Shown here in pieces: positions 1-52,842 of a stretch of 52,842 nucleotides of DNA. Positions within the stretch are counted from its first letter, which is position 1. Each line of letters starts with the position of its first letter. Under the pieces are notes generated by a model, which worked only from the letters and a program-made list of their open reading frames with translations, was not told where the DNA came from and did no database searches. The position numbers and the translations under genes are program-made. This DNA comes from Methanobacteriota archaeon. GTDB lineage: Archaea; Undinarchaeota; Undinarchaeia; Undinarchaeales; Undinarchaeaceae. Location: assembly GCA_002687935.1 (NCBI GenBank), contig NZBN01000003.1, positions 1 to 52,842 on the forward strand, written 5' to 3'.

Positions 1-1
1 C

Positions 2-1852
2 AGCCACAAGCTTAAGGGACCTGCATACATCAACAGTACTGAGTACAATTGGCACGAAGAGCTCTCAATTGACTTGAGCGACTTCAACGTTTCAAGAGAC
101 ACACTTGACTCCAATGCTGGAGACCAGTATGACGAGATTTTCTTGTCAGTTCAGTCTGGTTCTATGCAGTACAAATGGACCTTTGATAACAGCCAACAGC
201 TAACACACACTGATTTGCAGGGCGAGAAGATGTGGTTCATGGGTGAGGAATACACAATTGTATCTGTGACTAACAGCAAGGTCAAGCTAGGAGCATCAGA
301 TGCTGAGCTTGTTCTAACATCTGCAAATCCAAGTGCAACTGTCGCTGAGGTAGACGTCGTTATGGGCGGAGTATTCTCAGCTGGTGCAGGTTCAACAACC
401 TACAAGGCTAAGATGACTCTAACAAACGGTGGAACAACTGAGACCAAGTATGTAACATCCGGAACAACCGAGACTGTTGCAGGAATTGAGGTCTATGTAA
501 AGAACGCTGTTGTTACAACAAGCGGAACCAATGAGGGCGAAGTACAGGCCATTGTTGGAGCTGGAATTGTTGAACTAACTGACGGTGACTACCTGAAGTT
601 CGGAGATGGAACTGAATCAAGCTGGATTGTAACAAAAACACCAAGCAACGCAAACAGGATTGGTTCAATAGTTATCAACGAGTCTCAATCCCACACCTCA
701 AAAACAGGTGAATATCAGGTTTTGAGTGATGGTGGTTCAATAAATGTTCCTTCTGACTTGTTCGGTGCAACATACACTGGTCTAACAGATAAGGACGGAA
801 ACACTGTCAGTTACAGGACTGTAAACCTACAGCCAGAGACAAAGAACCTTGGAAGAGGTTCAACAACTGAACAAGTTGTCCGTGTAAGAACACCTGACGG
901 AAACTACGTGGAGTTCACTGATGCTGCAGGAAACACAAGAACTGACGACGAAATGTGGGTTGCAGCTAATCAATCTACTGGTAGTTTCTACTGGAAGAAT
1001 GAGACTGGCACCACAACTGTCTACAGCAACTTGACATCCCCAGTCATCAGACTAAGTGCTTCTGCTGCGTCTACAATATCGTGGAAAACACACAACTCAG
1101 CAGGTACGTCGTACTTGAACCTATCTGACCCTGTTCTATCTGAAAAGGCTACGGCATACAACCTATCTATTGTTTGGAGCAACGCAACCAACAAATTTGA
1201 CACCAATTCAACAACTGGTGTTTACATGGGATACGCTGCAACAAACCTTGATAGGGCTGGTCCAACTTCAGGTAAGTGGATTGCAAGAAAAACCAACTAC
1301 ACAACAGCTGTAAGAGACTACTACACCCTATACGGGCACAAGGTTTCAACTGCAGGAACGCACCTTGTAACAATACAAATGCCAGAAGGGCAGACCTACG
1401 GTGAACTTGTACTTGGTCAGCTAGAAGGAACTGAAGGAACACCTATCACTGCTGATGCAGGCGAAACTGTAACCATCGGTGGAGAAGATGTAAGAGTTGG
1501 CGGAGGCCTCAGTGCTGATGTCGCAGTAACTCTACCTTCAACAATCGGTAAGGTTGACAGTGCAGTTACTTCCGCAGACAAAACTGCAGGCACACTTGTG
1601 CTTGTCGGTGGTCCAGCGGTTAACACACTAGTAACTGAGCTTCAGACAACTGGTAAGCTAACAACAGATGTTGCAGGCCTAGGAGCCGGCGGCGGAGTTG
1701 TTGAGCTAGTTGCTGACGCATTTGCTGATGGCAACTATGCAGTTGTTGTCGCAGGTTCTGACAGAGCTGGAACTGCAAAGGCCGCAAACGTCCTTGCAAA
1801 CTTCGACAGCTATGCAGCAGAGCTTGACGGCCAGACTGTATACGAGGTATAA
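2..1852 (+). CDS. S-layer-like surface protein, 5' end outside window
   Basis: The reading frame is open to the left edge, so the N-terminus is missing and the TTG at 74 is not a real start. What remains (about 617 residues) is Thr/Ser/Gly/Val-rich and predicted beta-rich. The last 85 residues (LVLVGGPAVNTLVTEL... followed by VVVAGSDRAGTAKAANVL) match the C-terminal signature of archaeal S-layer proteins of the Methanococcus/DPANN type, recognised by eye. There are ten N-x-S/T sequons (for example NQS, NET, NLT, NYT), which fits a substrate of the AglB encoded at 14401. Codon use strongly favours AAC, TAC, TTC and GGA compared with neighbours, as expected for a very highly expressed protein. 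An intrinsic terminator follows. Confidence 0.85.
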   Translation, partial: SHKLKGPAYINSTEYNWHEELSIDLSDFNVSRDTLDSNAGDQYDEIFLSVQSGSMQYKWTFDNSQQLTHTDLQGEKMWFMGEEYTIVSVTNSKVKLGASDAELVLTSANPSATVAEVDVVMGGVFSAGAGSTTYKAKMTLTNGGTTETKYVTSGTTETVAGIEVYVKNAVVTTSGTNEGEVQAIVGAGIVELTDGDYLKFGDGTESSWIVTKTPSNANRIGSIVINESQSHTSKTGEYQVLSDGGSINVPSDLFGATYTGLTDKDGNTVSYRTVNLQPETKNLGRGSTTEQVVRVRTPDGNYVEFTDAAGNTRTDDEMWVAANQSTGSFYWKNETGTTTVYSNLTSPVIRLSASAASTISWKTHNSAGTSYLNLSDPVLSEKATAYNLSIVWSNATNKFDTNSTTGVYMGYAATNLDRAGPTSGKWIARKTNYTTAVRDYYTLYGHKVSTAGTHLVTIQMPEGQTYGELVLGQLEGTEGTPITADAGETVTIGGEDVRVGGGLSADVAVTLPSTIGKVDSAVTSADKTAGTLVLVGGPAVNTLVTELQTTGKLTTDVAGLGAGGGVVELVADAFADGNYAVVVAGSDRAGTAKAANVLANFDSYAAELDGQTVYEV

Positions 1853-1862
1853 ACAACACTCT

Positions 1863-1908
1863 GAGAAGGGAGAGAGGGTTAATCCCTCTCCCTTCTTTTA
1901 TTTTTTTC
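1863..1908 (+). terminator. Intrinsic-type terminator after S-layer-like gene
   Basis: A GC-rich inverted repeat (left arm 1863-1878, loop TTAA at 1879-1882, right arm 1883-1896, with a 2-nt bulge) is followed by a T-rich run to 1908. It lies 10 nt after the stop codon and isolates the S-layer-like transcript from the next gene. Confidence 0.8.
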
Positions 1909-1912
1909 AAAA

Positions 1913-1922
1913 TCATTATAAG
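1913..1922 (+). promoter_or_regulatory. TATA box, leaderless-type promoter
   Basis: The CATTATAAGT box is centred about 26 nt upstream of the ATG at 1944. That is the spacing expected if transcription starts at or next to the start codon. Confidence 0.55.
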
Positions 1923-1943
1923 TAGTGCTAGCGTTCTCTACCT

Positions 1944-2531
1944 ATGGCAAAGAAAAAGACCAAAGATCGAGGAAACCTAATCATCATTACCTCTCTAATT
2001 TTATTTCTCGTAATTTCAGTATTCCTAGTACTCCCTGAAGAGAAGAAAGCACCTCCTGACATCTTCACCTGCCAGGGCCAGGAAACTGACTTCAATGTAA
2101 ACATATCTGACTGCCGCGCAGTTCAAATAATCCCCAACGAAGCAGCTCTCGTCGGAATTCTTCTGAATAGCCAAGTAAACGGTATAACCCTGCTTATGGA
2201 TCCTAACAAAAGCTGCACTGGCTGTCACCAAGGTGGTTACATAGGCTTAGCGGTCGGAACAGTCCAAAAACCAGCCCAGGCTCTTCATCTGCCTGTAGCA
2301 TTTGCATACACAGAGCAGTGGTACAAAACTCCCGGTATCCGAGTTAGTTCTCCAGCCGATGCAAGCACTAGAAATCCAATAATCTGGTTCAACCCTATCA
2401 ACCAGTCCGAGACCTCAATCCAAGTCTGGCCTGACGGCTTAATTACAATTAATGCAAAGGACGGCTACGGAATGCAGGCCGCTTCATGCAAGCTTGCAAT
2501 AACTTTAATAGAGAGTGTCCTTACCTGCTAA
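1944..2531 (+). CDS. Membrane-anchored exported protein with a CxxCH motif
   Basis: This 195-residue protein is not a family I recognise. A basic N-terminus is followed by one hydrophobic helix (about residues 12-30), so the rest is probably outside the cell as an uncleaved anchor. The outer part has five cysteines: C43, C57, C91/C94 in CTGCH, C182 and C195 (the last residue); that is six counting both in the pair. CTGCH fits the minimal haem-c motif, but nothing else looks like a cytochrome, so disulfides or metal binding are equally possible. It is probably cotranscribed with trm5, which starts 4 nt after its stop. Two NxS/T sequons occur (NIS at 53 and NQS at 153). Confidence 0.75.
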   Translation: MAKKKTKDRGNLIIITSLILFLVISVFLVLPEEKKAPPDIFTCQGQETDFNVNISDCRAVQIIPNEAALVGILLNSQVNGITLLMDPNKSCTGCHQGGYIGLAVGTVQKPAQALHLPVAFAYTEQWYKTPGIRVSSPADASTRNPIIWFNPINQSETSIQVWPDGLITINAKDGYGMQAASCKLAITLIESVLTC

Positions 2532-2535
2532 TTAA

Positions 2536-3378
2536 ATGGAATTAAAAAAAGTAAAGAGGCCTCGAAGTCTTAAGGAAGCCCTAGAAGGAAAGCTCACAGA
2601 GTCTGAAATGAAGCTTCTCGGAAGAGCTTTCGATTATCTTGGAGAAATAGCCATAATTGAAATTCCTGAAGAGCTTTTTTCTAAGGAAAAAATAATCGGC
2701 GAGGCTCTTCTCGAAGTTCACAAAGCCCTCAGGGCAGTATTCAGAAAGTCAGGAAAAGTTTCCGGGGAACACAGAACGAGGAACCTCAAAAGAATAGCCG
2801 GAATAGGCACAGCTGAAACAACCTACAAGGAAAATGCTTGCACTTATCACTTTGACGCAGAGAAAGTCTTCTTCACAGGTCGCCTTTCAACAGAAAGACA
2901 GCGTGTTTCTGACCTTGTTGGAAAAAAAGAAAGAGTTCTCGATATGTTCGCAGGCGTAGGTCCTTATACAATTCTCATAGCGAAAGAGCACCCAGGAGTA
3001 AAATTAACTGCTATTGATATCAATAAAGCCGCTATAGATTACCTTCAAAAGAACGCTGAGTTGAATAAAGTTCCAGAACAAATAAACACATTTATTGGCG
3101 ATGCATCAGAACTAGCATCAGAACTAAAACAGAAGTTCGACAGAATTATAATGAACCTCCCTGCCGGTTGTAGCGGACACATCCCGGCTGCTGTAAAAGT
3201 CCTAAAAAAGAAAGGAATAATTCACTATTACTTTTTTTCAGGCACAACCGAAGAGGCAAAACAAGAAGCACAGAGAGTTTTTTCAGACTACAATTACAAA
3301 ATACTTAATATTAAAAAGGTAAAACCATACTCTCCAAGAAATTTTACCTTCGTCGCCGATGTAGAGCTCTCAAGATAA
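2536..3378 (+). CDS. trm5: tRNA (guanine-N1)-methyltransferase Trm5
   Basis: This is a SAM-dependent class I methyltransferase that makes m1G37 in tRNA, which maintains the reading frame. Visible motifs are RLSTERQR (116-123), the SAM-binding loop DMFAGVGPYT (136-145), the acidic strand end TAIDINKAA and the NLPA motif (207-210) that replaces the NPPY of DNA enzymes. At 280 residues it is shorter than typical archaeal Trm5 (about 330). It seems to lack most of the N-terminal D1 domain, which contacts the tRNA elbow in longer forms. It sits 4 nt after the preceding exported-protein gene. Confidence 0.9.
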   Translation: MELKKVKRPRSLKEALEGKLTESEMKLLGRAFDYLGEIAIIEIPEELFSKEKIIGEALLEVHKALRAVFRKSGKVSGEHRTRNLKRIAGIGTAETTYKENACTYHFDAEKVFFTGRLSTERQRVSDLVGKKERVLDMFAGVGPYTILIAKEHPGVKLTAIDINKAAIDYLQKNAELNKVPEQINTFIGDASELASELKQKFDRIIMNLPAGCSGHIPAAVKVLKKKGIIHYYFFSGTTEEAKQEAQRVFSDYNYKILNIKKVKPYSPRNFTFVADVELSR

Positions 3379-3380
3379 AG

Positions 3381-3390
3381 ATTAAATACT
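3381..3390 (+). promoter_or_regulatory. TATA-like box
   Basis: ATTAAATACT lies about 28-30 nt upstream of the ATG at 3416, directly after the trm5 stop codon. This is consistent with a separate near-leaderless transcript. Confidence 0.4.
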
Positions 3391-3415
3391 TCTTTCCTTA
3401 ATCAAAATCGGGAGA

Positions 3416-4732
3416 ATGAAGCGCATCGTAATTATAACACTAATAGCATTCCTTTTGCTTTCTAGCTCAGCCTATGCAGGAAATATTCTTACTATAACAA
3501 ATGCAAGCATAGAAAATGGTTCAATTGCTCTGCATATCAAAAATGAAGTTTCCTCAATTATGTACACTAATTCGAGCAAACACAGTACAGAATCTCTCTC
3601 TTTTATGGTTGATGGAAATTCAGTCGCTATAAAATCATCTGAAGCAAATGACATCGCATATGGTTCTACAAAGAAAGTTGTTCTTGATTCAGCCTGGCCA
3701 GCAACAGGTGCCAAGCTCATAAATGTCACCTATACAGATTCTTCCAACACTTCCTATCCTTCAGAATTTTGGGTAGTCTTTGCTCAAAAAGGACTTGTGA
3801 AGATAGACTACTCTTTCTCTCCATCTATTGCTAATACTGACAGCGACCTAATTGCAACATTTACTCTAAAATCAAGCAGTGAAGCGGCAATAACGGGCTT
3901 AGATATTGATATTCCAAATAATCCACGCTATTTCTTTGTTGATTCAAAGGGTTTCCCTAACAGCATGTCTGCAGGCGATGAACGTGAATTCAAAATATAC
4001 TTGAAATCCTCAGGAAGCTCGATGGCTGACACTACAATATACACAACTGCCTACCTTGCAATCAATGTGACCTATACGTACCTTGGCTACAATGATGAAC
4101 TCTCACTCAATGAAAGTATCATTGTTTTCAACCCACTGAAAGTTTCAACACTTCCTCATGTAATGACTAAAATAGAGGGACCGCAAAGTGCTGAGCAGGG
4201 AACTACTGCTGAAATAAATGCCTTTGCATGGAATGATAAAGAAGGAAGCAACAAAGGTTGCAGTCTCAGCCTCACACTATCTTCAGATGAGGACAGCCTC
4301 ATAATTCCTGTTACAACAGTTATTCCAGGAGAGGATTTAATTCACACTTATGCAATACCTTCTGACTCATTGGGAACATTCAAAATTGAAATCCCATCCG
4401 ACTTGTCTGATGGAGAGTACTATCTTACTCTGAAAGGAACATACAAGGATTGTGAGGTTAATGCTCCTCTCTCAGTCGAGGAATCAGTATTTGTTCTTCG
4501 TGTTGTCACAGCTGCCAAAGAAGAAGCGGTCGAAGAATCTTCTGAACTTATAGAAGAGGAAAGCACTGAAGAAGAAGGTCTGACAAACCAGACAATAGAG
4601 TCTGAAGTAGTTGAAAAAAAGACCTTTAAGGAAAGAAATCCCTTTCTCTTCCTCTTATTCCTTGGAGCACTCACCGGTCTCAGCACATTTGGAATAATTC
4701 ACTATCTCATAAGAAGAAGTAGTCATATCTAA
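3416..4732 (+). CDS. Secreted type I membrane protein, CARDB/COG1361-like
   Basis: The 438-residue protein has a cleavable-looking signal peptide (residues 1-21, ending SSAYA) and a Ser/Thr-rich, beta-sandwich-like extracellular part of about 350 residues. An acidic Glu-rich linker follows (about 365-400, EEAVEESSELIEEES), then a single C-terminal TM helix (about 409-430) and a short basic tail, RRSS. This layout is common among archaeal S-layer-associated or stalk-like proteins. There is no catalytic motif. It has several NxS/T sequons (NAS, NSS, NTS, NVT, NES, NQT). It may pair with the oppositely oriented small membrane protein, since their stop codons overlap. Confidence 0.75.
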   Translation: MKRIVIITLIAFLLLSSSAYAGNILTITNASIENGSIALHIKNEVSSIMYTNSSKHSTESLSFMVDGNSVAIKSSEANDIAYGSTKKVVLDSAWPATGAKLINVTYTDSSNTSYPSEFWVVFAQKGLVKIDYSFSPSIANTDSDLIATFTLKSSSEAAITGLDIDIPNNPRYFFVDSKGFPNSMSAGDEREFKIYLKSSGSSMADTTIYTTAYLAINVTYTYLGYNDELSLNESIIVFNPLKVSTLPHVMTKIEGPQSAEQGTTAEINAFAWNDKEGSNKGCSLSLTLSSDEDSLIIPVTTVIPGEDLIHTYAIPSDSLGTFKIEIPSDLSDGEYYLTLKGTYKDCEVNAPLSVEESVFVLRVVTAAKEEAVEESSELIEEESTEEEGLTNQTIESEVVEKKTFKERNPFLFLLFLGALTGLSTFGIIHYLIRRSSHI

Positions 4733-5070
4733 TTTTTTCTTGAGAATATTTTTGGATAAATTAAGAGCCACCAATAGACATACAAATAAGCTGAAGCAAT
4801 TGCAAAGAAGAAGGAACTCGCGTAAGTAAGTCCTGCAGAGCTGTAAGCGATTGCACACAAACTTGCTACTATTGCCGTCTGGGAGAATGGCTTTTTACTT
4901 CCAAAAGGAAGAATCATTTTCACAGGAATGTAAAGAATCGCGGCTCCAAAAATAAAGGCATAAACTTCCGTTGCCCCCAAATACAGACTTACTGATGTTA
5001 TTGCACTTGACACGATTGCAGCGCTGTTGAATAACAATCCCATGTCAATACCTTCTAAAATATGTAACAT
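4729..5070 (-). CDS. Small polytopic membrane protein
   Basis: This 113-residue protein has three to four hydrophobic helices and is unrecognised. It converges on the preceding gene, and the two stop codons overlap (CTA/TAA at 4729-4732). Two starts are possible, the ATG at 5070 and the ATG at 5043 (MGLLFNSAAIV). A TATA-like stretch around 5097-5104 favours the longer form, but the evidence is weak. Confidence 0.6.
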   Translation of the reverse strand: MLHILEGIDMGLLFNSAAIVSSAITSVSLYLGATEVYAFIFGAAILYIPVKMILPFGSKKPFSQTAIVASLCAIAYSSAGLTYASSFFFAIASAYLYVYWWLLIYPKIFSRKN

Positions 5071-5074
5071 AAAC

Positions 5075-5087
5075 TTTATCTATATAG
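5075..5087 (+). promoter_or_regulatory. TATA box of fen
   Basis: TTTATCTATATAG lies 20-30 nt upstream of the FEN1 start codon, in the short divergent gap shared with the small membrane protein gene. Confidence 0.5.
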
Positions 5088-5105
5088 TATCATTAGTCTA
5101 TATTT

Positions 5106-6116
5106 ATGGGAGTAAAGCTTCGGGACCTTCTTGAGAGGGACGAAATCCGTCTTGATTCGCTCGCAGGGAAGCGAATTGGAGTTGATGCATTCAACACACT
5201 TTATCAGTTTTTGAGCACAATCAGACAGAAAGATGGAACACCTCTAATGGACTCTAGCGGAAATATAACTTCGCACCTTTCAGGCCTCTTTTACAGAAAT
5301 GTTCGTCTTCTTGAGCACAAAATCCTTCCAATATATATTTTTGATGGAAAACCACCCTCTCTCAAAGAAGACACAATAAAAGAACGCAAAGCTCGCAAGG
5401 AGGAAGCAAGAAAAAAATGGAAAAATGCCCTAGACGAAGGTGATTTAGACAGAGCAAAGACATATTCTCAAGCTACATCACAACTTGACGAAAAAATGAT
5501 AGATGAATCAAAAAAGCTCTTGGACTGTCTCGGAATTCCCCACGTTCAGGCACCTTCTGAAGGGGAAGCCCAGGCTGCTTATATGTGTAAAAATAATGAA
5601 ATAAACGCCGTAGGTTCTCAGGACTATGATTCCCTTCTCTTTGGCTCTCCTATTTTAATCAGAAATATTACAGTGAGCGGAAAACGAAAGGTTCCGCGCA
5701 GAAATATGTATGTAACAATCAGTCCAGAAAAAATAATTCTCCAGGACCAGCTCAATCATCTTGGTATAAGCCTAGAAAATCTCATAGAAATTGCAGTCCT
5801 CACAGGAACTGATTTCAATCCTGGAATAAAAGGTATTGGAGCAAAAACAGCACTAAAAGTAATAAAAAAAGATGGTTTCGAAACCGCAATCGAAAAATAT
5901 AATTTCCAGGTTGATCCATATGCAGTCAAAAAAATCTTCACAAATCCAGAAACCACTGATGATTACAATTTATCCTGGACTTTTCCTAATGAAGAAAAGG
6001 CACAGGAACTTCTTCACGAAAAGCATGAATTTTCAAGAGAGCGCATAAGCAATGCTCTTTCAAAACTTGAGGAGGCAACGGGCAGTCGTGACCAGACAAG
6101 CCTGGACAGCTGGTAA
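5106..6116 (+). CDS. fen: Flap endonuclease 1 (FEN1)
   Basis: This is a structure-specific 5' flap endonuclease that acts in Okazaki-fragment maturation and repair. The protein starts with the mature MGVKLRDLL, in which Gly2 is required in the family. The metal-ligand series is present: D27 (IGVDAFN), D in IYIFDGKPP, E/E in SEGEAQAA, D/D in SQDYDSLLFG and D in LTGTDFNPGIKGIG, which leads into the helix-hairpin-helix. The length of 336 is normal. The tail ends QTSLDSW, a PCNA-interacting box that stops at the first aromatic instead of ending FF or WF. Its stop overlaps the start of the DUF371 gene by 1 nt (TAATG). Confidence 0.95.
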   Translation: MGVKLRDLLERDEIRLDSLAGKRIGVDAFNTLYQFLSTIRQKDGTPLMDSSGNITSHLSGLFYRNVRLLEHKILPIYIFDGKPPSLKEDTIKERKARKEEARKKWKNALDEGDLDRAKTYSQATSQLDEKMIDESKKLLDCLGIPHVQAPSEGEAQAAYMCKNNEINAVGSQDYDSLLFGSPILIRNITVSGKRKVPRRNMYVTISPEKIILQDQLNHLGISLENLIEIAVLTGTDFNPGIKGIGAKTALKVIKKDGFETAIEKYNFQVDPYAVKKIFTNPETTDDYNLSWTFPNEEKAQELLHEKHEFSRERISNALSKLEEATGSRDQTSLDSW

Positions 6117-6523
6117 TGGAGATAATCGCAAGCGGTCACACGAATGTTCTCGGAACCCACCCAACTACAATTGAAATAACAAAAGAGGCAGAACTCACTC
6201 CTCGTGGAAATTGTATCATTGCAGTCCGCGCAGACAAAGCCTGTTCAGACCTTCCTGATGAAATTAAAAAAGAACTACTCGGCGGAGAAAAATTCAAGGT
6301 TACACTACAAGCCGGAGAATTGATTGAGGAGATAATCGGAGAGGGCTCTCCTGACTTATTTTTTATACACCGGAAAGATATAGTGCTTCGAAAATCAGAA
6401 TTCATAGATGACAGAACTCTTCTAGTAAATTGTGACAAAGCCTGTTCAGACCTCAACAGAGAATTCATTGAAGAGCTAAAGAAACCTGAAACAAAACTTT
6501 ACTTTACACTAGAAAAATTATAA
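6116..6523 (+). CDS. DUF371 family protein
   Basis: The 135-residue protein matches the archaeal DUF371 family over its whole length: GHTNVLGTHPTTIEITKE near the N-terminus, then LTPRGNCIIAVRADKACSDL. The function is unknown. The phrase DKACSDL occurs twice (about 41-47 and 103-109), suggesting an internal duplication of a small beta unit. It is translationally coupled to fen, so a role near nucleic-acid metabolism is possible but unproven. Confidence 0.8.
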   Translation: MEIIASGHTNVLGTHPTTIEITKEAELTPRGNCIIAVRADKACSDLPDEIKKELLGGEKFKVTLQAGELIEEIIGEGSPDLFFIHRKDIVLRKSEFIDDRTLLVNCDKACSDLNREFIEELKKPETKLYFTLEKL

Positions 6524-7537
6524 CTAAAGAATTTTACAGCCCTTCTTCGTCACAAGGATATTATCTTCTATTCTGACTCCATATTTCTCTTTGACATATA
6601 TTGCCGGCTCAATAGTAAAGACCATGTTTTCTTCAAGAACTTTGCCTGAGCCAGTCATGATATTTGGTCTTTCGTGCACCTCGAGTCCTATACCGTGTCC
6701 CAAAGAGTGAACCATCCTATATCCTGCTTTCTCAATTATATCGTTAGCTGCCTTTGAAATATCTGAAATCCTGACTCCTGGCTCTATCAAGTCAATTGCC
6801 ACCTTCTGCGCCTCTTCAACAGTTCTATATATCTCCTGCAATTCTTTATTCGGATTAAGAAGAAAAGTCCGAGTTATATCTGCCCCATATCCTTCATAAG
6901 AACCGCCAGTGTCAACAAGAAGGCAGTGTTTTCCCGGCTTACTTACTCCTCTGTAATGAGGAACTGCAGAATCAGCATCATAAGCCACTATTGCACGGTA
7001 AAATTCATCCATATCTTCTATAGCATATTGTCGAAGAAGCTCAGCTCTTATCTCATTTCCTGGAAGGGAAGTATCTATTTTCTCAATAATCTGTTTCGTT
7101 GCTTTTACAGCCTTTCCAATCAAGTCAAGCTCATCTTTAGTCTTATACTGTCTCAAATCAAGAAGTGCCTCGGAAACATCCTTGGTTTTTATCCCAGCTT
7201 TCTGCAGCTTTCCTTGGATTCGAAGAGGAAGGAATTTCCCATTTACTCCAACAATTTTGTCCCCAACTATTTTCTTGATATTGTCTAGACTATTCTTTGT
7301 AGAAAACTCACGAATATCCTTTATCCAAGTCTCTTTTGAAGCTCTCTCCATCTCAAAACCAGGTGTGTAAATGATTGGCTCTTTTCCAATAATAGCAACT
7401 GAACTTTCAAAACCAGAGGCTCCAGTAAAATAATAAAAGAAAGGATCCTTCGCCTGAAGGTTCGTTAAAAAAAGAAAATCTATTTTCTGCTCATCAAAAA
7501 TCTCAAGAGCCCTCTCTGTCTGCTCCTTTCCAATCAT
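6524..7537 (-). CDS. M24 family peptidase (Xaa-Pro aminopeptidase-like)
   Basis: This is a cytoplasmic dinuclear-metal aminopeptidase of the pita-bread fold. An N-terminal creatinase-like domain (1-125) is followed by the catalytic domain, with ligands visible as VDTGG (about D208), GADITRTF (about D219), HSLGHGIG (about H281), FTIEPA (about E309) and RIEDNIL (about E323). The length of 337 is typical of archaeal PepQ-like enzymes. It overlaps the upstream gene by 4 nt (ATGA), so the two are cotranscribed. Substrate preference (proline dipeptidase or aminopeptidase P) cannot be read from sequence. Confidence 0.9.
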   Translation of the reverse strand: MIGKEQTERALEIFDEQKIDFLFLTNLQAKDPFFYYFTGASGFESSVAIIGKEPIIYTPGFEMERASKETWIKDIREFSTKNSLDNIKKIVGDKIVGVNGKFLPLRIQGKLQKAGIKTKDVSEALLDLRQYKTKDELDLIGKAVKATKQIIEKIDTSLPGNEIRAELLRQYAIEDMDEFYRAIVAYDADSAVPHYRGVSKPGKHCLLVDTGGSYEGYGADITRTFLLNPNKELQEIYRTVEEAQKVAIDLIEPGVRISDISKAANDIIEKAGYRMVHSLGHGIGLEVHERPNIMTGSGKVLEENMVFTIEPAIYVKEKYGVRIEDNILVTKKGCKIL

Positions 7538-8640
7538 TCTTCCTCTTCAGCTTCAACAAGATGCATTGCGGATAATATTCTTCTGAGCTCTCCGTCTACA
7601 ATTTTGAAAGCAACGCTACTGGTAAATTTTTCTGGCTTCTGGAGCTTTTTCTTGAGTTCTTCCAAATCTTTCTCGTCAATTATCCCACAAAAACCAACTA
7701 TCATTGGTTTGTCAATTTTATCATCAAGAGTATCTAGAGCTCCCAATATTATATCCTCATAACCCCTTCGCACAATCAAACTTCTCCTAATATCGCTCTG
7801 TATTATAGCCCCCTTTTTTCTAAGCTCATCAAGGTTTATTGGTCTGAGAAGTTCAATGGGGAGATTACTCTTCTGTATGTGCCTGCTCCTGAAATACATT
7901 CCAAGAATCCTGCCTTCTGCATATTTCTTTAATTCAGTATGAGCCTCTACAGGCTTCAAAGAAATTGGTGCTCCTGTCAGATCTCCTTCTACCCTTACCA
8001 TAAGTTGTGTCTGTATAATTTCAACTATCCTCCCAATTCTCTGCTGAATTCCTTTAATATCTCTCTTTCCGTTTTTTGCCTCATCATCTTCTTCAATTTC
8101 CTGAAGCTTTTCAAGAAGCTCATTACAAACTTCAACCAGTGGTCCAACTCCTTTCAACTGTTCCAGAGTAAGGAAACCCTTTATTCTTCGTACTCCCTTT
8201 CTATCAATTCGTCCAAAAACGAAGCCATAATTCCTTGCGGGAACATTCTCAGAAAGATGCCGTGCGAAACCTCTCCTTGTCGGCTCTTCTATATCATAAA
8301 AATCCCCCTTTACCCTCTTTTCAGAGAAAGGAATCCTCAAATAACCATTTTCTTTGAACCATTTCCACAAATCTCTTCCTAAGAGTCCTGCTTCTATAAG
8401 AGCAATAATTGTTGCCGGCTCTACCATAATTTCTACCGGATCTACAGGGTCATCTTCCCCCAACCTTCCCATGCTAGCAATTATTTTCTCCGGGGAAAAG
8501 GGAAAGAAAATCTGAAAATTGGCTTCAACTTCCTTCAAAACCTCCTTTGTAGGGTTTTTGCCCTCTTCAATCCCAGTTCTAATATTTTTAAGATTCTGTA
8601 TATGTCTATCAAAATTGAATTTCTCAGGTGGTGGACTCAT
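7534..8640 (-). CDS. Unrecognised 368-residue soluble protein
   Basis: I do not recognise the family. There is no signal peptide or TM segment. It is highly charged, with a coiled-coil-like acidic stretch (about residues 175-200, ELLEKLQEIEEDDEAK) and an acidic tail, AEEEE. The middle is mixed alpha/beta with many Arg and Lys (RRSLIVRRGYED), so RNA or protein binding is possible. It is translationally coupled to the M24 peptidase (ATGA overlap), and a TATA-like TATTTTAAG lies about 26 nt upstream of its ATG. It heads a two-gene operon. Confidence 0.7.
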   Translation of the reverse strand: MSPPPEKFNFDRHIQNLKNIRTGIEEGKNPTKEVLKEVEANFQIFFPFSPEKIIASMGRLGEDDPVDPVEIMVEPATIIALIEAGLLGRDLWKWFKENGYLRIPFSEKRVKGDFYDIEEPTRRGFARHLSENVPARNYGFVFGRIDRKGVRRIKGFLTLEQLKGVGPLVEVCNELLEKLQEIEEDDEAKNGKRDIKGIQQRIGRIVEIIQTQLMVRVEGDLTGAPISLKPVEAHTELKKYAEGRILGMYFRSRHIQKSNLPIELLRPINLDELRKKGAIIQSDIRRSLIVRRGYEDIILGALDTLDDKIDKPMIVGFCGIIDEKDLEELKKKLQKPEKFTSSVAFKIVDGELRRILSAMHLVEAEEEE

Positions 8641-8703
8641 AACAAAAACATTAGTTTTCTGACTTAAAATAATTGTCGGAACTACTCTTCAAGATTCCAT
8701 CTC

Positions 8704-9435
8704 TCAGCTGTCACTTTGCTCCAGTATCTGCCCCACTCTTTTTATTGTGTTATATAAGTCTTTTTTCAATTCATCCAACTTATTCAGGTCTGCCTCGCCT
8801 TTTGCCTCCTCATATATCTGGTCAATCTGCATCAGACAGGACTGGAAATCATTTTTCAAATAGTCCTTAATTATTCCTGTTGTAAATCCTTCCATTGCTC
8901 CGGCATCTTCATGAGCCTGTCTTAGAATTCCCAAATCATTTTCAATCCTAATAAGACTCTCTTCAATTTGCAAAAGAAGGAAATTTGCCTCTGCGACTTT
9001 TTCTTCTTTCATTAGTTTTAAAACGTCTAAAAAAGTTTTTGGATATTCTCCCCTCTTCCGTATACCTAATTTCTTTGCCTGTTTCTTGGCCGCATCATAT
9101 CGGTCTAGTATCGCTTCCTTATTCTGCAATGACCATTCATGAACAGTCAATTTTTTACTTCGTTTTTTACTATTCACATATGCAACAACAAAACTCCTTA
9201 GATAAGATGTAATCGCCTTAAGTCTCTCCAAACTAGTATCCTTTTCAACCTTGTCATAAATATCGGTGAGCCTGCGTACATCAGGATAGACCATTTTCAT
9301 TATTTCTATTGTGGTGTTTCTGCCAAGAGCGTTATTAACCCCTGAAATCTGGTCAATAACTCTACTTTTCTCTCTTTCAAGACCCTCTTCTTTCTCTAGC
9401 TTTTCTCTTATTCTTTTAAAGGGTTCTTTTACCAT
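8704..9435 (-). CDS. Unrecognised all-helical protein
   Basis: This soluble protein of about 243 residues is rich in Lys, Glu and Leu and predicted to be almost entirely helical, with heptad-like stretches. It is not assigned to a family. The ATG at 9435 (MVKEPFKRIREKLE) is preferred over the GTG at 9444, because a TATA box on the minus strand (GACATATATCT, 9458-9468) is centred about 27 nt upstream of that ATG. A translin-like or structural role was considered but no motif supports it. Confidence 0.7.
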   Translation of the reverse strand: MVKEPFKRIREKLEKEEGLEREKSRVIDQISGVNNALGRNTTIEIMKMVYPDVRRLTDIYDKVEKDTSLERLKAITSYLRSFVVAYVNSKKRSKKLTVHEWSLQNKEAILDRYDAAKKQAKKLGIRKRGEYPKTFLDVLKLMKEEKVAEANFLLLQIEESLIRIENDLGILRQAHEDAGAMEGFTTGIIKDYLKNDFQSCLMQIDQIYEEAKGEADLNKLDELKKDLYNTIKRVGQILEQSDS

Positions 9436-9522
9436 AATATACACTACTTTGCTTTCCAGATATATGTCTTTTTTGTTTTAGGAATTCGCAAGTTTTTAAT
9501 AAACAATAACCTTAAAACAAAT

Positions 9523-9651
9523 ATGGAACAAGCCGGAATATGTCAAAACTGCAAAAAAGAGCTCGCATCTTCACCATGCCCAGTCTGCAAACTTAACCTT
9601 TGCTCAGAATGCAAAAGCTCTCACAGTTGTATGTCTTCAAATAAGAGTTAG
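9523..9651 (+). CDS. 42-residue Cys/His-rich zinc-finger-like protein
   Basis: The small ORF MEQAGICQNCKKELASS... has the ligand series C7-x2-C10-x8-C19-x2-C22-x4-C27-x2-C30-x3-H34-x1-C36, a B-box or double-zinc-ribbon-like layout that could bind two Zn ions. A TATA box (TTTTTAATAAAC, 9492-9503) sits about 26 nt before the ATG, the leaderless spacing of many other genes here, which supports it as real. Its 3' end overlaps the convergent aEF-1beta gene by 15 nt. Small zinc-ribbon genes are often linked to aEF-1beta in archaea. This one is convergent and its pattern differs from the usual CPxCGF-type ribbon. Confidence 0.65.
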   Translation: MEQAGICQNCKKELASSPCPVCKLNLCSECKSSHSCMSSNKS

Positions 9652-9897
9652 AGCAAGCTGTTCAATACTGCTGACTCCTTCTGTTTCAGATAGTTGTTTT
9701 TCAACAGAGTCAGGGTCACTCTTTGGATCCTTGTCATCCAGAATAAAAGTTGCAATAATCTGCTCCATTCCATATATAAACGGCTTTTTCTCAAGAGTTT
9801 CGAAATAAGGAACACCCCTTATACATTCTTCAAGCTTATCCATATCAACATCCGGTCCGTCCGGCCTTACTGCATAAATCAATGCTGCTTTTCCCAT
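9637..9897 (-). CDS. ef1b: Translation elongation factor aEF-1beta
   Basis: This is the nucleotide-exchange factor for aEF-1alpha (EF1 guanine-nucleotide-exchange domain). The protein of 86 residues shows the family pattern: N-terminal MGKAALIYAVRPDGPDVDMD, central PFIYGMEQIIATFILDD and C-terminal GVSSIEQLALTLI. The length is normal for archaea (about 90). It converges on the small Cys-rich ORF with overlapping 3' ends. Confidence 0.9.
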   Translation of the reverse strand: MGKAALIYAVRPDGPDVDMDKLEECIRGVPYFETLEKKPFIYGMEQIIATFILDDKDPKSDPDSVEKQLSETEGVSSIEQLALTLI

Positions 9898-9998
9898 AGC
9901 GATTTGATATAATCACAGCGCTTAATAATACTTTCCCAGTACCTCTAAAAGCTTTTTAACAATCCTTTTAAGGACAAAAAGTGATAGGAAAACGGGAA

Positions 9999-10658
9999 AT
10001 GGTAATCATACTACTAAATTTAAAAGCCTATGAACAGGGCATCGGAGAAAAGGCAGAGGAGCTTGCCCGTATAGCTGGGGAACTTGCTGAGTCTTCAGGC
10101 AGTCGAATAATCATATCTCCACAGGCTACCGATATTGCCTCACTTTCAAAAAATATCGAAACATTTTCCCAGCACGTAGATTCTTCACCTATGGGAGCAC
10201 AAACAGGCTCAATTCTTCCGGAATCAGCAAAGGCAGCAGGAGCTACAGGAAGTCTTCTGAATCATGCCGAGAGACAGATTTCTGAAGAAGAAATAAAATC
10301 TGGAATTGAACGTCTTACAGCACTTGGAATGGAAAGCATGGTATGTGCAAGCACTCCGGAACTCGCTGCAAAATACGCAGAATACAATCCGACTTACATA
10401 GCAATAGAGCCCCCTGAATTAATAGGGAGTGGTATTTCAGTTTCAACAGCCAACCCTGACATAGTAACAAATAGTATAGAGCAGGTAAAAGCAGTAAATC
10501 CAAATGTCAAAGTTGTCTGCGGTGCAGGAATCTCTACTGGTGAAGATGTCAGAAAAGCAATAGAACTCGGTTCAGAAGGAGCTCTTGCCGCAAGCGCCTT
10601 CGTAAAGGCAGAAAATCCAAGGGCAGTTCTTGAAGATTTAATTGGAGGATTAAAATGA
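9999..10658 (+). CDS. tpiA: Triosephosphate isomerase (archaeal type)
   Basis: The enzyme interconverts dihydroxyacetone phosphate and glyceraldehyde-3-phosphate. Catalytic residues counted from the ATG at 9999 are K9 (LLNLKAYEQG), H89 (LLNHAERQI) and E137 (IAIEPPELIGSG). The phosphate-binding VCGAGIS loop is near 170. At 219 residues it is the short archaeal form. An in-frame GTG at 9981 would add six residues, but the family begins just before the NLK motif, so the ATG is preferred. It is first in a five-gene operon and overlaps pgk by 4 nt. Confidence 0.93.
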   Translation: MVIILLNLKAYEQGIGEKAEELARIAGELAESSGSRIIISPQATDIASLSKNIETFSQHVDSSPMGAQTGSILPESAKAAGATGSLLNHAERQISEEEIKSGIERLTALGMESMVCASTPELAAKYAEYNPTYIAIEPPELIGSGISVSTANPDIVTNSIEQVKAVNPNVKVVCGAGISTGEDVRKAIELGSEGALAASAFVKAENPRAVLEDLIGGLK

Positions 10659-11875
10659 CGGACTTTAACACAATGGATAACTTCGATTTTTCAGGAAAAA
10701 CAGTGATAGCAAGGTTGGATCTGAACTCACCAATGGACCCACAGACAGGAGAGTTTCTGGATACCAGGAGAATAGAAAAACACGCAATAACTGTCAAAGA
10801 ACTTTCAGAAAAAGGAGCGAAAGTCGTTGTTCTTTCTCATCAGGGACGTCCGGGCTCAAGAGATTTTACAACTCTCAACTCTCACACAGAATATCTTCAG
10901 AAGGAGGTCGGGATTCCTATAGAATACATAGAAGGAGGTCTCATAAGTCCTGGTGTTGTTAGAAAAATAAAGGAAATGAAGGATGGTGAAATAATTTTAC
11001 TTGAAAACGTTCGTTTCCTTTCCGAAGAAAATATTTCACAGCCAGCAGATGTCCAGGCAAAAACACATTTCGTTGGAACACTTGCACCTCTTGCAGATAT
11101 CTATGTCGGAGATGCCTTTGCAACAGCCCACAGAAGCCAGTCTTCCTTAGTAGGTTTTCCTGAGATTCTTCCGTCCTGTGCAGGAAGGGTGATGGAAAGA
11201 GAACTTTCAATGCTGTCAGAGGCGAGAAATTCTGATGCAAGACCTAGTGTTTTTTCAGCTGGTGGCGCAAAGGTCCGAGATAGTCTGAAAGTGATTGCCC
11301 ATTTCCTTGACCGTGGAGTTGTGGATACAATTCTTACTTCTGGACTAGTCGCAAGTGTATTCCTCGTTGCAAAAGGTTACACAATAGACGGTCTAGAATA
11401 CATGGAAAATTATGATTCTCTTGTAAGAAAGGCAAAAGCACTCTACAACGACTATTCAGATAAAATACTTCTTCCTGAAGACCTTGCTGCAGATAAGTAT
11501 GGAAAACGATTGGAGATTCCTTTATCAGAACTTCCAATTCCCTACAAGATATCAGATATCGGAAGCAAGACAGCTGAAAAATATTCAGAAATTCTTCGTT
11601 CAGCAAAGACAATCATAGCAAATGGTCCTGCAGGAATATTCGAGGATGAAAATTTTGCCAAAGGAACCAATGAAATTGCCAAAGCAATCGCAGAGTCCGG
11701 TGGATTCACAGTTGTTGGTGGAGGACATATTGCAACTGCCATCCGCAAGTTAAATCTCGGAGATAAAATTACTCATATAAGCACAGGCGGTGGAGCCTGT
11801 ATACTCTTCTTGGCAGGTGAAAAACTCCCTGCTATCGAAGCCCTTAAGAAGGCAAAAGAACGAGAGGCTAAGTAA
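10655..11875 (+). CDS. pgk: Phosphoglycerate kinase
   Basis: The enzyme moves phosphate between 1,3-bisphosphoglycerate and ADP. Visible motifs are VIARLDLNSPMD (substrate-binding RxDxN), VVLSHQGRPG, LLENVRF, VGDAFATAHRSQSS, GGAKVRDS, NGPAGIFED (nucleotide domain) and STGGGACILFL. The length of 406 is normal. It is coupled to tpiA by an ATGA overlap, and the GAPDH gene starts 1 nt after its stop. Confidence 0.95.
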   Translation: MTDFNTMDNFDFSGKTVIARLDLNSPMDPQTGEFLDTRRIEKHAITVKELSEKGAKVVVLSHQGRPGSRDFTTLNSHTEYLQKEVGIPIEYIEGGLISPGVVRKIKEMKDGEIILLENVRFLSEENISQPADVQAKTHFVGTLAPLADIYVGDAFATAHRSQSSLVGFPEILPSCAGRVMERELSMLSEARNSDARPSVFSAGGAKVRDSLKVIAHFLDRGVVDTILTSGLVASVFLVAKGYTIDGLEYMENYDSLVRKAKALYNDYSDKILLPEDLAADKYGKRLEIPLSELPIPYKISDIGSKTAEKYSEILRSAKTIIANGPAGIFEDENFAKGTNEIAKAIAESGGFTVVGGGHIATAIRKLNLGDKITHISTGGGACILFLAGEKLPAIEALKKAKEREAK

Positions 11876-11876
11876 A

Positions 11877-12896
11877 ATGAGTAAGGTAAAAGTAGCAATC
11901 AATGGTTACGGAACAATTGGAAAAAGAGTAGCGGATGCAGTCAGTCTACAGGACGATATGGAGGTCCTCGGTGTAACAAAAACAAGACCAAATTTCGAAG
12001 CCCGCCTTGCAAATGACAGAAATTATCCTTTATACGGAATTTCAAAAGAAAGCGTTAAGTCCTTCGAAGAGGAAGATCTAAAAACAGAGGGACTTTCCGA
12101 CAGTCTTCTGGAAGCGGCGGACATAGTTGTTGACTGCACTCCTGGAAAAATCGGCGCAAAAAATAAAGAAGCCCTTTATATTCCTAAAAAACTCAAGGCA
12201 ATTTATCAAGGTGGGGAAAAGGCTTCAGTTGGAGATACAAGCTTCATCGCCCAGGTAAACTACATCTCTTCACTCGGAAAGGACCACATCAGAGTTGTCA
12301 GTTGTAATACAACTGGTCTGTCAAGAACTCTCGGTGCATTGTCATCAAATTTCACTATCGGAAATACCAGGGCCTTCCTCGTAAGGAGAAGCGCAGACCC
12401 AAGGGATTCTTCAAAAGGTCCAATAAATGCAATAATTCCTGATCCACTTAATGTTCCAAGTCACCACGGTCCTGATGTAAAGACAATTCTTCCGGAATTA
12501 AATGTTATAACTAGTGCTGTAAAAGTTCCGACAACGCTTATGCATCTTCATTCTCTAATGATAGAGCTAAAAGACGGAACTTCAGGAGAGGATATTAAAT
12601 CACTTCTCGAAAAAACACGAAGGGTAAAAGTTCTTCATTCAAAAGAAGGCTTCCGTTCAACAGCTGAACTTATAGAATACGCCCGTGACCTTGGTCGTTC
12701 AAGATATGACTTATATGAAAATATGATTTGGGAGGACTCAATCATCGTAAAGGACAGTGAGGCCTACCTTTTCCAGGGAATAGCCCAGGAATCAATTGTT
12801 GTCCCTGAGAATATAGACGCAATCCGTGCAGCTCTTGAACTGGAAACAGATGCAGAAAAAAGTATGGACAAAACAGACAAAGCACTTTCAATATAA
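11877..12896 (+). CDS. gap: Type II (archaeal) glyceraldehyde-3-phosphate dehydrogenase
   Basis: The phosphorylating GAPDH carries a Rossmann motif, INGYGTIGKRVADAV, and the catalytic cysteine C143 in VVSCNTTGLSRTL. The open frame runs upstream into pgk, but the ATG at 11877 (MSKVKVAINGYG) sits 1 nt after the pgk stop and fits the family start, giving 339 residues. Together with tpiA and pgk it covers three consecutive steps of the lower glycolytic/gluconeogenic pathway in one transcript. NAD versus NADP preference is not decided here. Confidence 0.94.
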   Translation: MSKVKVAINGYGTIGKRVADAVSLQDDMEVLGVTKTRPNFEARLANDRNYPLYGISKESVKSFEEEDLKTEGLSDSLLEAADIVVDCTPGKIGAKNKEALYIPKKLKAIYQGGEKASVGDTSFIAQVNYISSLGKDHIRVVSCNTTGLSRTLGALSSNFTIGNTRAFLVRRSADPRDSSKGPINAIIPDPLNVPSHHGPDVKTILPELNVITSAVKVPTTLMHLHSLMIELKDGTSGEDIKSLLEKTRRVKVLHSKEGFRSTAELIEYARDLGRSRYDLYENMIWEDSIIVKDSEAYLFQGIAQESIVVPENIDAIRAALELETDAEKSMDKTDKALSI

Positions 12897-13240
12897 TGCC
12901 CTACAAACAAGCAATAGTTGTCAGAAAGGATCTCAAGCTCAGTCCTGGAAAGATGTCTGTCCAGGTTGCTCATGCTTCTGTCGAATCTCTCTGGAAAGCA
13001 GATGGAAAAATTGCATCAAAGTGGTCTGAAGAAGGTGCAAGAAAAGTTGCAGTATATGCGACAGACGAGAAAGAACTTCTTGAAATTTTTGAGAAAGCAA
13101 AATCAATGGGAATTCCCACAGCTCTTATAACAGATGCCGGAAAAACCGAAATTCCTCCTGGTACAAAGACAGCTGTTGGTATAGGTCCTGATACACAGGA
13201 AAACCTGAACAAAATAACTGGTACACTTACTCTTGTATGA
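12896..13240 (+). CDS. pth2: Peptidyl-tRNA hydrolase, Pth2 type
   Basis: The enzyme releases tRNA from stalled peptidyl-tRNA. The 114-residue protein matches archaeal/eukaryotic Pth2 throughout: QAIVVRKDLKLSPGKMSVQ with the conserved Lys and Gly-Lys, AHAS, then TALITDAGKTEIPPGT and AVGIGPDTQENLNKITG. It overlaps gap by 1 nt (TAATG) and truD by 4 nt (ATGA). Confidence 0.95.
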   Translation: MPYKQAIVVRKDLKLSPGKMSVQVAHASVESLWKADGKIASKWSEEGARKVAVYATDEKELLEIFEKAKSMGIPTALITDAGKTEIPPGTKTAVGIGPDTQENLNKITGTLTLV

Positions 13241-14373
13241 AAAATATAGGAATTTTGGCGTACGCTACAAAATCAAAAGGGATAGGTGGAACTATCAAGG
13301 AGCTTCCGGAAGATTTTATGGTCCAGGAAATTCAAGAAGACAGAAGCACTTCCAGTTTTGAACCCTCAAAAGAACTGCCAAAATCTTCTGAAGAAGTCAA
13401 GGAATACACACATTTCACTTTAGTCAAGAGAGATTGGAATCAGGAACAGATTTTAAAACGAGTTGCCCGTCGGCTAGAGATATCAAGAAAACGTTTTTCG
13501 ACTTCAGGAACAAAAGACAAAAAAGCACTTACTGCCCAAAAAGTTTCTGCCTGGAAAATTTCTCCAAAAGAGCTCCTGAACGTCAGAATAAAAGACTGCG
13601 AACTGGGGGATTTTTCCTACTCTTCGGAAAAAATAGAACTCGGAGACCACTGGGGCAATCGTTTCACAGTAAAGCTTCTTGGAGCTTCGGGAAGTCCTGA
13701 AAAAACACTAAAAGAACTCGAAGAATTCGGAGGGATTCCAAATTTTTTCGGAGAACAGCGCTTTGGTCTGCGTCTTAACAATCATATTGTTGGAAAACAC
13801 ATACTGGAAGGTAATATAGAGTCTGCAGTCCACGAATTCCTTGCAGGAACTGGGGAAAGAGAATCAGAAGAAGGAAGGAAGGCCCGCGAAACTCTTGCAG
13901 AAAACTGGGGTGATTTTGGAAAAGCTCTGAAAGAATTTCCAGTCTATATGCGCTTTGAACGAGCTCTCCTCGACCATCTCAACATTCACCCAAATGATTA
14001 TGTCGGAGCTTTCAAAAAACTGTCAAAACAGACATACAAATTCTTCACTCACGCATATCAGAGCTACCTTTTCAACATAATTCTGAGCGAGCGCATCAAC
14101 AATGGCTCCAATCTAGATGGAAGTTCAAACATACTTGGCTATGAATCAGAACCAGATGAAGCTGAATCCACTCTTCTGGAAAAAGAAGGTCTGAATTTGA
14201 AAGATTTCAAAGTCAGTCAGTTCCCTGAGGCAAGCGTTCGTGGTGACATCCGAACTCATCTGGCAGAAATTGGAAATTTAAGCTGGGAAGATGAAAAAGA
14301 TATCAACCTTGGCTTTGACCTCAGGAAAGGGGCATACGCAACAATTCTTTTGAGGGAGGTTCAAAAGGCATAA
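13237..14373 (+). CDS. truD: tRNA pseudouridine(13) synthase TruD
   Basis: The enzyme converts U13 of tRNA to pseudouridine. The catalytic aspartate is D94 in FSTSGTKDKKALTAQ, and the family motif NFFGEQRFGLR follows. The TRUD insertion domain and the late AYQSYLFN motif are present. The length of 378 is within the archaeal range. It ends the tpiA-pgk-gap-pth2-truD operon. A Ser/Glu-rich insert near residues 35-55 follows the LPEDFMVQEI motif and looks lineage-specific. Confidence 0.93.
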   Translation: MKNIGILAYATKSKGIGGTIKELPEDFMVQEIQEDRSTSSFEPSKELPKSSEEVKEYTHFTLVKRDWNQEQILKRVARRLEISRKRFSTSGTKDKKALTAQKVSAWKISPKELLNVRIKDCELGDFSYSSEKIELGDHWGNRFTVKLLGASGSPEKTLKELEEFGGIPNFFGEQRFGLRLNNHIVGKHILEGNIESAVHEFLAGTGERESEEGRKARETLAENWGDFGKALKEFPVYMRFERALLDHLNIHPNDYVGAFKKLSKQTYKFFTHAYQSYLFNIILSERINNGSNLDGSSNILGYESEPDEAESTLLEKEGLNLKDFKVSQFPEASVRGDIRTHLAEIGNLSWEDEKDINLGFDLRKGAYATILLREVQKA

Positions 14374-14377
14374 ATAC
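14369..14377 (+). promoter_or_regulatory. TATA box of aglB
   Basis: CATAAATAC overlaps the truD stop codon and is centred about 28 nt upstream of the ATG at 14401. Confidence 0.55.
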
Positions 14378-14400
14378 ACACTGCCCTATGAAAACTCTCT

Positions 14401-16428
14401 ATGGCTGAGCAGGATTATTCAATTGATTTTTCAAAAATTGCTGAAAAACTCGTAAAGAATAAAAAAGTCATTTTCGTCGTTTTACTAGCCTTAGTACTTT
14501 TTTTCTCGGCATGGGTTCGTTTGATACCTGCAGATCAGTATTACTTGTCTGCGATGGACCCTTACTGGCATTATCGCCACTCAGCTGAAATAGTTGACCA
14601 CGGTTATCCGGGGACAGAATTAAGAGAAATAGATGGAAAGATGGTTCCTTGGGACTCCTTTCATAATGCTCCTTATGGTGGGGAGGCTTCAAAAGAGTTC
14701 TACCAATATTTCACAGCCTATAGTTACATGTATTTAGGGAAGTTCCTTGTTGCCGATTTAATGACTTGGGCTAAACTTACTCCGGTCTTTTTCGGAGTTC
14801 TCTCAGTTCTTTTCATGTACTTATTGGTCGCCCAACTATTCGGCAGAGGAGCAGGTCTCGGCGCAGCCTTCATGTTTTCTATGGCTCCATCCTTCCTTAT
14901 GCGAAGTGTTGCAGGGTTCGCAGATACGGACGCTCCGATAGCATTCTTCACTATACTCAGTTTCTACCTCTTCCTTCTTGCATGGGATAAGGAATCTTAC
15001 TTATGGGGAGCTTCAGCCGGTCTTTCTATGGGGCTGTTTGCATTCACTTGGGGTGGCTACAGATTCGCCCCGCTATTTATAACAGCGGCCGTTGGTTTCC
15101 ACGTGGTTTCCAAAATAACTCTTGCCTATGTCAGAAAAAAGAATGTTATTTCTGAACTTAAAACTCATCGCAAAAAATACATCGTTTTCGCTGTTTTCCT
15201 TCTTTCAATGTTTATATTCGTTACACTATTCAAAGGTATAGAGCTTGCAAAATTCTGGAGTGCGACAAGAGTGTTCTCTTCCCTGAAAGAAATGCAAAGA
15301 GAATCACTTGATACGGAAGTAAGAAATGTTTTCCTGACAGTTTCTGAAATGAGCCCAGGAAGTCTTGTAGAAATTGTAAGCCGCGTTCACATAATCTCAG
15401 TATTCCTTTTCTTCGCATTCCTCGCTCTTCTGCCCTTCGGTTTATGGAAAAAACTTTCAGGCAAATTCTTCCACTTGTCCTTCTTTACAATCTGGTTGGC
15501 TGCTACCTTCTATTCCTCTTTCACGGCTGTCCGTTTCATAGAAATGTTTGCAATACCGCTCGCTATCTTCAGTGGAATCGTAATTGCAGAAATGGTTTCT
15601 AAAATATCAAGCAAAAAACCAGTTATCTCTATCTTTGTGGTCGTTACGCTTATCGCACTTATTTTCTTCGTTCCAAATTACAATCTCAGCGGACCTTCAT
15701 ATTTCCAAACTTCAATCTCAATAGCAGGACAGTCAGGGCCGGGTGTTTCGGGTCCTTGGCTTGATTTCTTTGACTGGGTAAAAACAGAGACTCCAGAGGA
15801 TGCTATATTCGCAAGTTGGTGGGATCCTGGTCACGCTCTTACAGCTCTTGGTGAGCGTCCAGTTGTAGCTGATGGAAGTCAAAACGACGAACATGTCCAC
15901 GACTTAGCTATAATGTTCACATCAACTGATATGGATACTTCCCTGAGCCTTATGAAAGAGTACAATATCAGCTACTTCTTCACAAGTTCTGACCTTCTTC
16001 CAAAATATAGTGCAATAAGTTTCCTTGCTGGAGATCCTGACTACTATCCACAGGTTCCACTTTCACAGACAAGTCAACAAGGGGATACTACCGTTCTCGA
16101 GTACAGACTCAGCCAGACTGAAGCCGTTTATATTTCTTTAACAGGCCCAGTGGCCTCATCAACACTCCAGAGTGGCTATAATACAGTTCCAATACAAAGG
16201 CTTGTCGCCTTTTCAAATGGTCAAATTGTAAAATTCGAAACAGAAGCGGACGACGCGGTGGATTATATGATATATGTCCTTCCAGACTACCAATCCATTT
16301 TCCTACTTCCACCAAGGCTTGAAAATAATCTCCTCACACGTCTACATCTCTTCGCCGGCGCCGATGTTGAGGGTCTGGAATTCGTAAAGGACTTTGGCGG
16401 AACTATAAAAGTATTCAAAGTAGAATAA
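14401..16428 (+). CDS. aglB: Oligosaccharyltransferase STT3/AglB
   Basis: This integral membrane enzyme transfers lipid-linked oligosaccharide to Asn in NxS/T. The N-terminal half has about a dozen TM helices. The first external loop carries the acidic catalytic motif MDPYWHYRHSAEI (about residues 51-63). The C-terminal globular domain has SWWDPGHALTALGERP (from about 472), the family's WWDxG acceptor-binding motif with Pro in the usual Tyr position. At 675 residues it is compact compared with AglB of 850-970. It has its own promoter, and downstream sugar-nucleotide genes point to surface glycosylation. Confidence 0.93.
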   Translation: MAEQDYSIDFSKIAEKLVKNKKVIFVVLLALVLFFSAWVRLIPADQYYLSAMDPYWHYRHSAEIVDHGYPGTELREIDGKMVPWDSFHNAPYGGEASKEFYQYFTAYSYMYLGKFLVADLMTWAKLTPVFFGVLSVLFMYLLVAQLFGRGAGLGAAFMFSMAPSFLMRSVAGFADTDAPIAFFTILSFYLFLLAWDKESYLWGASAGLSMGLFAFTWGGYRFAPLFITAAVGFHVVSKITLAYVRKKNVISELKTHRKKYIVFAVFLLSMFIFVTLFKGIELAKFWSATRVFSSLKEMQRESLDTEVRNVFLTVSEMSPGSLVEIVSRVHIISVFLFFAFLALLPFGLWKKLSGKFFHLSFFTIWLAATFYSSFTAVRFIEMFAIPLAIFSGIVIAEMVSKISSKKPVISIFVVVTLIALIFFVPNYNLSGPSYFQTSISIAGQSGPGVSGPWLDFFDWVKTETPEDAIFASWWDPGHALTALGERPVVADGSQNDEHVHDLAIMFTSTDMDTSLSLMKEYNISYFFTSSDLLPKYSAISFLAGDPDYYPQVPLSQTSQQGDTTVLEYRLSQTEAVYISLTGPVASSTLQSGYNTVPIQRLVAFSNGQIVKFETEADDAVDYMIYVLPDYQSIFLLPPRLENNLLTRLHLFAGADVEGLEFVKDFGGTIKVFKVE

Positions 16429-16505
16429 TTGCCAAGAGAAAGCTTTAATAATACACTTTACTAATGTTTGGTTTATGTGGTTTCCCAAAAAAGATACTAC
16501 ATATT

Positions 16506-16604
16506 ATTAGCAGCTATAAGCTGTGGGCGCCTCCCCTTGTGCTTCGGCACAGACCACCACCGGGGGGCGCATCCCATTCTCATAAGAGTTATAAAGCAGC
16601 TAAT
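16506..16604 (+). ncRNA. Candidate structured RNA or leader element
   Basis: The 189-nt gap between aglB and the UDP-glucose dehydrogenase gene contains a nested fold. An outer imperfect stem pairs 16506-16519 with 16589-16604 (13 pairs, one mismatch, one bulge). A GC stem pairs 16527-16535 with 16562-16570 (nine pairs, one G-U). Inside it is a perfect 5-bp hairpin with a UUCG tetraloop (TGTGC-TTCG-GCACA, 16538-16551). A TATA-like CTTTAATA at 16443-16450 could drive it. Strand and boundaries are inferred. The right arm of the outer stem overlaps the downstream TATA box, so only the inner part may be RNA. Confidence 0.4.
16589..16596 (+). promoter_or_regulatory. TATA box of UDP-glucose dehydrogenase gene
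   Basis: TTATAAAG is centred about 26 nt upstream of the ATG at 16618, the leaderless spacing seen across the window. Confidence 0.6.
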
Positions 16605-16617
16605 CAACCTCTAGAGC

Positions 16618-17856
16618 ATGAAAGTAAGTGTTATAGGAACTGGATATGTGGGCCTGATAAGTGGAGTGGGCTATGCCAGCCAGGGGCATGAGGTTATCTG
16701 CGTTGATGTCATAGAGGGAAAAGTCGCAAAAATAAACGCAGGCGAAGCCCCAATACACGAGGAAGGACTTCCTGAGCGACTAAAACAGGTTCTGGATTCG
16801 GGAAAGTTCAGAGCAACTAGTAATATTTCAGATGCTGTGGAAAACTCAGATATCTGCTTCATTTCTGTAGGTACACCCTCTGCCTCAGATGGTTCAATAG
16901 ACTTAAAATACATAGAACAGGCTTCAAAAGATCTCGGAACAGCACTAAAAAACAAAGATTCCTATTTCACAATTGTTGTTAAAAGCACAGTAACTCCTGG
17001 GACTACAGAAGAATGTGTAATAAAAAATGTAGAGGCAGCATCAGGCAAGAAAGCAGGACAAGATTTCGGTGTCTGTATGAATCCCGAATTCCTAAGGGAA
17101 GGAAAGGCAATAGAAGATTTCGATAATCCTGACAGAATAGTCATAGGAAGTTTCGATGAAAAAAGCGCAGAAGCTCTCAAAGAACTTAACAGTGCTTTTG
17201 ACTGTCCGGTTCTAGAAACTCCACTTTCAACAGCTGAAATGATAAAATACGTTAGCAATGCCTTCCTTGCGGTGAAAATTTCATACGCAAATGATGTTGC
17301 TGAATTCTGCAAGAAAATAGGAGCAGATCCATATGAAGTTTTCAAAGGAGTCGGAATGGACAAGCGCATTAATCCAGCTTTCTTCAACTCAGGTCTTGGT
17401 TGGGGTGGAAGCTGTTTTCCAAAAGATACAAAGGAATTCGCCGCCGCGGCAAAGAGAGAGGGTGCAAATCCACGAATTGTTGATGCTGCAATCGAGACGA
17501 ATAAAAAACTCCCCTCTAAATTAGTAGAGCTCGCTGGAGATATTTCAGGAAAAACTGTTGCAGTTCTTGGTCTCGCTTTCAAAGCCGGAACTGATGATGT
17601 TCGTGAATCACAGGCAGTCGAAGTTATAAAACTCCTCAACGATGGCGGAGCAAAGATACAGGCATATGACCCCGAAGCAGCAGAAGTCGAGGGTATAGAA
17701 AGAGCGGAAACAATGGAAAATGCTCTCGAAGGCGCTGACATCTGCCTTGTTCTGACTGAGTGGCCTGAATTCGAAAATGTTCCTTTCAGCGGAAAGATAA
17801 TCGACGGACGAAACATAGTAAAAAACAGAGAAAATTACGAGGGGCTCTTCTGGTAG
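16618..17856 (+). CDS. UDP-glucose 6-dehydrogenase
   Basis: The enzyme oxidises UDP-glucose to UDP-glucuronate in two NAD-dependent steps. The Rossmann start is KVSVIGTGYVGLISGVGYA. The catalytic cysteine is C266 in GWGGSCFPKDTKEF, and K in VVKSTVTPGTT and N/K in the FLAVKISYAND helix are also present. The C-terminal domain begins near AVLGLAFKAGTDDVRES. The length of 412 is typical. UDP-mannose-type dehydrogenation is a less likely alternative. The next gene is UDP-glucuronate-epimerase-like, so the pair probably makes an acidic sugar for N-glycans. Confidence 0.9.
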   Translation: MKVSVIGTGYVGLISGVGYASQGHEVICVDVIEGKVAKINAGEAPIHEEGLPERLKQVLDSGKFRATSNISDAVENSDICFISVGTPSASDGSIDLKYIEQASKDLGTALKNKDSYFTIVVKSTVTPGTTEECVIKNVEAASGKKAGQDFGVCMNPEFLREGKAIEDFDNPDRIVIGSFDEKSAEALKELNSAFDCPVLETPLSTAEMIKYVSNAFLAVKISYANDVAEFCKKIGADPYEVFKGVGMDKRINPAFFNSGLGWGGSCFPKDTKEFAAAAKREGANPRIVDAAIETNKKLPSKLVELAGDISGKTVAVLGLAFKAGTDDVRESQAVEVIKLLNDGGAKIQAYDPEAAEVEGIERAETMENALEGADICLVLTEWPEFENVPFSGKIIDGRNIVKNRENYEGLFW

Positions 17857-17877
17857 ATATATTAAAAAGAAGAACTA

Positions 17878-18819
17878 ATGGGACTTATGGCAAAAGCACT
17901 TGTAACAGGGGTCGCCGGTTTTATCGGTAGTACCTTGTCAGATACTCTGCTTGGACAGGGAAAGGACGTCATTGGAATTGACTGTTTCACAGACTATTAT
18001 GAGCGTTCTACTAAAGAGAAAAATCTTGAAAACTCAAAAGCAAATGAGAACTTTAACTTTCTTGAAATAGATTTATCTGAGGCAGAGCTTTCAGACGCAT
18101 TCAAGGAGGTTGATGTCGTTTACCATCTTGCCGCCCAGCCTGGAGTCCGCTACAGCTGGGAAAACTTTGATGTCTATCTTAAAAATAATATCAAGGCAAC
18201 ACAGAGAGTTCTGGAAGCAGCAAAAGAGTCCGGCTCACGAGTAATCTTCGCTTCATCCTCTTCAGTATATGGCGATGCTGAGCTTCCACTTACAGAGGAC
18301 ACAAAAGCAAGACCAGTATCTCCTTATGGCGCATCAAAACTGGCATGCGAACACCTCTGCAGAATCTACAGCGAATCCTTCAAAGTTCCGACAGTTTCTC
18401 TCAGATATTTTACAGTATATGGACCGCGGCAGCGCCCAGATATGGCGATTAATATTTTTACTCACAAAATCCTCGCCGGAGAGCCTATCAAAATATACGG
18501 AAGTGGCGAGCAAACTCGGGATTTCACATATGTCCAGGATATAGTTGACGGAACTATTGCCGCAGGAGAAAGCAGCCTCAGCAAGGATATCCTAAATATC
18601 GGCGGCGGTTCTCAAATAATGCTGAACGACCTTGTTTCAAAAATCGAAAAGGCACTTGGAAAAGAGGCCAAAATAGAGAAAGAAGGTTCACAACGCGGGG
18701 ATATGAAACACACAAAAGCTTCTCTTGACAGAGCAAAGAAAGACTTAGGTTATGAAGCAAAGGTTTCAATTGATGAAGGAATAAAAAGGTACACTGACTG
18801 GGTAGTTTCAAATGGATAA
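17878..18819 (+). CDS. NAD-dependent epimerase, UDP-glucuronate 4-epimerase-like
   Basis: This is an extended short-chain dehydrogenase. It has TGVAGFIGSTLSD for NAD, IDCFTDYYERSTKEKNLEN (a DxxxDYY stretch as in UDP-glucuronate epimerases), catalytic Y150xxxK154 in SPYGASKLA and the GSGEQTRDFTYVQD substrate loop. A second in-frame ATG at 17887 (MAKALVTGV) lies about 26 nt from the TATA-like ATATTAAAA and may be the true start. It directly follows UDP-glucose dehydrogenase, supporting UDP-GlcA to UDP-GalA conversion. Its 3' end overlaps the GT39-like gene by 8 nt. Confidence 0.85.
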   Translation: MGLMAKALVTGVAGFIGSTLSDTLLGQGKDVIGIDCFTDYYERSTKEKNLENSKANENFNFLEIDLSEAELSDAFKEVDVVYHLAAQPGVRYSWENFDVYLKNNIKATQRVLEAAKESGSRVIFASSSSVYGDAELPLTEDTKARPVSPYGASKLACEHLCRIYSESFKVPTVSLRYFTVYGPRQRPDMAINIFTHKILAGEPIKIYGSGEQTRDFTYVQDIVDGTIAAGESSLSKDILNIGGGSQIMLNDLVSKIEKALGKEAKIEKEGSQRGDMKHTKASLDRAKKDLGYEAKVSIDEGIKRYTDWVVSNG

Positions 18820-20455
18820 GTTCGTCGCCAACATAAAAAAGAATCGAAAAATCTACGCTGCATTATTCCTCATACTTCTTTTCGGAATGTACCTCAGAGT
18901 CTATCATATTGATTATCCCACTATCGGTTATCACAATTGGAAGGAAAGCCACTACCTGGCAGAGTCAAGGAATTTTGCAGAAGATGGTTTCTTCAATCAC
19001 GGTTTCTTCGTTCCTGAGTGGGACGCACTTCGCTCTTTTGACGATCCGACAGGAGCGCATTCTGATACCTTCCCAGTTATATCAATTCTAATAGCCATTG
19101 CATTCAAGATATTTGGTCCCCATCTCTGGGTCGCCCGTCTCGTCGGGATAATATTTAGCTTAGGAACTGTCCTTATGATGTTCCTTCTATCAAGGGAGCT
19201 TTTCAAGAGAGATGACATAGCAATAATTGCGGCCGCTCTCACAGCGATAAATCCACTTTTCGTTTTCTTCAGCCATAATGTCCAGCTCATAAATCCTGGA
19301 GTGTTTTTCATGCTAAGTTCAGCCTATTTCTATGTCAGATGGCGTGATTCTGACAAAAATTCTCACTTAATCAGTACTGCAGTCTTCCTTTCCCTTGCAG
19401 GACTAACAAAATACACCTTCTTAGTAATAGCTATACCATTTGCGCTCACTTTCCCCTACAAAAAACTGCTAAAACTAAACAAGTCTCAGATTAAAGCTTA
19501 TTCAGCCTCATTCGCGGCGATGCTCACAATTCCTGCCTGGTTCCTCTATTCAAAAACAATAGTTCAGGCTGAGGGAACGGCACTTGCTATCGGAGAAATG
19601 AATATTTGGGCCTTCCTTACTCCTGGCTGGTGGAAGTCTGTCTGGCCTTTCTTATCTGACAATTATACAGTTATCGGCTTCTGGTTTGCTATTGCCGGAA
19701 TCGTGATGCTCGTTACATTTTATAATTCAAATAAAAAATTCGCAGAACTATTTCTTCTATCTTACTCAGCCGCTCTGATACCATTTATTATGATAATGTC
19801 AAACAAACTAAAGGGACACAGCTATCACCAGTTCCCAATAGCTCCAATCATAATCCTCACAATGTCCTACTTCATAATGGTAGTTTCCCAGACTTCTATT
19901 GGGCTTTTCAAAGTAAAAGCTGAAAAAAAAGAGATTCTTAAATGGATCGTAATTCTGGTGCTTTTCATTGTCTTACTGTCTCCTTCAATGGATGCAAAAA
20001 ACAAGCAATTTGATACGCAGTTCTTCGGTCTGGATATTGCCGGAGATTACATAAGAGAAAACAGTGAAGTAAATGAAAAAGTCATATTCTCAGGTGGCCA
20101 GTCCTTCGGCTTCCTATGGAATGCTGACAGAAAGGCGTATTACAGCACAGACCTAAAATTGGATATCCTTAAAGAGGCAGAAGAAAATGGAGTCCGCTGG
20201 ATTTTCATGTATCATTGGGGCTTTAAAAGTATGCAAAACTCAGAACTTCATCAGTATCTTGGGGAAAACTACAATCTCCGGCAGATGGCATATCTTTCAC
20301 AAGGAAAGGATAATGCAGTTTACTACATTGTTCTCGAAAAGGGAGAAGGCGGATTCTCAATGGACTCCTTACAGAGCTGGACAGACGGCAAAGAGCTCAG
20401 GTATAAAGACTACGATTCAACTTCAGGAAAAATAAAACTTTACTACGTAAATTAA
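18812..20455 (+). CDS. Membrane glycosyltransferase, GT39/ArnT-like
   Basis: The polytopic protein of 547 residues has about 11-12 TM helices. The first external loop carries acidic residues typical of PMT/ArnT enzymes (HNWKESHYLAESRNF, about 41-55), and ARLVGIIFSLGTVLMMF resembles the second conserved block. Such enzymes transfer a sugar from a polyprenyl-phosphate donor outside the membrane. The donor may be made by the DPM-like GT2 encoded next to it on the other strand. It is coupled to the upstream epimerase. The exact acceptor (glycan, protein or lipid) is unknown. Confidence 0.8.
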   Translation: MDKFVANIKKNRKIYAALFLILLFGMYLRVYHIDYPTIGYHNWKESHYLAESRNFAEDGFFNHGFFVPEWDALRSFDDPTGAHSDTFPVISILIAIAFKIFGPHLWVARLVGIIFSLGTVLMMFLLSRELFKRDDIAIIAAALTAINPLFVFFSHNVQLINPGVFFMLSSAYFYVRWRDSDKNSHLISTAVFLSLAGLTKYTFLVIAIPFALTFPYKKLLKLNKSQIKAYSASFAAMLTIPAWFLYSKTIVQAEGTALAIGEMNIWAFLTPGWWKSVWPFLSDNYTVIGFWFAIAGIVMLVTFYNSNKKFAELFLLSYSAALIPFIMIMSNKLKGHSYHQFPIAPIIILTMSYFIMVVSQTSIGLFKVKAEKKEILKWIVILVLFIVLLSPSMDAKNKQFDTQFFGLDIAGDYIRENSEVNEKVIFSGGQSFGFLWNADRKAYYSTDLKLDILKEAEENGVRWIFMYHWGFKSMQNSELHQYLGENYNLRQMAYLSQGKDNAVYYIVLEKGEGGFSMDSLQSWTDGKELRYKDYDSTSGKIKLYYVN

Positions 20456-21349
20456 CTACTTTTCTTCTCTAGTTCTAATTATAAGTTCAGCGAGAAGCCC
20501 GTTGAATATGAACTGCATTCCAAGCAGTACTAAAAGAACAACAAGTATCAAAAGCGGTCTGCTTCCTATTGTTTGTTCAAGAGCATATTTATCATAAAGA
20601 AGTTTTACTCCTCCTAGAAAGCCAAGTCCCATGAGAGCAAAACCCATTGCTCCGAAAATATGTATTGGTCTTGAGCCGTAAGAAGTCAGGAATTTAAGAG
20701 TGATGAGGTCAAGAAAGCCCTTTGGAAGCCTGGAAAGTCCATATTTGGTTTTCCCTGATTTCCTTTCATGGTGTTTTACCTTCATTTCTATAACTTTATG
20801 TCCCCTAACTGAAAGCATTGCAGGTATATATCTATGCCCTTCTCCGTGAAGCTCAAGGTCCTTTATCGCAGAGCTCTTATAAGCTCTTAGTGTACATCCT
20901 TGGTCATGAAGGCTAAGACCAAAAAAACGCCTTACAAGGAAATTATTCAACTTTGATGCCATTCTCTTTCCAAAAGTATCTTTCCTGTCCGCTCTCCAGC
21001 CACAGACAACATCGGCCTTTTCCAGACCTCCAATAAGCTTCGGTATATCTGAGGCATCATTCTGCAAATCAGCGTCCATAGACACCACAATCCTCCCTTT
21101 GCTCGCTTTAAAACCAGTAAGAAGTGCTGCAGTTTGTCCTTTATTACTTCCGTGCTTTACAAGTTTAACAGATTTATCGTGCTTTGCAATTTTCTCAAGT
21201 TTTTCAATAGTTCCGTCACTGCTTCCGTCGTCTACAAAGAGAATTTCATGACTCTTCTTCATTCTTGTCAGTACAATTGCCAGCTCCATATAGAGCCTTT
21301 CCACATTTCCCTCCTCATTATAGGTGGGTATGACAACCGAAATTTCCAT
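20456..21349 (-). CDS. GT2 polyprenyl-phosphate glycosyltransferase, DPM/AglJ-like
   Basis: The GT-A domain starts ISVVIPTYNEEGNVERLY, with DDGSSDGT and the metal-binding MDADLQND. Two C-terminal TM helices (about 225-250 and 262-285) anchor it, as in polyprenyl-P-hexose synthases. The ORF reaches upstream to 21388, but the ATG at 21349 is chosen because a TATA box (TTATTTATAT, minus strand, 21371-21380) is centred 26 nt before it and the protein then begins at the family motif. It probably makes a lipid-P-sugar used by AglB-pathway or GT39-like enzymes. Confidence 0.87.
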   Translation of the reverse strand: MEISVVIPTYNEEGNVERLYMELAIVLTRMKKSHEILFVDDGSSDGTIEKLEKIAKHDKSVKLVKHGSNKGQTAALLTGFKASKGRIVVSMDADLQNDASDIPKLIGGLEKADVVCGWRADRKDTFGKRMASKLNNFLVRRFFGLSLHDQGCTLRAYKSSAIKDLELHGEGHRYIPAMLSVRGHKVIEMKVKHHERKSGKTKYGLSRLPKGFLDLITLKFLTSYGSRPIHIFGAMGFALMGLGFLGGVKLLYDKYALEQTIGSRPLLILVVLLVLLGMQFIFNGLLAELIIRTREEK

Positions 21350-21370
21350 GCGAAATCGTTGTACAGGGGC

Positions 21371-21420
21371 ATATAAATAATTGCCCAAGACATAATTTTT
21401 TCATAGAGAGCTATAAATAG
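21371..21420. promoter_or_regulatory. Divergent promoter pair
   Basis: Two TATA boxes lie back to back: ATATAAATAA (21371-21380, driving the minus-strand GT2, start 21349) and CTATAAATAG (21411-21420, driving the plus-strand phosphohexomutase, start 21442). Each is centred 26-27 nt from its start codon. Confidence 0.65.
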
Positions 21421-21441
21421 CAAATATCCTACACATATGCT

Positions 21442-22770
21442 ATGGCGCCTTTTTCAACAACTGGCATAAGGGGCTTAGCGAATATCGACATAACACCTGA
21501 GTTTATGCTGGACCTCGGAAAAACATTCGGGACGATGGTAGGTCCCTGTAAGGTTCTTGTTGCCAGAGACACAAGAACCAGTTCAGAAATGCTTTCAAAT
21601 TCCTTAATTGCAGGATTAATTTCGACTGGCTGTGACGTATTCGACACTGGAATCGCAGCTGGACCTGTCGTAAATCACGCTGCTCAGAGCGCTTATGATG
21701 CAGGCGTCATGATAACGAGCTCCCACAATCCCCCAGAATACAATGGAGCTAAGTTCATCCTTAAAGGTGGCAAGGAAGTTGGTGAAAAGGAAGAGATAGA
21801 GTTCGAAAAAATACTAAACTCACGTAAATTCACTACAGTAAGCTGGGACAAGGTTGGCTCATATTCAGAGTGCGACTCAGTAAGCCCTTACATTATGGAT
21901 GCTCTGGCTCTCGTTGATTCAGAAAAAATAAAGTCTAAAAAATTCAGAGTCGTCGCAGACCCCGGAAACGGCGCTCAAATCGACGCAGTTCCCAGAATAC
22001 TCAAAGAGCTTGGCTGCGAAGCTGTAATAATCAACGGTGAAAACACAGGAAAATTCGGACGACTCCCTGAGCCAAGACCTGAAACACTTTCTGAGCTTCT
22101 CGAAGAAGTTCGCACACAGAAGGCGGATTTCGGCGTTGCCTTCGACTGTGACGGTGACAGAGCGGTATTCTGCAATGAAAAAGGAGAGTTCATAATGGGA
22201 GACGTTACTGGTTCACTGATAGCCAACTCTCTGGCAGAAAAAGGAGACAAAATAGTAACTCCTGTTGCAACTTCCAGTATTATTGACGATGTTGCCTCAA
22301 ATTCAGGAGCGGAAATTCTCAGAACAAAAGTCGGAGCCAAATATGTCAGTGATTCTGTTATTTCTGGAGGTGCTGTTTTCGGTTTCGAGGAAAACGGCGG
22401 ATGCATCTTCCCAAAACTCAGCCCCGGCCGTGACGGTTCAATGACTCTTATTACAATGCTTGACCTGCTCACAGATTACGACTCTTTTAGTTCTGCAATT
22501 TCAACACTTCCAAAATATTTTCAACTTAAGGCTAAATTTAAATGCAGTGATGATAAAAAAACAAGCACAATGAAACGCGCCATGGAAAGGGCAAAACAAG
22601 AAGGAAAAGAGTTCTCAAATATCGACGGTCTTAAATTTTTCGAAGAAGACGGATGGATTCTTGTCAGAGCTTCCGGAACTGAGCCTGTTCTAAGAGTTTT
22701 TTCAGAGGCAAAAACAGAAGAGCGGGCTCTGGAACTTCTTGAGCTTGGAAAAGCGCTTCTCTCTGACTGA
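21442..22770 (+). CDS. Phosphohexomutase (phosphomannomutase/phosphoglucosamine mutase)
   Basis: This is a four-domain alpha-D-phosphohexomutase. It has the active-site phosphoserine loop ITSSHNPPEYNGAKF, the Mg loop DCDGDRAVF, the sugar-specificity loop GFEENGGCIFP and the phosphate-binding RASGTEPVLRVFSEA near the C-terminus. The length of 442 is normal. It interconverts hexose (or glucosamine) 6- and 1-phosphates, feeding nucleotide-sugar synthesis for the surrounding glycan genes. Mannose, glucose and glucosamine substrates cannot be told apart by eye. Confidence 0.92.
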   Translation: MAPFSTTGIRGLANIDITPEFMLDLGKTFGTMVGPCKVLVARDTRTSSEMLSNSLIAGLISTGCDVFDTGIAAGPVVNHAAQSAYDAGVMITSSHNPPEYNGAKFILKGGKEVGEKEEIEFEKILNSRKFTTVSWDKVGSYSECDSVSPYIMDALALVDSEKIKSKKFRVVADPGNGAQIDAVPRILKELGCEAVIINGENTGKFGRLPEPRPETLSELLEEVRTQKADFGVAFDCDGDRAVFCNEKGEFIMGDVTGSLIANSLAEKGDKIVTPVATSSIIDDVASNSGAEILRTKVGAKYVSDSVISGGAVFGFEENGGCIFPKLSPGRDGSMTLITMLDLLTDYDSFSSAISTLPKYFQLKAKFKCSDDKKTSTMKRAMERAKQEGKEFSNIDGLKFFEEDGWILVRASGTEPVLRVFSEAKTEERALELLELGKALLSD

Positions 22771-22772
22771 AA

Positions 22773-23735
22773 TTAAAGTCTCCAGATTTTAATCGGGTCT
22801 TTCATCCAGAAGAACAAACCAATTGCGGCTATACAATAGTTAAACAAAAGAACAATTAATGAAAAGGCAACTGCACTTCCCGCACCAATTCCAAGAAGTC
22901 CAAACATCCCTATCAAAACAAGGTCTCGTGTTCCGATTCCTGATATCGAAATTGGTGCGAGTTCAGCAAGCATACTCACAGGCATTATCATAGCTATATA
23001 GAAATAGCTGATATCAATTCCCGCCGCAAGAGAAAGCAGGTAATATTGTATGAATACAAAGAACCAGGCAAGCATTGTCAGTGCGGATATTTTAAGCAAA
23101 AGAAGACGTTCCTTTCTTATTGCCCTTACTCCTTCATAGAATTCTTCAAAATTAGTTTTCAAAATTGCCTGATGTTTTTTCGGAATAATCTTGCGGAAAA
23201 CGGGTCTTAACATATTTCTTGTGACTCCTTCCTCTAAAACAAGGAAGACAACTATTCCAAATGCAATAAATACGGCTATAGCAGTTTTCGGAGTGCTAAA
23301 ACCGAGTGCAAATTCAGCAGTCATATAATATATTCCAATTATAGCCAGCAGAAAGATGAGTAGAGTATCAATTACTCTGTCTATAAAAACAGTTGCAAAA
23401 GCCTTACCTGTTCTGATTTTTCTGTTGTCAGCTGCATATATCGCCTTTATGATTTCCCCGAGTCTTCCTGGCGTTATAACTGCTGCAAAAAGTCCAATAA
23501 TAAATGCCTTCCATGCCTCAAAGAACTTGAAACCCGGTTTCTGTACGTCGACTCCAAGCTTCCACTTATAGGCTTTTATTCCAGAGCTTACAGAAGTCAG
23601 ACTAAGAGCAACAATAAAATAAAGTGGGTTGGTTTTCAGAAAAGCTTCAGTTATTACTGATACTCCTACTGAATTAACAATATAGGCAAAGAGCAGAAGC
23701 CCGACTACCGGAAGAAATCTCTTGGCTTTAAACAT
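22773..23735 (-). CDS. Flippase-like membrane protein (LPG synthase TM family)
   Basis: The polytopic protein (about 8 TM, about 320 residues) carries the family signatures ITPGRLGEIIKA and APISISGIGTRD, as in the PF03706/TIGR00374 group. The longer ORF start at 23783 lies inside the upstream gene. The ATG at 23735 (MFKAKRFLPVVG) overlaps the DUF2304 stop by 8 nt and is preferred. Family members are thought to move or handle polyprenyl-linked glycans. It is last in the DUF354-led operon. Confidence 0.82.
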   Translation of the reverse strand: MFKAKRFLPVVGLLLFAYIVNSVGVSVITEAFLKTNPLYFIVALSLTSVSSGIKAYKWKLGVDVQKPGFKFFEAWKAFIIGLFAAVITPGRLGEIIKAIYAADNRKIRTGKAFATVFIDRVIDTLLIFLLAIIGIYYMTAEFALGFSTPKTAIAVFIAFGIVVFLVLEEGVTRNMLRPVFRKIIPKKHQAILKTNFEEFYEGVRAIRKERLLLLKISALTMLAWFFVFIQYYLLSLAAGIDISYFYIAMIMPVSMLAELAPISISGIGTRDLVLIGMFGLLGIGAGSAVAFSLIVLLFNYCIAAIGLFFWMKDPIKIWRL

Positions 23736-24078
23736 TCTGTTTTCGACCTTTCTGCTCAAGCTCAAGGGCGACCTTTCTGACAAGATTTGTTATCTGTCTC
23801 TGGGTTTCCTGATTTCTTATGTAGACTTGGAAGACAAATCCGTAGACTCCGAGGAGACCCAGAACAAGAAGTGCATCAAGTCCTCTTCCGATTTTCAGCC
23901 AGCTAAGAACTGAGTCAAGAACAGTAGGGTAAAGTGAAACGAAAAATATAGCAAGAGCGACGATTCCCCAAGTAACAAAGTCACGGTCCTTAAACTTTCC
24001 CTGTCTGTAAAGTTTTACAGCATAATAGAACATAAGAAGCCCGAGGGCCAGTCCGAATGCCTGTATTCCAGCTATCAT
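23728..24078 (-). CDS. DUF2304 small membrane protein
   Basis: The protein has three hydrophobic helices and a charged C-terminal helix (RQITNLVRKVALELEQ) typical of DUF2304. This family usually sits next to a DPM-like GT2 gene, as here. The ORF can begin at the TTG at 24090, but the ATG at 24078 makes an ATGA overlap with the GT2 stop, the coupling used elsewhere in this operon, and gives 116 residues. It probably works with the GT2 enzyme at the membrane. Confidence 0.8.
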   Translation of the reverse strand: MIAGIQAFGLALGLLMFYYAVKLYRQGKFKDRDFVTWGIVALAIFFVSLYPTVLDSVLSWLKIGRGLDALLVLGLLGVYGFVFQVYIRNQETQRQITNLVRKVALELEQKGRKQNV

Positions 24079-24764
24079 TTTCTCAACCAAAGGCGCTTAA
24101 GGAAAATTCCATACATTATTTTTACTCCTTCGCGCACGTTTGTACCTTTTTTCTTACTACGTTCGTCATATAAAGCTTTTATCGGGACTTCCTCAATCTT
24201 CATCCCATAGCGTCCTAGTTCGTATACAATTTCTGAGGATACATCGTAGCGGTCACACACAATTGACAGAGCCTTGGCGGATTTCTTGTCAAATGCCCTC
24301 AGTCCGCTCTGCGAGTCCGTAATCTTTGTCCCGGCAAGGAAATTTGTAAATCCTGTCAGGAACCAGTTTCCAAATCTTGTAACTGGCGGCATCATTTCTA
24401 AATCTTCCTTTCTCAAAAACCTTGAACCAAGAACAGCATTTGCCCGTTTCTTCTTTATCGGCTCTATCAAATTTTCTATATCCTTCCCAACATGCTGAAG
24501 GTCAGCATCAAAAGTAACTATAATATCTGCCTTTTTCCGCAGGGCTGATTGTATCCCTGTAGCAAGTGTTGCTCCAAGTCCCCTGTTTATCACGTGCGTT
24601 GCAACAAATACACCCTCCTTCAGAGCAAATTCTTCAGTTTTGTCCGAAGAACCATCATTCACAACAATAACTTCCGCCTTTGGAAAACCCTTCTTCAGAC
24701 TTTGCAGACTTTGCCGTATTGTCTTCTCCTCATTGTAAGCAGGCATTACTATAACAACTTTCAT
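24075..24764 (-). CDS. GT2 glycosyltransferase, polyprenyl-phosphate type, soluble
   Basis: The 229-residue GT-A enzyme has VIVMPAYNEEKTIRQSL, VNDGSSDKT, TFDADLQHVGKD and an SGLRAF motif, with no TM helix. It resembles archaeal dolichyl-phosphate mannose/glucose synthases that rely on a partner membrane protein, here probably the DUF2304 protein encoded directly downstream with a 4-nt overlap. It overlaps the upstream epimerase gene by 4 nt. Confidence 0.87.
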   Translation of the reverse strand: MKVVIVMPAYNEEKTIRQSLQSLKKGFPKAEVIVVNDGSSDKTEEFALKEGVFVATHVINRGLGATLATGIQSALRKKADIIVTFDADLQHVGKDIENLIEPIKKKRANAVLGSRFLRKEDLEMMPPVTRFGNWFLTGFTNFLAGTKITDSQSGLRAFDKKSAKALSIVCDRYDVSSEIVYELGRYGMKIEEVPIKALYDERSKKKGTNVREGVKIMYGIFLKRLWLRK

Positions 24765-25639
24765 TTCAACATATCCTTTATTCCTTCTTCAATAGAATAT
24801 TCTGGTCTATATCCTATTTTCTCAGAAGCGCGGGCTATACGTGTCCAACTTCTCTGTATATCACCTTCTCTCTCACCGGTTCTTTCAATATTCAACTCTG
24901 TATTAAGAGCATTTTCAATCGCTGAAACAATATCATTTATGCTGGTCTCTTCCCCGGAAGCAATATTCAAAGTCATATTATTGCCTGGCTCAGTCTTAAT
25001 ACACAAAATACAGGCATTTAGGAGGTCCTTAATATACAAAAAGTCCCTTGTCTGCTCTCCACTTCCGTAAATTTCAATTTTATTTTCTGAATTAAATTCC
25101 TCGAGCATCTTTGATATTACTCCTTGTCCGCCTTTTCCATAGATATTAAAAATTCTCAAAATAAAAGAAGGTATAGAACTTTTTTCGCAAAGTTTCTCAG
25201 CGGCAAGTTTGGATTCCCCATAAGGGGATATCGGCATTGCTACTGTTTCCTCACTAATTGGAAAGTCCTTAGTATCTCCATAAACTGCTGCAGAGCTGAA
25301 GAATATAATTTTTTTCACTCCTTCCTTTTCAGCGGCCGCAATAACATTCCTTGTCCCAGAAACATTTATTTCCCTGTCTTCCTCAGGATTTTCAAGAGAT
25401 TTCTGCACAGAGCTCTGCGCCGCAAGATGAAAAACAAGTTCACAACCTCTTATCACTTCTCCCAAATCCTGAGGATTTCTGATATCTCCTTCAACTATCT
25501 CAGCTGAACTATTTTCCAGTCTTTCTTTATCTCCGTTTGAAAAATTATCAAAAACCACGACTTCATGCCCCTCATTTTCCAGAGCCCCGACTAAATAAGG
25601 TCCTATAAATCCCGCTCCTCCAGTTACAAGCACTTTCAT
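24761..25639 (-). CDS. NAD-dependent sugar epimerase/dehydratase
   Basis: This extended SDR has VTGGAGFIGPYLVGAL for NAD, VFDNFSNG, FHLAAQSSVQ, catalytic YxxxK in SPYGESKLA and the GSGEQTRDFLYIKD loop. The length of 292 is slightly short for a UDP-glucose 4-epimerase. It belongs to the GalE/WbpP-like group, with the exact substrate unknown. It is a paralogue of the SDR at 17878, sharing the GSGEQTRDF loop, but stands in a different operon. Both ends have ATGA overlaps. Confidence 0.87.
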   Translation of the reverse strand: MKVLVTGGAGFIGPYLVGALENEGHEVVVFDNFSNGDKERLENSSAEIVEGDIRNPQDLGEVIRGCELVFHLAAQSSVQKSLENPEEDREINVSGTRNVIAAAEKEGVKKIIFFSSAAVYGDTKDFPISEETVAMPISPYGESKLAAEKLCEKSSIPSFILRIFNIYGKGGQGVISKMLEEFNSENKIEIYGSGEQTRDFLYIKDLLNACILCIKTEPGNNMTLNIASGEETSINDIVSAIENALNTELNIERTGEREGDIQRSWTRIARASEKIGYRPEYSIEEGIKDMLK

Positions 25640-26523
25640 ATTACTAATGTTACTATTCCCAGCGCAATCTCAACAAGCCAGTAAATTGCTACCAACTGCC
25701 ACTCGCGCATTCCTTTTATGCGAAGTATGAGGTTTGTAAGTGATAAATAGCTTTTCTGAGGCACTAAAATACCATTTTCAACTCTGGTCGGAACAATACG
25801 TTTACTGGAAGCAATTCCCATTGTAATAAATTTGAGAAGCATATCAAAAAAATAAGGGATGGAGAGTATCATCAGCGGAAGCAATGGAGCTCCAAGCGCT
25901 GCCGAAGCCGCTAGAAAAGCACCAATTGGCAAAGTTCCAACATCTCCGGGAAAAACCTTTGCAGGATACTTATTGAAGAAGAGGAAGCCAAGGAGAGCAA
26001 AGGAGTAGGCAAAAAGCGCCGTCCTCAATTCAAAATGTCCTGTGTTCAAAGCCAGGAAAAAGAGTGCTATTGCACCCATTCCTGCTTCAAGCCCGTTGAA
26101 ACCGGCGAGCATATTTGTCCAGTTGGACAGAACAACTACAGCAACGACGACAGCAAGAACTTCATAGACCCCAAAACTCCAGAACAATATCAAAGGGAGC
26201 GCTGGAAGAGCCGTCAGACCAAGCTTCTGGTAGGGATTAAATCTGAAAATATCATCAAGAAGTCCAATGCTTGCAGATATCAGAAAAACAAGTGTCAGAG
26301 TCATATAAATTGATGAAGCTGTAAGAAGATACATTCCTAAAAGAACAGTACCAAGTGCAGCTGCTACAGGAATTCCTCCAAAATCAGCTCTCATTGGTCT
26401 TCCTTCTTTGTGAATGTCCTCTGAAACTCGTCCTATCCGTTTAAATCTTCGTATGAAAACTACTGTTAGAATTATTGAAAGTGCAAAAGTGGAAAAAACA
26501 GGGACTGCATCGAAGGGAAGCAT
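25636..26523 (-). CDS. GT4 family polyprenyl-P N-acetylhexosamine-1-P transferase
   Basis: The multi-TM enzyme of 295 residues is related to MraY/WecA and archaeal AglH. The Mg-binding region is GLLDDIFRFNPYQK. Further motifs are LAGFNGLEAGMGAI and KVFPGDVGTLPIGAFLAA, as in the family. It would start lipid-linked glycan assembly by moving a sugar-1-phosphate from a UDP-sugar to dolichyl phosphate. It follows the DUF354 gene with a 1-nt gap and is coupled to the epimerase gene by ATGA. Confidence 0.87.
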   Translation of the reverse strand: MLPFDAVPVFSTFALSIILTVVFIRRFKRIGRVSEDIHKEGRPMRADFGGIPVAAALGTVLLGMYLLTASSIYMTLTLVFLISASIGLLDDIFRFNPYQKLGLTALPALPLILFWSFGVYEVLAVVVAVVVLSNWTNMLAGFNGLEAGMGAIALFFLALNTGHFELRTALFAYSFALLGFLFFNKYPAKVFPGDVGTLPIGAFLAASAALGAPLLPLMILSIPYFFDMLLKFITMGIASSKRIVPTRVENGILVPQKSYLSLTNLILRIKGMREWQLVAIYWLVEIALGIVTLVI

Positions 26524-26524
26524 C

Positions 26525-27589
26525 TCAAATTGCAGTAGATCTTACAGTATTTGCTATGACCTCTGCCGGATCCTCCATCGAGCTTATCAATTTATCAGCA
26601 ATTTTCCGCTGCCTTCTCTTATGCTCACCGTTTCTTTGTATCAAATCTGAAGCCTGTTCAAGTAAATTATACTTCGTAGTTCTGGAAACTAGATGTTTTT
26701 CTATTACATAGTCTTCATAAAAGGTTCTCATAGGTCTGCAGGCAAGTGTAGGTGTTCCAAGAAGAGCTGATTCAAGTGTCATAGTTCCTCCGCCTCCAAT
26801 AAACAAGTCTGAGTGATAAATAAGGCTCTGGGCATCTACTACTTTATCAGGTACAAGTATCTTTTCTGCTTTAATTTTTCTTATTTCGTCTGCTTGCTCC
26901 TGGTATCTTGCCAGAACAACAATTTTGTGTTCAGGAAAGTTTCTAGACATCTCTGTTATCATAGGTTTAATCAATACTTTCTCTCCTCTTGTGCTATCAC
27001 TTAGATAGGAAGCATTTGTCTCGGAAGTTCTAAAAGTTATAATCTTCGTCTGCTCAAGCCCAAGTAGTCCGAGAACTTCCTCACTAGGTTTAAAATCTCT
27101 CAACCAGGCAACTGGGTCAAGAGCGTCATATTGAACCACTTTCTCGGCTGGCATTCCATACCTTGCCCATACCTCCTTTGGTATTAGCTTTGGAGCAACT
27201 ACTTTTTCAGAAAGTGGTACTGAGAGTCTTGACTGCGCTGAAGCCTCAGGTATGTCATTAATACAAACATGGGGTATTCCCAATCCAAAAGCGACTCTGG
27301 CAGCCTCAGGCGAGGAGAGGGAAAGAGCTACACTTGGCTCTTCTTTAGAAACAATGCTATTCATTTCACGCATTCTCTCTATGCTTGCCTCAAGTTTTCC
27401 ATCGAGGCTCGCTCCTCCGTGCTTTCCTACCACAAGTGCTTCTATGCTCTTTTCCTTCAGAAGCTCTGAAGTTTCCTTATATTCTCGTGTTGTAACGAAA
27501 ACTTCCTCTCCTTGTTTCTCAAGCATCGGTATCAGCTTCGAATAGAGCATAACCTGTTTTGGCGTAAGTAGGTCAATCCATACCTTCAT
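26525..27589 (-). CDS. DUF354 family GT-B-like protein
   Basis: The 354-residue protein matches DUF354 (PF04007), a GT-B-fold family near UDP-GlcNAc epimerases and glycosyltransferases. It starts KVWIDLLTPKQVMLYSKL, and the C-terminal half has LFIGGGGTMTLESALLGTP, typical of a nucleotide-sugar pocket. It has no TM. It is the first gene of a six-gene minus-strand glycan operon, with a clear TATA box and upstream 10-bp repeats. Confidence 0.85.
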   Translation of the reverse strand: MKVWIDLLTPKQVMLYSKLIPMLEKQGEEVFVTTREYKETSELLKEKSIEALVVGKHGGASLDGKLEASIERMREMNSIVSKEEPSVALSLSSPEAARVAFGLGIPHVCINDIPEASAQSRLSVPLSEKVVAPKLIPKEVWARYGMPAEKVVQYDALDPVAWLRDFKPSEEVLGLLGLEQTKIITFRTSETNASYLSDSTRGEKVLIKPMITEMSRNFPEHKIVVLARYQEQADEIRKIKAEKILVPDKVVDAQSLIYHSDLFIGGGGTMTLESALLGTPTLACRPMRTFYEDYVIEKHLVSRTTKYNLLEQASDLIQRNGEHKRRQRKIADKLISSMEDPAEVIANTVRSTAI

Positions 27590-27610
27590 AAGAAAATGGT
27601 ATAATTCTGC

Positions 27611-27620
27611 TTATATATAG
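27611..27620 (-). promoter_or_regulatory. TATA box of the DUF354-led glycan operon
   Basis: CTATATATAA (minus-strand reading) is centred 26-27 nt upstream of the DUF354 ATG at 27589. The operator-like repeat lies immediately upstream of this box. Confidence 0.6.
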
Positions 27621-27627
27621 CTATCCT

Positions 27628-27662
27628 GTGAAACCGTTTCATACGTTTTCATACGTTTTCAC
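27628..27662 (-). promoter_or_regulatory. Operator-like repeat upstream of the glycan operon
   Basis: Read on the minus strand, GAAAACGTAT is repeated in tandem and followed by GAAACGG, a 10-bp period (one helical turn). The element is flanked by GTGAAA and TTTCAC, and TGAAAC-C-GTTTCA at 27629-27641 is a perfect dyad. The 17-bp core TATGAAAACGTATGAAA (27637-27653) recurs with one change at the start of the regulator gene (28643-28659). It sits just upstream of the TATA box, a typical archaeal activator position. Confidence 0.6.
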
Positions 27663-27694
27663 AACAGTATTTTTTATTAAAAAGACCAATTTCA

Positions 27695-28648
27695 TCAATT
27701 CATTTCCTTGATAAGTTCAAGAATATTAGTTTTCCCGGATTTTCTTTTACTAAGTATCCCCCTTTCAACGAGTTCAGCAACAAGCCGTGAAACCTTTGGT
27801 CTGGAGAAGCCAGTCATCTCATCAAGGTTTTGCTGTTTCATTTTTCCACCCTGTTTATCAATAAGTTCAACAATTCTTCTTTCATCTTCCTGAAGTATAT
27901 CATAAGGTATCTCACTCTGCTTCCTTCTTATGACTTCAGCTCCCCATAAACTTGTTATAAGGAAAATAATAAGCCCGCCAGCTATTAAACCCACGACAAA
28001 ACTACTTCTTCCACCTGTCTCAACAAGAGGAAGCTGTGTAAGTTTTGTCTGCTCAACTCCTCCCAAACTGTCCAGTTTTTTTCTTGCCTCTTCAGATACG
28101 TCTCCTACAATGACAATACGCCTTGCTCCGAGCTTTTCTATTGCCTGTTCAGCCGATTCTGATAGTTTCCCCCGTTCTGTCAGAAGAACAGGACTTCCAT
28201 AGTCTATAGCTATTCTTGCCGCTGGCATAATAGCTCCTTCTCGGTCTCCTTCTGCAATCACTACTGTTTCAGACTCTCCCCACAATGTAATAGCCACTCT
28301 AGCTGCAGTTCCATAACGATTCCAGTCCCAAATTCTTACAACACTGTAATTCATTGCTCTCAGACTTCTCTCAACACTTGCAGGAACTGCCTCAGTTCCA
28401 CCTATTATTACTGCTTCAGAATAGCCCTGCTGAACATAAGCCGAAAGTTCTGATACAATTGGCTGTGTAAATCCTTTTTTAGAAACACCAATTAATGGAA
28501 TTCCCTCTTTACTGGTGTAAGTCTGTGCCAGAAAAAAATCTACAGGATAGTCTTCTCCTGCAACTACTAAATCATAGGCTGAAACTGCCTGACTTGTCAG
28601 GAAAGCCGCAATCAAGGTAAAAACAATAAGTTTTACGGACCTTTTCAT
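27695..28648 (-). CDS. Membrane-spanning regulator: signal peptide, CWB2-like, TM, winged helix
   Basis: The 317-residue protein has a signal peptide (1-24, ending AVSAY). An exported region (25-212) resembles cell-wall-binding repeat 2, with repeats such as EAVIIGGTEAVPASVERSL and RIVIVGDVSEEARKKLDSL. One TM helix follows (about 219-240), then a cytoplasmic MarR/COG2512-like winged helix (about 253-317, with QQNLDEMTGFSRPKVSRLVA). This predicts a one-component sensor with its ligand site outside and DNA binding inside. Its start codon lies within a copy of the 17-bp repeat found at the next operon, so autoregulation is likely. The target genes are inferred. Confidence 0.85.
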   Translation of the reverse strand: MKRSVKLIVFTLIAAFLTSQAVSAYDLVVAGEDYPVDFFLAQTYTSKEGIPLIGVSKKGFTQPIVSELSAYVQQGYSEAVIIGGTEAVPASVERSLRAMNYSVVRIWDWNRYGTAARVAITLWGESETVVIAEGDREGAIMPAARIAIDYGSPVLLTERGKLSESAEQAIEKLGARRIVIVGDVSEEARKKLDSLGGVEQTKLTQLPLVETGGRSSFVVGLIAGGLIIFLITSLWGAEVIRRKQSEIPYDILQEDERRIVELIDKQGGKMKQQNLDEMTGFSRPKVSRLVAELVERGILSKRKSGKTNILELIKEMN

Positions 28649-28659
28649 ACGATTTCATA
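28643..28659 (-). promoter_or_regulatory. Operator-like repeat over the regulator start codon
   Basis: TATGAAATCGTATGAAA (minus strand) matches the glycan-operon element at 16 of 17 positions with the same 10-bp period. The second ATG is the start codon of the regulator. With the TATA box 26 nt upstream, this covers the transcription start, a repressor position. Confidence 0.55.
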
Positions 28660-28669
28660 GGTTAAAGGT

Positions 28670-28680
28670 CTATTTATGCC
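28670..28680 (-). promoter_or_regulatory. TATA box of the regulator gene
   Basis: GCATAAATAG (minus reading) is centred about 26-27 nt upstream of the ATG at 28648. It lies within the last codons and stop of the upstream GT4 gene, so the regulator can be transcribed apart from that gene. Confidence 0.5.
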
Positions 28681-29623
28681 CTCTGCCCCCTATAGCCCTC
28701 TGCATTGCCGCAGCCATCTGTCCTGGAAGTTCGGATTCAACAATTATACAATTCCTCCCTTTTGCAAGTTCTGGAAGACCCCCTACATTTGTAGCTACTG
28801 CGGGCAGTCCACAGGTAAGAGCCTCATCAAGAGCTCTACCATATCCCTCAGATCTGGATGGCATCACAAAAAGAGCCGACTCATTAAGATATTTTGGAAG
28901 GTGGTCGTGTGGCATCTCTCCTACAAAATGAACTTTATCACTTATTCCAAGTTCTTCTGCAAGATTTTTCAGAAGTTTCAAATAAGAGGGGTCAATAATT
29001 CTTCCAACTATTTTCAAATTGTAGGTTTTATTCTTTTTAGAAAACTCTGCGAAGGCGGCAAGAAGTATATCAACACCCTTTATGTGATGAACAGAGCCAA
29101 CAAAAATTACTTGTTTCTTCTTTTTAATTTTCCTTCCTGAAAAAGCCTTCCCAACATCCCTTTGTTTGATTTCTATCACATCTTCCGGAATTCCTGCCGT
29201 CAAAACAGCGTCCTTTATACTTTCACTGACTGCATAAACTCTATCCGCTCCTTGCAATGCCTTCTTTGTAAAATAACTGTGCGGTTTTCTTTTCAGATTT
29301 ATCAGAGCATCAGTCCCGTGGCAGGTTACAGTATATGGTATCTCAAACCACTTTTTTGCCAGATGAGCAATATAACCAAAAGTAGTTGCAAAATGAGCTG
29401 ATATACTTGTAATATATTTTCTCCGTCTCATTATATGATAAATAAGAGAAGGCCCATTAATTGCAAATCTATTTCGTCGTATAAGTATCCGGTCATCTAG
29501 TTCAATAGGAATTACACTAGTTCCAATCAGAAAAGTATTTCCTCCTAATTCCTCGAATTCTTCTCTTACAACGAGTTCTGTCCCCGCATATGGCGGAGGA
29601 TAGGGTCCAAGCACCGTTTTCAT
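28670..29623 (-). CDS. GT4 family glycosyltransferase (group 1)
   Basis: This soluble GT-B retaining glycosyltransferase has 317 residues. It shows KKKQVIFVGSVHHIKGVD at the start of the C-terminal domain and the family signature FVMPSRSEGYGRALDEAL, with the E-x7-E pair completed at NVGGLPEL. The short N-terminal domain begins TVLGPYPPPYAGTE. The sugar is unknown. A TATA-like AGATATAAGAG lies about 28 nt upstream. It is just upstream of the regulator and probably belongs to the same surface-glycan region. Confidence 0.87.
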   Translation of the reverse strand: MKTVLGPYPPPYAGTELVVREEFEELGGNTFLIGTSVIPIELDDRILIRRNRFAINGPSLIYHIMRRRKYITSISAHFATTFGYIAHLAKKWFEIPYTVTCHGTDALINLKRKPHSYFTKKALQGADRVYAVSESIKDAVLTAGIPEDVIEIKQRDVGKAFSGRKIKKKKQVIFVGSVHHIKGVDILLAAFAEFSKKNKTYNLKIVGRIIDPSYLKLLKNLAEELGISDKVHFVGEMPHDHLPKYLNESALFVMPSRSEGYGRALDEALTCGLPAVATNVGGLPELAKGRNCIIVESELPGQMAAAMQRAIGGRGHK

Positions 29624-29686
29624 CTGGGATAAACCTTTAATATTAGCTCTTATATCTATTTCCTTACTGTTATTGAATATTCACCC

Positions 29687-30424
29687 ATGGAAATTTTAGA
29701 GAGAAGCGGAAATACAATAATTGCTCTGTTGAATATAGCGGACTTAAAGGACCATGAGCACATAAATGAGAATTATCTTGTTGAACTAACCCGGAAAATA
29801 AAGGAAGATAAAGAACTTAAAATCCCAGTGGTTGTTGATAAGCACTCAAATGTTGTTCTGGACGGTCACCATCGGTTCTACGCTCTTCAGCGCCTCGGCT
29901 GCAAGCGAATACCTGCATTCGTCGTTGATTACTACAATCCTGATATAAAACTGAACTGCTGGAATCATTATGTCAAGACAGAAGAGGAGCGGGAGGAAGT
30001 ATTCGATTGCCTAAAGACTCACGATTTCCTAACAAGCACAGTGGAAAATGAAAATGTAATGAAAACACTCCTTGAATCGGGACAGGCAATTCTCGGAATA
30101 GCTGTAAGGAATGGTGATAAGCACTTTTTTATTGTTCAGTCAGAAGACAAGGAAAAAACATTCGAGGACGCTCTTAATTGCATAAAAAAAGGACTTTCAA
30201 AGGAGCTCGACTACATTCCTGATACAGTATCTATTGAAGAGGCGATGAGTGAGCAGAAAGCATCCCTTGTAATGATAATTCCTAGTGTAGATAAAAGTGA
30301 TGTCGTAAAAAAGGCGGTTGAAGGACATCCATATCCCCCTAAAACAACACGACATAGTATGTCAAAGCAAGGTGAGTATCCTGTTCCTCTTAGAAATTTA
30401 ATGTCCGAAGAACAAAAAGATTAA
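29687..30424 (+). CDS. serK: SerK-like serine kinase (ParB/sulfiredoxin fold)
   Basis: The 245-residue protein has the ParB-like nucleotide-binding core VVLDGHHRFYALQRLGCKR (D59-G-H-H-R63). It ends with the YPPKTTRH motif (about 220-227) found in archaeal free-serine kinases such as Thermococcus SerK (TK0378). These use ADP to make O-phosphoserine for cysteine or serine metabolism. The partition-protein label often given to this fold does not fit, since no helix-turn-helix follows. It converges on AMP phosphorylase with a 4-nt overlap. The substrate is inferred from the family. Confidence 0.75.
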   Translation: MEILERSGNTIIALLNIADLKDHEHINENYLVELTRKIKEDKELKIPVVVDKHSNVVLDGHHRFYALQRLGCKRIPAFVVDYYNPDIKLNCWNHYVKTEEEREEVFDCLKTHDFLTSTVENENVMKTLLESGQAILGIAVRNGDKHFFIVQSEDKEKTFEDALNCIKKGLSKELDYIPDTVSIEEAMSEQKASLVMIIPSVDKSDVVKKAVEGHPYPPKTTRHSMSKQGEYPVPLRNLMSEEQKD

Positions 30425-31947
30425 TGCCTTCCAAGGAAGGTCGGTGGTATATCTTCCAATAACATTCCCTCAACTAAAACAGGCTTAGTCTTAAGCGCCA
30501 GTTCTTCAGCGTCCTTCAATTTAAAATCTTCTTCGGCATAAATCGTGTAAAGTGCATCTCCTTTCTTCACACGTGTTCCTCCCTTTGCATGCAGGAGGAC
30601 TCCTGCTCCTTTGTCATGCGGAGCTCCTGCAGTTTTCGCCACATTTCCTATCGCCTTGTTATTTATTTTCGTAACATAACCTGCTCTTAAAGATTTTATG
30701 ATTTTCTTCTTCTTTCCAAGAAGTTTTTCTATATCTTCAACACATACATCAGAATTTCCTCCCTGCGCCTTAATAATTTCCCTAAATTTCTTCAGGGCTT
30801 TTCCACTTTCAAGAATTTCCAGAGCTTTTTCAGCCCCCTTACCTTTTCCGACAACTCCTCCGGCTTCCAAAATTATTCCTGCTATTGCTGTCGCCTTTTC
30901 GACAACTGAAGGAGTTCCATTTCCTTCAAGAGTGCTCAAAGCTTCCCGTGCCTCAAGTGCAGGTCCCATTGCATCACCTACTGGCTGGGCTCCGTAAGTA
31001 ACTGCACATTCAACTGTCATATCAAGACGTTTTCCAATCTCAATAAGGTCACGGGCAAGGTCCCTCGCCTGTTTTTTATCCTTTATTTTAGCGCCTTCTC
31101 CTGTCGGCATATCTATAACCACGAAATTGGAACCTACAGACTTCTTTTTGCTCATTATTGAAGCCAAAAGAAGGGGTCTCGGATCTAGAGAAAGCGGATG
31201 CTCAACTCTGATAAGTGCATCATCTGCAGGGCTCAGGTCAACTGCACCACCCCAAACCATACAGGCATTTGTTTTGTTCACTATTTTCTTTATTGAGTTT
31301 ATCCCGTGCTCAACTGGGGCAAAAACTTCCATCCTGTCAGCAGTACCTGCCGGTGAAGTTATTGAACGACTGCTCGTCTTCGGTATAAGAAGTCCAGCCG
31401 CAGCAACTATCGGAACTACAATAAGCGTCGTCTTATCGCCTGGAACTCCGCCCAGGCTGTGTTTGTCAAAAGTTTCCGCTTCGAAATTTATGGTCTTCCC
31501 TGACGCGACCATCTCCTTTGTCAGATACTCAGCCTCATCCAAATCCATCCCCACTGCCTGAAGTCCTGAAACAAAGGCACTCATCTCAACAAGCGTTATT
31601 CTCTTTGAAACAATATCTCTAACTATAGATGCAATCTCTTCTGGGCTGAGCTTTCCTCCATTAAGCTTTTTCTTTATAGCTCCCAGACTTTCTGGTTTTC
31701 CGACACGTTCATAATCAATTTTGTGTCCGTTGCGAACGCATATTTTCTTCGCTATCTCTGTAAAAACTCCTATTTCACCCTCTCCTACAAGCGATTCAGA
31801 TGTATTAACAATGGCAACGACACTTCCACACTTTCCCTTGACACGTATTCTATCGTGCGGATTTAGTCCGAACTCAAGAGCATCATTATGGTTGAGAACA
31901 ACCTCAACGGCTCCGAAGTCTATGTCTATTGTCTTTACTTTGAGCAT
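30421..31947 (-). CDS. deoA: AMP phosphorylase (archaeal thymidine-phosphorylase family)
   Basis: The enzyme splits AMP (and CMP/UMP) with phosphate to ribose-1,5-bisphosphate plus base in the archaeal nucleoside 5'-monophosphate pathway. An N-terminal archaea-specific domain (1-85) precedes the phosphorylase core, with KHSLGGVPGDKTTLIVVP, SSRSITSPAGTADRMEV and a C-terminal AGAPHDKGAGV domain. The length of 508 matches the archaeal enzyme rather than bacterial thymidine phosphorylase (about 440). No RuBisCO or ribose-1,5-bisphosphate isomerase gene is in the window. It has its own TATA box. Confidence 0.92.
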   Translation of the reverse strand: MLKVKTIDIDFGAVEVVLNHNDALEFGLNPHDRIRVKGKCGSVVAIVNTSESLVGEGEIGVFTEIAKKICVRNGHKIDYERVGKPESLGAIKKKLNGGKLSPEEIASIVRDIVSKRITLVEMSAFVSGLQAVGMDLDEAEYLTKEMVASGKTINFEAETFDKHSLGGVPGDKTTLIVVPIVAAAGLLIPKTSSRSITSPAGTADRMEVFAPVEHGINSIKKIVNKTNACMVWGGAVDLSPADDALIRVEHPLSLDPRPLLLASIMSKKKSVGSNFVVIDMPTGEGAKIKDKKQARDLARDLIEIGKRLDMTVECAVTYGAQPVGDAMGPALEAREALSTLEGNGTPSVVEKATAIAGIILEAGGVVGKGKGAEKALEILESGKALKKFREIIKAQGGNSDVCVEDIEKLLGKKKKIIKSLRAGYVTKINNKAIGNVAKTAGAPHDKGAGVLLHAKGGTRVKKGDALYTIYAEEDFKLKDAEELALKTKPVLVEGMLLEDIPPTFLGRH

Positions 31948-31966
31948 AGTTACAAAATGTATTCTC

Positions 31967-31980
31967 TTATTATATATTTG
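31967..31980 (-). promoter_or_regulatory. TATA box of AMP phosphorylase gene
   Basis: The AT-rich AAATATATAATAA (minus reading) is centred about 26 nt upstream of the ATG at 31947. Confidence 0.55.
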
Positions 31981-32007
31981 ACTTATCTTGTACCTAGTTA
32001 CTGTTCT

Positions 32008-34209
32008 TTAAGGGAAACCCCCGCCTCCAGGTAGAGTTATTGGACATCCATCTGTATCAACTACAGTTCCTGTCTGAGTATTTGGACAGTCATCGTTCAG
32101 GTCATTTACTCCATCTCCATCTGAGTCCGTCCAAAGATCACAGGCGTCACCAATTCCATCATCATCAGAATCATCCTGATTCGTATTTGATATTAGTACA
32201 CAATTATCTGTATCATCATTCACGTAATCTCCATCACTATCCCTTTCAGAAGCGCAGCATCCAAGGAAGCTTCCACTCTGCGCTGGATTACAATCTGGAG
32301 GAGAGTTCTGACACTGGTCAAGATCATCAAATATACTGTCTCCGTCACTATCTCTCTGGTATGCAGCACAGCCATTACTATCAACAGAGGAGCCTGCTAT
32401 TGTATTTGGACAGTCATCACCAACGTCGTCAACTCCGTCATTATCATCATCACTATCTTCTGTGGAATCCTTACATCCATCACCATCTCTGTCATACCAG
32501 CCACCAGACCAGCCGCTTTCTCCTGTTGGACAGTCGTCTATAGCATCCGGAATTCCGTCATTATCATCATCCAGATCTTCTGAGTCCTTACATCCATCAT
32601 TGTCGTGGTCTGAACCTGAAGAACTTCCATCAGGACACTGGTCAACATCATCATTCATTCCATCTCCATCAGTATCGCGCTGAGATGGGCTACATCCACA
32701 GGTGAGTGGGTTGCTTACACACCAAGTGAGTCCAGTTACACCATTTGTATTGGAGCAGTCATCTATAATATTCGGAACTCCGTCATTATCCTCATCTTCT
32801 AATTCAGCAAGAGCACATCCAAATATTTGGGAAAGAGCACTATTTTCTATAATATCATTAACATACTGCGCAGGTGTATTCGGACACATATCATCAACGT
32901 CGTCAACTCCGTCATTGTCATCGTCGGTGTCACAATCATCTCCTTGGCCGTCATTGTCGTGGTCCTCTTGGTTCGCGTTCGCAATATTCGGACAATTATC
33001 CACATCATTTGCTACTCCGTCTCCGTCATTGTCTATGAGTCCGTCACAGGCGTCACCAATATCATCGTTATCTGCATCAGCTTGATTACTATTCGCATTA
33101 TTTGGACAGTTATCCTGACCGTTATTCACGCCATCATCGTCAATATCTGGGTCACAGGCGTCTCCAAAACCATCTCCGTCCATATCTGCTTGATTTTCGT
33201 TATAATTATCTGGACAGTTGTCATTACTGTCAGATGTTCCATCATTATCACTATCTTCACATCCATCATCGGCGACATTAGTTCCTTCTACAGTTCCTGA
33301 GCAACTGTCAGTTGAATCCAAGACTCCGTCGCCATCATCATCATCGTCACAGGCGTCTCCAAGACCGTCACCGTCAGTGTCTGTCTGTGCGCTGTTTGAA
33401 ACTGCAGGACAGTTGTCATTACTGTCAGAAAGCCCATCTCCGTCACTATCCGTACAACCATCTTCCGAAACAGTTTTTCCTAATGTAGTATAGTCGCACT
33501 GGTCAGGCTCATTAAGAACTCCATCATTGTCAATATCTGGGTCGCAGGCGTCTCCTTTACCGTCTCCGTCATGATTTGTCTGATCTAGATTGTAATTAGA
33601 TGGACAATTATCATCTTGCCAATATATTCCGTCGTTATCTCCATCAGGGTCACAATAATTCATTGGATTTCTTACAACAATTGTCATTGATTCAGGAGTT
33701 TCCACTGTAACGCCGGTTCTCCGAATCTCCAATGCCGCAGGATCCTGCTCCTGATCGAATAATACAATTATTTCAACAGAATCTGTTAGTTCCCTAACAA
33801 AAATGTCCGAAGCCCACGGAACTCCATAAAGGACAGTAGCGAATTTGCTATTGTATTCTGTTATAAAGCCATTTACAGCCTCTTTCATAGCTGGCTTGTT
33901 GTAGTCCAGCCGCGTGAAAAGCTCACTTATCGTGTAAATATCCCTCGCTGGGTCGCAACTCTCTCCAAGTTCGTAGAGTGTGTAGCTTCTAATAGATTCT
34001 CTTACAAGATTATCATAAAATACACTCTTTCCCTCAAGCTCCTGCATTCCGCCGATTATAACTTCTTTAACGATGCCTTTTGCTTCTATTCCTGCCGCAT
34101 TCTTCTTTGCCATATATGTAACAGTCACTTCGGCGCTCAGAAGCAGAGCTATAAGGAAGAACTGGAGGAATATCAGCTGAGCTTTTCTGTTCTTCAGAAG
34201 ATTTATCAT
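32008..34209 (-). CDS. Pilin-like protein with thrombospondin type 3 Ca-binding repeats
   Basis: The 733-residue protein begins MINLLKNRKAQLIFLQFFL, a class III prepilin-like start (RKA|Q plus hydrophobic helix), followed by a pilin-like domain to about residue 185. From there to the end it is a rod of at least a dozen thrombospondin-3-type repeats, such as DTDGDGLGDACD and DNDGVDDVDDMCP. These are Asp-rich calcium-binding loops with paired cysteines. It ends in LPGGGGFP. It is last in the 36906-32008 operon and coupled by ATGA to the gene above. A stalk or adhesin role at the cell surface is inferred. Confidence 0.88.
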   Translation of the reverse strand: MINLLKNRKAQLIFLQFFLIALLLSAEVTVTYMAKKNAAGIEAKGIVKEVIIGGMQELEGKSVFYDNLVRESIRSYTLYELGESCDPARDIYTISELFTRLDYNKPAMKEAVNGFITEYNSKFATVLYGVPWASDIFVRELTDSVEIIVLFDQEQDPAALEIRRTGVTVETPESMTIVVRNPMNYCDPDGDNDGIYWQDDNCPSNYNLDQTNHDGDGKGDACDPDIDNDGVLNEPDQCDYTTLGKTVSEDGCTDSDGDGLSDSNDNCPAVSNSAQTDTDGDGLGDACDDDDDGDGVLDSTDSCSGTVEGTNVADDGCEDSDNDGTSDSNDNCPDNYNENQADMDGDGFGDACDPDIDDDGVNNGQDNCPNNANSNQADADNDDIGDACDGLIDNDGDGVANDVDNCPNIANANQEDHDNDGQGDDCDTDDDNDGVDDVDDMCPNTPAQYVNDIIENSALSQIFGCALAELEDEDNDGVPNIIDDCSNTNGVTGLTWCVSNPLTCGCSPSQRDTDGDGMNDDVDQCPDGSSSGSDHDNDGCKDSEDLDDDNDGIPDAIDDCPTGESGWSGGWYDRDGDGCKDSTEDSDDDNDGVDDVGDDCPNTIAGSSVDSNGCAAYQRDSDGDSIFDDLDQCQNSPPDCNPAQSGSFLGCCASERDSDGDYVNDDTDNCVLISNTNQDDSDDDGIGDACDLWTDSDGDGVNDLNDDCPNTQTGTVVDTDGCPITLPGGGGFP

Positions 34210-34913
34210 ACTATAAGTTGCCCACCTCCATACCTCTGCGGAGTGAAGGGATCTTCGTATCCACTCGTTCCCGTTGTTCCACTCGTTCCTGATGTTCCTG
34301 TTTGAGCCTGTTGAGCCGCCGCCTGTTCTGCTACATTAACAAGGTTCCAAGTTTCGAGCTTCAGCCGGATTCTGTCTATGTTTGTAGAAACTACAGTTTC
34401 AAAATAAGGAACAGTAAATTCACCAACCCTCTTTGTTTTCATCTGCAGGGTTTCGGTTCTCCTCAAATTAGGCAAGTACTGGATAATTTCACCAATCTCT
34501 CCTTCTTTTGGTGCTGTACTCTGCAGTTCCCACATTACCGAATCACCGGTATCCATAAACCTTATCTCAAATTTGAAATTGGTCCACCGTCCGGAAAGTA
34601 TCGTCTCAAGTTTATCCAGCCCAACATCCTGCGCCCACTGCCTGTCAGCTCCCATTCTACTGATTATCTGAGCTCCGGTCATCTCTAGATCCTCATCATA
34701 AGAACTCAGTATTGCGCTCATCATCATCCTCGCGGCTGCTCCCCTCTCAGCTTCCTCAAGAACGACTTCCGTTGACTCTATACTTGAGGGAACATTTACT
34801 GAAAATACTACAACTATCGAAACTGCGATAACTATGGTACCGACGACTGCCATTATATCTGCTGTTGTTGGCTCTTCTACACCCTTTTTATTTCTGAAAA
34901 TTCCCCTTCTCAT
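34206..34913 (-). CDS. Prepilin-like protein
   Basis: The 235-residue protein has NKKGVEEPTTADIMAVVGTI at its N-terminus: a basic-Gly site, an acidic stretch, then a hydrophobic helix (about 19-40). The remainder is a soluble extracellular domain without cysteines, ending in a Gly/Thr/Ser-rich linker (about 200-217) with repeated GTSGT. A minor pilin or pseudopilin is likely. It overlaps its neighbours by 4 nt and 1 nt. Confidence 0.7.
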   Translation of the reverse strand: MRRGIFRNKKGVEEPTTADIMAVVGTIVIAVSIVVVFSVNVPSSIESTEVVLEEAERGAAARMMMSAILSSYDEDLEMTGAQIISRMGADRQWAQDVGLDKLETILSGRWTNFKFEIRFMDTGDSVMWELQSTAPKEGEIGEIIQYLPNLRRTETLQMKTKRVGEFTVPYFETVVSTNIDRIRLKLETWNLVNVAEQAAAQQAQTGTSGTSGTTGTSGYEDPFTPQRYGGGQLIV

Positions 34914-35752
34914 CAGTCGAGCGACCTCTCTGTTGTGCTTGTGTAAATCGTTCTCTCATAAACTAATGCATACTCATTAGACGGAATTAATATTTCAACT
35001 TCATTACCGTTGTAGTATCCAAGAACTTCAACATCTATAGAGTATCTGTTATATTTGGAAAAGCTAGGGATGTCTCTTCCATGTTTATACACAGTAGGTG
35101 TAAAGTCTCGTGTTTTTTCTCCATACCAGGTTTCGTTCAGCTTGAAAGCACTTGGAAATGATGCACCTAGCTCATTATACTCATAAGTATAATCTGGTTC
35201 AGTACTCTCCTTCTCATACCAATTCTCTGTAACTCTGAGATTCATATCACAGTCCGCAAAACTGTCAAATGTCAAAAAGAGTTTACCACCCTGCACTCTT
35301 GGATTAGTTCTAAATGCGAGACTTCCAACTTCAACTTTCAGAATCCCTTTTTTATGTCCTGAACTCCCTTTGTCTATTGTCACCGGGATGCTCGCATAAG
35401 TTGGAAAATCACAATTAACTATCGACTGAATTCCCTGCGTAGCTGACGCAGAATTATCTAAATCCTTAATCTCTGCTTTCCAGATGTAGGGATATTTCTG
35501 AATACAGTTACCTTTATCAGAAGCTCCAGACCATTCAACCACTCCTTTAGCAATCGAGCCGGGTACCCTTAGACACTCATCTGAAGATATAAGAGTTTCA
35601 AGAATTTCAGTCGCAACGACACTTGATGACTCAACTTGAACTTGCTTGACAAGACCAACACTCGTTATTCCGACCATAACAAATAGACCAGAAAATATAA
35701 CCATCTCTGCCATCCAAAGCAGGGCATTACTCTGAGCCTTCCTGCTCATCAT
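34913..35752 (-). CDS. Prepilin-like protein with exported domain
   Basis: The preferred start is the ATG at 35752 (MMSRKAQSNALLWMAE), which gives an ATGA overlap with the upstream stop; the ORF extends seven codons further. RKA|Q is followed by a hydrophobic helix, then an extracellular region of about 240 residues with six cysteines or fewer and no recognised fold. It is part of the LamG/TSP3 operon. Confidence 0.7.
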   Translation of the reverse strand: MMSRKAQSNALLWMAEMVIFSGLFVMVGITSVGLVKQVQVESSSVVATEILETLISSDECLRVPGSIAKGVVEWSGASDKGNCIQKYPYIWKAEIKDLDNSASATQGIQSIVNCDFPTYASIPVTIDKGSSGHKKGILKVEVGSLAFRTNPRVQGGKLFLTFDSFADCDMNLRVTENWYEKESTEPDYTYEYNELGASFPSAFKLNETWYGEKTRDFTPTVYKHGRDIPSFSKYNRYSIDVEVLGYYNGNEVEILIPSNEYALVYERTIYTSTTERSLD

Positions 35753-36906
35753 CTTCGCATTCCCTCCAGCCACAACTGTTCTTCGGCTTCCCAGAGTGCC
35801 TGAGATTCTGAAAGATACATATGGTTTGCAACATTGAAATTAGGATTCTTATCTTCACTTTCCCCGCTCAAGTCAGTTGAATAGTCCCCTGCTCCTTCTT
35901 CGAAAGTCCATAGTCCAACCAAAGAATCTTCTGCAAATTCCTCGTTTGCAGCTTCTTCTATTTCATTTACAGTAAGGGCTCTTTTCCATATTGCAAGGTC
36001 GTCAACTCTCCCTTTAAAGTAAGGTCCGTTGAGATCGTCAGCAATGTCAGCTGTTCCGAGTGCTATCCAACTTTCCATTCCTCGCATATCTCCAAGGTCA
36101 GCAGAACTGCTCCAGAATTTTTCACCGTCTCTGTATATTATAAAAACTCCATTTCCTGCATCATAAACAAAGGCCAGGTGAACCCACTCCCCCCCTTCAA
36201 TAGAAATACCATTTTCACTTTCTGCTGGGAAAATTTTCTCGTCCATACAAATGTCTCTGCCCGGTCTCACAACAAAACGACACTCCTCATCACTTTCGCA
36301 GTAGACTCTCCATCCATCACAATGTACCTCATATGTTTCACAATCTTCACTTGTGCAGCTATACCATTCTCCAAACCTCACAGGACCTGCATTCTCCTGA
36401 CCAAAATCATCAACCCTCATCCAAAAAGCAAGCGTTGTAGATGCCCCAAAATTATAATCAGGAGTTACTGTAACAACGTTCCAAGCATAAAGAGGCGTTC
36501 CGTCAAATCCAATACCCCTCTCCCGTTCCTTGTGAATCAGCATGATGTTGTTGTTCCTACAGTCAACAGAAGAACTTTCAACAGAAACATCACTTCTGTC
36601 TATATATTGGTATCTGGCTTTTTCACTTTCATCACCTGCTTCCACCATTAAATAAGTGTCATCCTCCGAAAGCGAGAAAACATAGTCCTTTATACAGTCA
36701 TTCGCCACGGATATATCTGAATCCGTCATTAACATGCTGTCGATTACGCCGCCATAGATTGTCGCCCAGCGTATAAGGTCTCCGCTGCTGGCTCCTGCAA
36801 TCTGATAAGCACCAAGACCGATTCCTGCTCCTAGAACCAAAATACCTACAAGCATAACTCCAAGTGGAACTCCTCCGCCTTGAGCCTTTCTGGACCTGAG
36901 CGTCAT
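35749..36906 (-). CDS. Pilin-like protein with LamG/concanavalin-like domain
   Basis: It begins MTLRSRKAQGGGVPLGVMLV, with a hydrophobic helix to about residue 38. A LamG/ConA-like jelly-roll domain runs from about 155 to 320. Family-typical strands are TLAFWMRVDDFG, WVHLAFVYDAGNGVF, YRDGEKFW and FKGRVDDLAIWKRALTVNE. These domains usually bind sugars or protein surfaces. The domain has several cysteines in an insertion near 180-230. It is first in a four-gene operon with its own TATA box. Confidence 0.85.
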   Translation of the reverse strand: MTLRSRKAQGGGVPLGVMLVGILVLGAGIGLGAYQIAGASSGDLIRWATIYGGVIDSMLMTDSDISVANDCIKDYVFSLSEDDTYLMVEAGDESEKARYQYIDRSDVSVESSSVDCRNNNIMLIHKERERGIGFDGTPLYAWNVVTVTPDYNFGASTTLAFWMRVDDFGQENAGPVRFGEWYSCTSEDCETYEVHCDGWRVYCESDEECRFVVRPGRDICMDEKIFPAESENGISIEGGEWVHLAFVYDAGNGVFIIYRDGEKFWSSSADLGDMRGMESWIALGTADIADDLNGPYFKGRVDDLAIWKRALTVNEIEEAANEEFAEDSLVGLWTFEEGAGDYSTDLSGESEDKNPNFNVANHMYLSESQALWEAEEQLWLEGMRR

Positions 36907-36928
36907 ATTTGCTAAAGGGTCTCAGAGC

Positions 36929-36936
36929 ATTTAAAC
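36929..36936 (-). promoter_or_regulatory. TATA box of the LamG/TSP3 operon
   Basis: GTTTAAAT (minus reading) is centred 26-27 nt upstream of the ATG at 36906, so this four-gene set can be transcribed apart from the upstream pilin genes. Confidence 0.5.
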
Positions 36937-36957
36937 TTAATCAAGAAGGAAAATAGC

Positions 36958-37155
36958 TTAGAACAGGAGCTTCGTCAGATAGTCAGGAACTTGTTTTTGA
37001 AATTCTTCTGATGTTCCTGAAACAGTTTCTCCAATTGTTCCAAACATCACATCAGTGCTTCCCAGGAAAAAGGTAAGAATTATAGCAAGCGTTATTGCGA
37101 GTAATATTATGACTATGACCAGTTGAAGTGTCAGCTGTATTCCACGCTCATTCAT
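36958..37155 (-). CDS. Small prepilin-like membrane protein
   Basis: The 65-residue protein begins MNERGIQLTLQLVIVIILLA at the ATG at 37155, which forms ATGA with the upstream stop; the ORF can extend to 37173. It is a single hydrophobic helix after an RG site, then a short soluble tail. A minor pilin or assembly peptide is likely. Confidence 0.65.
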   Translation of the reverse strand: MNERGIQLTLQLVIVIILLAITLAIILTFFLGSTDVMFGTIGETVSGTSEEFQKQVPDYLTKLLF

Positions 37156-37475
37156 CGGATTTCCCATACGCACCTTTTATTTTCTCCATTTATAACATCT
37201 CCTTCTACAGACCTGCACTTCGCGTATGTCAGGTCACAGCACACTGAATCATCACAGTCTATATTTGGATCACCGGGGTAGCAGGAAGGAATTGCTGAGA
37301 GAACTCCGCCGATGTCTGTAGTGTCATTTGTTGCCAGCTTTCCAACTGTTCCTATACTACCTGCACTCTCCCTTGCTTCGTTAAAGAAGAAGTTAGATAC
37401 GAGAAAAACAACAAAGACAGCCAAGGCAAGTACTACAAGCATATTCATTCCAATAGAGACACCTTTTTTACTCAT
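37152..37475 (-). CDS. Prepilin-like protein, cysteine-containing
   Basis: The 107-residue protein starts MSKKGVSIGMNMLVVLALAV, a KKG|V site followed by a hydrophobic helix. The C-terminal part has six cysteines (CYPGDPNIDCDDSVCC, then C in YAKCRS and RCVWE), indicating disulfides. Its N-terminus closely resembles the pilin-like protein at 42780 (SINMLVIIALAVFVVFIV). It overlaps its neighbours by 4 nt on both sides. Confidence 0.7.
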   Translation of the reverse strand: MSKKGVSIGMNMLVVLALAVFVVFLVSNFFFNEARESAGSIGTVGKLATNDTTDIGGVLSAIPSCYPGDPNIDCDDSVCCDLTYAKCRSVEGDVINGENKRCVWEIR

Positions 37476-37852
37476 TCTACCCTCTGCCAGCTACATCCAC
37501 TTACTTTTATACAATTTGCTGAATCCAAATCCCCACAAGTCACAGTTCCGCCTGTGCATTTAAAGTTTGACCAAGTACATCCAAGATCTTCGCAAAGTGC
37601 TCTATTTCCTATGTTTGTGCAGGTTGGGTCTCCATTATCAGCAACACACTCAGTTTCAAAACTCCTTATTTTTTCACTTATTCCAATACTCTCAACAGCC
37701 CTCCCTGTCTGTCCGACAGTTTCTTCAATCTGACTCTGTGGCGCTTCCTTTCCTGTTATTAATATCTTCATAACTATTCCAAAGGCGACTACGAGCATTA
37801 CTATGGTTATTACAACTCCTATTGAAAGCGAAATTCCTTTTGTGTTTTTCAT
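37472..37852 (-). CDS. Prepilin-like protein with Cys-rich C-terminal module
   Basis: The 126-residue protein has TKG|ISLSIGVVITIVMLVVA at its N-terminus. The C-terminal half (about 68-126) carries eight cysteines in a pattern GCTW-x4-C-x-GGTVTCGDL-x4-C-x-KVSGC, shared almost exactly with the protein at 42323. The two genes flank the giant LamG gene. They are probably paralogous pilins or minor pilins stabilised by disulfides. Confidence 0.72.
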   Translation of the reverse strand: MKNTKGISLSIGVVITIVMLVVAFGIVMKILITGKEAPQSQIEETVGQTGRAVESIGISEKIRSFETECVADNGDPTCTNIGNRALCEDLGCTWSNFKCTGGTVTCGDLDSANCIKVSGCSWQRVE

Positions 37853-37865
37853 TTAATTATTGAAC

Positions 37866-40800
37866 TCAGCCGAAGCCCCCTGCCACTCCGTCTCCGCCAA
37901 CAACATAACCATCTCCACTACCTCCAGATGTTCCACCACCTGGTGAGACTCCACCACCTCCAAGACCGCCACCACTTCCTGTTCCAAACACGGAACAAGA
38001 GTCAGCAGTAGTTTTTGGAGTGAATGTTCCACCTGAGCTTGAAGAACTGCCACTTCCTCCTCCTAGTCCGAAACCTCCACTAAAACCACCTGTATCTGCT
38101 CCTGTTATAGTTCCTCCTGAAGTTTCTGAAGAGTCACATATCGTATCTTCATCTCGAGCTGTAAATTGAACGCAATCATCACTAAACTTACTCTTACAGT
38201 ATCCTATATCACATCCTCCACAAGGTCCAGTCCCTATGGTCATCTTTCCATAATAGTATGTTGTGCTTGTTAGTGTGTCACCAGCGCATACTGTGTTGTT
38301 CGGACATGTGTAAGTGAAGTCCCCACAGTCTGCGTTAACATCATCGGCCCAATTTCCACTGTTGTCGCTGTTGCTCGGGCACTGTATTTCTGTCGGGCAG
38401 TTGTCAATATAATTTGAAAGATATACTCTGTCTCTTCTTCCAGAGTCAAATGTTCCTGCTGATCCTGCTTTCACACGCTTCATAAGCTTGTCTGTGTCAA
38501 TTTCTGTCTGCTCAGCGACTCCTGCGCAGTCTCCTATTATGTTGCCGCACTCTGCCGGAACTTTGTAGATTTCATCGGGAGTGTAGTCTTGCTTGAGGCA
38601 GGCAAGCCTGCGATTGTCTGAACAACTTGCGTCAGCTTTAGAGAATGTGGAGCCGATGTCTACTCCATCAGCCTTACCATAAGTTCCGCCTGTCCCTAAA
38701 GTTCCTGTCCACGAAGTATCTGAAAGCAACTGTTCACAAGCCTCACCAGAGTATCCTCCACTACTGTCAGTCCCTGTCCAGAATTCATTGTCTGAAATGT
38801 ATGTTCCGTCTTCGTCGTAGGAGAAAGTTCTGCTGGCTAGATATCCAACATTTGCTCCTCCATAATAATTTCCATTATTATTCCTACTGTCAGAGGAGGA
38901 TCTATCTTGCACTGTTCCTGCTATCCATCCACCAAATTCGTAGACTGCTCCGAGATTTTCTGTATAATCTGTCCATCCCCATACTCCGTTTGTGTACTCA
39001 CCATAGGATTCAAAGATCTCTTCTGCCTCATCATTTAATGCGCCGTCATAAGAATAGAAGCTATAGTAAGGATTCTTTGTAATTCCCCCTACTCCTCCGC
39101 GACCAAGTTTTTGAAGCATATAATATTGTTCACGCCCAAGCTCAGTAGTCCATATTGTTATGGAGTCTATCATTCCTTTGAAATGATTTGAACTTGTGGG
39201 GAGGGCTTTCATCGCTCCTATATACAAATCCTCATCATTTGTCGAAAGTGTTGCATCAATTCCAAAAGGTCTTGAGGAACTTGTATCTGTGGAGTATCTA
39301 TCAGGTTTGTAGTAGTCCCACTCCGAAGCGTCTGATACATAGAGTGTCATCAACTGAGGACTTACAACAAATGTGAAATAGTGCCATTTATCTGTGGAAA
39401 TATCAAAACTAGAAGTTACCGTTTTCGTTGTAGTAGTTCCCCCTACTTCTCCTGATGCATTTAATTGTAGTTCGTCATTTGAATTAATTGCCAATTCATA
39501 ATTTATTTCACGATTTCCCTGTGAGCTCTTTGACAGTATAACTCTATATCCTGATGAAGGCTCTTCAAGCCAGAACCACCCAGTTACCGTAATCGCAGTG
39601 CTGGATTCAATATTGTTACTGTCCGGAATCTGTACATATCCACTGCTTCCGTCGAGCGAAAGAACATCATCCTCTAGCCATTTATATGCTGTACCAAAAG
39701 TGTCTCTTAGTCCGCCGTAAGTTATACTCTCTCCATAAACATTCTTAGCAGTTTCGGCTCTAACTCTACCCTTTAAATCATTTTCAAGATCGTTTTCTTT
39801 GTAGCTCAGAGCTGCAATCCATCTTCCTTCAAGACCGAGTGAGGAACTCTCCGCCTCCTGCTGGCAGATATAATCTGCTGATTCTATTCCATCTTCAAGA
39901 TTAAGACCAACTTCAAGCCTGCACAGAGGCTTCGTCAAATCATTTTCATATGGCTGGGTTGCCAAAGTTTCAGGATCCGAATTCTCACAATAGCCGGAGC
40001 CTCCTGCCCCAATATTACACAAGTAATCTGTGGAGCAGTCGCTTTGTGATGTACAGACCTTCTTCACAAAATAACTTGTTTCACATGCACTCTTTGAAAG
40101 GCTATGGCAGGCCGCTGGACTTTCTGAAACAAGAACACAGTCACCGAAAGTTTCACAACTCTCGACAGATATTCTTTCACAGTCAGTTGATGTAGGTGTT
40201 CCTACATTTCCACTACCTAAATCTAGGTTACTTCCGGCTCCTGCTGCCGTTCCTCCTAATTCAGTTCCGATAACGAAGCCTGTCGGAGCTCCCTGGAATC
40301 CATCTCCTCCTGAGCCTAGACCGGTTCCCGGACTTTCATCTCCTCCTGTTCCTGGCCCATCTCCCTCAGGTAGAGCAGGAGCTTCTCCCTCTCCACCAGT
40401 TCCACCAGAACCCTTATTCTTACAGGAGGTGTAAGGTATAGGTACGCAGCTGTAAGAGTCTGATGAAATTTCACCACTTGTTCCTTCAGACAGAAAGAGT
40501 GCATTCAGACCTATACTAATCTCTGGCGTGCTTAGTTTATCTGGTATTTCAGAATAAGCAGGAGTATCCCATTCTTCCGCTTCCCTGAGGGCGACCTTGG
40601 GATTAGGGGAGCCTGGCGTTTTTGCCCCTTTTCTGAACTCACTACACGCGACATATTGCCGTCCGCAGTAGTCTAATGATTCTCCGTATGAAATTTCCGG
40701 AGTATCGAAGTAAACAACACTTTCCTCCCAGGATTCTGTAATAGGTCTCTCTGGAGCCTCCCCAGCGCGCTCGAATCCTTCTGGACACTCTACATTGGAG

Positions 40801-42344
40801 AATCCTCCACAGTTGCGCAGGCACATCCATTCAGGGTCGTTATCACCGCAAAGCGTTTTTTCCTTTCCATCTCCTGCATACCGTGTATAGTCTGGGCAAA
40901 CTACCATATCACTTCCACAATTTTCGTATCCATCTGCTCCTGCCGTCCTTACCCACTGACCGGCAAACTCACTATAATCTGGACATTCAATCATATCGCC
41001 ACCGCAATTATTGTAGCGGTCTTCTATATATTCACAAAGTGACTTTTCACTATCATCGGTAAAACTCTCACATCTTTCCTGACTCAGACCAAAGCAAGCA
41101 GCTTCGTTCTCAGGCTGGAGTCCATGACAGCCTACAATTGTTTCTGGAACATATTTTCCGCCAAGTTCTGTATCTCCTGGACAGAGGACTTTTCCGAGTC
41201 TGCAATAGAGATAAAGATCATTCTCAGGTCCTTTCAGCGCAGTCTTCTTCCAGCCACAGTATCCATTTCGTGGAGTAGATTGTCCTGACGTGGTTCTCAA
41301 CTCTCCACCTTTCCTCTCTCCCTGGTTCTCCCTTCCTGATGCGTCCCTTACCATTGAACTATAGTATGAATCTCCCTCAAAAGAATAGTGAAGGACCAAA
41401 TTCTCAAGATTTTTGCCATAAGCAGGAGAACTCATATTCATTCCCCGCCTTGCTGACGAAAGTCTGTCGTCTGCATTCATAATCTCATTTATTTCTTCTA
41501 TAGTGAGAGCGGTTTCCCAGATAGAAACTTCATCTATGTAACCGTCAAAAGGATTCGAGCCACTTCCAGCGTTCGTATTATCTCCTATCCAAATATCAGT
41601 TCCCTCTGAAAATAGGTAATTTTCTTCTGTACTTTTCGTTGCTTCAAGTTCCCCATTGATATAAAGTTTCAAATCAGTGCCGTTATAGCTTGCAGCTATA
41701 TGAGTTCTCCATCCTGCATTAAGGACTCCTAGTGCTTTAACTACCTGAACCTCTGAGTTAGAATTGCTGTGATCTTCTGCATAAATACTAAGAGCAACAT
41801 TTCCATTTACTGTATAAAGAATCCAGTGTCTCCTTCCGTCGTTCCAAAAGTACTTACTTATAATATCTCTGTTAGTGTTCCCCACATCTCCTGGCTGAAC
41901 CCAGACTGAAAGTGTCAATCCTTCCGTTATATCTTCTACACCAGAAACTTCAATCTGTCCTCCACTTCCGTCCAAATAATATTGGTTTTCATCAATTCCA
42001 CAACCCTGTCTATCTTTGTCGCACCACTCAACAGGATTTCCCATCAAAGGAACGCAGGATTTTCCCACATCACTTATCGGGTCAACTAAATAATCTGGAC
42101 AGACGATATTTTCAAACTCTACAAAACCGCCGGCGTACTTTACGGCGCCTTCAAGATCAATAGCCGCTAGACCTTCTGCGCCTTCCAACCCTGTTTGCGC
42201 AATCGCAAGCTCCGGCGCGGCGGAGCCTGTTGTCGCATACTTCACACCCGCTGTGAGTGCGAGCATACCACTCGTTATTATGATTATTGCTCCAATTGTC
42301 AACTGAGCCTTTCTATTAAGTTTCAATTTGCCACCACTGTACAC
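37866..42344 (-). CDS. Giant pilin-like protein with two LamG domains
   Basis: A protein of about 1,490 residues. The N-terminus KLNRKAQLTIGAIIIITSGM gives an RKA|Q prepilin-like site and helix. LamG domain 1 lies at about 110-290 (YYLDGSGGQIEVSG, FDGYIDEVSIWETALTIEE). A Cys-rich region follows (about 330-560) with degenerate repeats such as NCGGDMIECPDYSEFAG and NCGSDMVVCPDYTRYAG. LamG domain 2 is at about 890-1085. The tail of about 90 residues is Gly/Ser-rich. GTG at 42344 or TTG at 42326 could start it; the TTG overlaps the upstream stop as TTGA, like the ATGA junctions here. Probably a large adhesin carried by the pilus or membrane. Confidence 0.88.
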   Translation of the reverse strand: MYSGGKLKLNRKAQLTIGAIIIITSGMLALTAGVKYATTGSAAPELAIAQTGLEGAEGLAAIDLEGAVKYAGGFVEFENIVCPDYLVDPISDVGKSCVPLMGNPVEWCDKDRQGCGIDENQYYLDGSGGQIEVSGVEDITEGLTLSVWVQPGDVGNTNRDIISKYFWNDGRRHWILYTVNGNVALSIYAEDHSNSNSEVQVVKALGVLNAGWRTHIAASYNGTDLKLYINGELEATKSTEENYLFSEGTDIWIGDNTNAGSGSNPFDGYIDEVSIWETALTIEEINEIMNADDRLSSARRGMNMSSPAYGKNLENLVLHYSFEGDSYYSSMVRDASGRENQGERKGGELRTTSGQSTPRNGYCGWKKTALKGPENDLYLYCRLGKVLCPGDTELGGKYVPETIVGCHGLQPENEAACFGLSQERCESFTDDSEKSLCEYIEDRYNNCGGDMIECPDYSEFAGQWVRTAGADGYENCGSDMVVCPDYTRYAGDGKEKTLCGDNDPEWMCLRNCGGFSNVECPEGFERAGEAPERPITESWEESVVYFDTPEISYGESLDYCGRQYVACSEFRKGAKTPGSPNPKVALREAEEWDTPAYSEIPDKLSTPEISIGLNALFLSEGTSGEISSDSYSCVPIPYTSCKNKGSGGTGGEGEAPALPEGDGPGTGGDESPGTGLGSGGDGFQGAPTGFVIGTELGGTAAGAGSNLDLGSGNVGTPTSTDCERISVESCETFGDCVLVSESPAACHSLSKSACETSYFVKKVCTSQSDCSTDYLCNIGAGGSGYCENSDPETLATQPYENDLTKPLCRLEVGLNLEDGIESADYICQQEAESSSLGLEGRWIAALSYKENDLENDLKGRVRAETAKNVYGESITYGGLRDTFGTAYKWLEDDVLSLDGSSGYVQIPDSNNIESSTAITVTGWFWLEEPSSGYRVILSKSSQGNREINYELAINSNDELQLNASGEVGGTTTTKTVTSSFDISTDKWHYFTFVVSPQLMTLYVSDASEWDYYKPDRYSTDTSSSRPFGIDATLSTNDEDLYIGAMKALPTSSNHFKGMIDSITIWTTELGREQYYMLQKLGRGGVGGITKNPYYSFYSYDGALNDEAEEIFESYGEYTNGVWGWTDYTENLGAVYEFGGWIAGTVQDRSSSDSRNNNGNYYGGANVGYLASRTFSYDEDGTYISDNEFWTGTDSSGGYSGEACEQLLSDTSWTGTLGTGGTYGKADGVDIGSTFSKADASCSDNRRLACLKQDYTPDEIYKVPAECGNIIGDCAGVAEQTEIDTDKLMKRVKAGSAGTFDSGRRDRVYLSNYIDNCPTEIQCPSNSDNSGNWADDVNADCGDFTYTCPNNTVCAGDTLTSTTYYYGKMTIGTGPCGGCDIGYCKSKFSDDCVQFTARDEDTICDSSETSGGTITGADTGGFSGGFGLGGGSGSSSSSGGTFTPKTTADSCSVFGTGSGGGLGGGGVSPGGGTSGGSGDGYVVGGDGVAGGFG

Positions 42345-42700
42345 CCGCTAACTTTCTGACACTGGGACAATGTCAGATCTGAACAAGTTACTGTTCCTCC
42401 ACAATAGCTGTCATCCCATTGACAAGTATTTATTGAATTGCAAACTGCCTGTGTCAAGCCTTCACAATCGGCGGCTGAAATACCACTTTTCCTATCGCAG
42501 TCATAACCTTGTCCAAGAATTCTTTCACGGATGTCCAGTTCTTCTATACCTTCTGCCGTTTCCGTGCCCGCCTCGCTTGCGGCAGCCGCCGGATCACGGA
42601 ATCCACCTGTAAAAAATTGCACAACAAAAAAGAGTACCATAACTGCCAGAGCCAGCGTCACAATTGTGGTAATCGACAGTCCTTGAGCCTTGCGTGCCAT
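42323..42700 (-). CDS. Prepilin-like protein with Cys-rich C-terminal module
   Basis: The 125-residue protein begins MARKAQGLSITTIVTLALAV, a clear RKA|Q prepilin-like start. Its C-terminal half repeats the Cys module of the protein at 37472: CQWDDSYCGGTVTCSDL, then QCQKVSGC. It is first in the operon 42700-36958 with its own TATA box. Confidence 0.75.
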   Translation of the reverse strand: MARKAQGLSITTIVTLALAVMVLFFVVQFFTGGFRDPAAAASEAGTETAEGIEELDIRERILGQGYDCDRKSGISAADCEGLTQAVCNSINTCQWDDSYCGGTVTCSDLTLSQCQKVSGCTVVAN

Positions 42701-42722
42701 AAAAAAGCCTAATCTCCGAAGA

Positions 42723-42730
42723 TTTAAATA
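42723..42730 (-). promoter_or_regulatory. TATA box of the giant-pilin operon
   Basis: TATTTAAA (minus reading) is centred 26-27 nt upstream of the ATG at 42700. Confidence 0.55.
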
Positions 42731-42749
42731 GCTACCGCTGCTTGTCTGT

Positions 42750-42773
42750 TAAAAAAAAGAGGGCGAGCCCTCT
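42750..42773 (-). terminator. Intrinsic terminator after the single-gene pilin unit
   Basis: On the minus strand a perfect 7-bp stem (AGAGGGC-TC-GCCCTCT, 42758-42773) is followed by eight T residues (42750-42757), 7 nt after the stop of the gene at 42780. Confidence 0.8.
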
Positions 42774-42779
42774 ATCTAA

Positions 42780-43163
42780 TTAGTTTGTAGCGCAAGTTGG
42801 AGCTAGAGGACCTTCAATGGATGCGTTGGCGGCGATTCCAGTACAAACATACCATTCTCCGTCTATTCTTCCATCACCGTCCAAATCAATATCAGCTCTC
42901 GTCGCCTTAAGTTTGTCATCCCAAACATCACCAGGAGCTATATCTGGTCTTCCTGCGTTTGCATACTGTGTACAGAAAGAATCACAAGTGATTCTTGCGG
43001 CTTCAAGACCTGACCCTGCTCCTGTTGTTGCTGCCCCAAATAAACCGGCGAACTTTGTCCAGCCGCCAGTCGTAAATCCAAGAACTATGAATACGACAAA
43101 GACAGCCAGAGCAATTATCACCAGCATATTTATTGACAGACCTTGTCCCTTTTTATTGGCCAT
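42780..43163 (-). CDS. Prepilin-like protein, candidate major pilin
   Basis: The 127-residue protein starts MANKKGQGLSINMLVIIALA (KKG|Q site plus helix), followed by GGWTKFAGLFGAATTG and a C-terminal domain with cysteines and a DLDGDGRIDGEW loop that looks like an EF-hand-type calcium site. Unlike the other pilin-like genes, it stands alone, with a strong TATA box at 43185-43192 and a strong terminator at 42750-42773, as expected for an abundant major pilin. That role is inferred. Confidence 0.75.
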   Translation of the reverse strand: MANKKGQGLSINMLVIIALAVFVVFIVLGFTTGGWTKFAGLFGAATTGAGSGLEAARITCDSFCTQYANAGRPDIAPGDVWDDKLKATRADIDLDGDGRIDGEWYVCTGIAANASIEGPLAPTCATN

Positions 43164-43184
43164 AATCCGAATAAAGCGTTACTC

Positions 43185-43192
43185 TTTATATA
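43185..43192 (-). promoter_or_regulatory. TATA box of candidate major pilin gene
   Basis: TATATAAA (minus reading) is centred about 26 nt upstream of the ATG at 43163. It is the closest match to the archaeal consensus in the pilus region. Confidence 0.65.
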
Positions 43193-43199
43193 CCTTGTC

Positions 43200-43379
43200 T
43201 TAGTTCAGAACATCAACAGCCTGTCCGCTGAGAGTCTTGAACTTTCCTATTAATATGAATCCAAGCATAGCAAGCATCATCGCTATGACTGCGCCCACCA
43301 CTATCCACAGTGGTTCAATATCTCCCTTCCTAGAGCGTATCGCGTCTATCGCCCTGTATTTTATGAATTCCTTCATCAT
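43200..43379 (-). CDS. Very small prepilin-like protein (59 aa)
   Basis: The short ORF MMKEFIKYRAIDAIRSRKG... has an RKG|D site followed by IEPLWIVVGAVIAMM and one hydrophobic helix, ending AVDVLN. It is coupled by ATGA to the stop of the next upstream small gene. Gene coupling and the shared N-terminal pattern support it as real. The RKGDI start resembles the ORF at 46520. Confidence 0.7.
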   Translation of the reverse strand: MMKEFIKYRAIDAIRSRKGDIEPLWIVVGAVIAMMLAMLGFILIGKFKTLSGQAVDVLN

Positions 43380-43519
43380 CCTGGCAGTGCTCCTATCGCT
43401 CCTTTAGCAAGCTCGTAGAATTTAAATGCTATCATTAGAGCAACCATTACTAGAATTGCACCTATTATGAACTGCAGGGTAAATTCAATCCCTTTCTTGT
43501 TTTCAATTACACTTTTCAT
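43376..43519 (-). CDS. Very small prepilin-like protein (47 aa)
   Basis: The ORF MKSVIENKKGIEFTLQFIIG... has a KKG|I site, a Glu two residues later and one hydrophobic helix, then FKFYELAKGAIGALPG. Its start overlaps the upstream gene by 1 nt (TAATG) and its stop overlaps the downstream gene by 4 nt (ATGA). The Glu after the cleavage site makes it look like a genuine type IV pilin subunit or pseudopilin. Confidence 0.7.
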   Translation of the reverse strand: MKSVIENKKGIEFTLQFIIGAILVMVALMIAFKFYELAKGAIGALPG

Positions 43520-44694
43520 TAGTATTCCTCAATATCATATGTCGGTACAGAGCTCAGGTCCATAATTGCCATGGTTTCAGCTGTATCTATGAAGAGTTGA
43601 GTATAGAGAACCTCAGGCTCCCCAACTTTTATTGTTTTCGGGAATCCGCGATTCCACCTGATATTGTCTTTGTCAAATAGAAATGGAGCGAAATAAGCGC
43701 TTACTGGATGACTATATCCACACCCTCTATAGTCATTGGAGAATCCTTCGCCCCCCCATGAAAGAGTTACATGTCGTAATATCGATGAGCCCGTGTCAGT
43801 TTTTTCTGTGTAATCATAGTAACTATTCGGAAGTCCCTGTGCTCCAGTTGAACCAAGTTCCTGCTTAACAAAGCACTTACAGTCTTCACTTACTGGCCCT
43901 TCTTCAAGTACTGAGCACTTCGCCAGCATTGCAAGTGTCATTACCTGCTCGTCCATATAATTTGTTTTTACATAACACCTGTCTTCAAATTGATGATACC
44001 AGGCTGTTGCAATTAAACCATCGTTTGTCATAATTGTGTATTTATCTGTTTTCCACTGACCTTCAGTTCCGGGAACATCAATCCTTTCAGTTTCCGCGTC
44101 CCAATAAGCAAACCAATTTGTGCACCTTCCCGGCAATGGCATCTCGGGACCTTCGTTGGAGAGGACAACACTTATTTTAAAAAGTGGTATTCCCCAGCCG
44201 GCTGCGTATCCATAATAAGTTGTACCTCCGTGAAGGTAATGGAAGGCTTGTGAAGCCCTCCTGTAAATACAGGCTCCTGCTTCATAGGAGCTTCCGGCGC
44301 AGGTCACTGGCGTTTCTTTACAGAGCTTTGGGAATGCTGCTGATGTACCTTCCCTCAGGGCTTCGTAGACTGCTCTTTCTGTTGCATTAAGAGTCTCAAT
44401 GGCATCTCCAAAAGCCCAACCTTTTATACAATTTCCAGTAGAGTACAGCCAATTGCAATCCGGCTTCGAAAAATGGGTTTCATTAGTTTTTCCAATAACT
44501 GTTTCCATAACATTGGCTCTGACTGAAAGAGAACCGTAGCAAACACTTCCTGTTGCTTTTCCTTCTGTAGCACTCAGGAATGTTTCTGCCGAGCCCATCA
44601 TCACAACAGCAAGTCCCATAAGAACTGCCATACTTACTACAATTGATATTAATGCACCCTTTCTCTGTCTCATAATTTCCGATTGTTTTCTCAT
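43519..44694 (-). CDS. Prepilin-like exported protein, paralogue of next upstream gene
   Basis: The 391-residue protein has QRKG|ALISIVVSMAVLMGLA at its N-terminus. A cysteine-rich extracellular region of about 350 residues follows. It shares landmarks with the protein at 44699: AFHYLHGGT versus AFYSLHGST, KCFVKQELG versus ICFVKEELP, GCG near the C-terminus and NIRWNRG versus RIKWSSG. The pair probably arose by tandem duplication. The function is unknown; a pilus-associated surface protein is likely. Confidence 0.75.
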   Translation of the reverse strand: MRKQSEIMRQRKGALISIVVSMAVLMGLAVVMMGSAETFLSATEGKATGSVCYGSLSVRANVMETVIGKTNETHFSKPDCNWLYSTGNCIKGWAFGDAIETLNATERAVYEALREGTSAAFPKLCKETPVTCAGSSYEAGACIYRRASQAFHYLHGGTTYYGYAAGWGIPLFKISVVLSNEGPEMPLPGRCTNWFAYWDAETERIDVPGTEGQWKTDKYTIMTNDGLIATAWYHQFEDRCYVKTNYMDEQVMTLAMLAKCSVLEEGPVSEDCKCFVKQELGSTGAQGLPNSYYDYTEKTDTGSSILRHVTLSWGGEGFSNDYRGCGYSHPVSAYFAPFLFDKDNIRWNRGFPKTIKVGEPEVLYTQLFIDTAETMAIMDLSSVPTYDIEEY

Positions 44695-44698
44695 ATTA

Positions 44699-45841
44699 TT
44701 ATACTTGCTTTATCTTAATGACATTCCCTTCTGAAATTCTTATTAAACGGAATAAAAGTATCTTGGAATTTCCTTCAAAAATTCCCTGCTGTCCCCCTGA
44801 ACTCCATTTTATCCTGTCTCCCCCTATGTCTGAAACATTGAAAATAAATGGTTCAGGCTCCGCTCCGCAGCCAACATAATTGCCTCCCCATATGTAATCA
44901 CTGAAAGCATCAGTTTTTATCACCGGAGAAATTCTTGCATTATCCTGAACACTTATTTCAGAATTCCCAAGACCGTTTGCATCAGAGTAAACAAGCTTTC
45001 CAGGTAATTCTTCCTTCACAAAGCAGATACATGCTCCGGATTCTGGACCTACTATACCCTCTCTGTCCTGGGCATTCATACATCTCTCCATCGCTGCGAG
45101 TATCATTGTTGATTCATCAACAAATGATACTGTAATATTGCATTTATTACTTACAGAGTTCCAAATCACTTTAGAATCTTCCACACTAGTGTCGATCCAC
45201 TCTGAACAGGAACCGTCCATAAGAAAGGTACCAGGTCCATTTACCTTAGCCGTAATTTCAAATATATCAAAATCTGTCACTGCATTTTCTGTTGAACCAT
45301 GAAGACTGTAAAAAGCGTTTATCGAAGCTTGGTAGAGGAAATAAGATAACTGGTCTGCATTCATTGCGACTTCCACCCTTTCTGTCTGCCTCCTTGTACA
45401 TCTATTAGGGAAGTTATCTGTCATGCTGTCAGTTATTAATGTAACTCTGTTTTGAAGACCTTCAAATCCACCTATCGTCGCATCAATCAATTCTATTTCA
45501 CCAGCTGCCTTGGATACTCTATATAAATTCTGAACAGTTTTCACTTGCCCATAGACAGGAATAAAGGCAACTGCAACGTCAGTCCATTCCATATCGGCAT
45601 CCTCCACAGCCTTCTCTCTATTTTCCTCAAGTTTTTTAAGAATTTCCTGAAAACTAACCTGCATCTTCGCTTTCTGTCCTGTTCCAGAATAGCAGTAAGT
45701 TCCTGCACTTTCAAGCTCAGCCTTTGGCAGAAGATTTCCAAGAAAGAAGAAAATTCCAACAAGCAGACCAAGCCCCACAACTCCGGCAATAACTATCATC
45801 ATCCATCTCTGGGCAGTCGCACCCTTTCTGTTTGTTATCAT
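44699..45841 (-). CDS. Prepilin-like exported protein, paralogue of 43519 gene
   Basis: The start at 45841 (MITNRKGATAQRWMMIVIAG) is preferred: it puts the RKG|A prepilin-like site near the N-terminus and begins 2 nt after the Yip1-like gene's stop. The longer ORF to 45919 lies inside that gene. About 380 residues, with a hydrophobic helix (about 13-37), then an exported region with several cysteines. It is second in the operon that starts at 46482. Confidence 0.75.
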   Translation of the reverse strand: MITNRKGATAQRWMMIVIAGVVGLGLLVGIFFFLGNLLPKAELESAGTYCYSGTGQKAKMQVSFQEILKKLEENREKAVEDADMEWTDVAVAFIPVYGQVKTVQNLYRVSKAAGEIELIDATIGGFEGLQNRVTLITDSMTDNFPNRCTRRQTERVEVAMNADQLSYFLYQASINAFYSLHGSTENAVTDFDIFEITAKVNGPGTFLMDGSCSEWIDTSVEDSKVIWNSVSNKCNITVSFVDESTMILAAMERCMNAQDREGIVGPESGACICFVKEELPGKLVYSDANGLGNSEISVQDNARISPVIKTDAFSDYIWGGNYVGCGAEPEPFIFNVSDIGGDRIKWSSGGQQGIFEGNSKILLFRLIRISEGNVIKIKQV

Positions 45842-45843
45842 AG

Positions 45844-46482
45844 TCAGATAAGTGAAATCCCAAGGTTTACAAGTCCGATTGCCGCGAAGGCGAGGACTAC
45901 AGAAAGAATTCCCTTCCAATATGGTAAGTCATGAGACGCTGAAACTGCTGCAGATCTAATCCAGAGCGCCCAAGCCGTAAATATCGCAACTGTAACAGAG
46001 AGATATACTGTATAAATTCCGAAATAGGCAAAGGGGTCAGGAATAGTTCCTGTAGTTGTAATCTCGTAGAATGTTGCTCGCATCGAAACGAACTTGAACT
46101 GCAGTCCAGCCGCTGTAAGTCCCATCAAAGGCGCCAGCATCTGTTCATAACAAGCAAGTCCGAAAGTCGTTTCAAGATTTCCCTTTCCACCCAGAGCTTT
46201 TGCTACGTAATGAGCTATTGCAATAAAGATAAACAGAGTTGCAAAGGCCTTCGCCATCGCAGTCAATATAGAAATAGGGAGAAGTTCCAAACCGGCTCCG
46301 AAGTCAATAGGAATAAAACCAGTTCCAAGCCGTGCTTCCGCCGCCGCGTAAATTGCAAGCCCTGCGAAAGTCAGCATCAGCCATACAGCTGCTCCATGCT
46401 TCCAATTTGCATGCTCTTTGAGCTCCGTCAGCTCAGCTTTTGGTGTTATAAGCACTTTCAAAGTGCCGGCAGATACTTGCAT
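45844..46482 (-). CDS. Yip1-like multi-spanning membrane protein
   Basis: The 212-residue protein has about five TM helices and a conserved-looking central segment (GGKGNLETTFGLACYEQMLAP) typical of the Yip1/DUF1282 clan. Its exact function in archaea is unknown. It is first in the operon with the paired exported pilin-like proteins, with a TATA-like stretch at about 46496-46505. It may help membrane insertion or placement of that system. Confidence 0.7.
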   Translation of the reverse strand: MQVSAGTLKVLITPKAELTELKEHANWKHGAAVWLMLTFAGLAIYAAAEARLGTGFIPIDFGAGLELLPISILTAMAKAFATLFIFIAIAHYVAKALGGKGNLETTFGLACYEQMLAPLMGLTAAGLQFKFVSMRATFYEITTTGTIPDPFAYFGIYTVYLSVTVAIFTAWALWIRSAAVSASHDLPYWKGILSVVLAFAAIGLVNLGISLI

Positions 46483-46519
46483 ATTCTGATTAAAGATATA
46501 GACCTTAAATTCTTTCTGG

Positions 46520-46654
46520 TTAACTTATCATCCGTGTATATATGATGTACATCGTGGCGACTGTTGCAATCACTGCGAGTATTTTTATTACAAGAAGAAT
46601 GGTTTCGTCAATATCCCCTTTTCTGTTCCAGAGCCTACATTGTGAATATGTCAA
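46520..46654 (-). CDS. Very small prepilin-like protein (44 aa, TTG start)
   Basis: The frame from TTG at 46654 reads LTYSQCRLWNRKGDIDETIL and continues through one hydrophobic helix to MYIIYTRMIS. The RKG|DID start matches the RKG|DIE start of the ORF at 43200. It overlaps the 3' end of the TadC gene by 20 nt in another frame. There is no ATG near the N-terminus, so the start is uncertain. Confidence 0.5.
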   Translation of the reverse strand: MTYSQCRLWNRKGDIDETILLVIKILAVIATVATMYIIYTRMIS

Positions 46655-48746
46655 ACCTTCCAAAGAGAATCACCCCCGAAATCATCGCTATTGAATAAAC
46701 AATTACTGATACAATCAGACTCTTTCCAATCATATTGTTTCTGTAAACTTCGTCCTTTCCATTTTCTACACCGCTTATCAAGATGGAGAGAAGAACAGTA
46801 ACTTGTATTACATAAATTCCGACAACCATCTGCATCATCTCTGCAGGTATAGCATTTGCAACATCGAAGAAGCTCCCCTGGAAAATATTTCCAACTCCGG
46901 TTGTTCCTAGGACTCCAGTAGCTGATTCAGAGCCCTGCAAAGATCCAACCTTTGTGCTAAGTTCGCCGAGTATTCTCGTTAGAAGTATGTCAAGTGAAAC
47001 TATTATTCCGGCAATAAAAGAAGTCAGGAACTGCGCCTGAAACTTCATAGAGCTTACAGTCGTACCAAGAAGCTCCTTTATGTTACTCTTTACAACTTTC
47101 ATATTCTTCAGGTACTTGCTTATTGTTCTCATCGTGCTGGAAGTCGCACGAAGACCTTTCTTAGTTCCTTCCAAAACGATTTCCATCACCGTTCTGATGA
47201 GGTCAGAAGGGTAGTAGACTAAAGCACCTTCTTCTTTATTGAAAACAGCCTTTTCAAAGGGCATTCCCATAACTACCATATTGTCATTTATCTTTCTGAA
47301 GAATTTCTTAAGAGGTCCTTTTTTCAGGCTTCGTTCTGCCTCTCCAATAGCATGCTCTATCGGACTCCCCATATTCAGTCTGTCGCTCAAATCATAGAGG
47401 GCTACATCAAGTCCATCTTCAAGCGTTTCAAGTTCCATTCTTGCAGTGAGCTTCTGCCGCGAGCTGCCTATAGTGTATATTATTACTCCAAGAGCTATTC
47501 CCCAGATAAGAGTCATCGACTGTAGTATATTCATAAAACTGTAGCTTTCCGGAATTGAGAATATTTGCATTATTCCTGGAAAGCCTACCAGAAGTGCAAT
47601 CGCAATAGATACATAAATGAGGGGAACTTGCGTCACTTTACCGTTTCTGACTATTGCATAATGACCCTTCTTCGGCATTCCGGGTATTGTATCAACGCTT
47701 GCATGGGAGAAAGTTCCCGGGCGCTTACTTAGAATGAGTCGCATGAAGAAGAAAACTATGATTGGAAGAACTATATCGTAACTGATAAAGAGTGTTCTTG
47801 CCTTCATACCACCTGAAAGAATTGTCGTCATTATAGGAGCGAGAACCAGACCCATTACTGGAAGAACAATTGAAAGCATGTAAAGAACAATAACTGGCAT
47901 TGTCATTCCGCGGGCGAAATCCTTCATCATTTCAAGATTTCCCTCAAGCATCACATTCGATGCCTGATCAAGCGTTGCAAGTCTTTCCTTCTCATTTGCT
48001 ATGTTCACTGAGCCTCTGATAATCTCTATTGAAGTCGAAAAATTCTTGTTTTTATTCTGCCACTTTTCTGAATATTCTTTCAGAGCATCATCCATTGAGG
48101 AATAGGTTCCACTTTCCAGCTGCCATACAAGTCTGTTTAGGTCTCTTCCAAGAGGACTTCTGAGGTGCTTCCCGGCAAACATAACTGCTCCTTCTAGCGT
48201 TGGCGTGTTTCTCAGGTATATGACAAGATAGGTTATCGCAAGTGGCATGGAGTTCATAACTTGCATTGTTCTATTGCTGGCAACGAAGTTTGGATACTTT
48301 TGTATCATAACAAAGGAGATCAGACCGAGAAGCATCATCATCAAAGCCGTATTGAATGATATGAACATATAGGCAAAACCAGCAATTGACCACAAAAGAA
48401 AAGCCGCAAGTCCAAAACTCACAACTTCTTTGGCTTTTATCTTATATTCTATATAATCTAAAATTCCCTGCGTCTTTATAGCGCTTTCTTCTCCAATATT
48501 TATTTGGAAAATCTTCCCAGATTGCTTGCAGGCTTTTTCGAAAAATGTTTTTAGTTGCTCTTGCTCTTCCTGAGTTTTCTTAAATTCTGCATACTCCTTA
48601 GAATAAAGACCAAATTTATTTGTTCCCAATTCTTCAACTAATTCCTCTTTTTTTGCATCCTCCTCTTGAAGGAGTTTCCTTATCGTTTTCTGCTGCTCAA
48701 GAATTGGATGAGTTTTATCTTCTTTCTTCTTTCCAAAAATCGCCAT
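46635..48746 (-). CDS. TadC/ArlJ-like pilus membrane platform protein
   Basis: The 703-residue protein has an N-terminal cytoplasmic segment of about 110 residues and two type II secretion F domains (about 165-245 and 470-595), each followed by TM helices. It has about nine TM helices overall, the usual tandem-F layout of archaeal pilus platforms. It anchors the ATPase and works in pilin extraction and assembly. It directly follows the ATPase gene with a 1-nt overlap. Confidence 0.9.
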   Translation of the reverse strand: MAIFGKKKEDKTHPILEQQKTIRKLLQEEDAKKEELVEELGTNKFGLYSKEYAEFKKTQEEQEQLKTFFEKACKQSGKIFQINIGEESAIKTQGILDYIEYKIKAKEVVSFGLAAFLLWSIAGFAYMFISFNTALMMMLLGLISFVMIQKYPNFVASNRTMQVMNSMPLAITYLVIYLRNTPTLEGAVMFAGKHLRSPLGRDLNRLVWQLESGTYSSMDDALKEYSEKWQNKNKNFSTSIEIIRGSVNIANEKERLATLDQASNVMLEGNLEMMKDFARGMTMPVIVLYMLSIVLPVMGLVLAPIMTTILSGGMKARTLFISYDIVLPIIVFFFMRLILSKRPGTFSHASVDTIPGMPKKGHYAIVRNGKVTQVPLIYVSIAIALLVGFPGIMQIFSIPESYSFMNILQSMTLIWGIALGVIIYTIGSSRQKLTARMELETLEDGLDVALYDLSDRLNMGSPIEHAIGEAERSLKKGPLKKFFRKINDNMVVMGMPFEKAVFNKEEGALVYYPSDLIRTVMEIVLEGTKKGLRATSSTMRTISKYLKNMKVVKSNIKELLGTTVSSMKFQAQFLTSFIAGIIVSLDILLTRILGELSTKVGSLQGSESATGVLGTTGVGNIFQGSFFDVANAIPAEMMQMVVGIYVIQVTVLLSILISGVENGKDEVYRNNMIGKSLIVSVIVYSIAMISGVILFGRFDIFTM

Positions 48747-51040
48747 TATTGACCCTCAGCTGTTTCTTCCGTCTGCCCCTTTCCTCTAATATCATTCTTT
48801 GCCCAGGTTTTCCAGCGTTTGAATATTTCTGCATTGTCAAAAGCTCCAAGCTCACGGTTAACATCATCTGAAATTATATGGAAATAGTTATTTGCCTTAC
48901 CAACAAATGGGGCTTCCATTATATCTCGCCTGTTTGAAGTCCTTGAAAAGTCAACTATCGCACTCATTACATCAGAGCGGAGTTTTATATTTTCATATAT
49001 TGCATCCCAGTTTCCTGCCCATTCCCTTACTCTTGAACCAATGTTCATGAGCATCGGCGAATCTCCATTCAGAAATGCATCACTTGCGTTTAACTGATCT
49101 TTCTTCGCATCATAGCCCATAAGCTCTATAAAGCCGTTCTCCTTCTTAGGATCATCAATCCAGTCCTTTCCGACTTCTGTAATATTCACTATTCTTCTAA
49201 ATCTGTGCAGACCGTCGGCACTTCTTATCGGAGCCGGCATAACTATCAAATCCGTTGCTTTGAAAGAAGTAGACGGAACTTTCAGGTCATTGACAACACG
49301 GTCCCAAAGTCCATAGGGATTGTCTGCGTGAATAGTTCCTCCTGTAAAGTTTGACAGAGCTCCAATACGCATAGCTTCATAAAGTGCTCGTGCCTCCTCG
49401 GAACGAACTTCACCGACAATCAGACAGGAGTCTCCCAATCTGAGAGCTGTCCTGATTCCTGCCTCGGCTGATATTTCGGTCTCCAGTTTAGTTATGGCTG
49501 AACGAACTTTCAGGGGAACAACATTAAATCCAAGAGACCTCATATCCTCTGCAGGAAGTTCAAGAGTGTCTTCTACAGTTATGATTCTGTACTTCTTCAT
49601 AATCTGCATCATCGTTGCTCCTAAAACAGAGGTTTTTCCACTTGACCTTGGTCCTGCAAAAAGTACACTTCTTCCAGCATCAACGACGAACCACAGAAGT
49701 CCAGCTGAAAGCGCATTCATTGTCCCGTTTTCCATAAACAAGGGATAGGTCCAGGGATTGCTCCTATGTCTTCTGAATGCAAAGGCAAGTCCGTAAGGGC
49801 TGAGATTCTTGGTTATTATTGCAACACGGGCTCTTCCTCCAGGGACAATTGTTGAAGTATCTAGAATGGGGTTTGCCTCATCCAGTGGTCTGCCCGATTC
49901 CATCCTGAATCTGGCTGCCATTGCTGCCGCATCTTCCCGTGTCGGTATTATATTGGTAACACATTCTTCCCATTTAGAGTGCAGAAGTTTGATTGGAAGT
50001 TCCCCCACTGGGGCATTGATATAAAGGTCCTGCAAATTCGGGTCTGCAAGAAATATTTCAATAATTCCGAGACCTGTTGTATATCTTGTCAGAATCTGCG
50101 CTAGTGATTTAATTTGAGAATGACTTAGTTCTATTTTTCTTTCAGCGGCAACAGTTCCAATAAGGTCCTCAGCAACTCGTTCGAAATATTCCCTTGTCTG
50201 GTCTGTGAATTTTGTTGATGAAGGCTTATAGCCGACCATAACTCTGCGAGCAAGTCCGAGAGCCATATACTGGTCTTCCGGAAGCTGGAATTCAGGGGGA
50301 ATTATGTGGTAGTAGTTCTCTGTCTTCCCCGGTATTTTATATATCTCAATATTGACATCCCCAAGAATTGTATAAGCATCAATTAATTCTCCCTTTGCAG
50401 GAGGTTTTACCATGAAGCGAGTCAGTGTAAAATTAGGTCTGATTACAGGAACAAAAATTTCTTCGTAAATATGCCTATCGCCTGGACTGATTTTCCCAAC
50501 AAGAGGCATTACTCTCTTAATCAATGTCGTTTTTTCAAGATAATTCTGTATTACAAGAAGCACATCATTAACGAAATATTCATAGTCCTTTCTTGCCACT
50601 TCAAACTGAATGCTCTTCAGTTTCCTCTGATAGGACTGAAGTTCGGCGAGAACTGTAAGATATGCCGCCACTGGATCTCGGCGCATTTTATCAAGAATCA
50701 AATCCTCAACAAACTTAAAGCGGTGTGGTGCGTACTTGTCTAGTGCCGTGCTGGTGGTTTTACTTTTTGTCAGTATATTTTCCTCTTTCAATAAAAGGTC
50801 TATTACACCTGCAATTTCTGCGAGAATTCCAGTCTGCCTTTTAGAATATTCATATTCATAGGCCTCTGCAATAACAACTCTGCTCACATTTCTAACTTGT
50901 ATAATCGCATCTATAACTCTGGACATACATTCTGGGTCGTCTTCGATAGAAGGAGAATAAGGACATCCGAGCCAGTTGAACCTAATTATTGTCTCATTTC
51001 CTTCTTTCTGAACCTCATAACTGCACGCCTTGGCCACCAT
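48746..51040 (-). CDS. TadA/ArlI-like pilus assembly ATPase
   Basis: This is a VirB11-superfamily secretion ATPase of about 764 residues. Walker A is FAGPRSSGKTSVLGA (about 464-478), followed by ITVEDTLELP (Asp box), CLIVGEVRSEEARALYEAM (Walker B) and GTIHADN (His box). The long N-terminal region (about 250 residues) is typical of archaeal forms. The TTG at 51049 gives a longer ORF, but the ATG at 51040 (MVAKACSYEVQ) is preferred. It powers the pilus or secretion system of this locus, cotranscribed with tadC. Confidence 0.93.
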   Translation of the reverse strand: MVAKACSYEVQKEGNETIIRFNWLGCPYSPSIEDDPECMSRVIDAIIQVRNVSRVVIAEAYEYEYSKRQTGILAEIAGVIDLLLKEENILTKSKTTSTALDKYAPHRFKFVEDLILDKMRRDPVAAYLTVLAELQSYQRKLKSIQFEVARKDYEYFVNDVLLVIQNYLEKTTLIKRVMPLVGKISPGDRHIYEEIFVPVIRPNFTLTRFMVKPPAKGELIDAYTILGDVNIEIYKIPGKTENYYHIIPPEFQLPEDQYMALGLARRVMVGYKPSSTKFTDQTREYFERVAEDLIGTVAAERKIELSHSQIKSLAQILTRYTTGLGIIEIFLADPNLQDLYINAPVGELPIKLLHSKWEECVTNIIPTREDAAAMAARFRMESGRPLDEANPILDTSTIVPGGRARVAIITKNLSPYGLAFAFRRHRSNPWTYPLFMENGTMNALSAGLLWFVVDAGRSVLFAGPRSSGKTSVLGATMMQIMKKYRIITVEDTLELPAEDMRSLGFNVVPLKVRSAITKLETEISAEAGIRTALRLGDSCLIVGEVRSEEARALYEAMRIGALSNFTGGTIHADNPYGLWDRVVNDLKVPSTSFKATDLIVMPAPIRSADGLHRFRRIVNITEVGKDWIDDPKKENGFIELMGYDAKKDQLNASDAFLNGDSPMLMNIGSRVREWAGNWDAIYENIKLRSDVMSAIVDFSRTSNRRDIMEAPFVGKANNYFHIISDDVNRELGAFDNAEIFKRWKTWAKNDIRGKGQTEETAEGQ

Positions 51041-51050
51041 TTTTAACAAA

Positions 51051-51078
51051 AAGCTTTATTAATCGCACCGTTAAATAC
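51051..51078. promoter_or_regulatory. Divergent promoter region
   Basis: The short gap between the divergent ATPase and coiled-coil genes has two TATA-like stretches, CTTTATTAAT (51054-51063) and GTTAAATAC (51070-51078). The first fits the minus-strand ATPase gene; spacing to the plus-strand ATG at 51092 is less clean. Confidence 0.4.
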
Positions 51079-51091
51079 TTCTCGGTTAAAT

Positions 51092-51532
51092 ATGGCGACA
51101 GCACGACAGACGCAAAAACAAGTTGATGTTTCTGATTTTGAGTGGCGCCTCAATGCTTTGATGACAAAAGTCAGAATTAATGAACAGAATGTCATAAATG
51201 AGAGAAAACATGCCCAGCTCCTCAATAAAAATCTCATAGATTTCAAAGGAGAACTGCGCGGAAAGATAGATTCTATTACCCAACAAAACCGAGAGCTCAA
51301 ACTTTCAGTGAACAGGGTGAAGGAGCAGATGAAAACTCTCACAAAAAAACTAAAAGACCTGCCTTCAAAGGCGGAACTTAATGAGCTCAGAAGAATACAG
51401 GAGAGCGCAACATTATATGGAAAGGACCTGTCAAAGGACGAGGCAGATGACATACTTGATAAGGTCCTTTCACAGATAGAAAGCAGAGAAACAGGAAAAG
51501 AAAATGGCACTACTGAAGAAAAAGAAGAATGA
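51092..51532 (+). CDS. Cytoplasmic coiled-coil protein next to pilus ATPase
   Basis: The 146-residue protein has no TM or signal, and long Lys/Glu/Leu heptads run from about residue 20 to 110. The tail is acidic (TEEKEE). No catalytic motif and no family recognised. The start of the next gene lies 29 nt inside its 3' end. Its position divergent from the ATPase gene suggests a cytosolic partner of the motor, loosely like ArlC/D/E proteins, but similarity is not evident. Confidence 0.7.
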   Translation: MATARQTQKQVDVSDFEWRLNALMTKVRINEQNVINERKHAQLLNKNLIDFKGELRGKIDSITQQNRELKLSVNRVKEQMKTLTKKLKDLPSKAELNELRRIQESATLYGKDLSKDEADDILDKVLSQIESRETGKENGTTEEKEE

Positions 51533-52295
51533 TTACGACCCTCTAGAGGACACACCTCCTGAGAAGGACAAGCTAAAGACAAAGACAGCCGGGGCTGATA
51601 TAGAAAGCATAAAAGAGGAAGTTGGATTTCCAAATACTCCTGTTGAGGAAGCTCCATTAGAGCCTATGCCACCAGAGCCGCCAATTCAACCAGAGCCAGA
51701 AGCTTCACAAGCTCCTTTTGAGGCACCTCCTTCTGAAACCGGACAGATTCCTGAACTTACTCCTCCAACTCAGCCAGCCCAGGCACAGGAAGAAGACCCA
51801 CTGGCATTTCTCGGAGGAGCAGGAGAACCTGAAGCCCCTACCACACCTGAAGATACAAGTTCTCAAGCACTTCCCACACCTCCTTCTGAACTTCCACAGG
51901 CAAATATTCCACAGTCTGAAGCACCAGGAGTTCAAGAAGAATTACCAATGGCACCTGCTACGTCTTCAGCACCGGCATATGGTACTATGGTAATGAATGA
52001 TGCTGATGCAGTCAGAAGAGAGTTTGAGACAAAACTCTCACTTCTTAAAGATGAAATCCAAGCATTAAAGAAACTTGATGAGGAAATAAAAGGAGTTGTC
52101 GACTCTATGGACAGAATTGAACAGAAGTATGAAAAGGTAGAAATTCGTGCTGAAGATAATAATACAAAATTAACTGAAACACTTGATGATGTCAAGTCCA
52201 CAGTTTCTGCAATAGACAAAATAATGAGCTCGGCACTACCAGCCTTAATAAAAGAAGTCCGTTCAATTTCTGAAATAAAATCTAAAGGAAAGTAG
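51504..52295 (+). CDS. Pro/Glu-rich and coiled-coil protein
   Basis: The 263-residue protein has a basic start (MALLKKKKNDYDPLED), then a disordered Pro/Glu/Ala-rich linker (about 45-155, with repeats such as PPEPPIQPEPEA). A C-terminal coiled coil follows (about 165-263), ending DKIMSSALPALIKEVRSI. The order, a flexible linker then a coiled coil, recalls archaellum ArlC/ArlE-type proteins, but no signature domain is certain. It is coupled to the upstream coiled-coil gene by overlap. Confidence 0.7.
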   Translation: MALLKKKKNDYDPLEDTPPEKDKLKTKTAGADIESIKEEVGFPNTPVEEAPLEPMPPEPPIQPEPEASQAPFEAPPSETGQIPELTPPTQPAQAQEEDPLAFLGGAGEPEAPTTPEDTSSQALPTPPSELPQANIPQSEAPGVQEELPMAPATSSAPAYGTMVMNDADAVRREFETKLSLLKDEIQALKKLDEEIKGVVDSMDRIEQKYEKVEIRAEDNNTKLTETLDDVKSTVSAIDKIMSSALPALIKEVRSISEIKSKGK

Positions 52296-52298
52296 TTT

Positions 52299-52592
52299 CT
52301 AAACCACTATCTTCAAAATGTAGTATACTCCTGCAATTATTGCTGCAGCGATAGCCAGGTCAGCTATCATACTTCCATTAAAGAGTAAAAATCTGTAAAT
52401 ATTTGTCTGAGAGCCGACTGCATAATATGCACCGCTTGCGGACATCGCGGCTATCAACATATTTATTTTCTGCTCTCCTCCAAAATACTTCCTTCCAAGA
52501 AGGTAGAAAGCTCCGAAAAAGAGTATGAAAAGAGGTGCCACTGCTAGAATCCAGTGTGTCGTATACCAATGTGGTGCGTAATAATATACCAT
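52299..52592 (-). CDS. Small polytopic membrane protein (97 aa)
   Basis: It has three hydrophobic helices (about 12-32, 43-60 and 72-95) and an aromatic N-terminus, MVYYYAPHWYTTHW. No family recognised. Its stop lies 3 nt from the stop of the convergent coiled-coil gene. Confidence 0.6.
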   Translation of the reverse strand: MVYYYAPHWYTTHWILAVAPLFILFFGAFYLLGRKYFGGEQKINMLIAAMSASGAYYAVGSQTNIYRFLLFNGSMIADLAIAAAIIAGVYYILKIVV

Positions 52593-52650
52593 TTTCGGTT
52601 CTCCCTACAATTTCCGTGAAAAATATGATATTTAAGTGTTTTGTCTTCTC

Positions 52651-52842
52651 TTAACCAAACATTGCCAGCGTAACTGCTATAAGAGTCCCTACAGTTATCC
52701 ACATCGGCTGTCGTATACCTGCCGCGATGGAGTAGGCACCCTTAATAATGAGGGCCACTCCGACATAAAACATCAACTGGCTTTCAATTCCCATTGAAAA
52801 AAGTGAAACATTTGCATACCTCGGAACGCTCATCAGAAGAAG
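52651..52842 (-). CDS. Small membrane protein, possibly cut by window edge
   Basis: Two hydrophobic helices follow MSVPRYANVSLFSMGIESQL. The ATG at 52833 gives 60 residues, but the frame is open to the window edge, so the true start may be outside. No family recognised. It is on the same strand as, and upstream of, the 97-residue membrane protein gene. Confidence 0.5.
   Translation of the reverse strand, partial: LLLMSVPRYANVSLFSMGIESQLMFYVGVALIIKGAYSIAAGIRQPMWITVGTLIAVTLAMFG

Follow-up and report, generated by a model that had tools for sequence, protein, structure and literature searches.

Regulators of the ToxR/CadC type are bacterial one-component proteins, in which an outer sensor is connected through a single transmembrane (TM) helix to an inner, N-terminal winged helix of the OmpR type, and which use tandem sites at promoters. 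In archaea, ArnR and ArnR1 are membrane-bound one-component activators of the Sulfolobus archaellum (PMC6396743, PMC4858521). ArnR begins with an N-terminal helix-turn-helix (HTH), continues with a HAMP-like and then a sensing domain, and ends in two TM helices at the C-terminus (PMC6396743). A different kind of surface contact is provided by the CWB2 module. Cell-wall anchoring in C. difficile requires three tandem CWB2 repeats as well as the PILL motif, and in experiments CWB2 is known as an anchor, not as a sensor (PMC4973711).

The control of the surface coat in archaea, especially in DPANN, is little known, and for few of the membrane-bound regulators in archaea is the target known. The window analysed here is a stretch of 52,842 nucleotides from an undinarchaeote, whose genome (G000) is a 667-kb draft with 86.6% completeness. 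One of its genes probably encodes a membrane-anchored one-component transcription regulator, which would be dedicated to one surface-glycan operon and would bind a putative operator. The linkage of the regulator to the glycan genes and the candidate operator itself are well supported by the sequence. The features of the locus are collected in Table 1.

Table 1. Features of the regulator locus and the glycan operon, with positions in the window
Feature	Position	Strand	Basis and remarks
Regulator gene, 317 aa	27695..28648	(-)	signal peptide, CWB2 region, one TM helix, DUF7343 winged helix
Signal peptide / N-terminal membrane segment, ~residues 1-24	28577..28648	(-)	AF2 model helix 3-18; cleavage site inferred
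Predicted exported CWB2 region, residues 25-204, two modules	28037..28576	(-)	Pfam PF04122, Foldseek, motif table
Single TM helix, residues 214-243	27920..28009	(-)	AF2 model
Predicted cytoplasmic winged helix (DUF7343, MarR/ArsR-like), residues 250-317	27698..27901	(-)	Pfam, AF2 model, Foldseek
Putative operator copy TATGAAATCGTATGAAA over the regulator's own ATG (28648)	28643..28659	(-)	0 mismatches; also in G002, G005
TATA-like CATAAATAG, ~26 nt upstream of the regulator ATG	28670..28678	(-)	sequence; promoter role inferred
GT1-type glycosyltransferase directly upstream of the regulator	28670..29623	(-)	kept in 4/4 Undinarchaeota
Putative distal operator of the glycan operon, three TGAAA units	27637..27663	(-)	starts 27661, 27651, 27641, exact 10-bp spacing
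Proximal palindrome TGAAACGGTTTCA, third direct unit and inverted arm	27629..27641	(-)	adjoins BRE/TATA; also in Hydrothermarchaeota
TATA box TATATATA of the glycan operon	27612..27619	(-)	sequence; ATG at 27589
DUF354 glycosyltransferase/epimerase-like, first operon gene	26525..27589	(-)	PF04007, E=2e-55
GT4 family, MraY-like sugar-1-phosphate transferase	25636..26523	(-)	PF00953
NAD-dependent nucleotide-sugar epimerase/dehydratase	24761..25639	(-)	PF01370
GT2 polyprenyl-phosphate glycosyltransferase (PpgS/AglJ-like)	24075..24764	(-)	PF00535; NCBIfam NF058614, E=2.9e-40, below curated cut-off
DUF2304 small membrane protein	23728..24090	(-)	PF10066
Flippase-like membrane protein	22773..23783	(-)	PF03706 / TIGR00374, above cut-off

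The probable regulator and the adjacent glycan operon

The regulator carries an HTH and a TM segment within one protein, without a receiver or kinase domain (Pfam, AlphaFold2 (AF2) model). The original prediction described a signal peptide, a CWB2-like exported region, one TM helix and a winged helix, an architecture borne out by Pfam, the AF2 model and Foldseek; its placement of the gene directly upstream of a six-gene glycan operon was confirmed by gene calls and Pfam. CW_binding_2 (PF04122) is matched in two stretches (E=1.8e-9, 38.5 bits against a gathering threshold of 24.9), and the DUF7343 (PF24034) winged helix is matched at residues 253-312 (E=8.4e-17, 61.2 bits against 27.6). The AF2 model, built from 40 aligned relatives, reaches a mean pLDDT of 90.8 and contains, besides the signal helix and the long membrane helix of Table 1, an alpha/beta region (residues 27-200) and the winged helix (254-312). 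The latter is related by Foldseek to regulators of the MarR/ArsR type. A PDB sequence search with residues ~20-206 led to Cwp6, Cwp8 and S-layer proteins of C. difficile, and Foldseek against the PDB matched the exported region to the Cwp8, Cwp6 and SlpA complexes (E ~1e-8 to 1e-6, probability 1.00, rmsd ~3 over ~190 columns). The basic RRK after the TM helix fits an inside C-terminus.

The ~180 exported residues form two alpha/beta modules in the AF2 model, compared with the three CWB2 repeats of the C. difficile anchors, and because three are required there, the regulator is not filed as a classical CWB2 anchor. A PILL-type motif is present as PVLL at P153 of module 2, with the proline invariant in 40 relatives, and module 1 has PLIG, a partial fit; the exported region also carries RIWDWNRYGTA. 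Five residues of the CWB2 core (G83, R105, R111, T114 and P153) are invariant across the 40 relatives, which come from several archaeal groups, and this invariance suggests a selected function. The CWB2 module would lie outside the membrane, where it would respond to a glycan or a surface polymer. By analogy with CWB2 biology, the polymer is the natural choice for the signal; no PSII-like polymer is known to us from the archaeal host.

No precedent for a sensing CWB2 domain was found in the literature searched. It is somewhat unlikely that the regulator controls the locus with an exported region that is mainly an anchor or a structural part, and receives its signal from elsewhere, e.g., through proteolytic release of the winged helix or through a partner protein. 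The core invariance argues against such a role, as does the absence in Hydrothermarchaeota of any conserved partner gene beside the regulator apart from the target; in its favor are the two modules instead of three, the persistence of the family in lineages without linked glycan genes, and the anchoring function established for CWB2 by experiment (PMC4973711).

The glycan operon consists of six genes: DUF354, GT4, epimerase, GT2, DUF2304 and the flippase-like gene. The distance of ~26 nt from the centre of the TATA box to the ATG of DUF354 suggests a leaderless transcript. The stop codon of GT1, the gene upstream, overlaps with the TATA-like element of the regulator, so that the co-transcription of the regulator with GT1 is also possible. 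A ParB-N-like protein (weak Pfam match; window 29687-30424, plus strand) is found beside the GT1-regulator pair in 4/4 Undinarchaeota. Two large predicted surface proteins are encoded elsewhere in the window on the minus strand, one of 733 aa with thrombospondin type 3 repeats (32008-34209) and one of 1492 aa with laminin-G-like domains (37866-42344), and both are possible glycan carriers.

The putative operator

A 17-bp element had been described over the start codon of the regulator and again upstream of the TATA box of the operon, with 16 of 17 positions identical, and this proved correct for the start copy and the nearest operon copy. Upstream of the glycan operon, on the minus strand, TATGAAAACGTATGAAA (27653-27637) has no mismatch to the motif, and TGTGAAAACGTATGAAA (27663-27647), located 10 bp from it and overlapping it in tandem, has one. 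Two elements can be added to the earlier description: TGAAA occurs a third time, at 27641, and its inverted form TTTCA is located at 27633. Together they form the palindrome TGAAACGGTTTCA beside the TATA box TATATATA. The regulator start has a single tandem copy.

The exact motif TGAAANCGTNTGAAA occurs three times in the 667-kb genome, in all cases at the regulator/glycan locus, with no fourth copy in a genome-wide search, whereas 0.004 copies per window and 0.05 per genome are expected from a first-order Markov model of the window. It is therefore confined to this locus and not scattered at random density, the other outcome considered in the original prediction. Weak extra sites in the same genome are C5:7516 and C7:94632, with two mismatches each, and window position 13655, inside a gene. 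With up to three mismatches allowed, three matches are reached by 4 of 100 shuffles of the window, which makes the count mildly unusual and leaves some room for chance repeats or a functionless remnant of a short duplication. The probability of this explanation is practically negligible: a chance origin of the motif is ruled out by the three exact matches against 0.05 expected, by the conservation across genomes, with the operator block identical at 45/48 positions between the window genome and its sister species G002 and the preceding stretch at 20/34, and by the test across phyla with a position weight matrix (PWM) given below.

In the proposed mechanism, the winged helix would be located on the inner face of the membrane, ~ten residues from the TM helix, and would bind TGAAA-N-CGT-N units repeated every 10 bp. 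Such spacing would place the protomers on one face of the DNA, an arrangement that would suit a membrane-tethered winged helix. At the glycan operon the array ends in the palindrome touching BRE/TATA, where binding would lead to activation. The same TGAAA-N-CGT-N unit over the regulator's own start codon suggests autorepression. A position just upstream of BRE/TATA is typical of archaeal activators. EarA, an archaeal activator, likewise has its binding site upstream of the promoter, and a mutation of the BRE can substitute for EarA (PMC13286277). Given this precedent and the proximal arm directly upstream of BRE/TATA, activation of the glycan genes is likelier than repression.

The sign of this control would be reversed if the regulator bound its sites as a repressor of the glycan genes too. 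The proximal arm stops just upstream of BRE/TATA and leaves it uncovered in G000, G002, G003 and roughly a dozen loci of Hydrothermarchaeota, which speaks against repression. This alternative is judged unlikely, with three observations on its side: the unit over the regulator's own start occupies a repressor position, winged helices of the MarR/ArsR type matched here by Foldseek are often repressors, and in G005 the TGAAAACGT unit runs into the TATA box.

Conservation of the regulator, the motif and the predicted target

Naiadarchaeum is a member of Undinarchaeota, a DPANN phylum (PMC7414124). The gene order GT1, regulator, DUF354, GT4, (epimerase), GT2 is kept in 4/4 Undinarchaeota, and the regulator-DUF354-GT4-GT2 synteny in these four genomes covers three families. 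All four undinarchaeotes with an intact locus carry the motif at the orthologous place. Exact copies of TGAAANCGTNTGAAA number three in G002, all of them at the orthologous locus, three in Naiadarchaeum limnaeum (G003), two of them there and the third within a coding sequence unrelated to the locus, and one in G005, at the locus over the regulator start; the operon site of G005 is a near-match, reversed and weaker. The own-start site is found in three of the four and is absent in Naiadarchaeum. Between its tandem units and the TATA box, Naiadarchaeum has a hairpin, TGAAGCCCTTTTGGGCTTCA, with none at that place in the window or in G002. A second target considered in the same genome (C39:1516-1540), with tandem TGAAA units at 10-bp spacing, is located inside the coding sequence of a short-chain dehydrogenase and was taken as chance. 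One genome, G001, was left out of the regulator scoring and rejected as an example of a regulator-less genome, its contig ending inside DUF354; in G004, DUF354 has no match and the regulator only a partial one.

Relatives of the regulator were found in Hydrothermarchaeota, Theionarchaea, Thermococcales, Methanofastidiosia and Thermoproteota. The regulator is present in 19 of the 23 Hydrothermarchaeota genomes examined, and in 14 of these 19, as well as in G027, it is directly followed by a gene for a nucleotide-sugar dehydrogenase, identified in two cases by NCBIfam (TIGR03026, score above cut-off) and in the remaining ones by the GxGYxG signature. The gap between the regulator and the dehydrogenase has two conserved islands. 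The distal island is a tandem TGGAA-NN-GTT-N-GRAA with 10-bp spacing, and the proximal one, GAAACCGTTTCAT-NN-GAAAGCTTAAAATA, merges into BRE/TATA and matches GAAACGGTTTCACAGGATAG of the window. The single exact copy of TGAAANCGTNTGAAA in the G027 genome is at the orthologous locus.

The conservation was measured with a PWM built from the Undinarchaeota sites alone and tested against dinucleotide shuffles of each gap. For the gaps downstream of regulators with a dehydrogenase neighbor (Hydrothermarchaeota and G027), the combined P was 1.9e-9 with one genome per genus; for four Hydrothermarchaeota without this neighbor it was 0.10, with G068 by itself at 0.008. The composite GAAAYSGTTTCAYNRGAWAG has one exact match each in G000, G002, G074, G075 and G076, always at the regulator-target gap. 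A search of 16 genomes (~27 Mb) with the derived distal pattern TGGAANNGTTNGRAANNGTT gave nine exact matches. Eight are located immediately after the regulator, and the remaining one, in G076, precedes a gene for a small membrane protein in the same composite arrangement. Both patterns were written after the sites had been seen, and thus show rarity elsewhere, while the PWM is the independent test. Possible further targets in Hydrothermarchaeota are this small membrane protein (L180:486, G076:C135) and a predicted secreted (signal-peptide) protein without Pfam match (L179:2233, G073:C252), both preceded by composite promoters like that of the dehydrogenase.

The motif might belong to another DNA-binding protein or be a special element of glycan promoters, with the regulator close to it by coincidence. 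This is very unlikely, since each genome has the motif almost nowhere else, since in three genomes it also covers the start of the regulator itself, and since it follows the regulator in several lineages despite a different target, the DUF354 operon or the nucleotide-sugar dehydrogenase. Some weight is lent to it by the status of the winged-helix binding as a prediction and by regulators that have the same recognition helix and occur without the motif. Such regulators include those of the Hydrothermarchaeota G028, G061 and G062, located in other gene contexts. The recognition helix reads GYSRPT in Thermococcales as against GFSRPK, and the latter is also present in some lineages without the motif. 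In G079, the dehydrogenase neighbor is present and the motif is absent. Among the relatives from Thermococcales, Theionarchaea, Methanofastidiosia and Thermoproteota the motif was not found, and scores were mostly at background. In some Thermoproteota (L131, L134, L137, L138, L140, L141, L051, L052) the reading frame of the regulator begins within a tRNA-like sequence or immediately behind it, and a gene for a zinc-ribbon protein comes next; the true start of the regulator is probably internal.

The original prediction also expected the regulator next to DUF354/GT4 genes in related genomes and the motif beside its orthologues. The former holds in four Undinarchaeota, and the latter in these, in Hydrothermarchaeota with a dehydrogenase neighbor, G079 excepted, and in G027. 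The glycan-gene target stood in part, with surface-glycan genes in Undinarchaeota and the nucleotide-sugar dehydrogenase in Hydrothermarchaeota and G027, and with no linkage to glycan genes of the window's kind in the Thermococcales, Theionarchaea and Thermoproteota relatives.

Place among known systems

A wider reading, tentative and a little short of probable, is that the locus represents an as yet undescribed family of archaeal one-component regulators, conserved from Undinarchaeota to Hydrothermarchaeota, which would read the cell's own coat via CWB2 and act directly on the genes for coat glycans through an operator that faces the membrane and is phased at 10 bp, in a one-protein feedback loop. 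If true, a one-protein sensor would adjust the archaeal cell coat, with feedback between the surface and its synthesis. Sequence alone allows a joint prediction of the regulator, the target genes and the operator, and all three can be followed from phylum to phylum, which makes binding and sensing directly testable with small soluble domains. The phasing of the operator offers a concrete model for the assembly of a membrane-tethered DNA-binding protein on DNA. In the literature searched, with most subscription journals outside it, no description of a CWB2-winged-helix regulator and no paper on the function of DUF7343 (PF24034) were found, and for DUF7343 there is thus no known function to compare.

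The exported region resembles the CWB2 proteins of C. difficile (Cwp6, Cwp8, SlpA, Cwp66) in fold, Pfam score and PILL-type motif. It differs from them in having two modules rather than three, in carrying a TM helix and a DNA-binding domain on the same chain, and in the archaeal host. With ToxR/CadC, the regulator shares the one-component design, an outer sensor-type domain, the single TM helix, an inner winged helix and tandem sites near promoters. Its polarity is opposite, however, with a C-terminal DUF7343/MarR-like winged helix, which belongs to another winged-helix family, and its promoters are not bacterial.

The closest known system is that of the ArnR membrane regulators. Like ArnR and ArnR1 of Sulfolobus, the protein would be an archaeal membrane-bound one-component HTH regulator of genes for surface structures. 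Unlike ArnR, it combines a signal peptide and an exported CWB2 region with a single TM helix, has the winged helix at the C-terminus and is encoded next to glycan genes. The domain order, the number of TM helices and the targets differ, and it is filed as an archaeal membrane one-component regulator outside the ArnR and ToxR families.

Follow-up and report, generated by a model that had tools for sequence, protein, structure and literature searches.

The window analysed here, a 52,842-nucleotide stretch of contig NZBN01000003.1, carries on its minus strand an 18-gene block (32008-51040) that probably encodes a type IV pilus-like filament machine whose lectin modules are displayed to bind another cell or a surface. 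We favor this reading because the block combines an intact ATPase of the GspE/FlaI fold, a TadC platform protein alongside it and strict class III leaders on 13 of its 18 genes with a prepilin peptidase in the genome, a conserved gene order and LamG domains carried on class III leaders. The original prediction, a large adhesion locus resembling that of a type IV pilus, is well supported, and its suggestion of attachment to a host or surface is plausible. The draft genome (666,542 bases in 11 contigs, archaeal, 86.6% complete) is that of a tiny, probably partner-dependent undinarchaeon.

Layout and secretion core

Read from 51040 down to 32008, the genes encode TadA, TadC, a 47-aa ORF, a Yip1-domain protein, the 380/391-aa pair, the 47- and 59-aa ORFs and proteins of 127, 125, 1492 (LamG), 126, 107, 71, 385 (LamG), 286, 235 and 733 aa (Table 1); most neighbors overlap or lie no more than 13 bases apart. 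TadA, TadC and fifteen prepilin-like proteins, as predicted, are all present, the number fifteen being reached only if four micro-ORFs (47-71 aa) are counted. Downstream of the 733-aa gene, a nucleoside-phosphorylase-type enzyme gene (30421-31947) plausibly forms the outer boundary of the locus; nearby, the protein encoded at 27695-28648 matches CW_binding_2 and has a winged-helix DUF7343 domain at its C-terminus. The Yip1-domain membrane protein sits within the block in three undinarchaeal families. A search of Rfam gave no match, and a search of PHROGs for phage origin gave no informative one. The claim that at least five promoters divide the locus could not be established: two internal TATA boxes, ahead of the 127- and 125-aa genes, are identical in the sister genome (G002), and the others are only TATA-like. 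A scan for sigma-70 promoters, the wrong type for archaea, returned hits at chance level (40 vs 38).

Table 1. Genes and regulatory elements of the pilus-like locus and the adjoining divergent pair; the residues of each class III site are given with a slash at the predicted cut.
Feature	Position	Strand	Support
TadA/GspE2-type secretion ATPase, 764 aa, extra N-terminal region of ~200 aa	48746..51040	-	PF00437, 49.5 bits, above cut-off
TadC/FlaJ-type membrane platform, 703 aa	46635..48746	-	PF00482 below curated cut-off (18.8 vs 25.2 bits)
Micro-prepilin, 47 aa, NRKG/D, headless	46520..46663	-	class III-type ORF directly after TadC
Yip1-domain membrane protein, lacking a class III site	45844..46482	-	PF04893, 44.9 bits; also in G003 and G004
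Class III protein, 380 aa, NRKG/A, paralogue of 391-aa protein	44699..45841	-	strict test; start reassigned to the ATG at 45841, immediately behind Yip1
Class III protein, 391 aa, QRKG/A, 12 Cys	43519..44694	-	strict test; relatives in G002, G003 and G004
Micro-prepilin, 47 aa, NKKG/I	43376..43519	-	strict test; homologue in G003
Micro-prepilin, 59 aa, SRKG/D	43200..43379	-	strict test; homologue in G003
TATA box of candidate major pilin gene	43185..43192	-	identical in G002; G003 and G004 have TATA-like boxes in this position
Class III protein, 127 aa, NKKG/Q, candidate major pilin	42780..43163	-	conserved N-helix; own TATA box and hairpin
Terminator-like hairpin, then T8	42758..42773	-	different stem sequence at the same position in G002
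TATA-like box CTATTTAAAT, ahead of the 42323-42700 gene	42722..42731	-	identical in G002
Class III Cys-rich protein, 125 aa, ARKA/Q	42323..42700	-	strict test; paralogue of 37472-37852
Class III protein, 1492 aa, two LamG domains, 50 Cys, NRKA/Q leader	37866..42344	-	PF13385 5e-39, two stretches
Class III Cys-rich protein, 126 aa, NTKG/I	37472..37852	-	strict test; paralogue of 42323-42700
Class III protein, 107 aa, SKKG/V	37152..37475	-	strict test; weakly related to candidate major pilin
Class III protein, 71 aa, NERG/I	36958..37173	-	strict test; homologue in G003
Class III protein with LamG, 385 aa, SRKA/Q	35749..36906	-	PF13385 2.6e-17; strict test
Class III-like protein, 286 aa, SRKA/Q, Glu inside helix	34913..35773	-	sequence; fails strict test
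Class III protein, 235 aa, NKKG/V	34206..34913	-	strict test
Class III protein, 733 aa, seven TSP3 Ca-binding repeats, NRKA/Q	32008..34209	-	PF02412 6.7e-60; strict test
Coiled-coil protein 1, 146 aa, divergent from TadA	51092..51532	+	78 of 95 loci have a divergent coiled-coil gene close to TadA
Coiled-coil protein 2, 263 aa	51504..52295	+	second of the divergent pair

TadA, whose start was placed at the ATG at 51040, where aligned homologues begin, has a Walker A motif (GPRSSGKTS). Its profile matches archaeal GspE (2oap), CpaF and FlaI, and the best structural matches of its AlphaFold model (pLDDT 83.6) are 2oap and FlaI; the closest named ATPase, at 95% identity, is that of 'Candidatus Undinarchaeales archaeon SRR5007147.bin71'. 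Ten of the 27 members of the TadC family match PF00482, and TadC adjoins TadA in most relatives. Of the 95 loci with enough upstream sequence, 78 have a divergent coiled-coil gene no more than six ORFs from TadA, and the divergent pair at 51092-52295 belongs to the pilus-like system.

This arrangement has been described before. Hamm et al. 2024 (PMC11291902) described, for both Undinarchaeota and cluster 2 DPANN, a 'Locus 2' made up of the genes for CpaF, TadC and coiled-coil proteins; as far as its locus descriptions go, filament proteins are named for Locus 1 only. Judged by the gene content described there, the window locus matches Locus 2 in an undinarchaeal form, with the same ATPase, TadC and coiled-coil genes and an ATPase clade distinct from that of Locus 1; what it adds to Locus 2 as described are fifteen candidate subunits, the micro-prepilin that follows TadC, a candidate for the main pilin and modular pilins bearing LamG or TSP3. 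Locus 2-type ATPases form one clade separate from Locus 1 ATPases, and full-length TadA orthologues occur in Aenigmatarchaeota, Nanohaloarchaeota, Woesearchaeota, Pacearchaeota and Nanoarchaeota. The same genome also encodes, on contig C7, a Locus 1-type system with ATPase, TadC-like, class III PilA-type, thermosome and coiled-coil genes, which differs from the window locus in its separate ATPase clade and its fewer subunits. The first ~200 residues of TadA, conserved in all Locus 2 ATPases, fall outside the match to solved ATPases. One locus from a record titled Heimdallarchaeota (L070) bears a DPANN-type Locus 2 ATPase that groups with those of Aenigmatarchaeota, and its Heimdallarchaeota placement is probably a binning error.

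Class III subunits and the candidate major pilin

The predicted basic-(G/A) site ahead of a hydrophobic helix is found at most N-termini. By a strict motif test of our own rather than a trained predictor (a basic residue followed by Gly/Ala, a net-positive leader and an uncharged hydrophobic stretch of 14 residues), 13 of the 18 locus genes pass, against 7 of 100 controls drawn from elsewhere in the genome, its second pilus locus excluded (Fisher p=7e-9). Two more, at 46520-46663 and 34913-35773, have the site, but one or more acidic residues interrupt their hydrophobic stretch, and they pass only on visual inspection. The original prediction also noted that the window has no prepilin peptidase gene, which is correct; in the genome, a single PF01478 gene lies on contig C6; since a prepilin-family peptidase occurs in all ten genomes tested (one gene here, at least one in each of the nine others), its absence from the window carries no meaning.

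The 127-aa protein is the best candidate for the major pilin, to judge from its sequence and genomic setting: its gene has its own TATA box and a terminator-like hairpin, suggesting separate transcription and termination, and the protein pairs a conserved N-helix with a variable head, all of which would be expected of a main pilin. Over four genomes, 16 of 25 positions are invariant in the N-helix vs 11 of 97 after it, and the helix is conserved over four genera. Its head and that of a second protein (L160:639-1016) contain an acidic loop of the DxDxDG type (DLDGDGRID / DLNGDGVND), which possibly binds calcium in the candidate pilin. A PDB sequence search with this protein and the 1492-aa protein as queries gave no match.

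Small class III ORFs may have escaped notice elsewhere. In 21 of 68 loci, TadC is directly followed by a 30-60-aa ORF that bears a class III-type site and starts between -40 and +45 bases from the TadC end; for the ends of other genes in these sequences, the corresponding figure is 20 of 1170 (odds ratio 25.7, p=1.6e-17). Since the loci share ancestry, the p value treats them as more independent than they are, but the effect is large. A headless prepilin-like ORF in this position is, by these sequence criteria, recurrent across DPANN, and several loci add a second class III ORF of 60-75 aa with cysteines at its end. With four of the fifteen class III-type ORFs here no longer than 71 aa, we suggest that the missing pilins of Locus 2 are overlooked small genes.

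At the other extreme of size stand the modular subunits, which bear out the predicted LamG, TSP3 and 1.5-kaa members: PF13385 is found in the 1492- and 385-aa proteins, and the 733-aa protein carries seven TSP3 repeats. Recognizable adhesive domains are thus confined to two of the fifteen and TSP3 to one; most have no known fold. For the 391-aa protein and its paralogue, AlphaFold prediction, which covered one class III protein, gave a pLDDT of 34 and was unusable. LamG acts as a lectin in some proteins, not in all. Two further LamG proteins are encoded elsewhere in the genome, on contigs C4 (1127 aa, with a Sec-type start) and C7 (1657 aa), and neither has a class III leader; within this genome, LamG is therefore joined to a pilin leader only in this locus. 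The very large LamG proteins L185:5166-10139 (contig C7 of this genome, G000) and L186:1055-6511 (G005) share a similar basic N-terminus (YKRYIKKGGKKVGPYYYDS / YKKYVTRKGKRHGPYYYES) that is not a class III leader. LamG proteins of Undinarchaeales have been proposed as adhesins earlier (Dombrowski et al. 2020, PMC7414124).

Conservation and variation among relatives

The gene order recurs in each of three Undinarchaeota relatives. G002, of the same genus, has the entire block; in G003 and G004, which belong to other families, the genes still run micro-prepilin, Yip1, 380/391-type, micro-prepilins, 127-type, 125-type, so that the core order spans three families, the 391-aa protein being retained at 25-28% identity. 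Undinarchaeota relatives of the 391- and 1492-aa proteins lie in the same locus or the same order rather than apart from TadA and TadC. Some relatives have TadA and TadC with no class III genes detected nearby, and the link is thus not strict. The in-locus LamG proteins were not found in G003 or G004, absences that carry little weight for G004, whose genome is 75% complete and fragmented; in the corresponding part of the locus, G003 has a 517-aa CARDB-domain protein. A candidate homology between the 391-aa family and other large DPANN class III proteins was rejected by profile comparison (probability <3%), and the family appears, as far as its sequences have been seen, to be Undinarchaeota-specific.

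The original prediction described the set as larger than a standard archaeal pilus. The window does stand at the top of the range (13 class III genes by the strict test, 15 by the relaxed one), but within known bounds: class III genes follow TadA/TadC in many other DPANN loci, strict counts downstream of TadA in other loci run from 0 to 12, many of them lower bounds set by contig ends and 10-20 kb limits, and 12 are reached both in G003, which has the same order, and in G009, from another DPANN family. The domains of the putative outer subunits differ among lineages, being LamG/TSP3 in one undinarchaeal genus, CARDB-type in G003 and lysozyme- and peptidase-like in an Aenigmatarchaeota relative. 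In the last, a class III-type protein (L086:12811-15597) has C39 peptidase as well as SLT transglycosylase domains, and L041 and L080 contain related ORFs; such domains are unexpected in archaea that lack peptidoglycan, and the protein is a possible envelope-breaching subunit.

Proposed mechanism, alternatives and known systems

For cleavage, polymerization, subunit positions, ligand and host, we posit the following. The peptidase encoded on another contig would cleave each of the fifteen leaders behind its basic-Gly/Ala site, and a TadA hexamer acting on TadC would raise the mature subunits out of the membrane to form a filament. Its likely main subunit would be the 127-aa protein, with the filament primed or spaced by the headless micro-prepilins and the Cys-rich proteins of 107-126 aa; the 380/391-aa pair and the LamG proteins could serve as modular minor pilins, placed either at the tip or on the shaft, the TSP3 protein as a calcium-stiffened stalk, and the lectin modules could bind glycans on another cell or surface.

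The same components might instead build a short pseudopilus, a type II secretion-like piston exporting enzymes or adhesins. The abundance of minor-pilin-like proteins and scarcity of clear major pilins across DPANN, the high variability of the gene sets and the lysozyme-like SLT and C39 peptidase domains of the L086 protein are what such a piston would lead one to expect, but we consider it unlikely here: the large domain-bearing proteins are tethered by class III leaders and so resemble filament parts rather than free cargo, and a promoter and hairpin of its own flank the candidate main pilin gene. Pili have been proposed as DNA importers feeding nucleoside salvage in Undinarchaeota (Dombrowski et al. 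2020, PMC7414124), and the nucleoside phosphorylase-type gene next downstream would suit an uptake pilus of this kind; the LamG and TSP3 modules, however, point to other binding targets, and a ComEC-type channel (PF03772) was absent from six undinarchaeal genomes, by a model that matched ten bacterial controls and no archaeal ones and is therefore a weak test for archaea, which together leave this role quite improbable. Least probable of all is a bindosome-like or static surface array in which class III proteins bind sugars or ions for nutrition and form no filament, since, although the Sulfolobus bindosome likewise joins class III substrate-binding proteins to a related ATPase and the BasE model matches TadA (far below cut-off), no solute-binding-protein family was found among the proteins scanned and the conserved small pilin-type subunits favor a polymer.

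Several known systems come close to this one. DPANN dark-matter islands beside ATPase/TadC genes hold signal-bearing unknown proteins that were read as diverse pilins (Makarova et al. 2019, PMC6393860, Fig. 2A), although the account of these islands gives no undinarchaeal locus, main-pilin candidate or analysis of promoters or adhesive domains; a survey of Nanohaloarchaeota found a pilus cluster of the Undinarchaeota type in which no pilins were annotated (PMC9563170). Subclade 4G of archaeal type IV pili, from Pyrobaculum-Thermoproteus, likewise has complex loci in which Cys-rich minor pilins are numerous and large adhesin-like proteins occur, but belongs to another lineage and uses a diverged ATPase of another family, with LamG and TSP3 not noted (Makarova et al. 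2016, PMC4858521). The minor pilin PilC of Streptococcus sanguinis, whose structure is solved, joins a class III leader to a concanavalin A-like lectin module and binds host glycans (PMC9934059); it is bacterial and the single lectin pilin of its system, whereas the window locus has two LamG pilins, one of 1492 aa. By this analogy the resemblance would be one of convergent design, with no homology implied. The bacterial Tad (flp) pilus has a secretin, an Flp pilin and a TadB/TadC pair; among the proteins scanned here there was no hit to such families, and TadC is one 703-aa protein. The locus is a known kind of system in an elaborate, lectin-bearing form; the placing of candidate subunits within Locus 2 itself is new.

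Locus 2 has been proposed as a candidate means by which DPANN archaea hold on to their partners, with no filament proteins named. The locus described here provides a testable list of subunits, a candidate for the main pilin and lectin-bearing candidates for the tip. We also raise, as a tentative and rather doubtful extension, that DPANN share a dedicated cell-to-cell attachment pilus with a headless micro-prepilin, general to the group and following TadC, in its base, the outer subunits being swapped among lineages and thereby deciding which partner would be gripped or breached.
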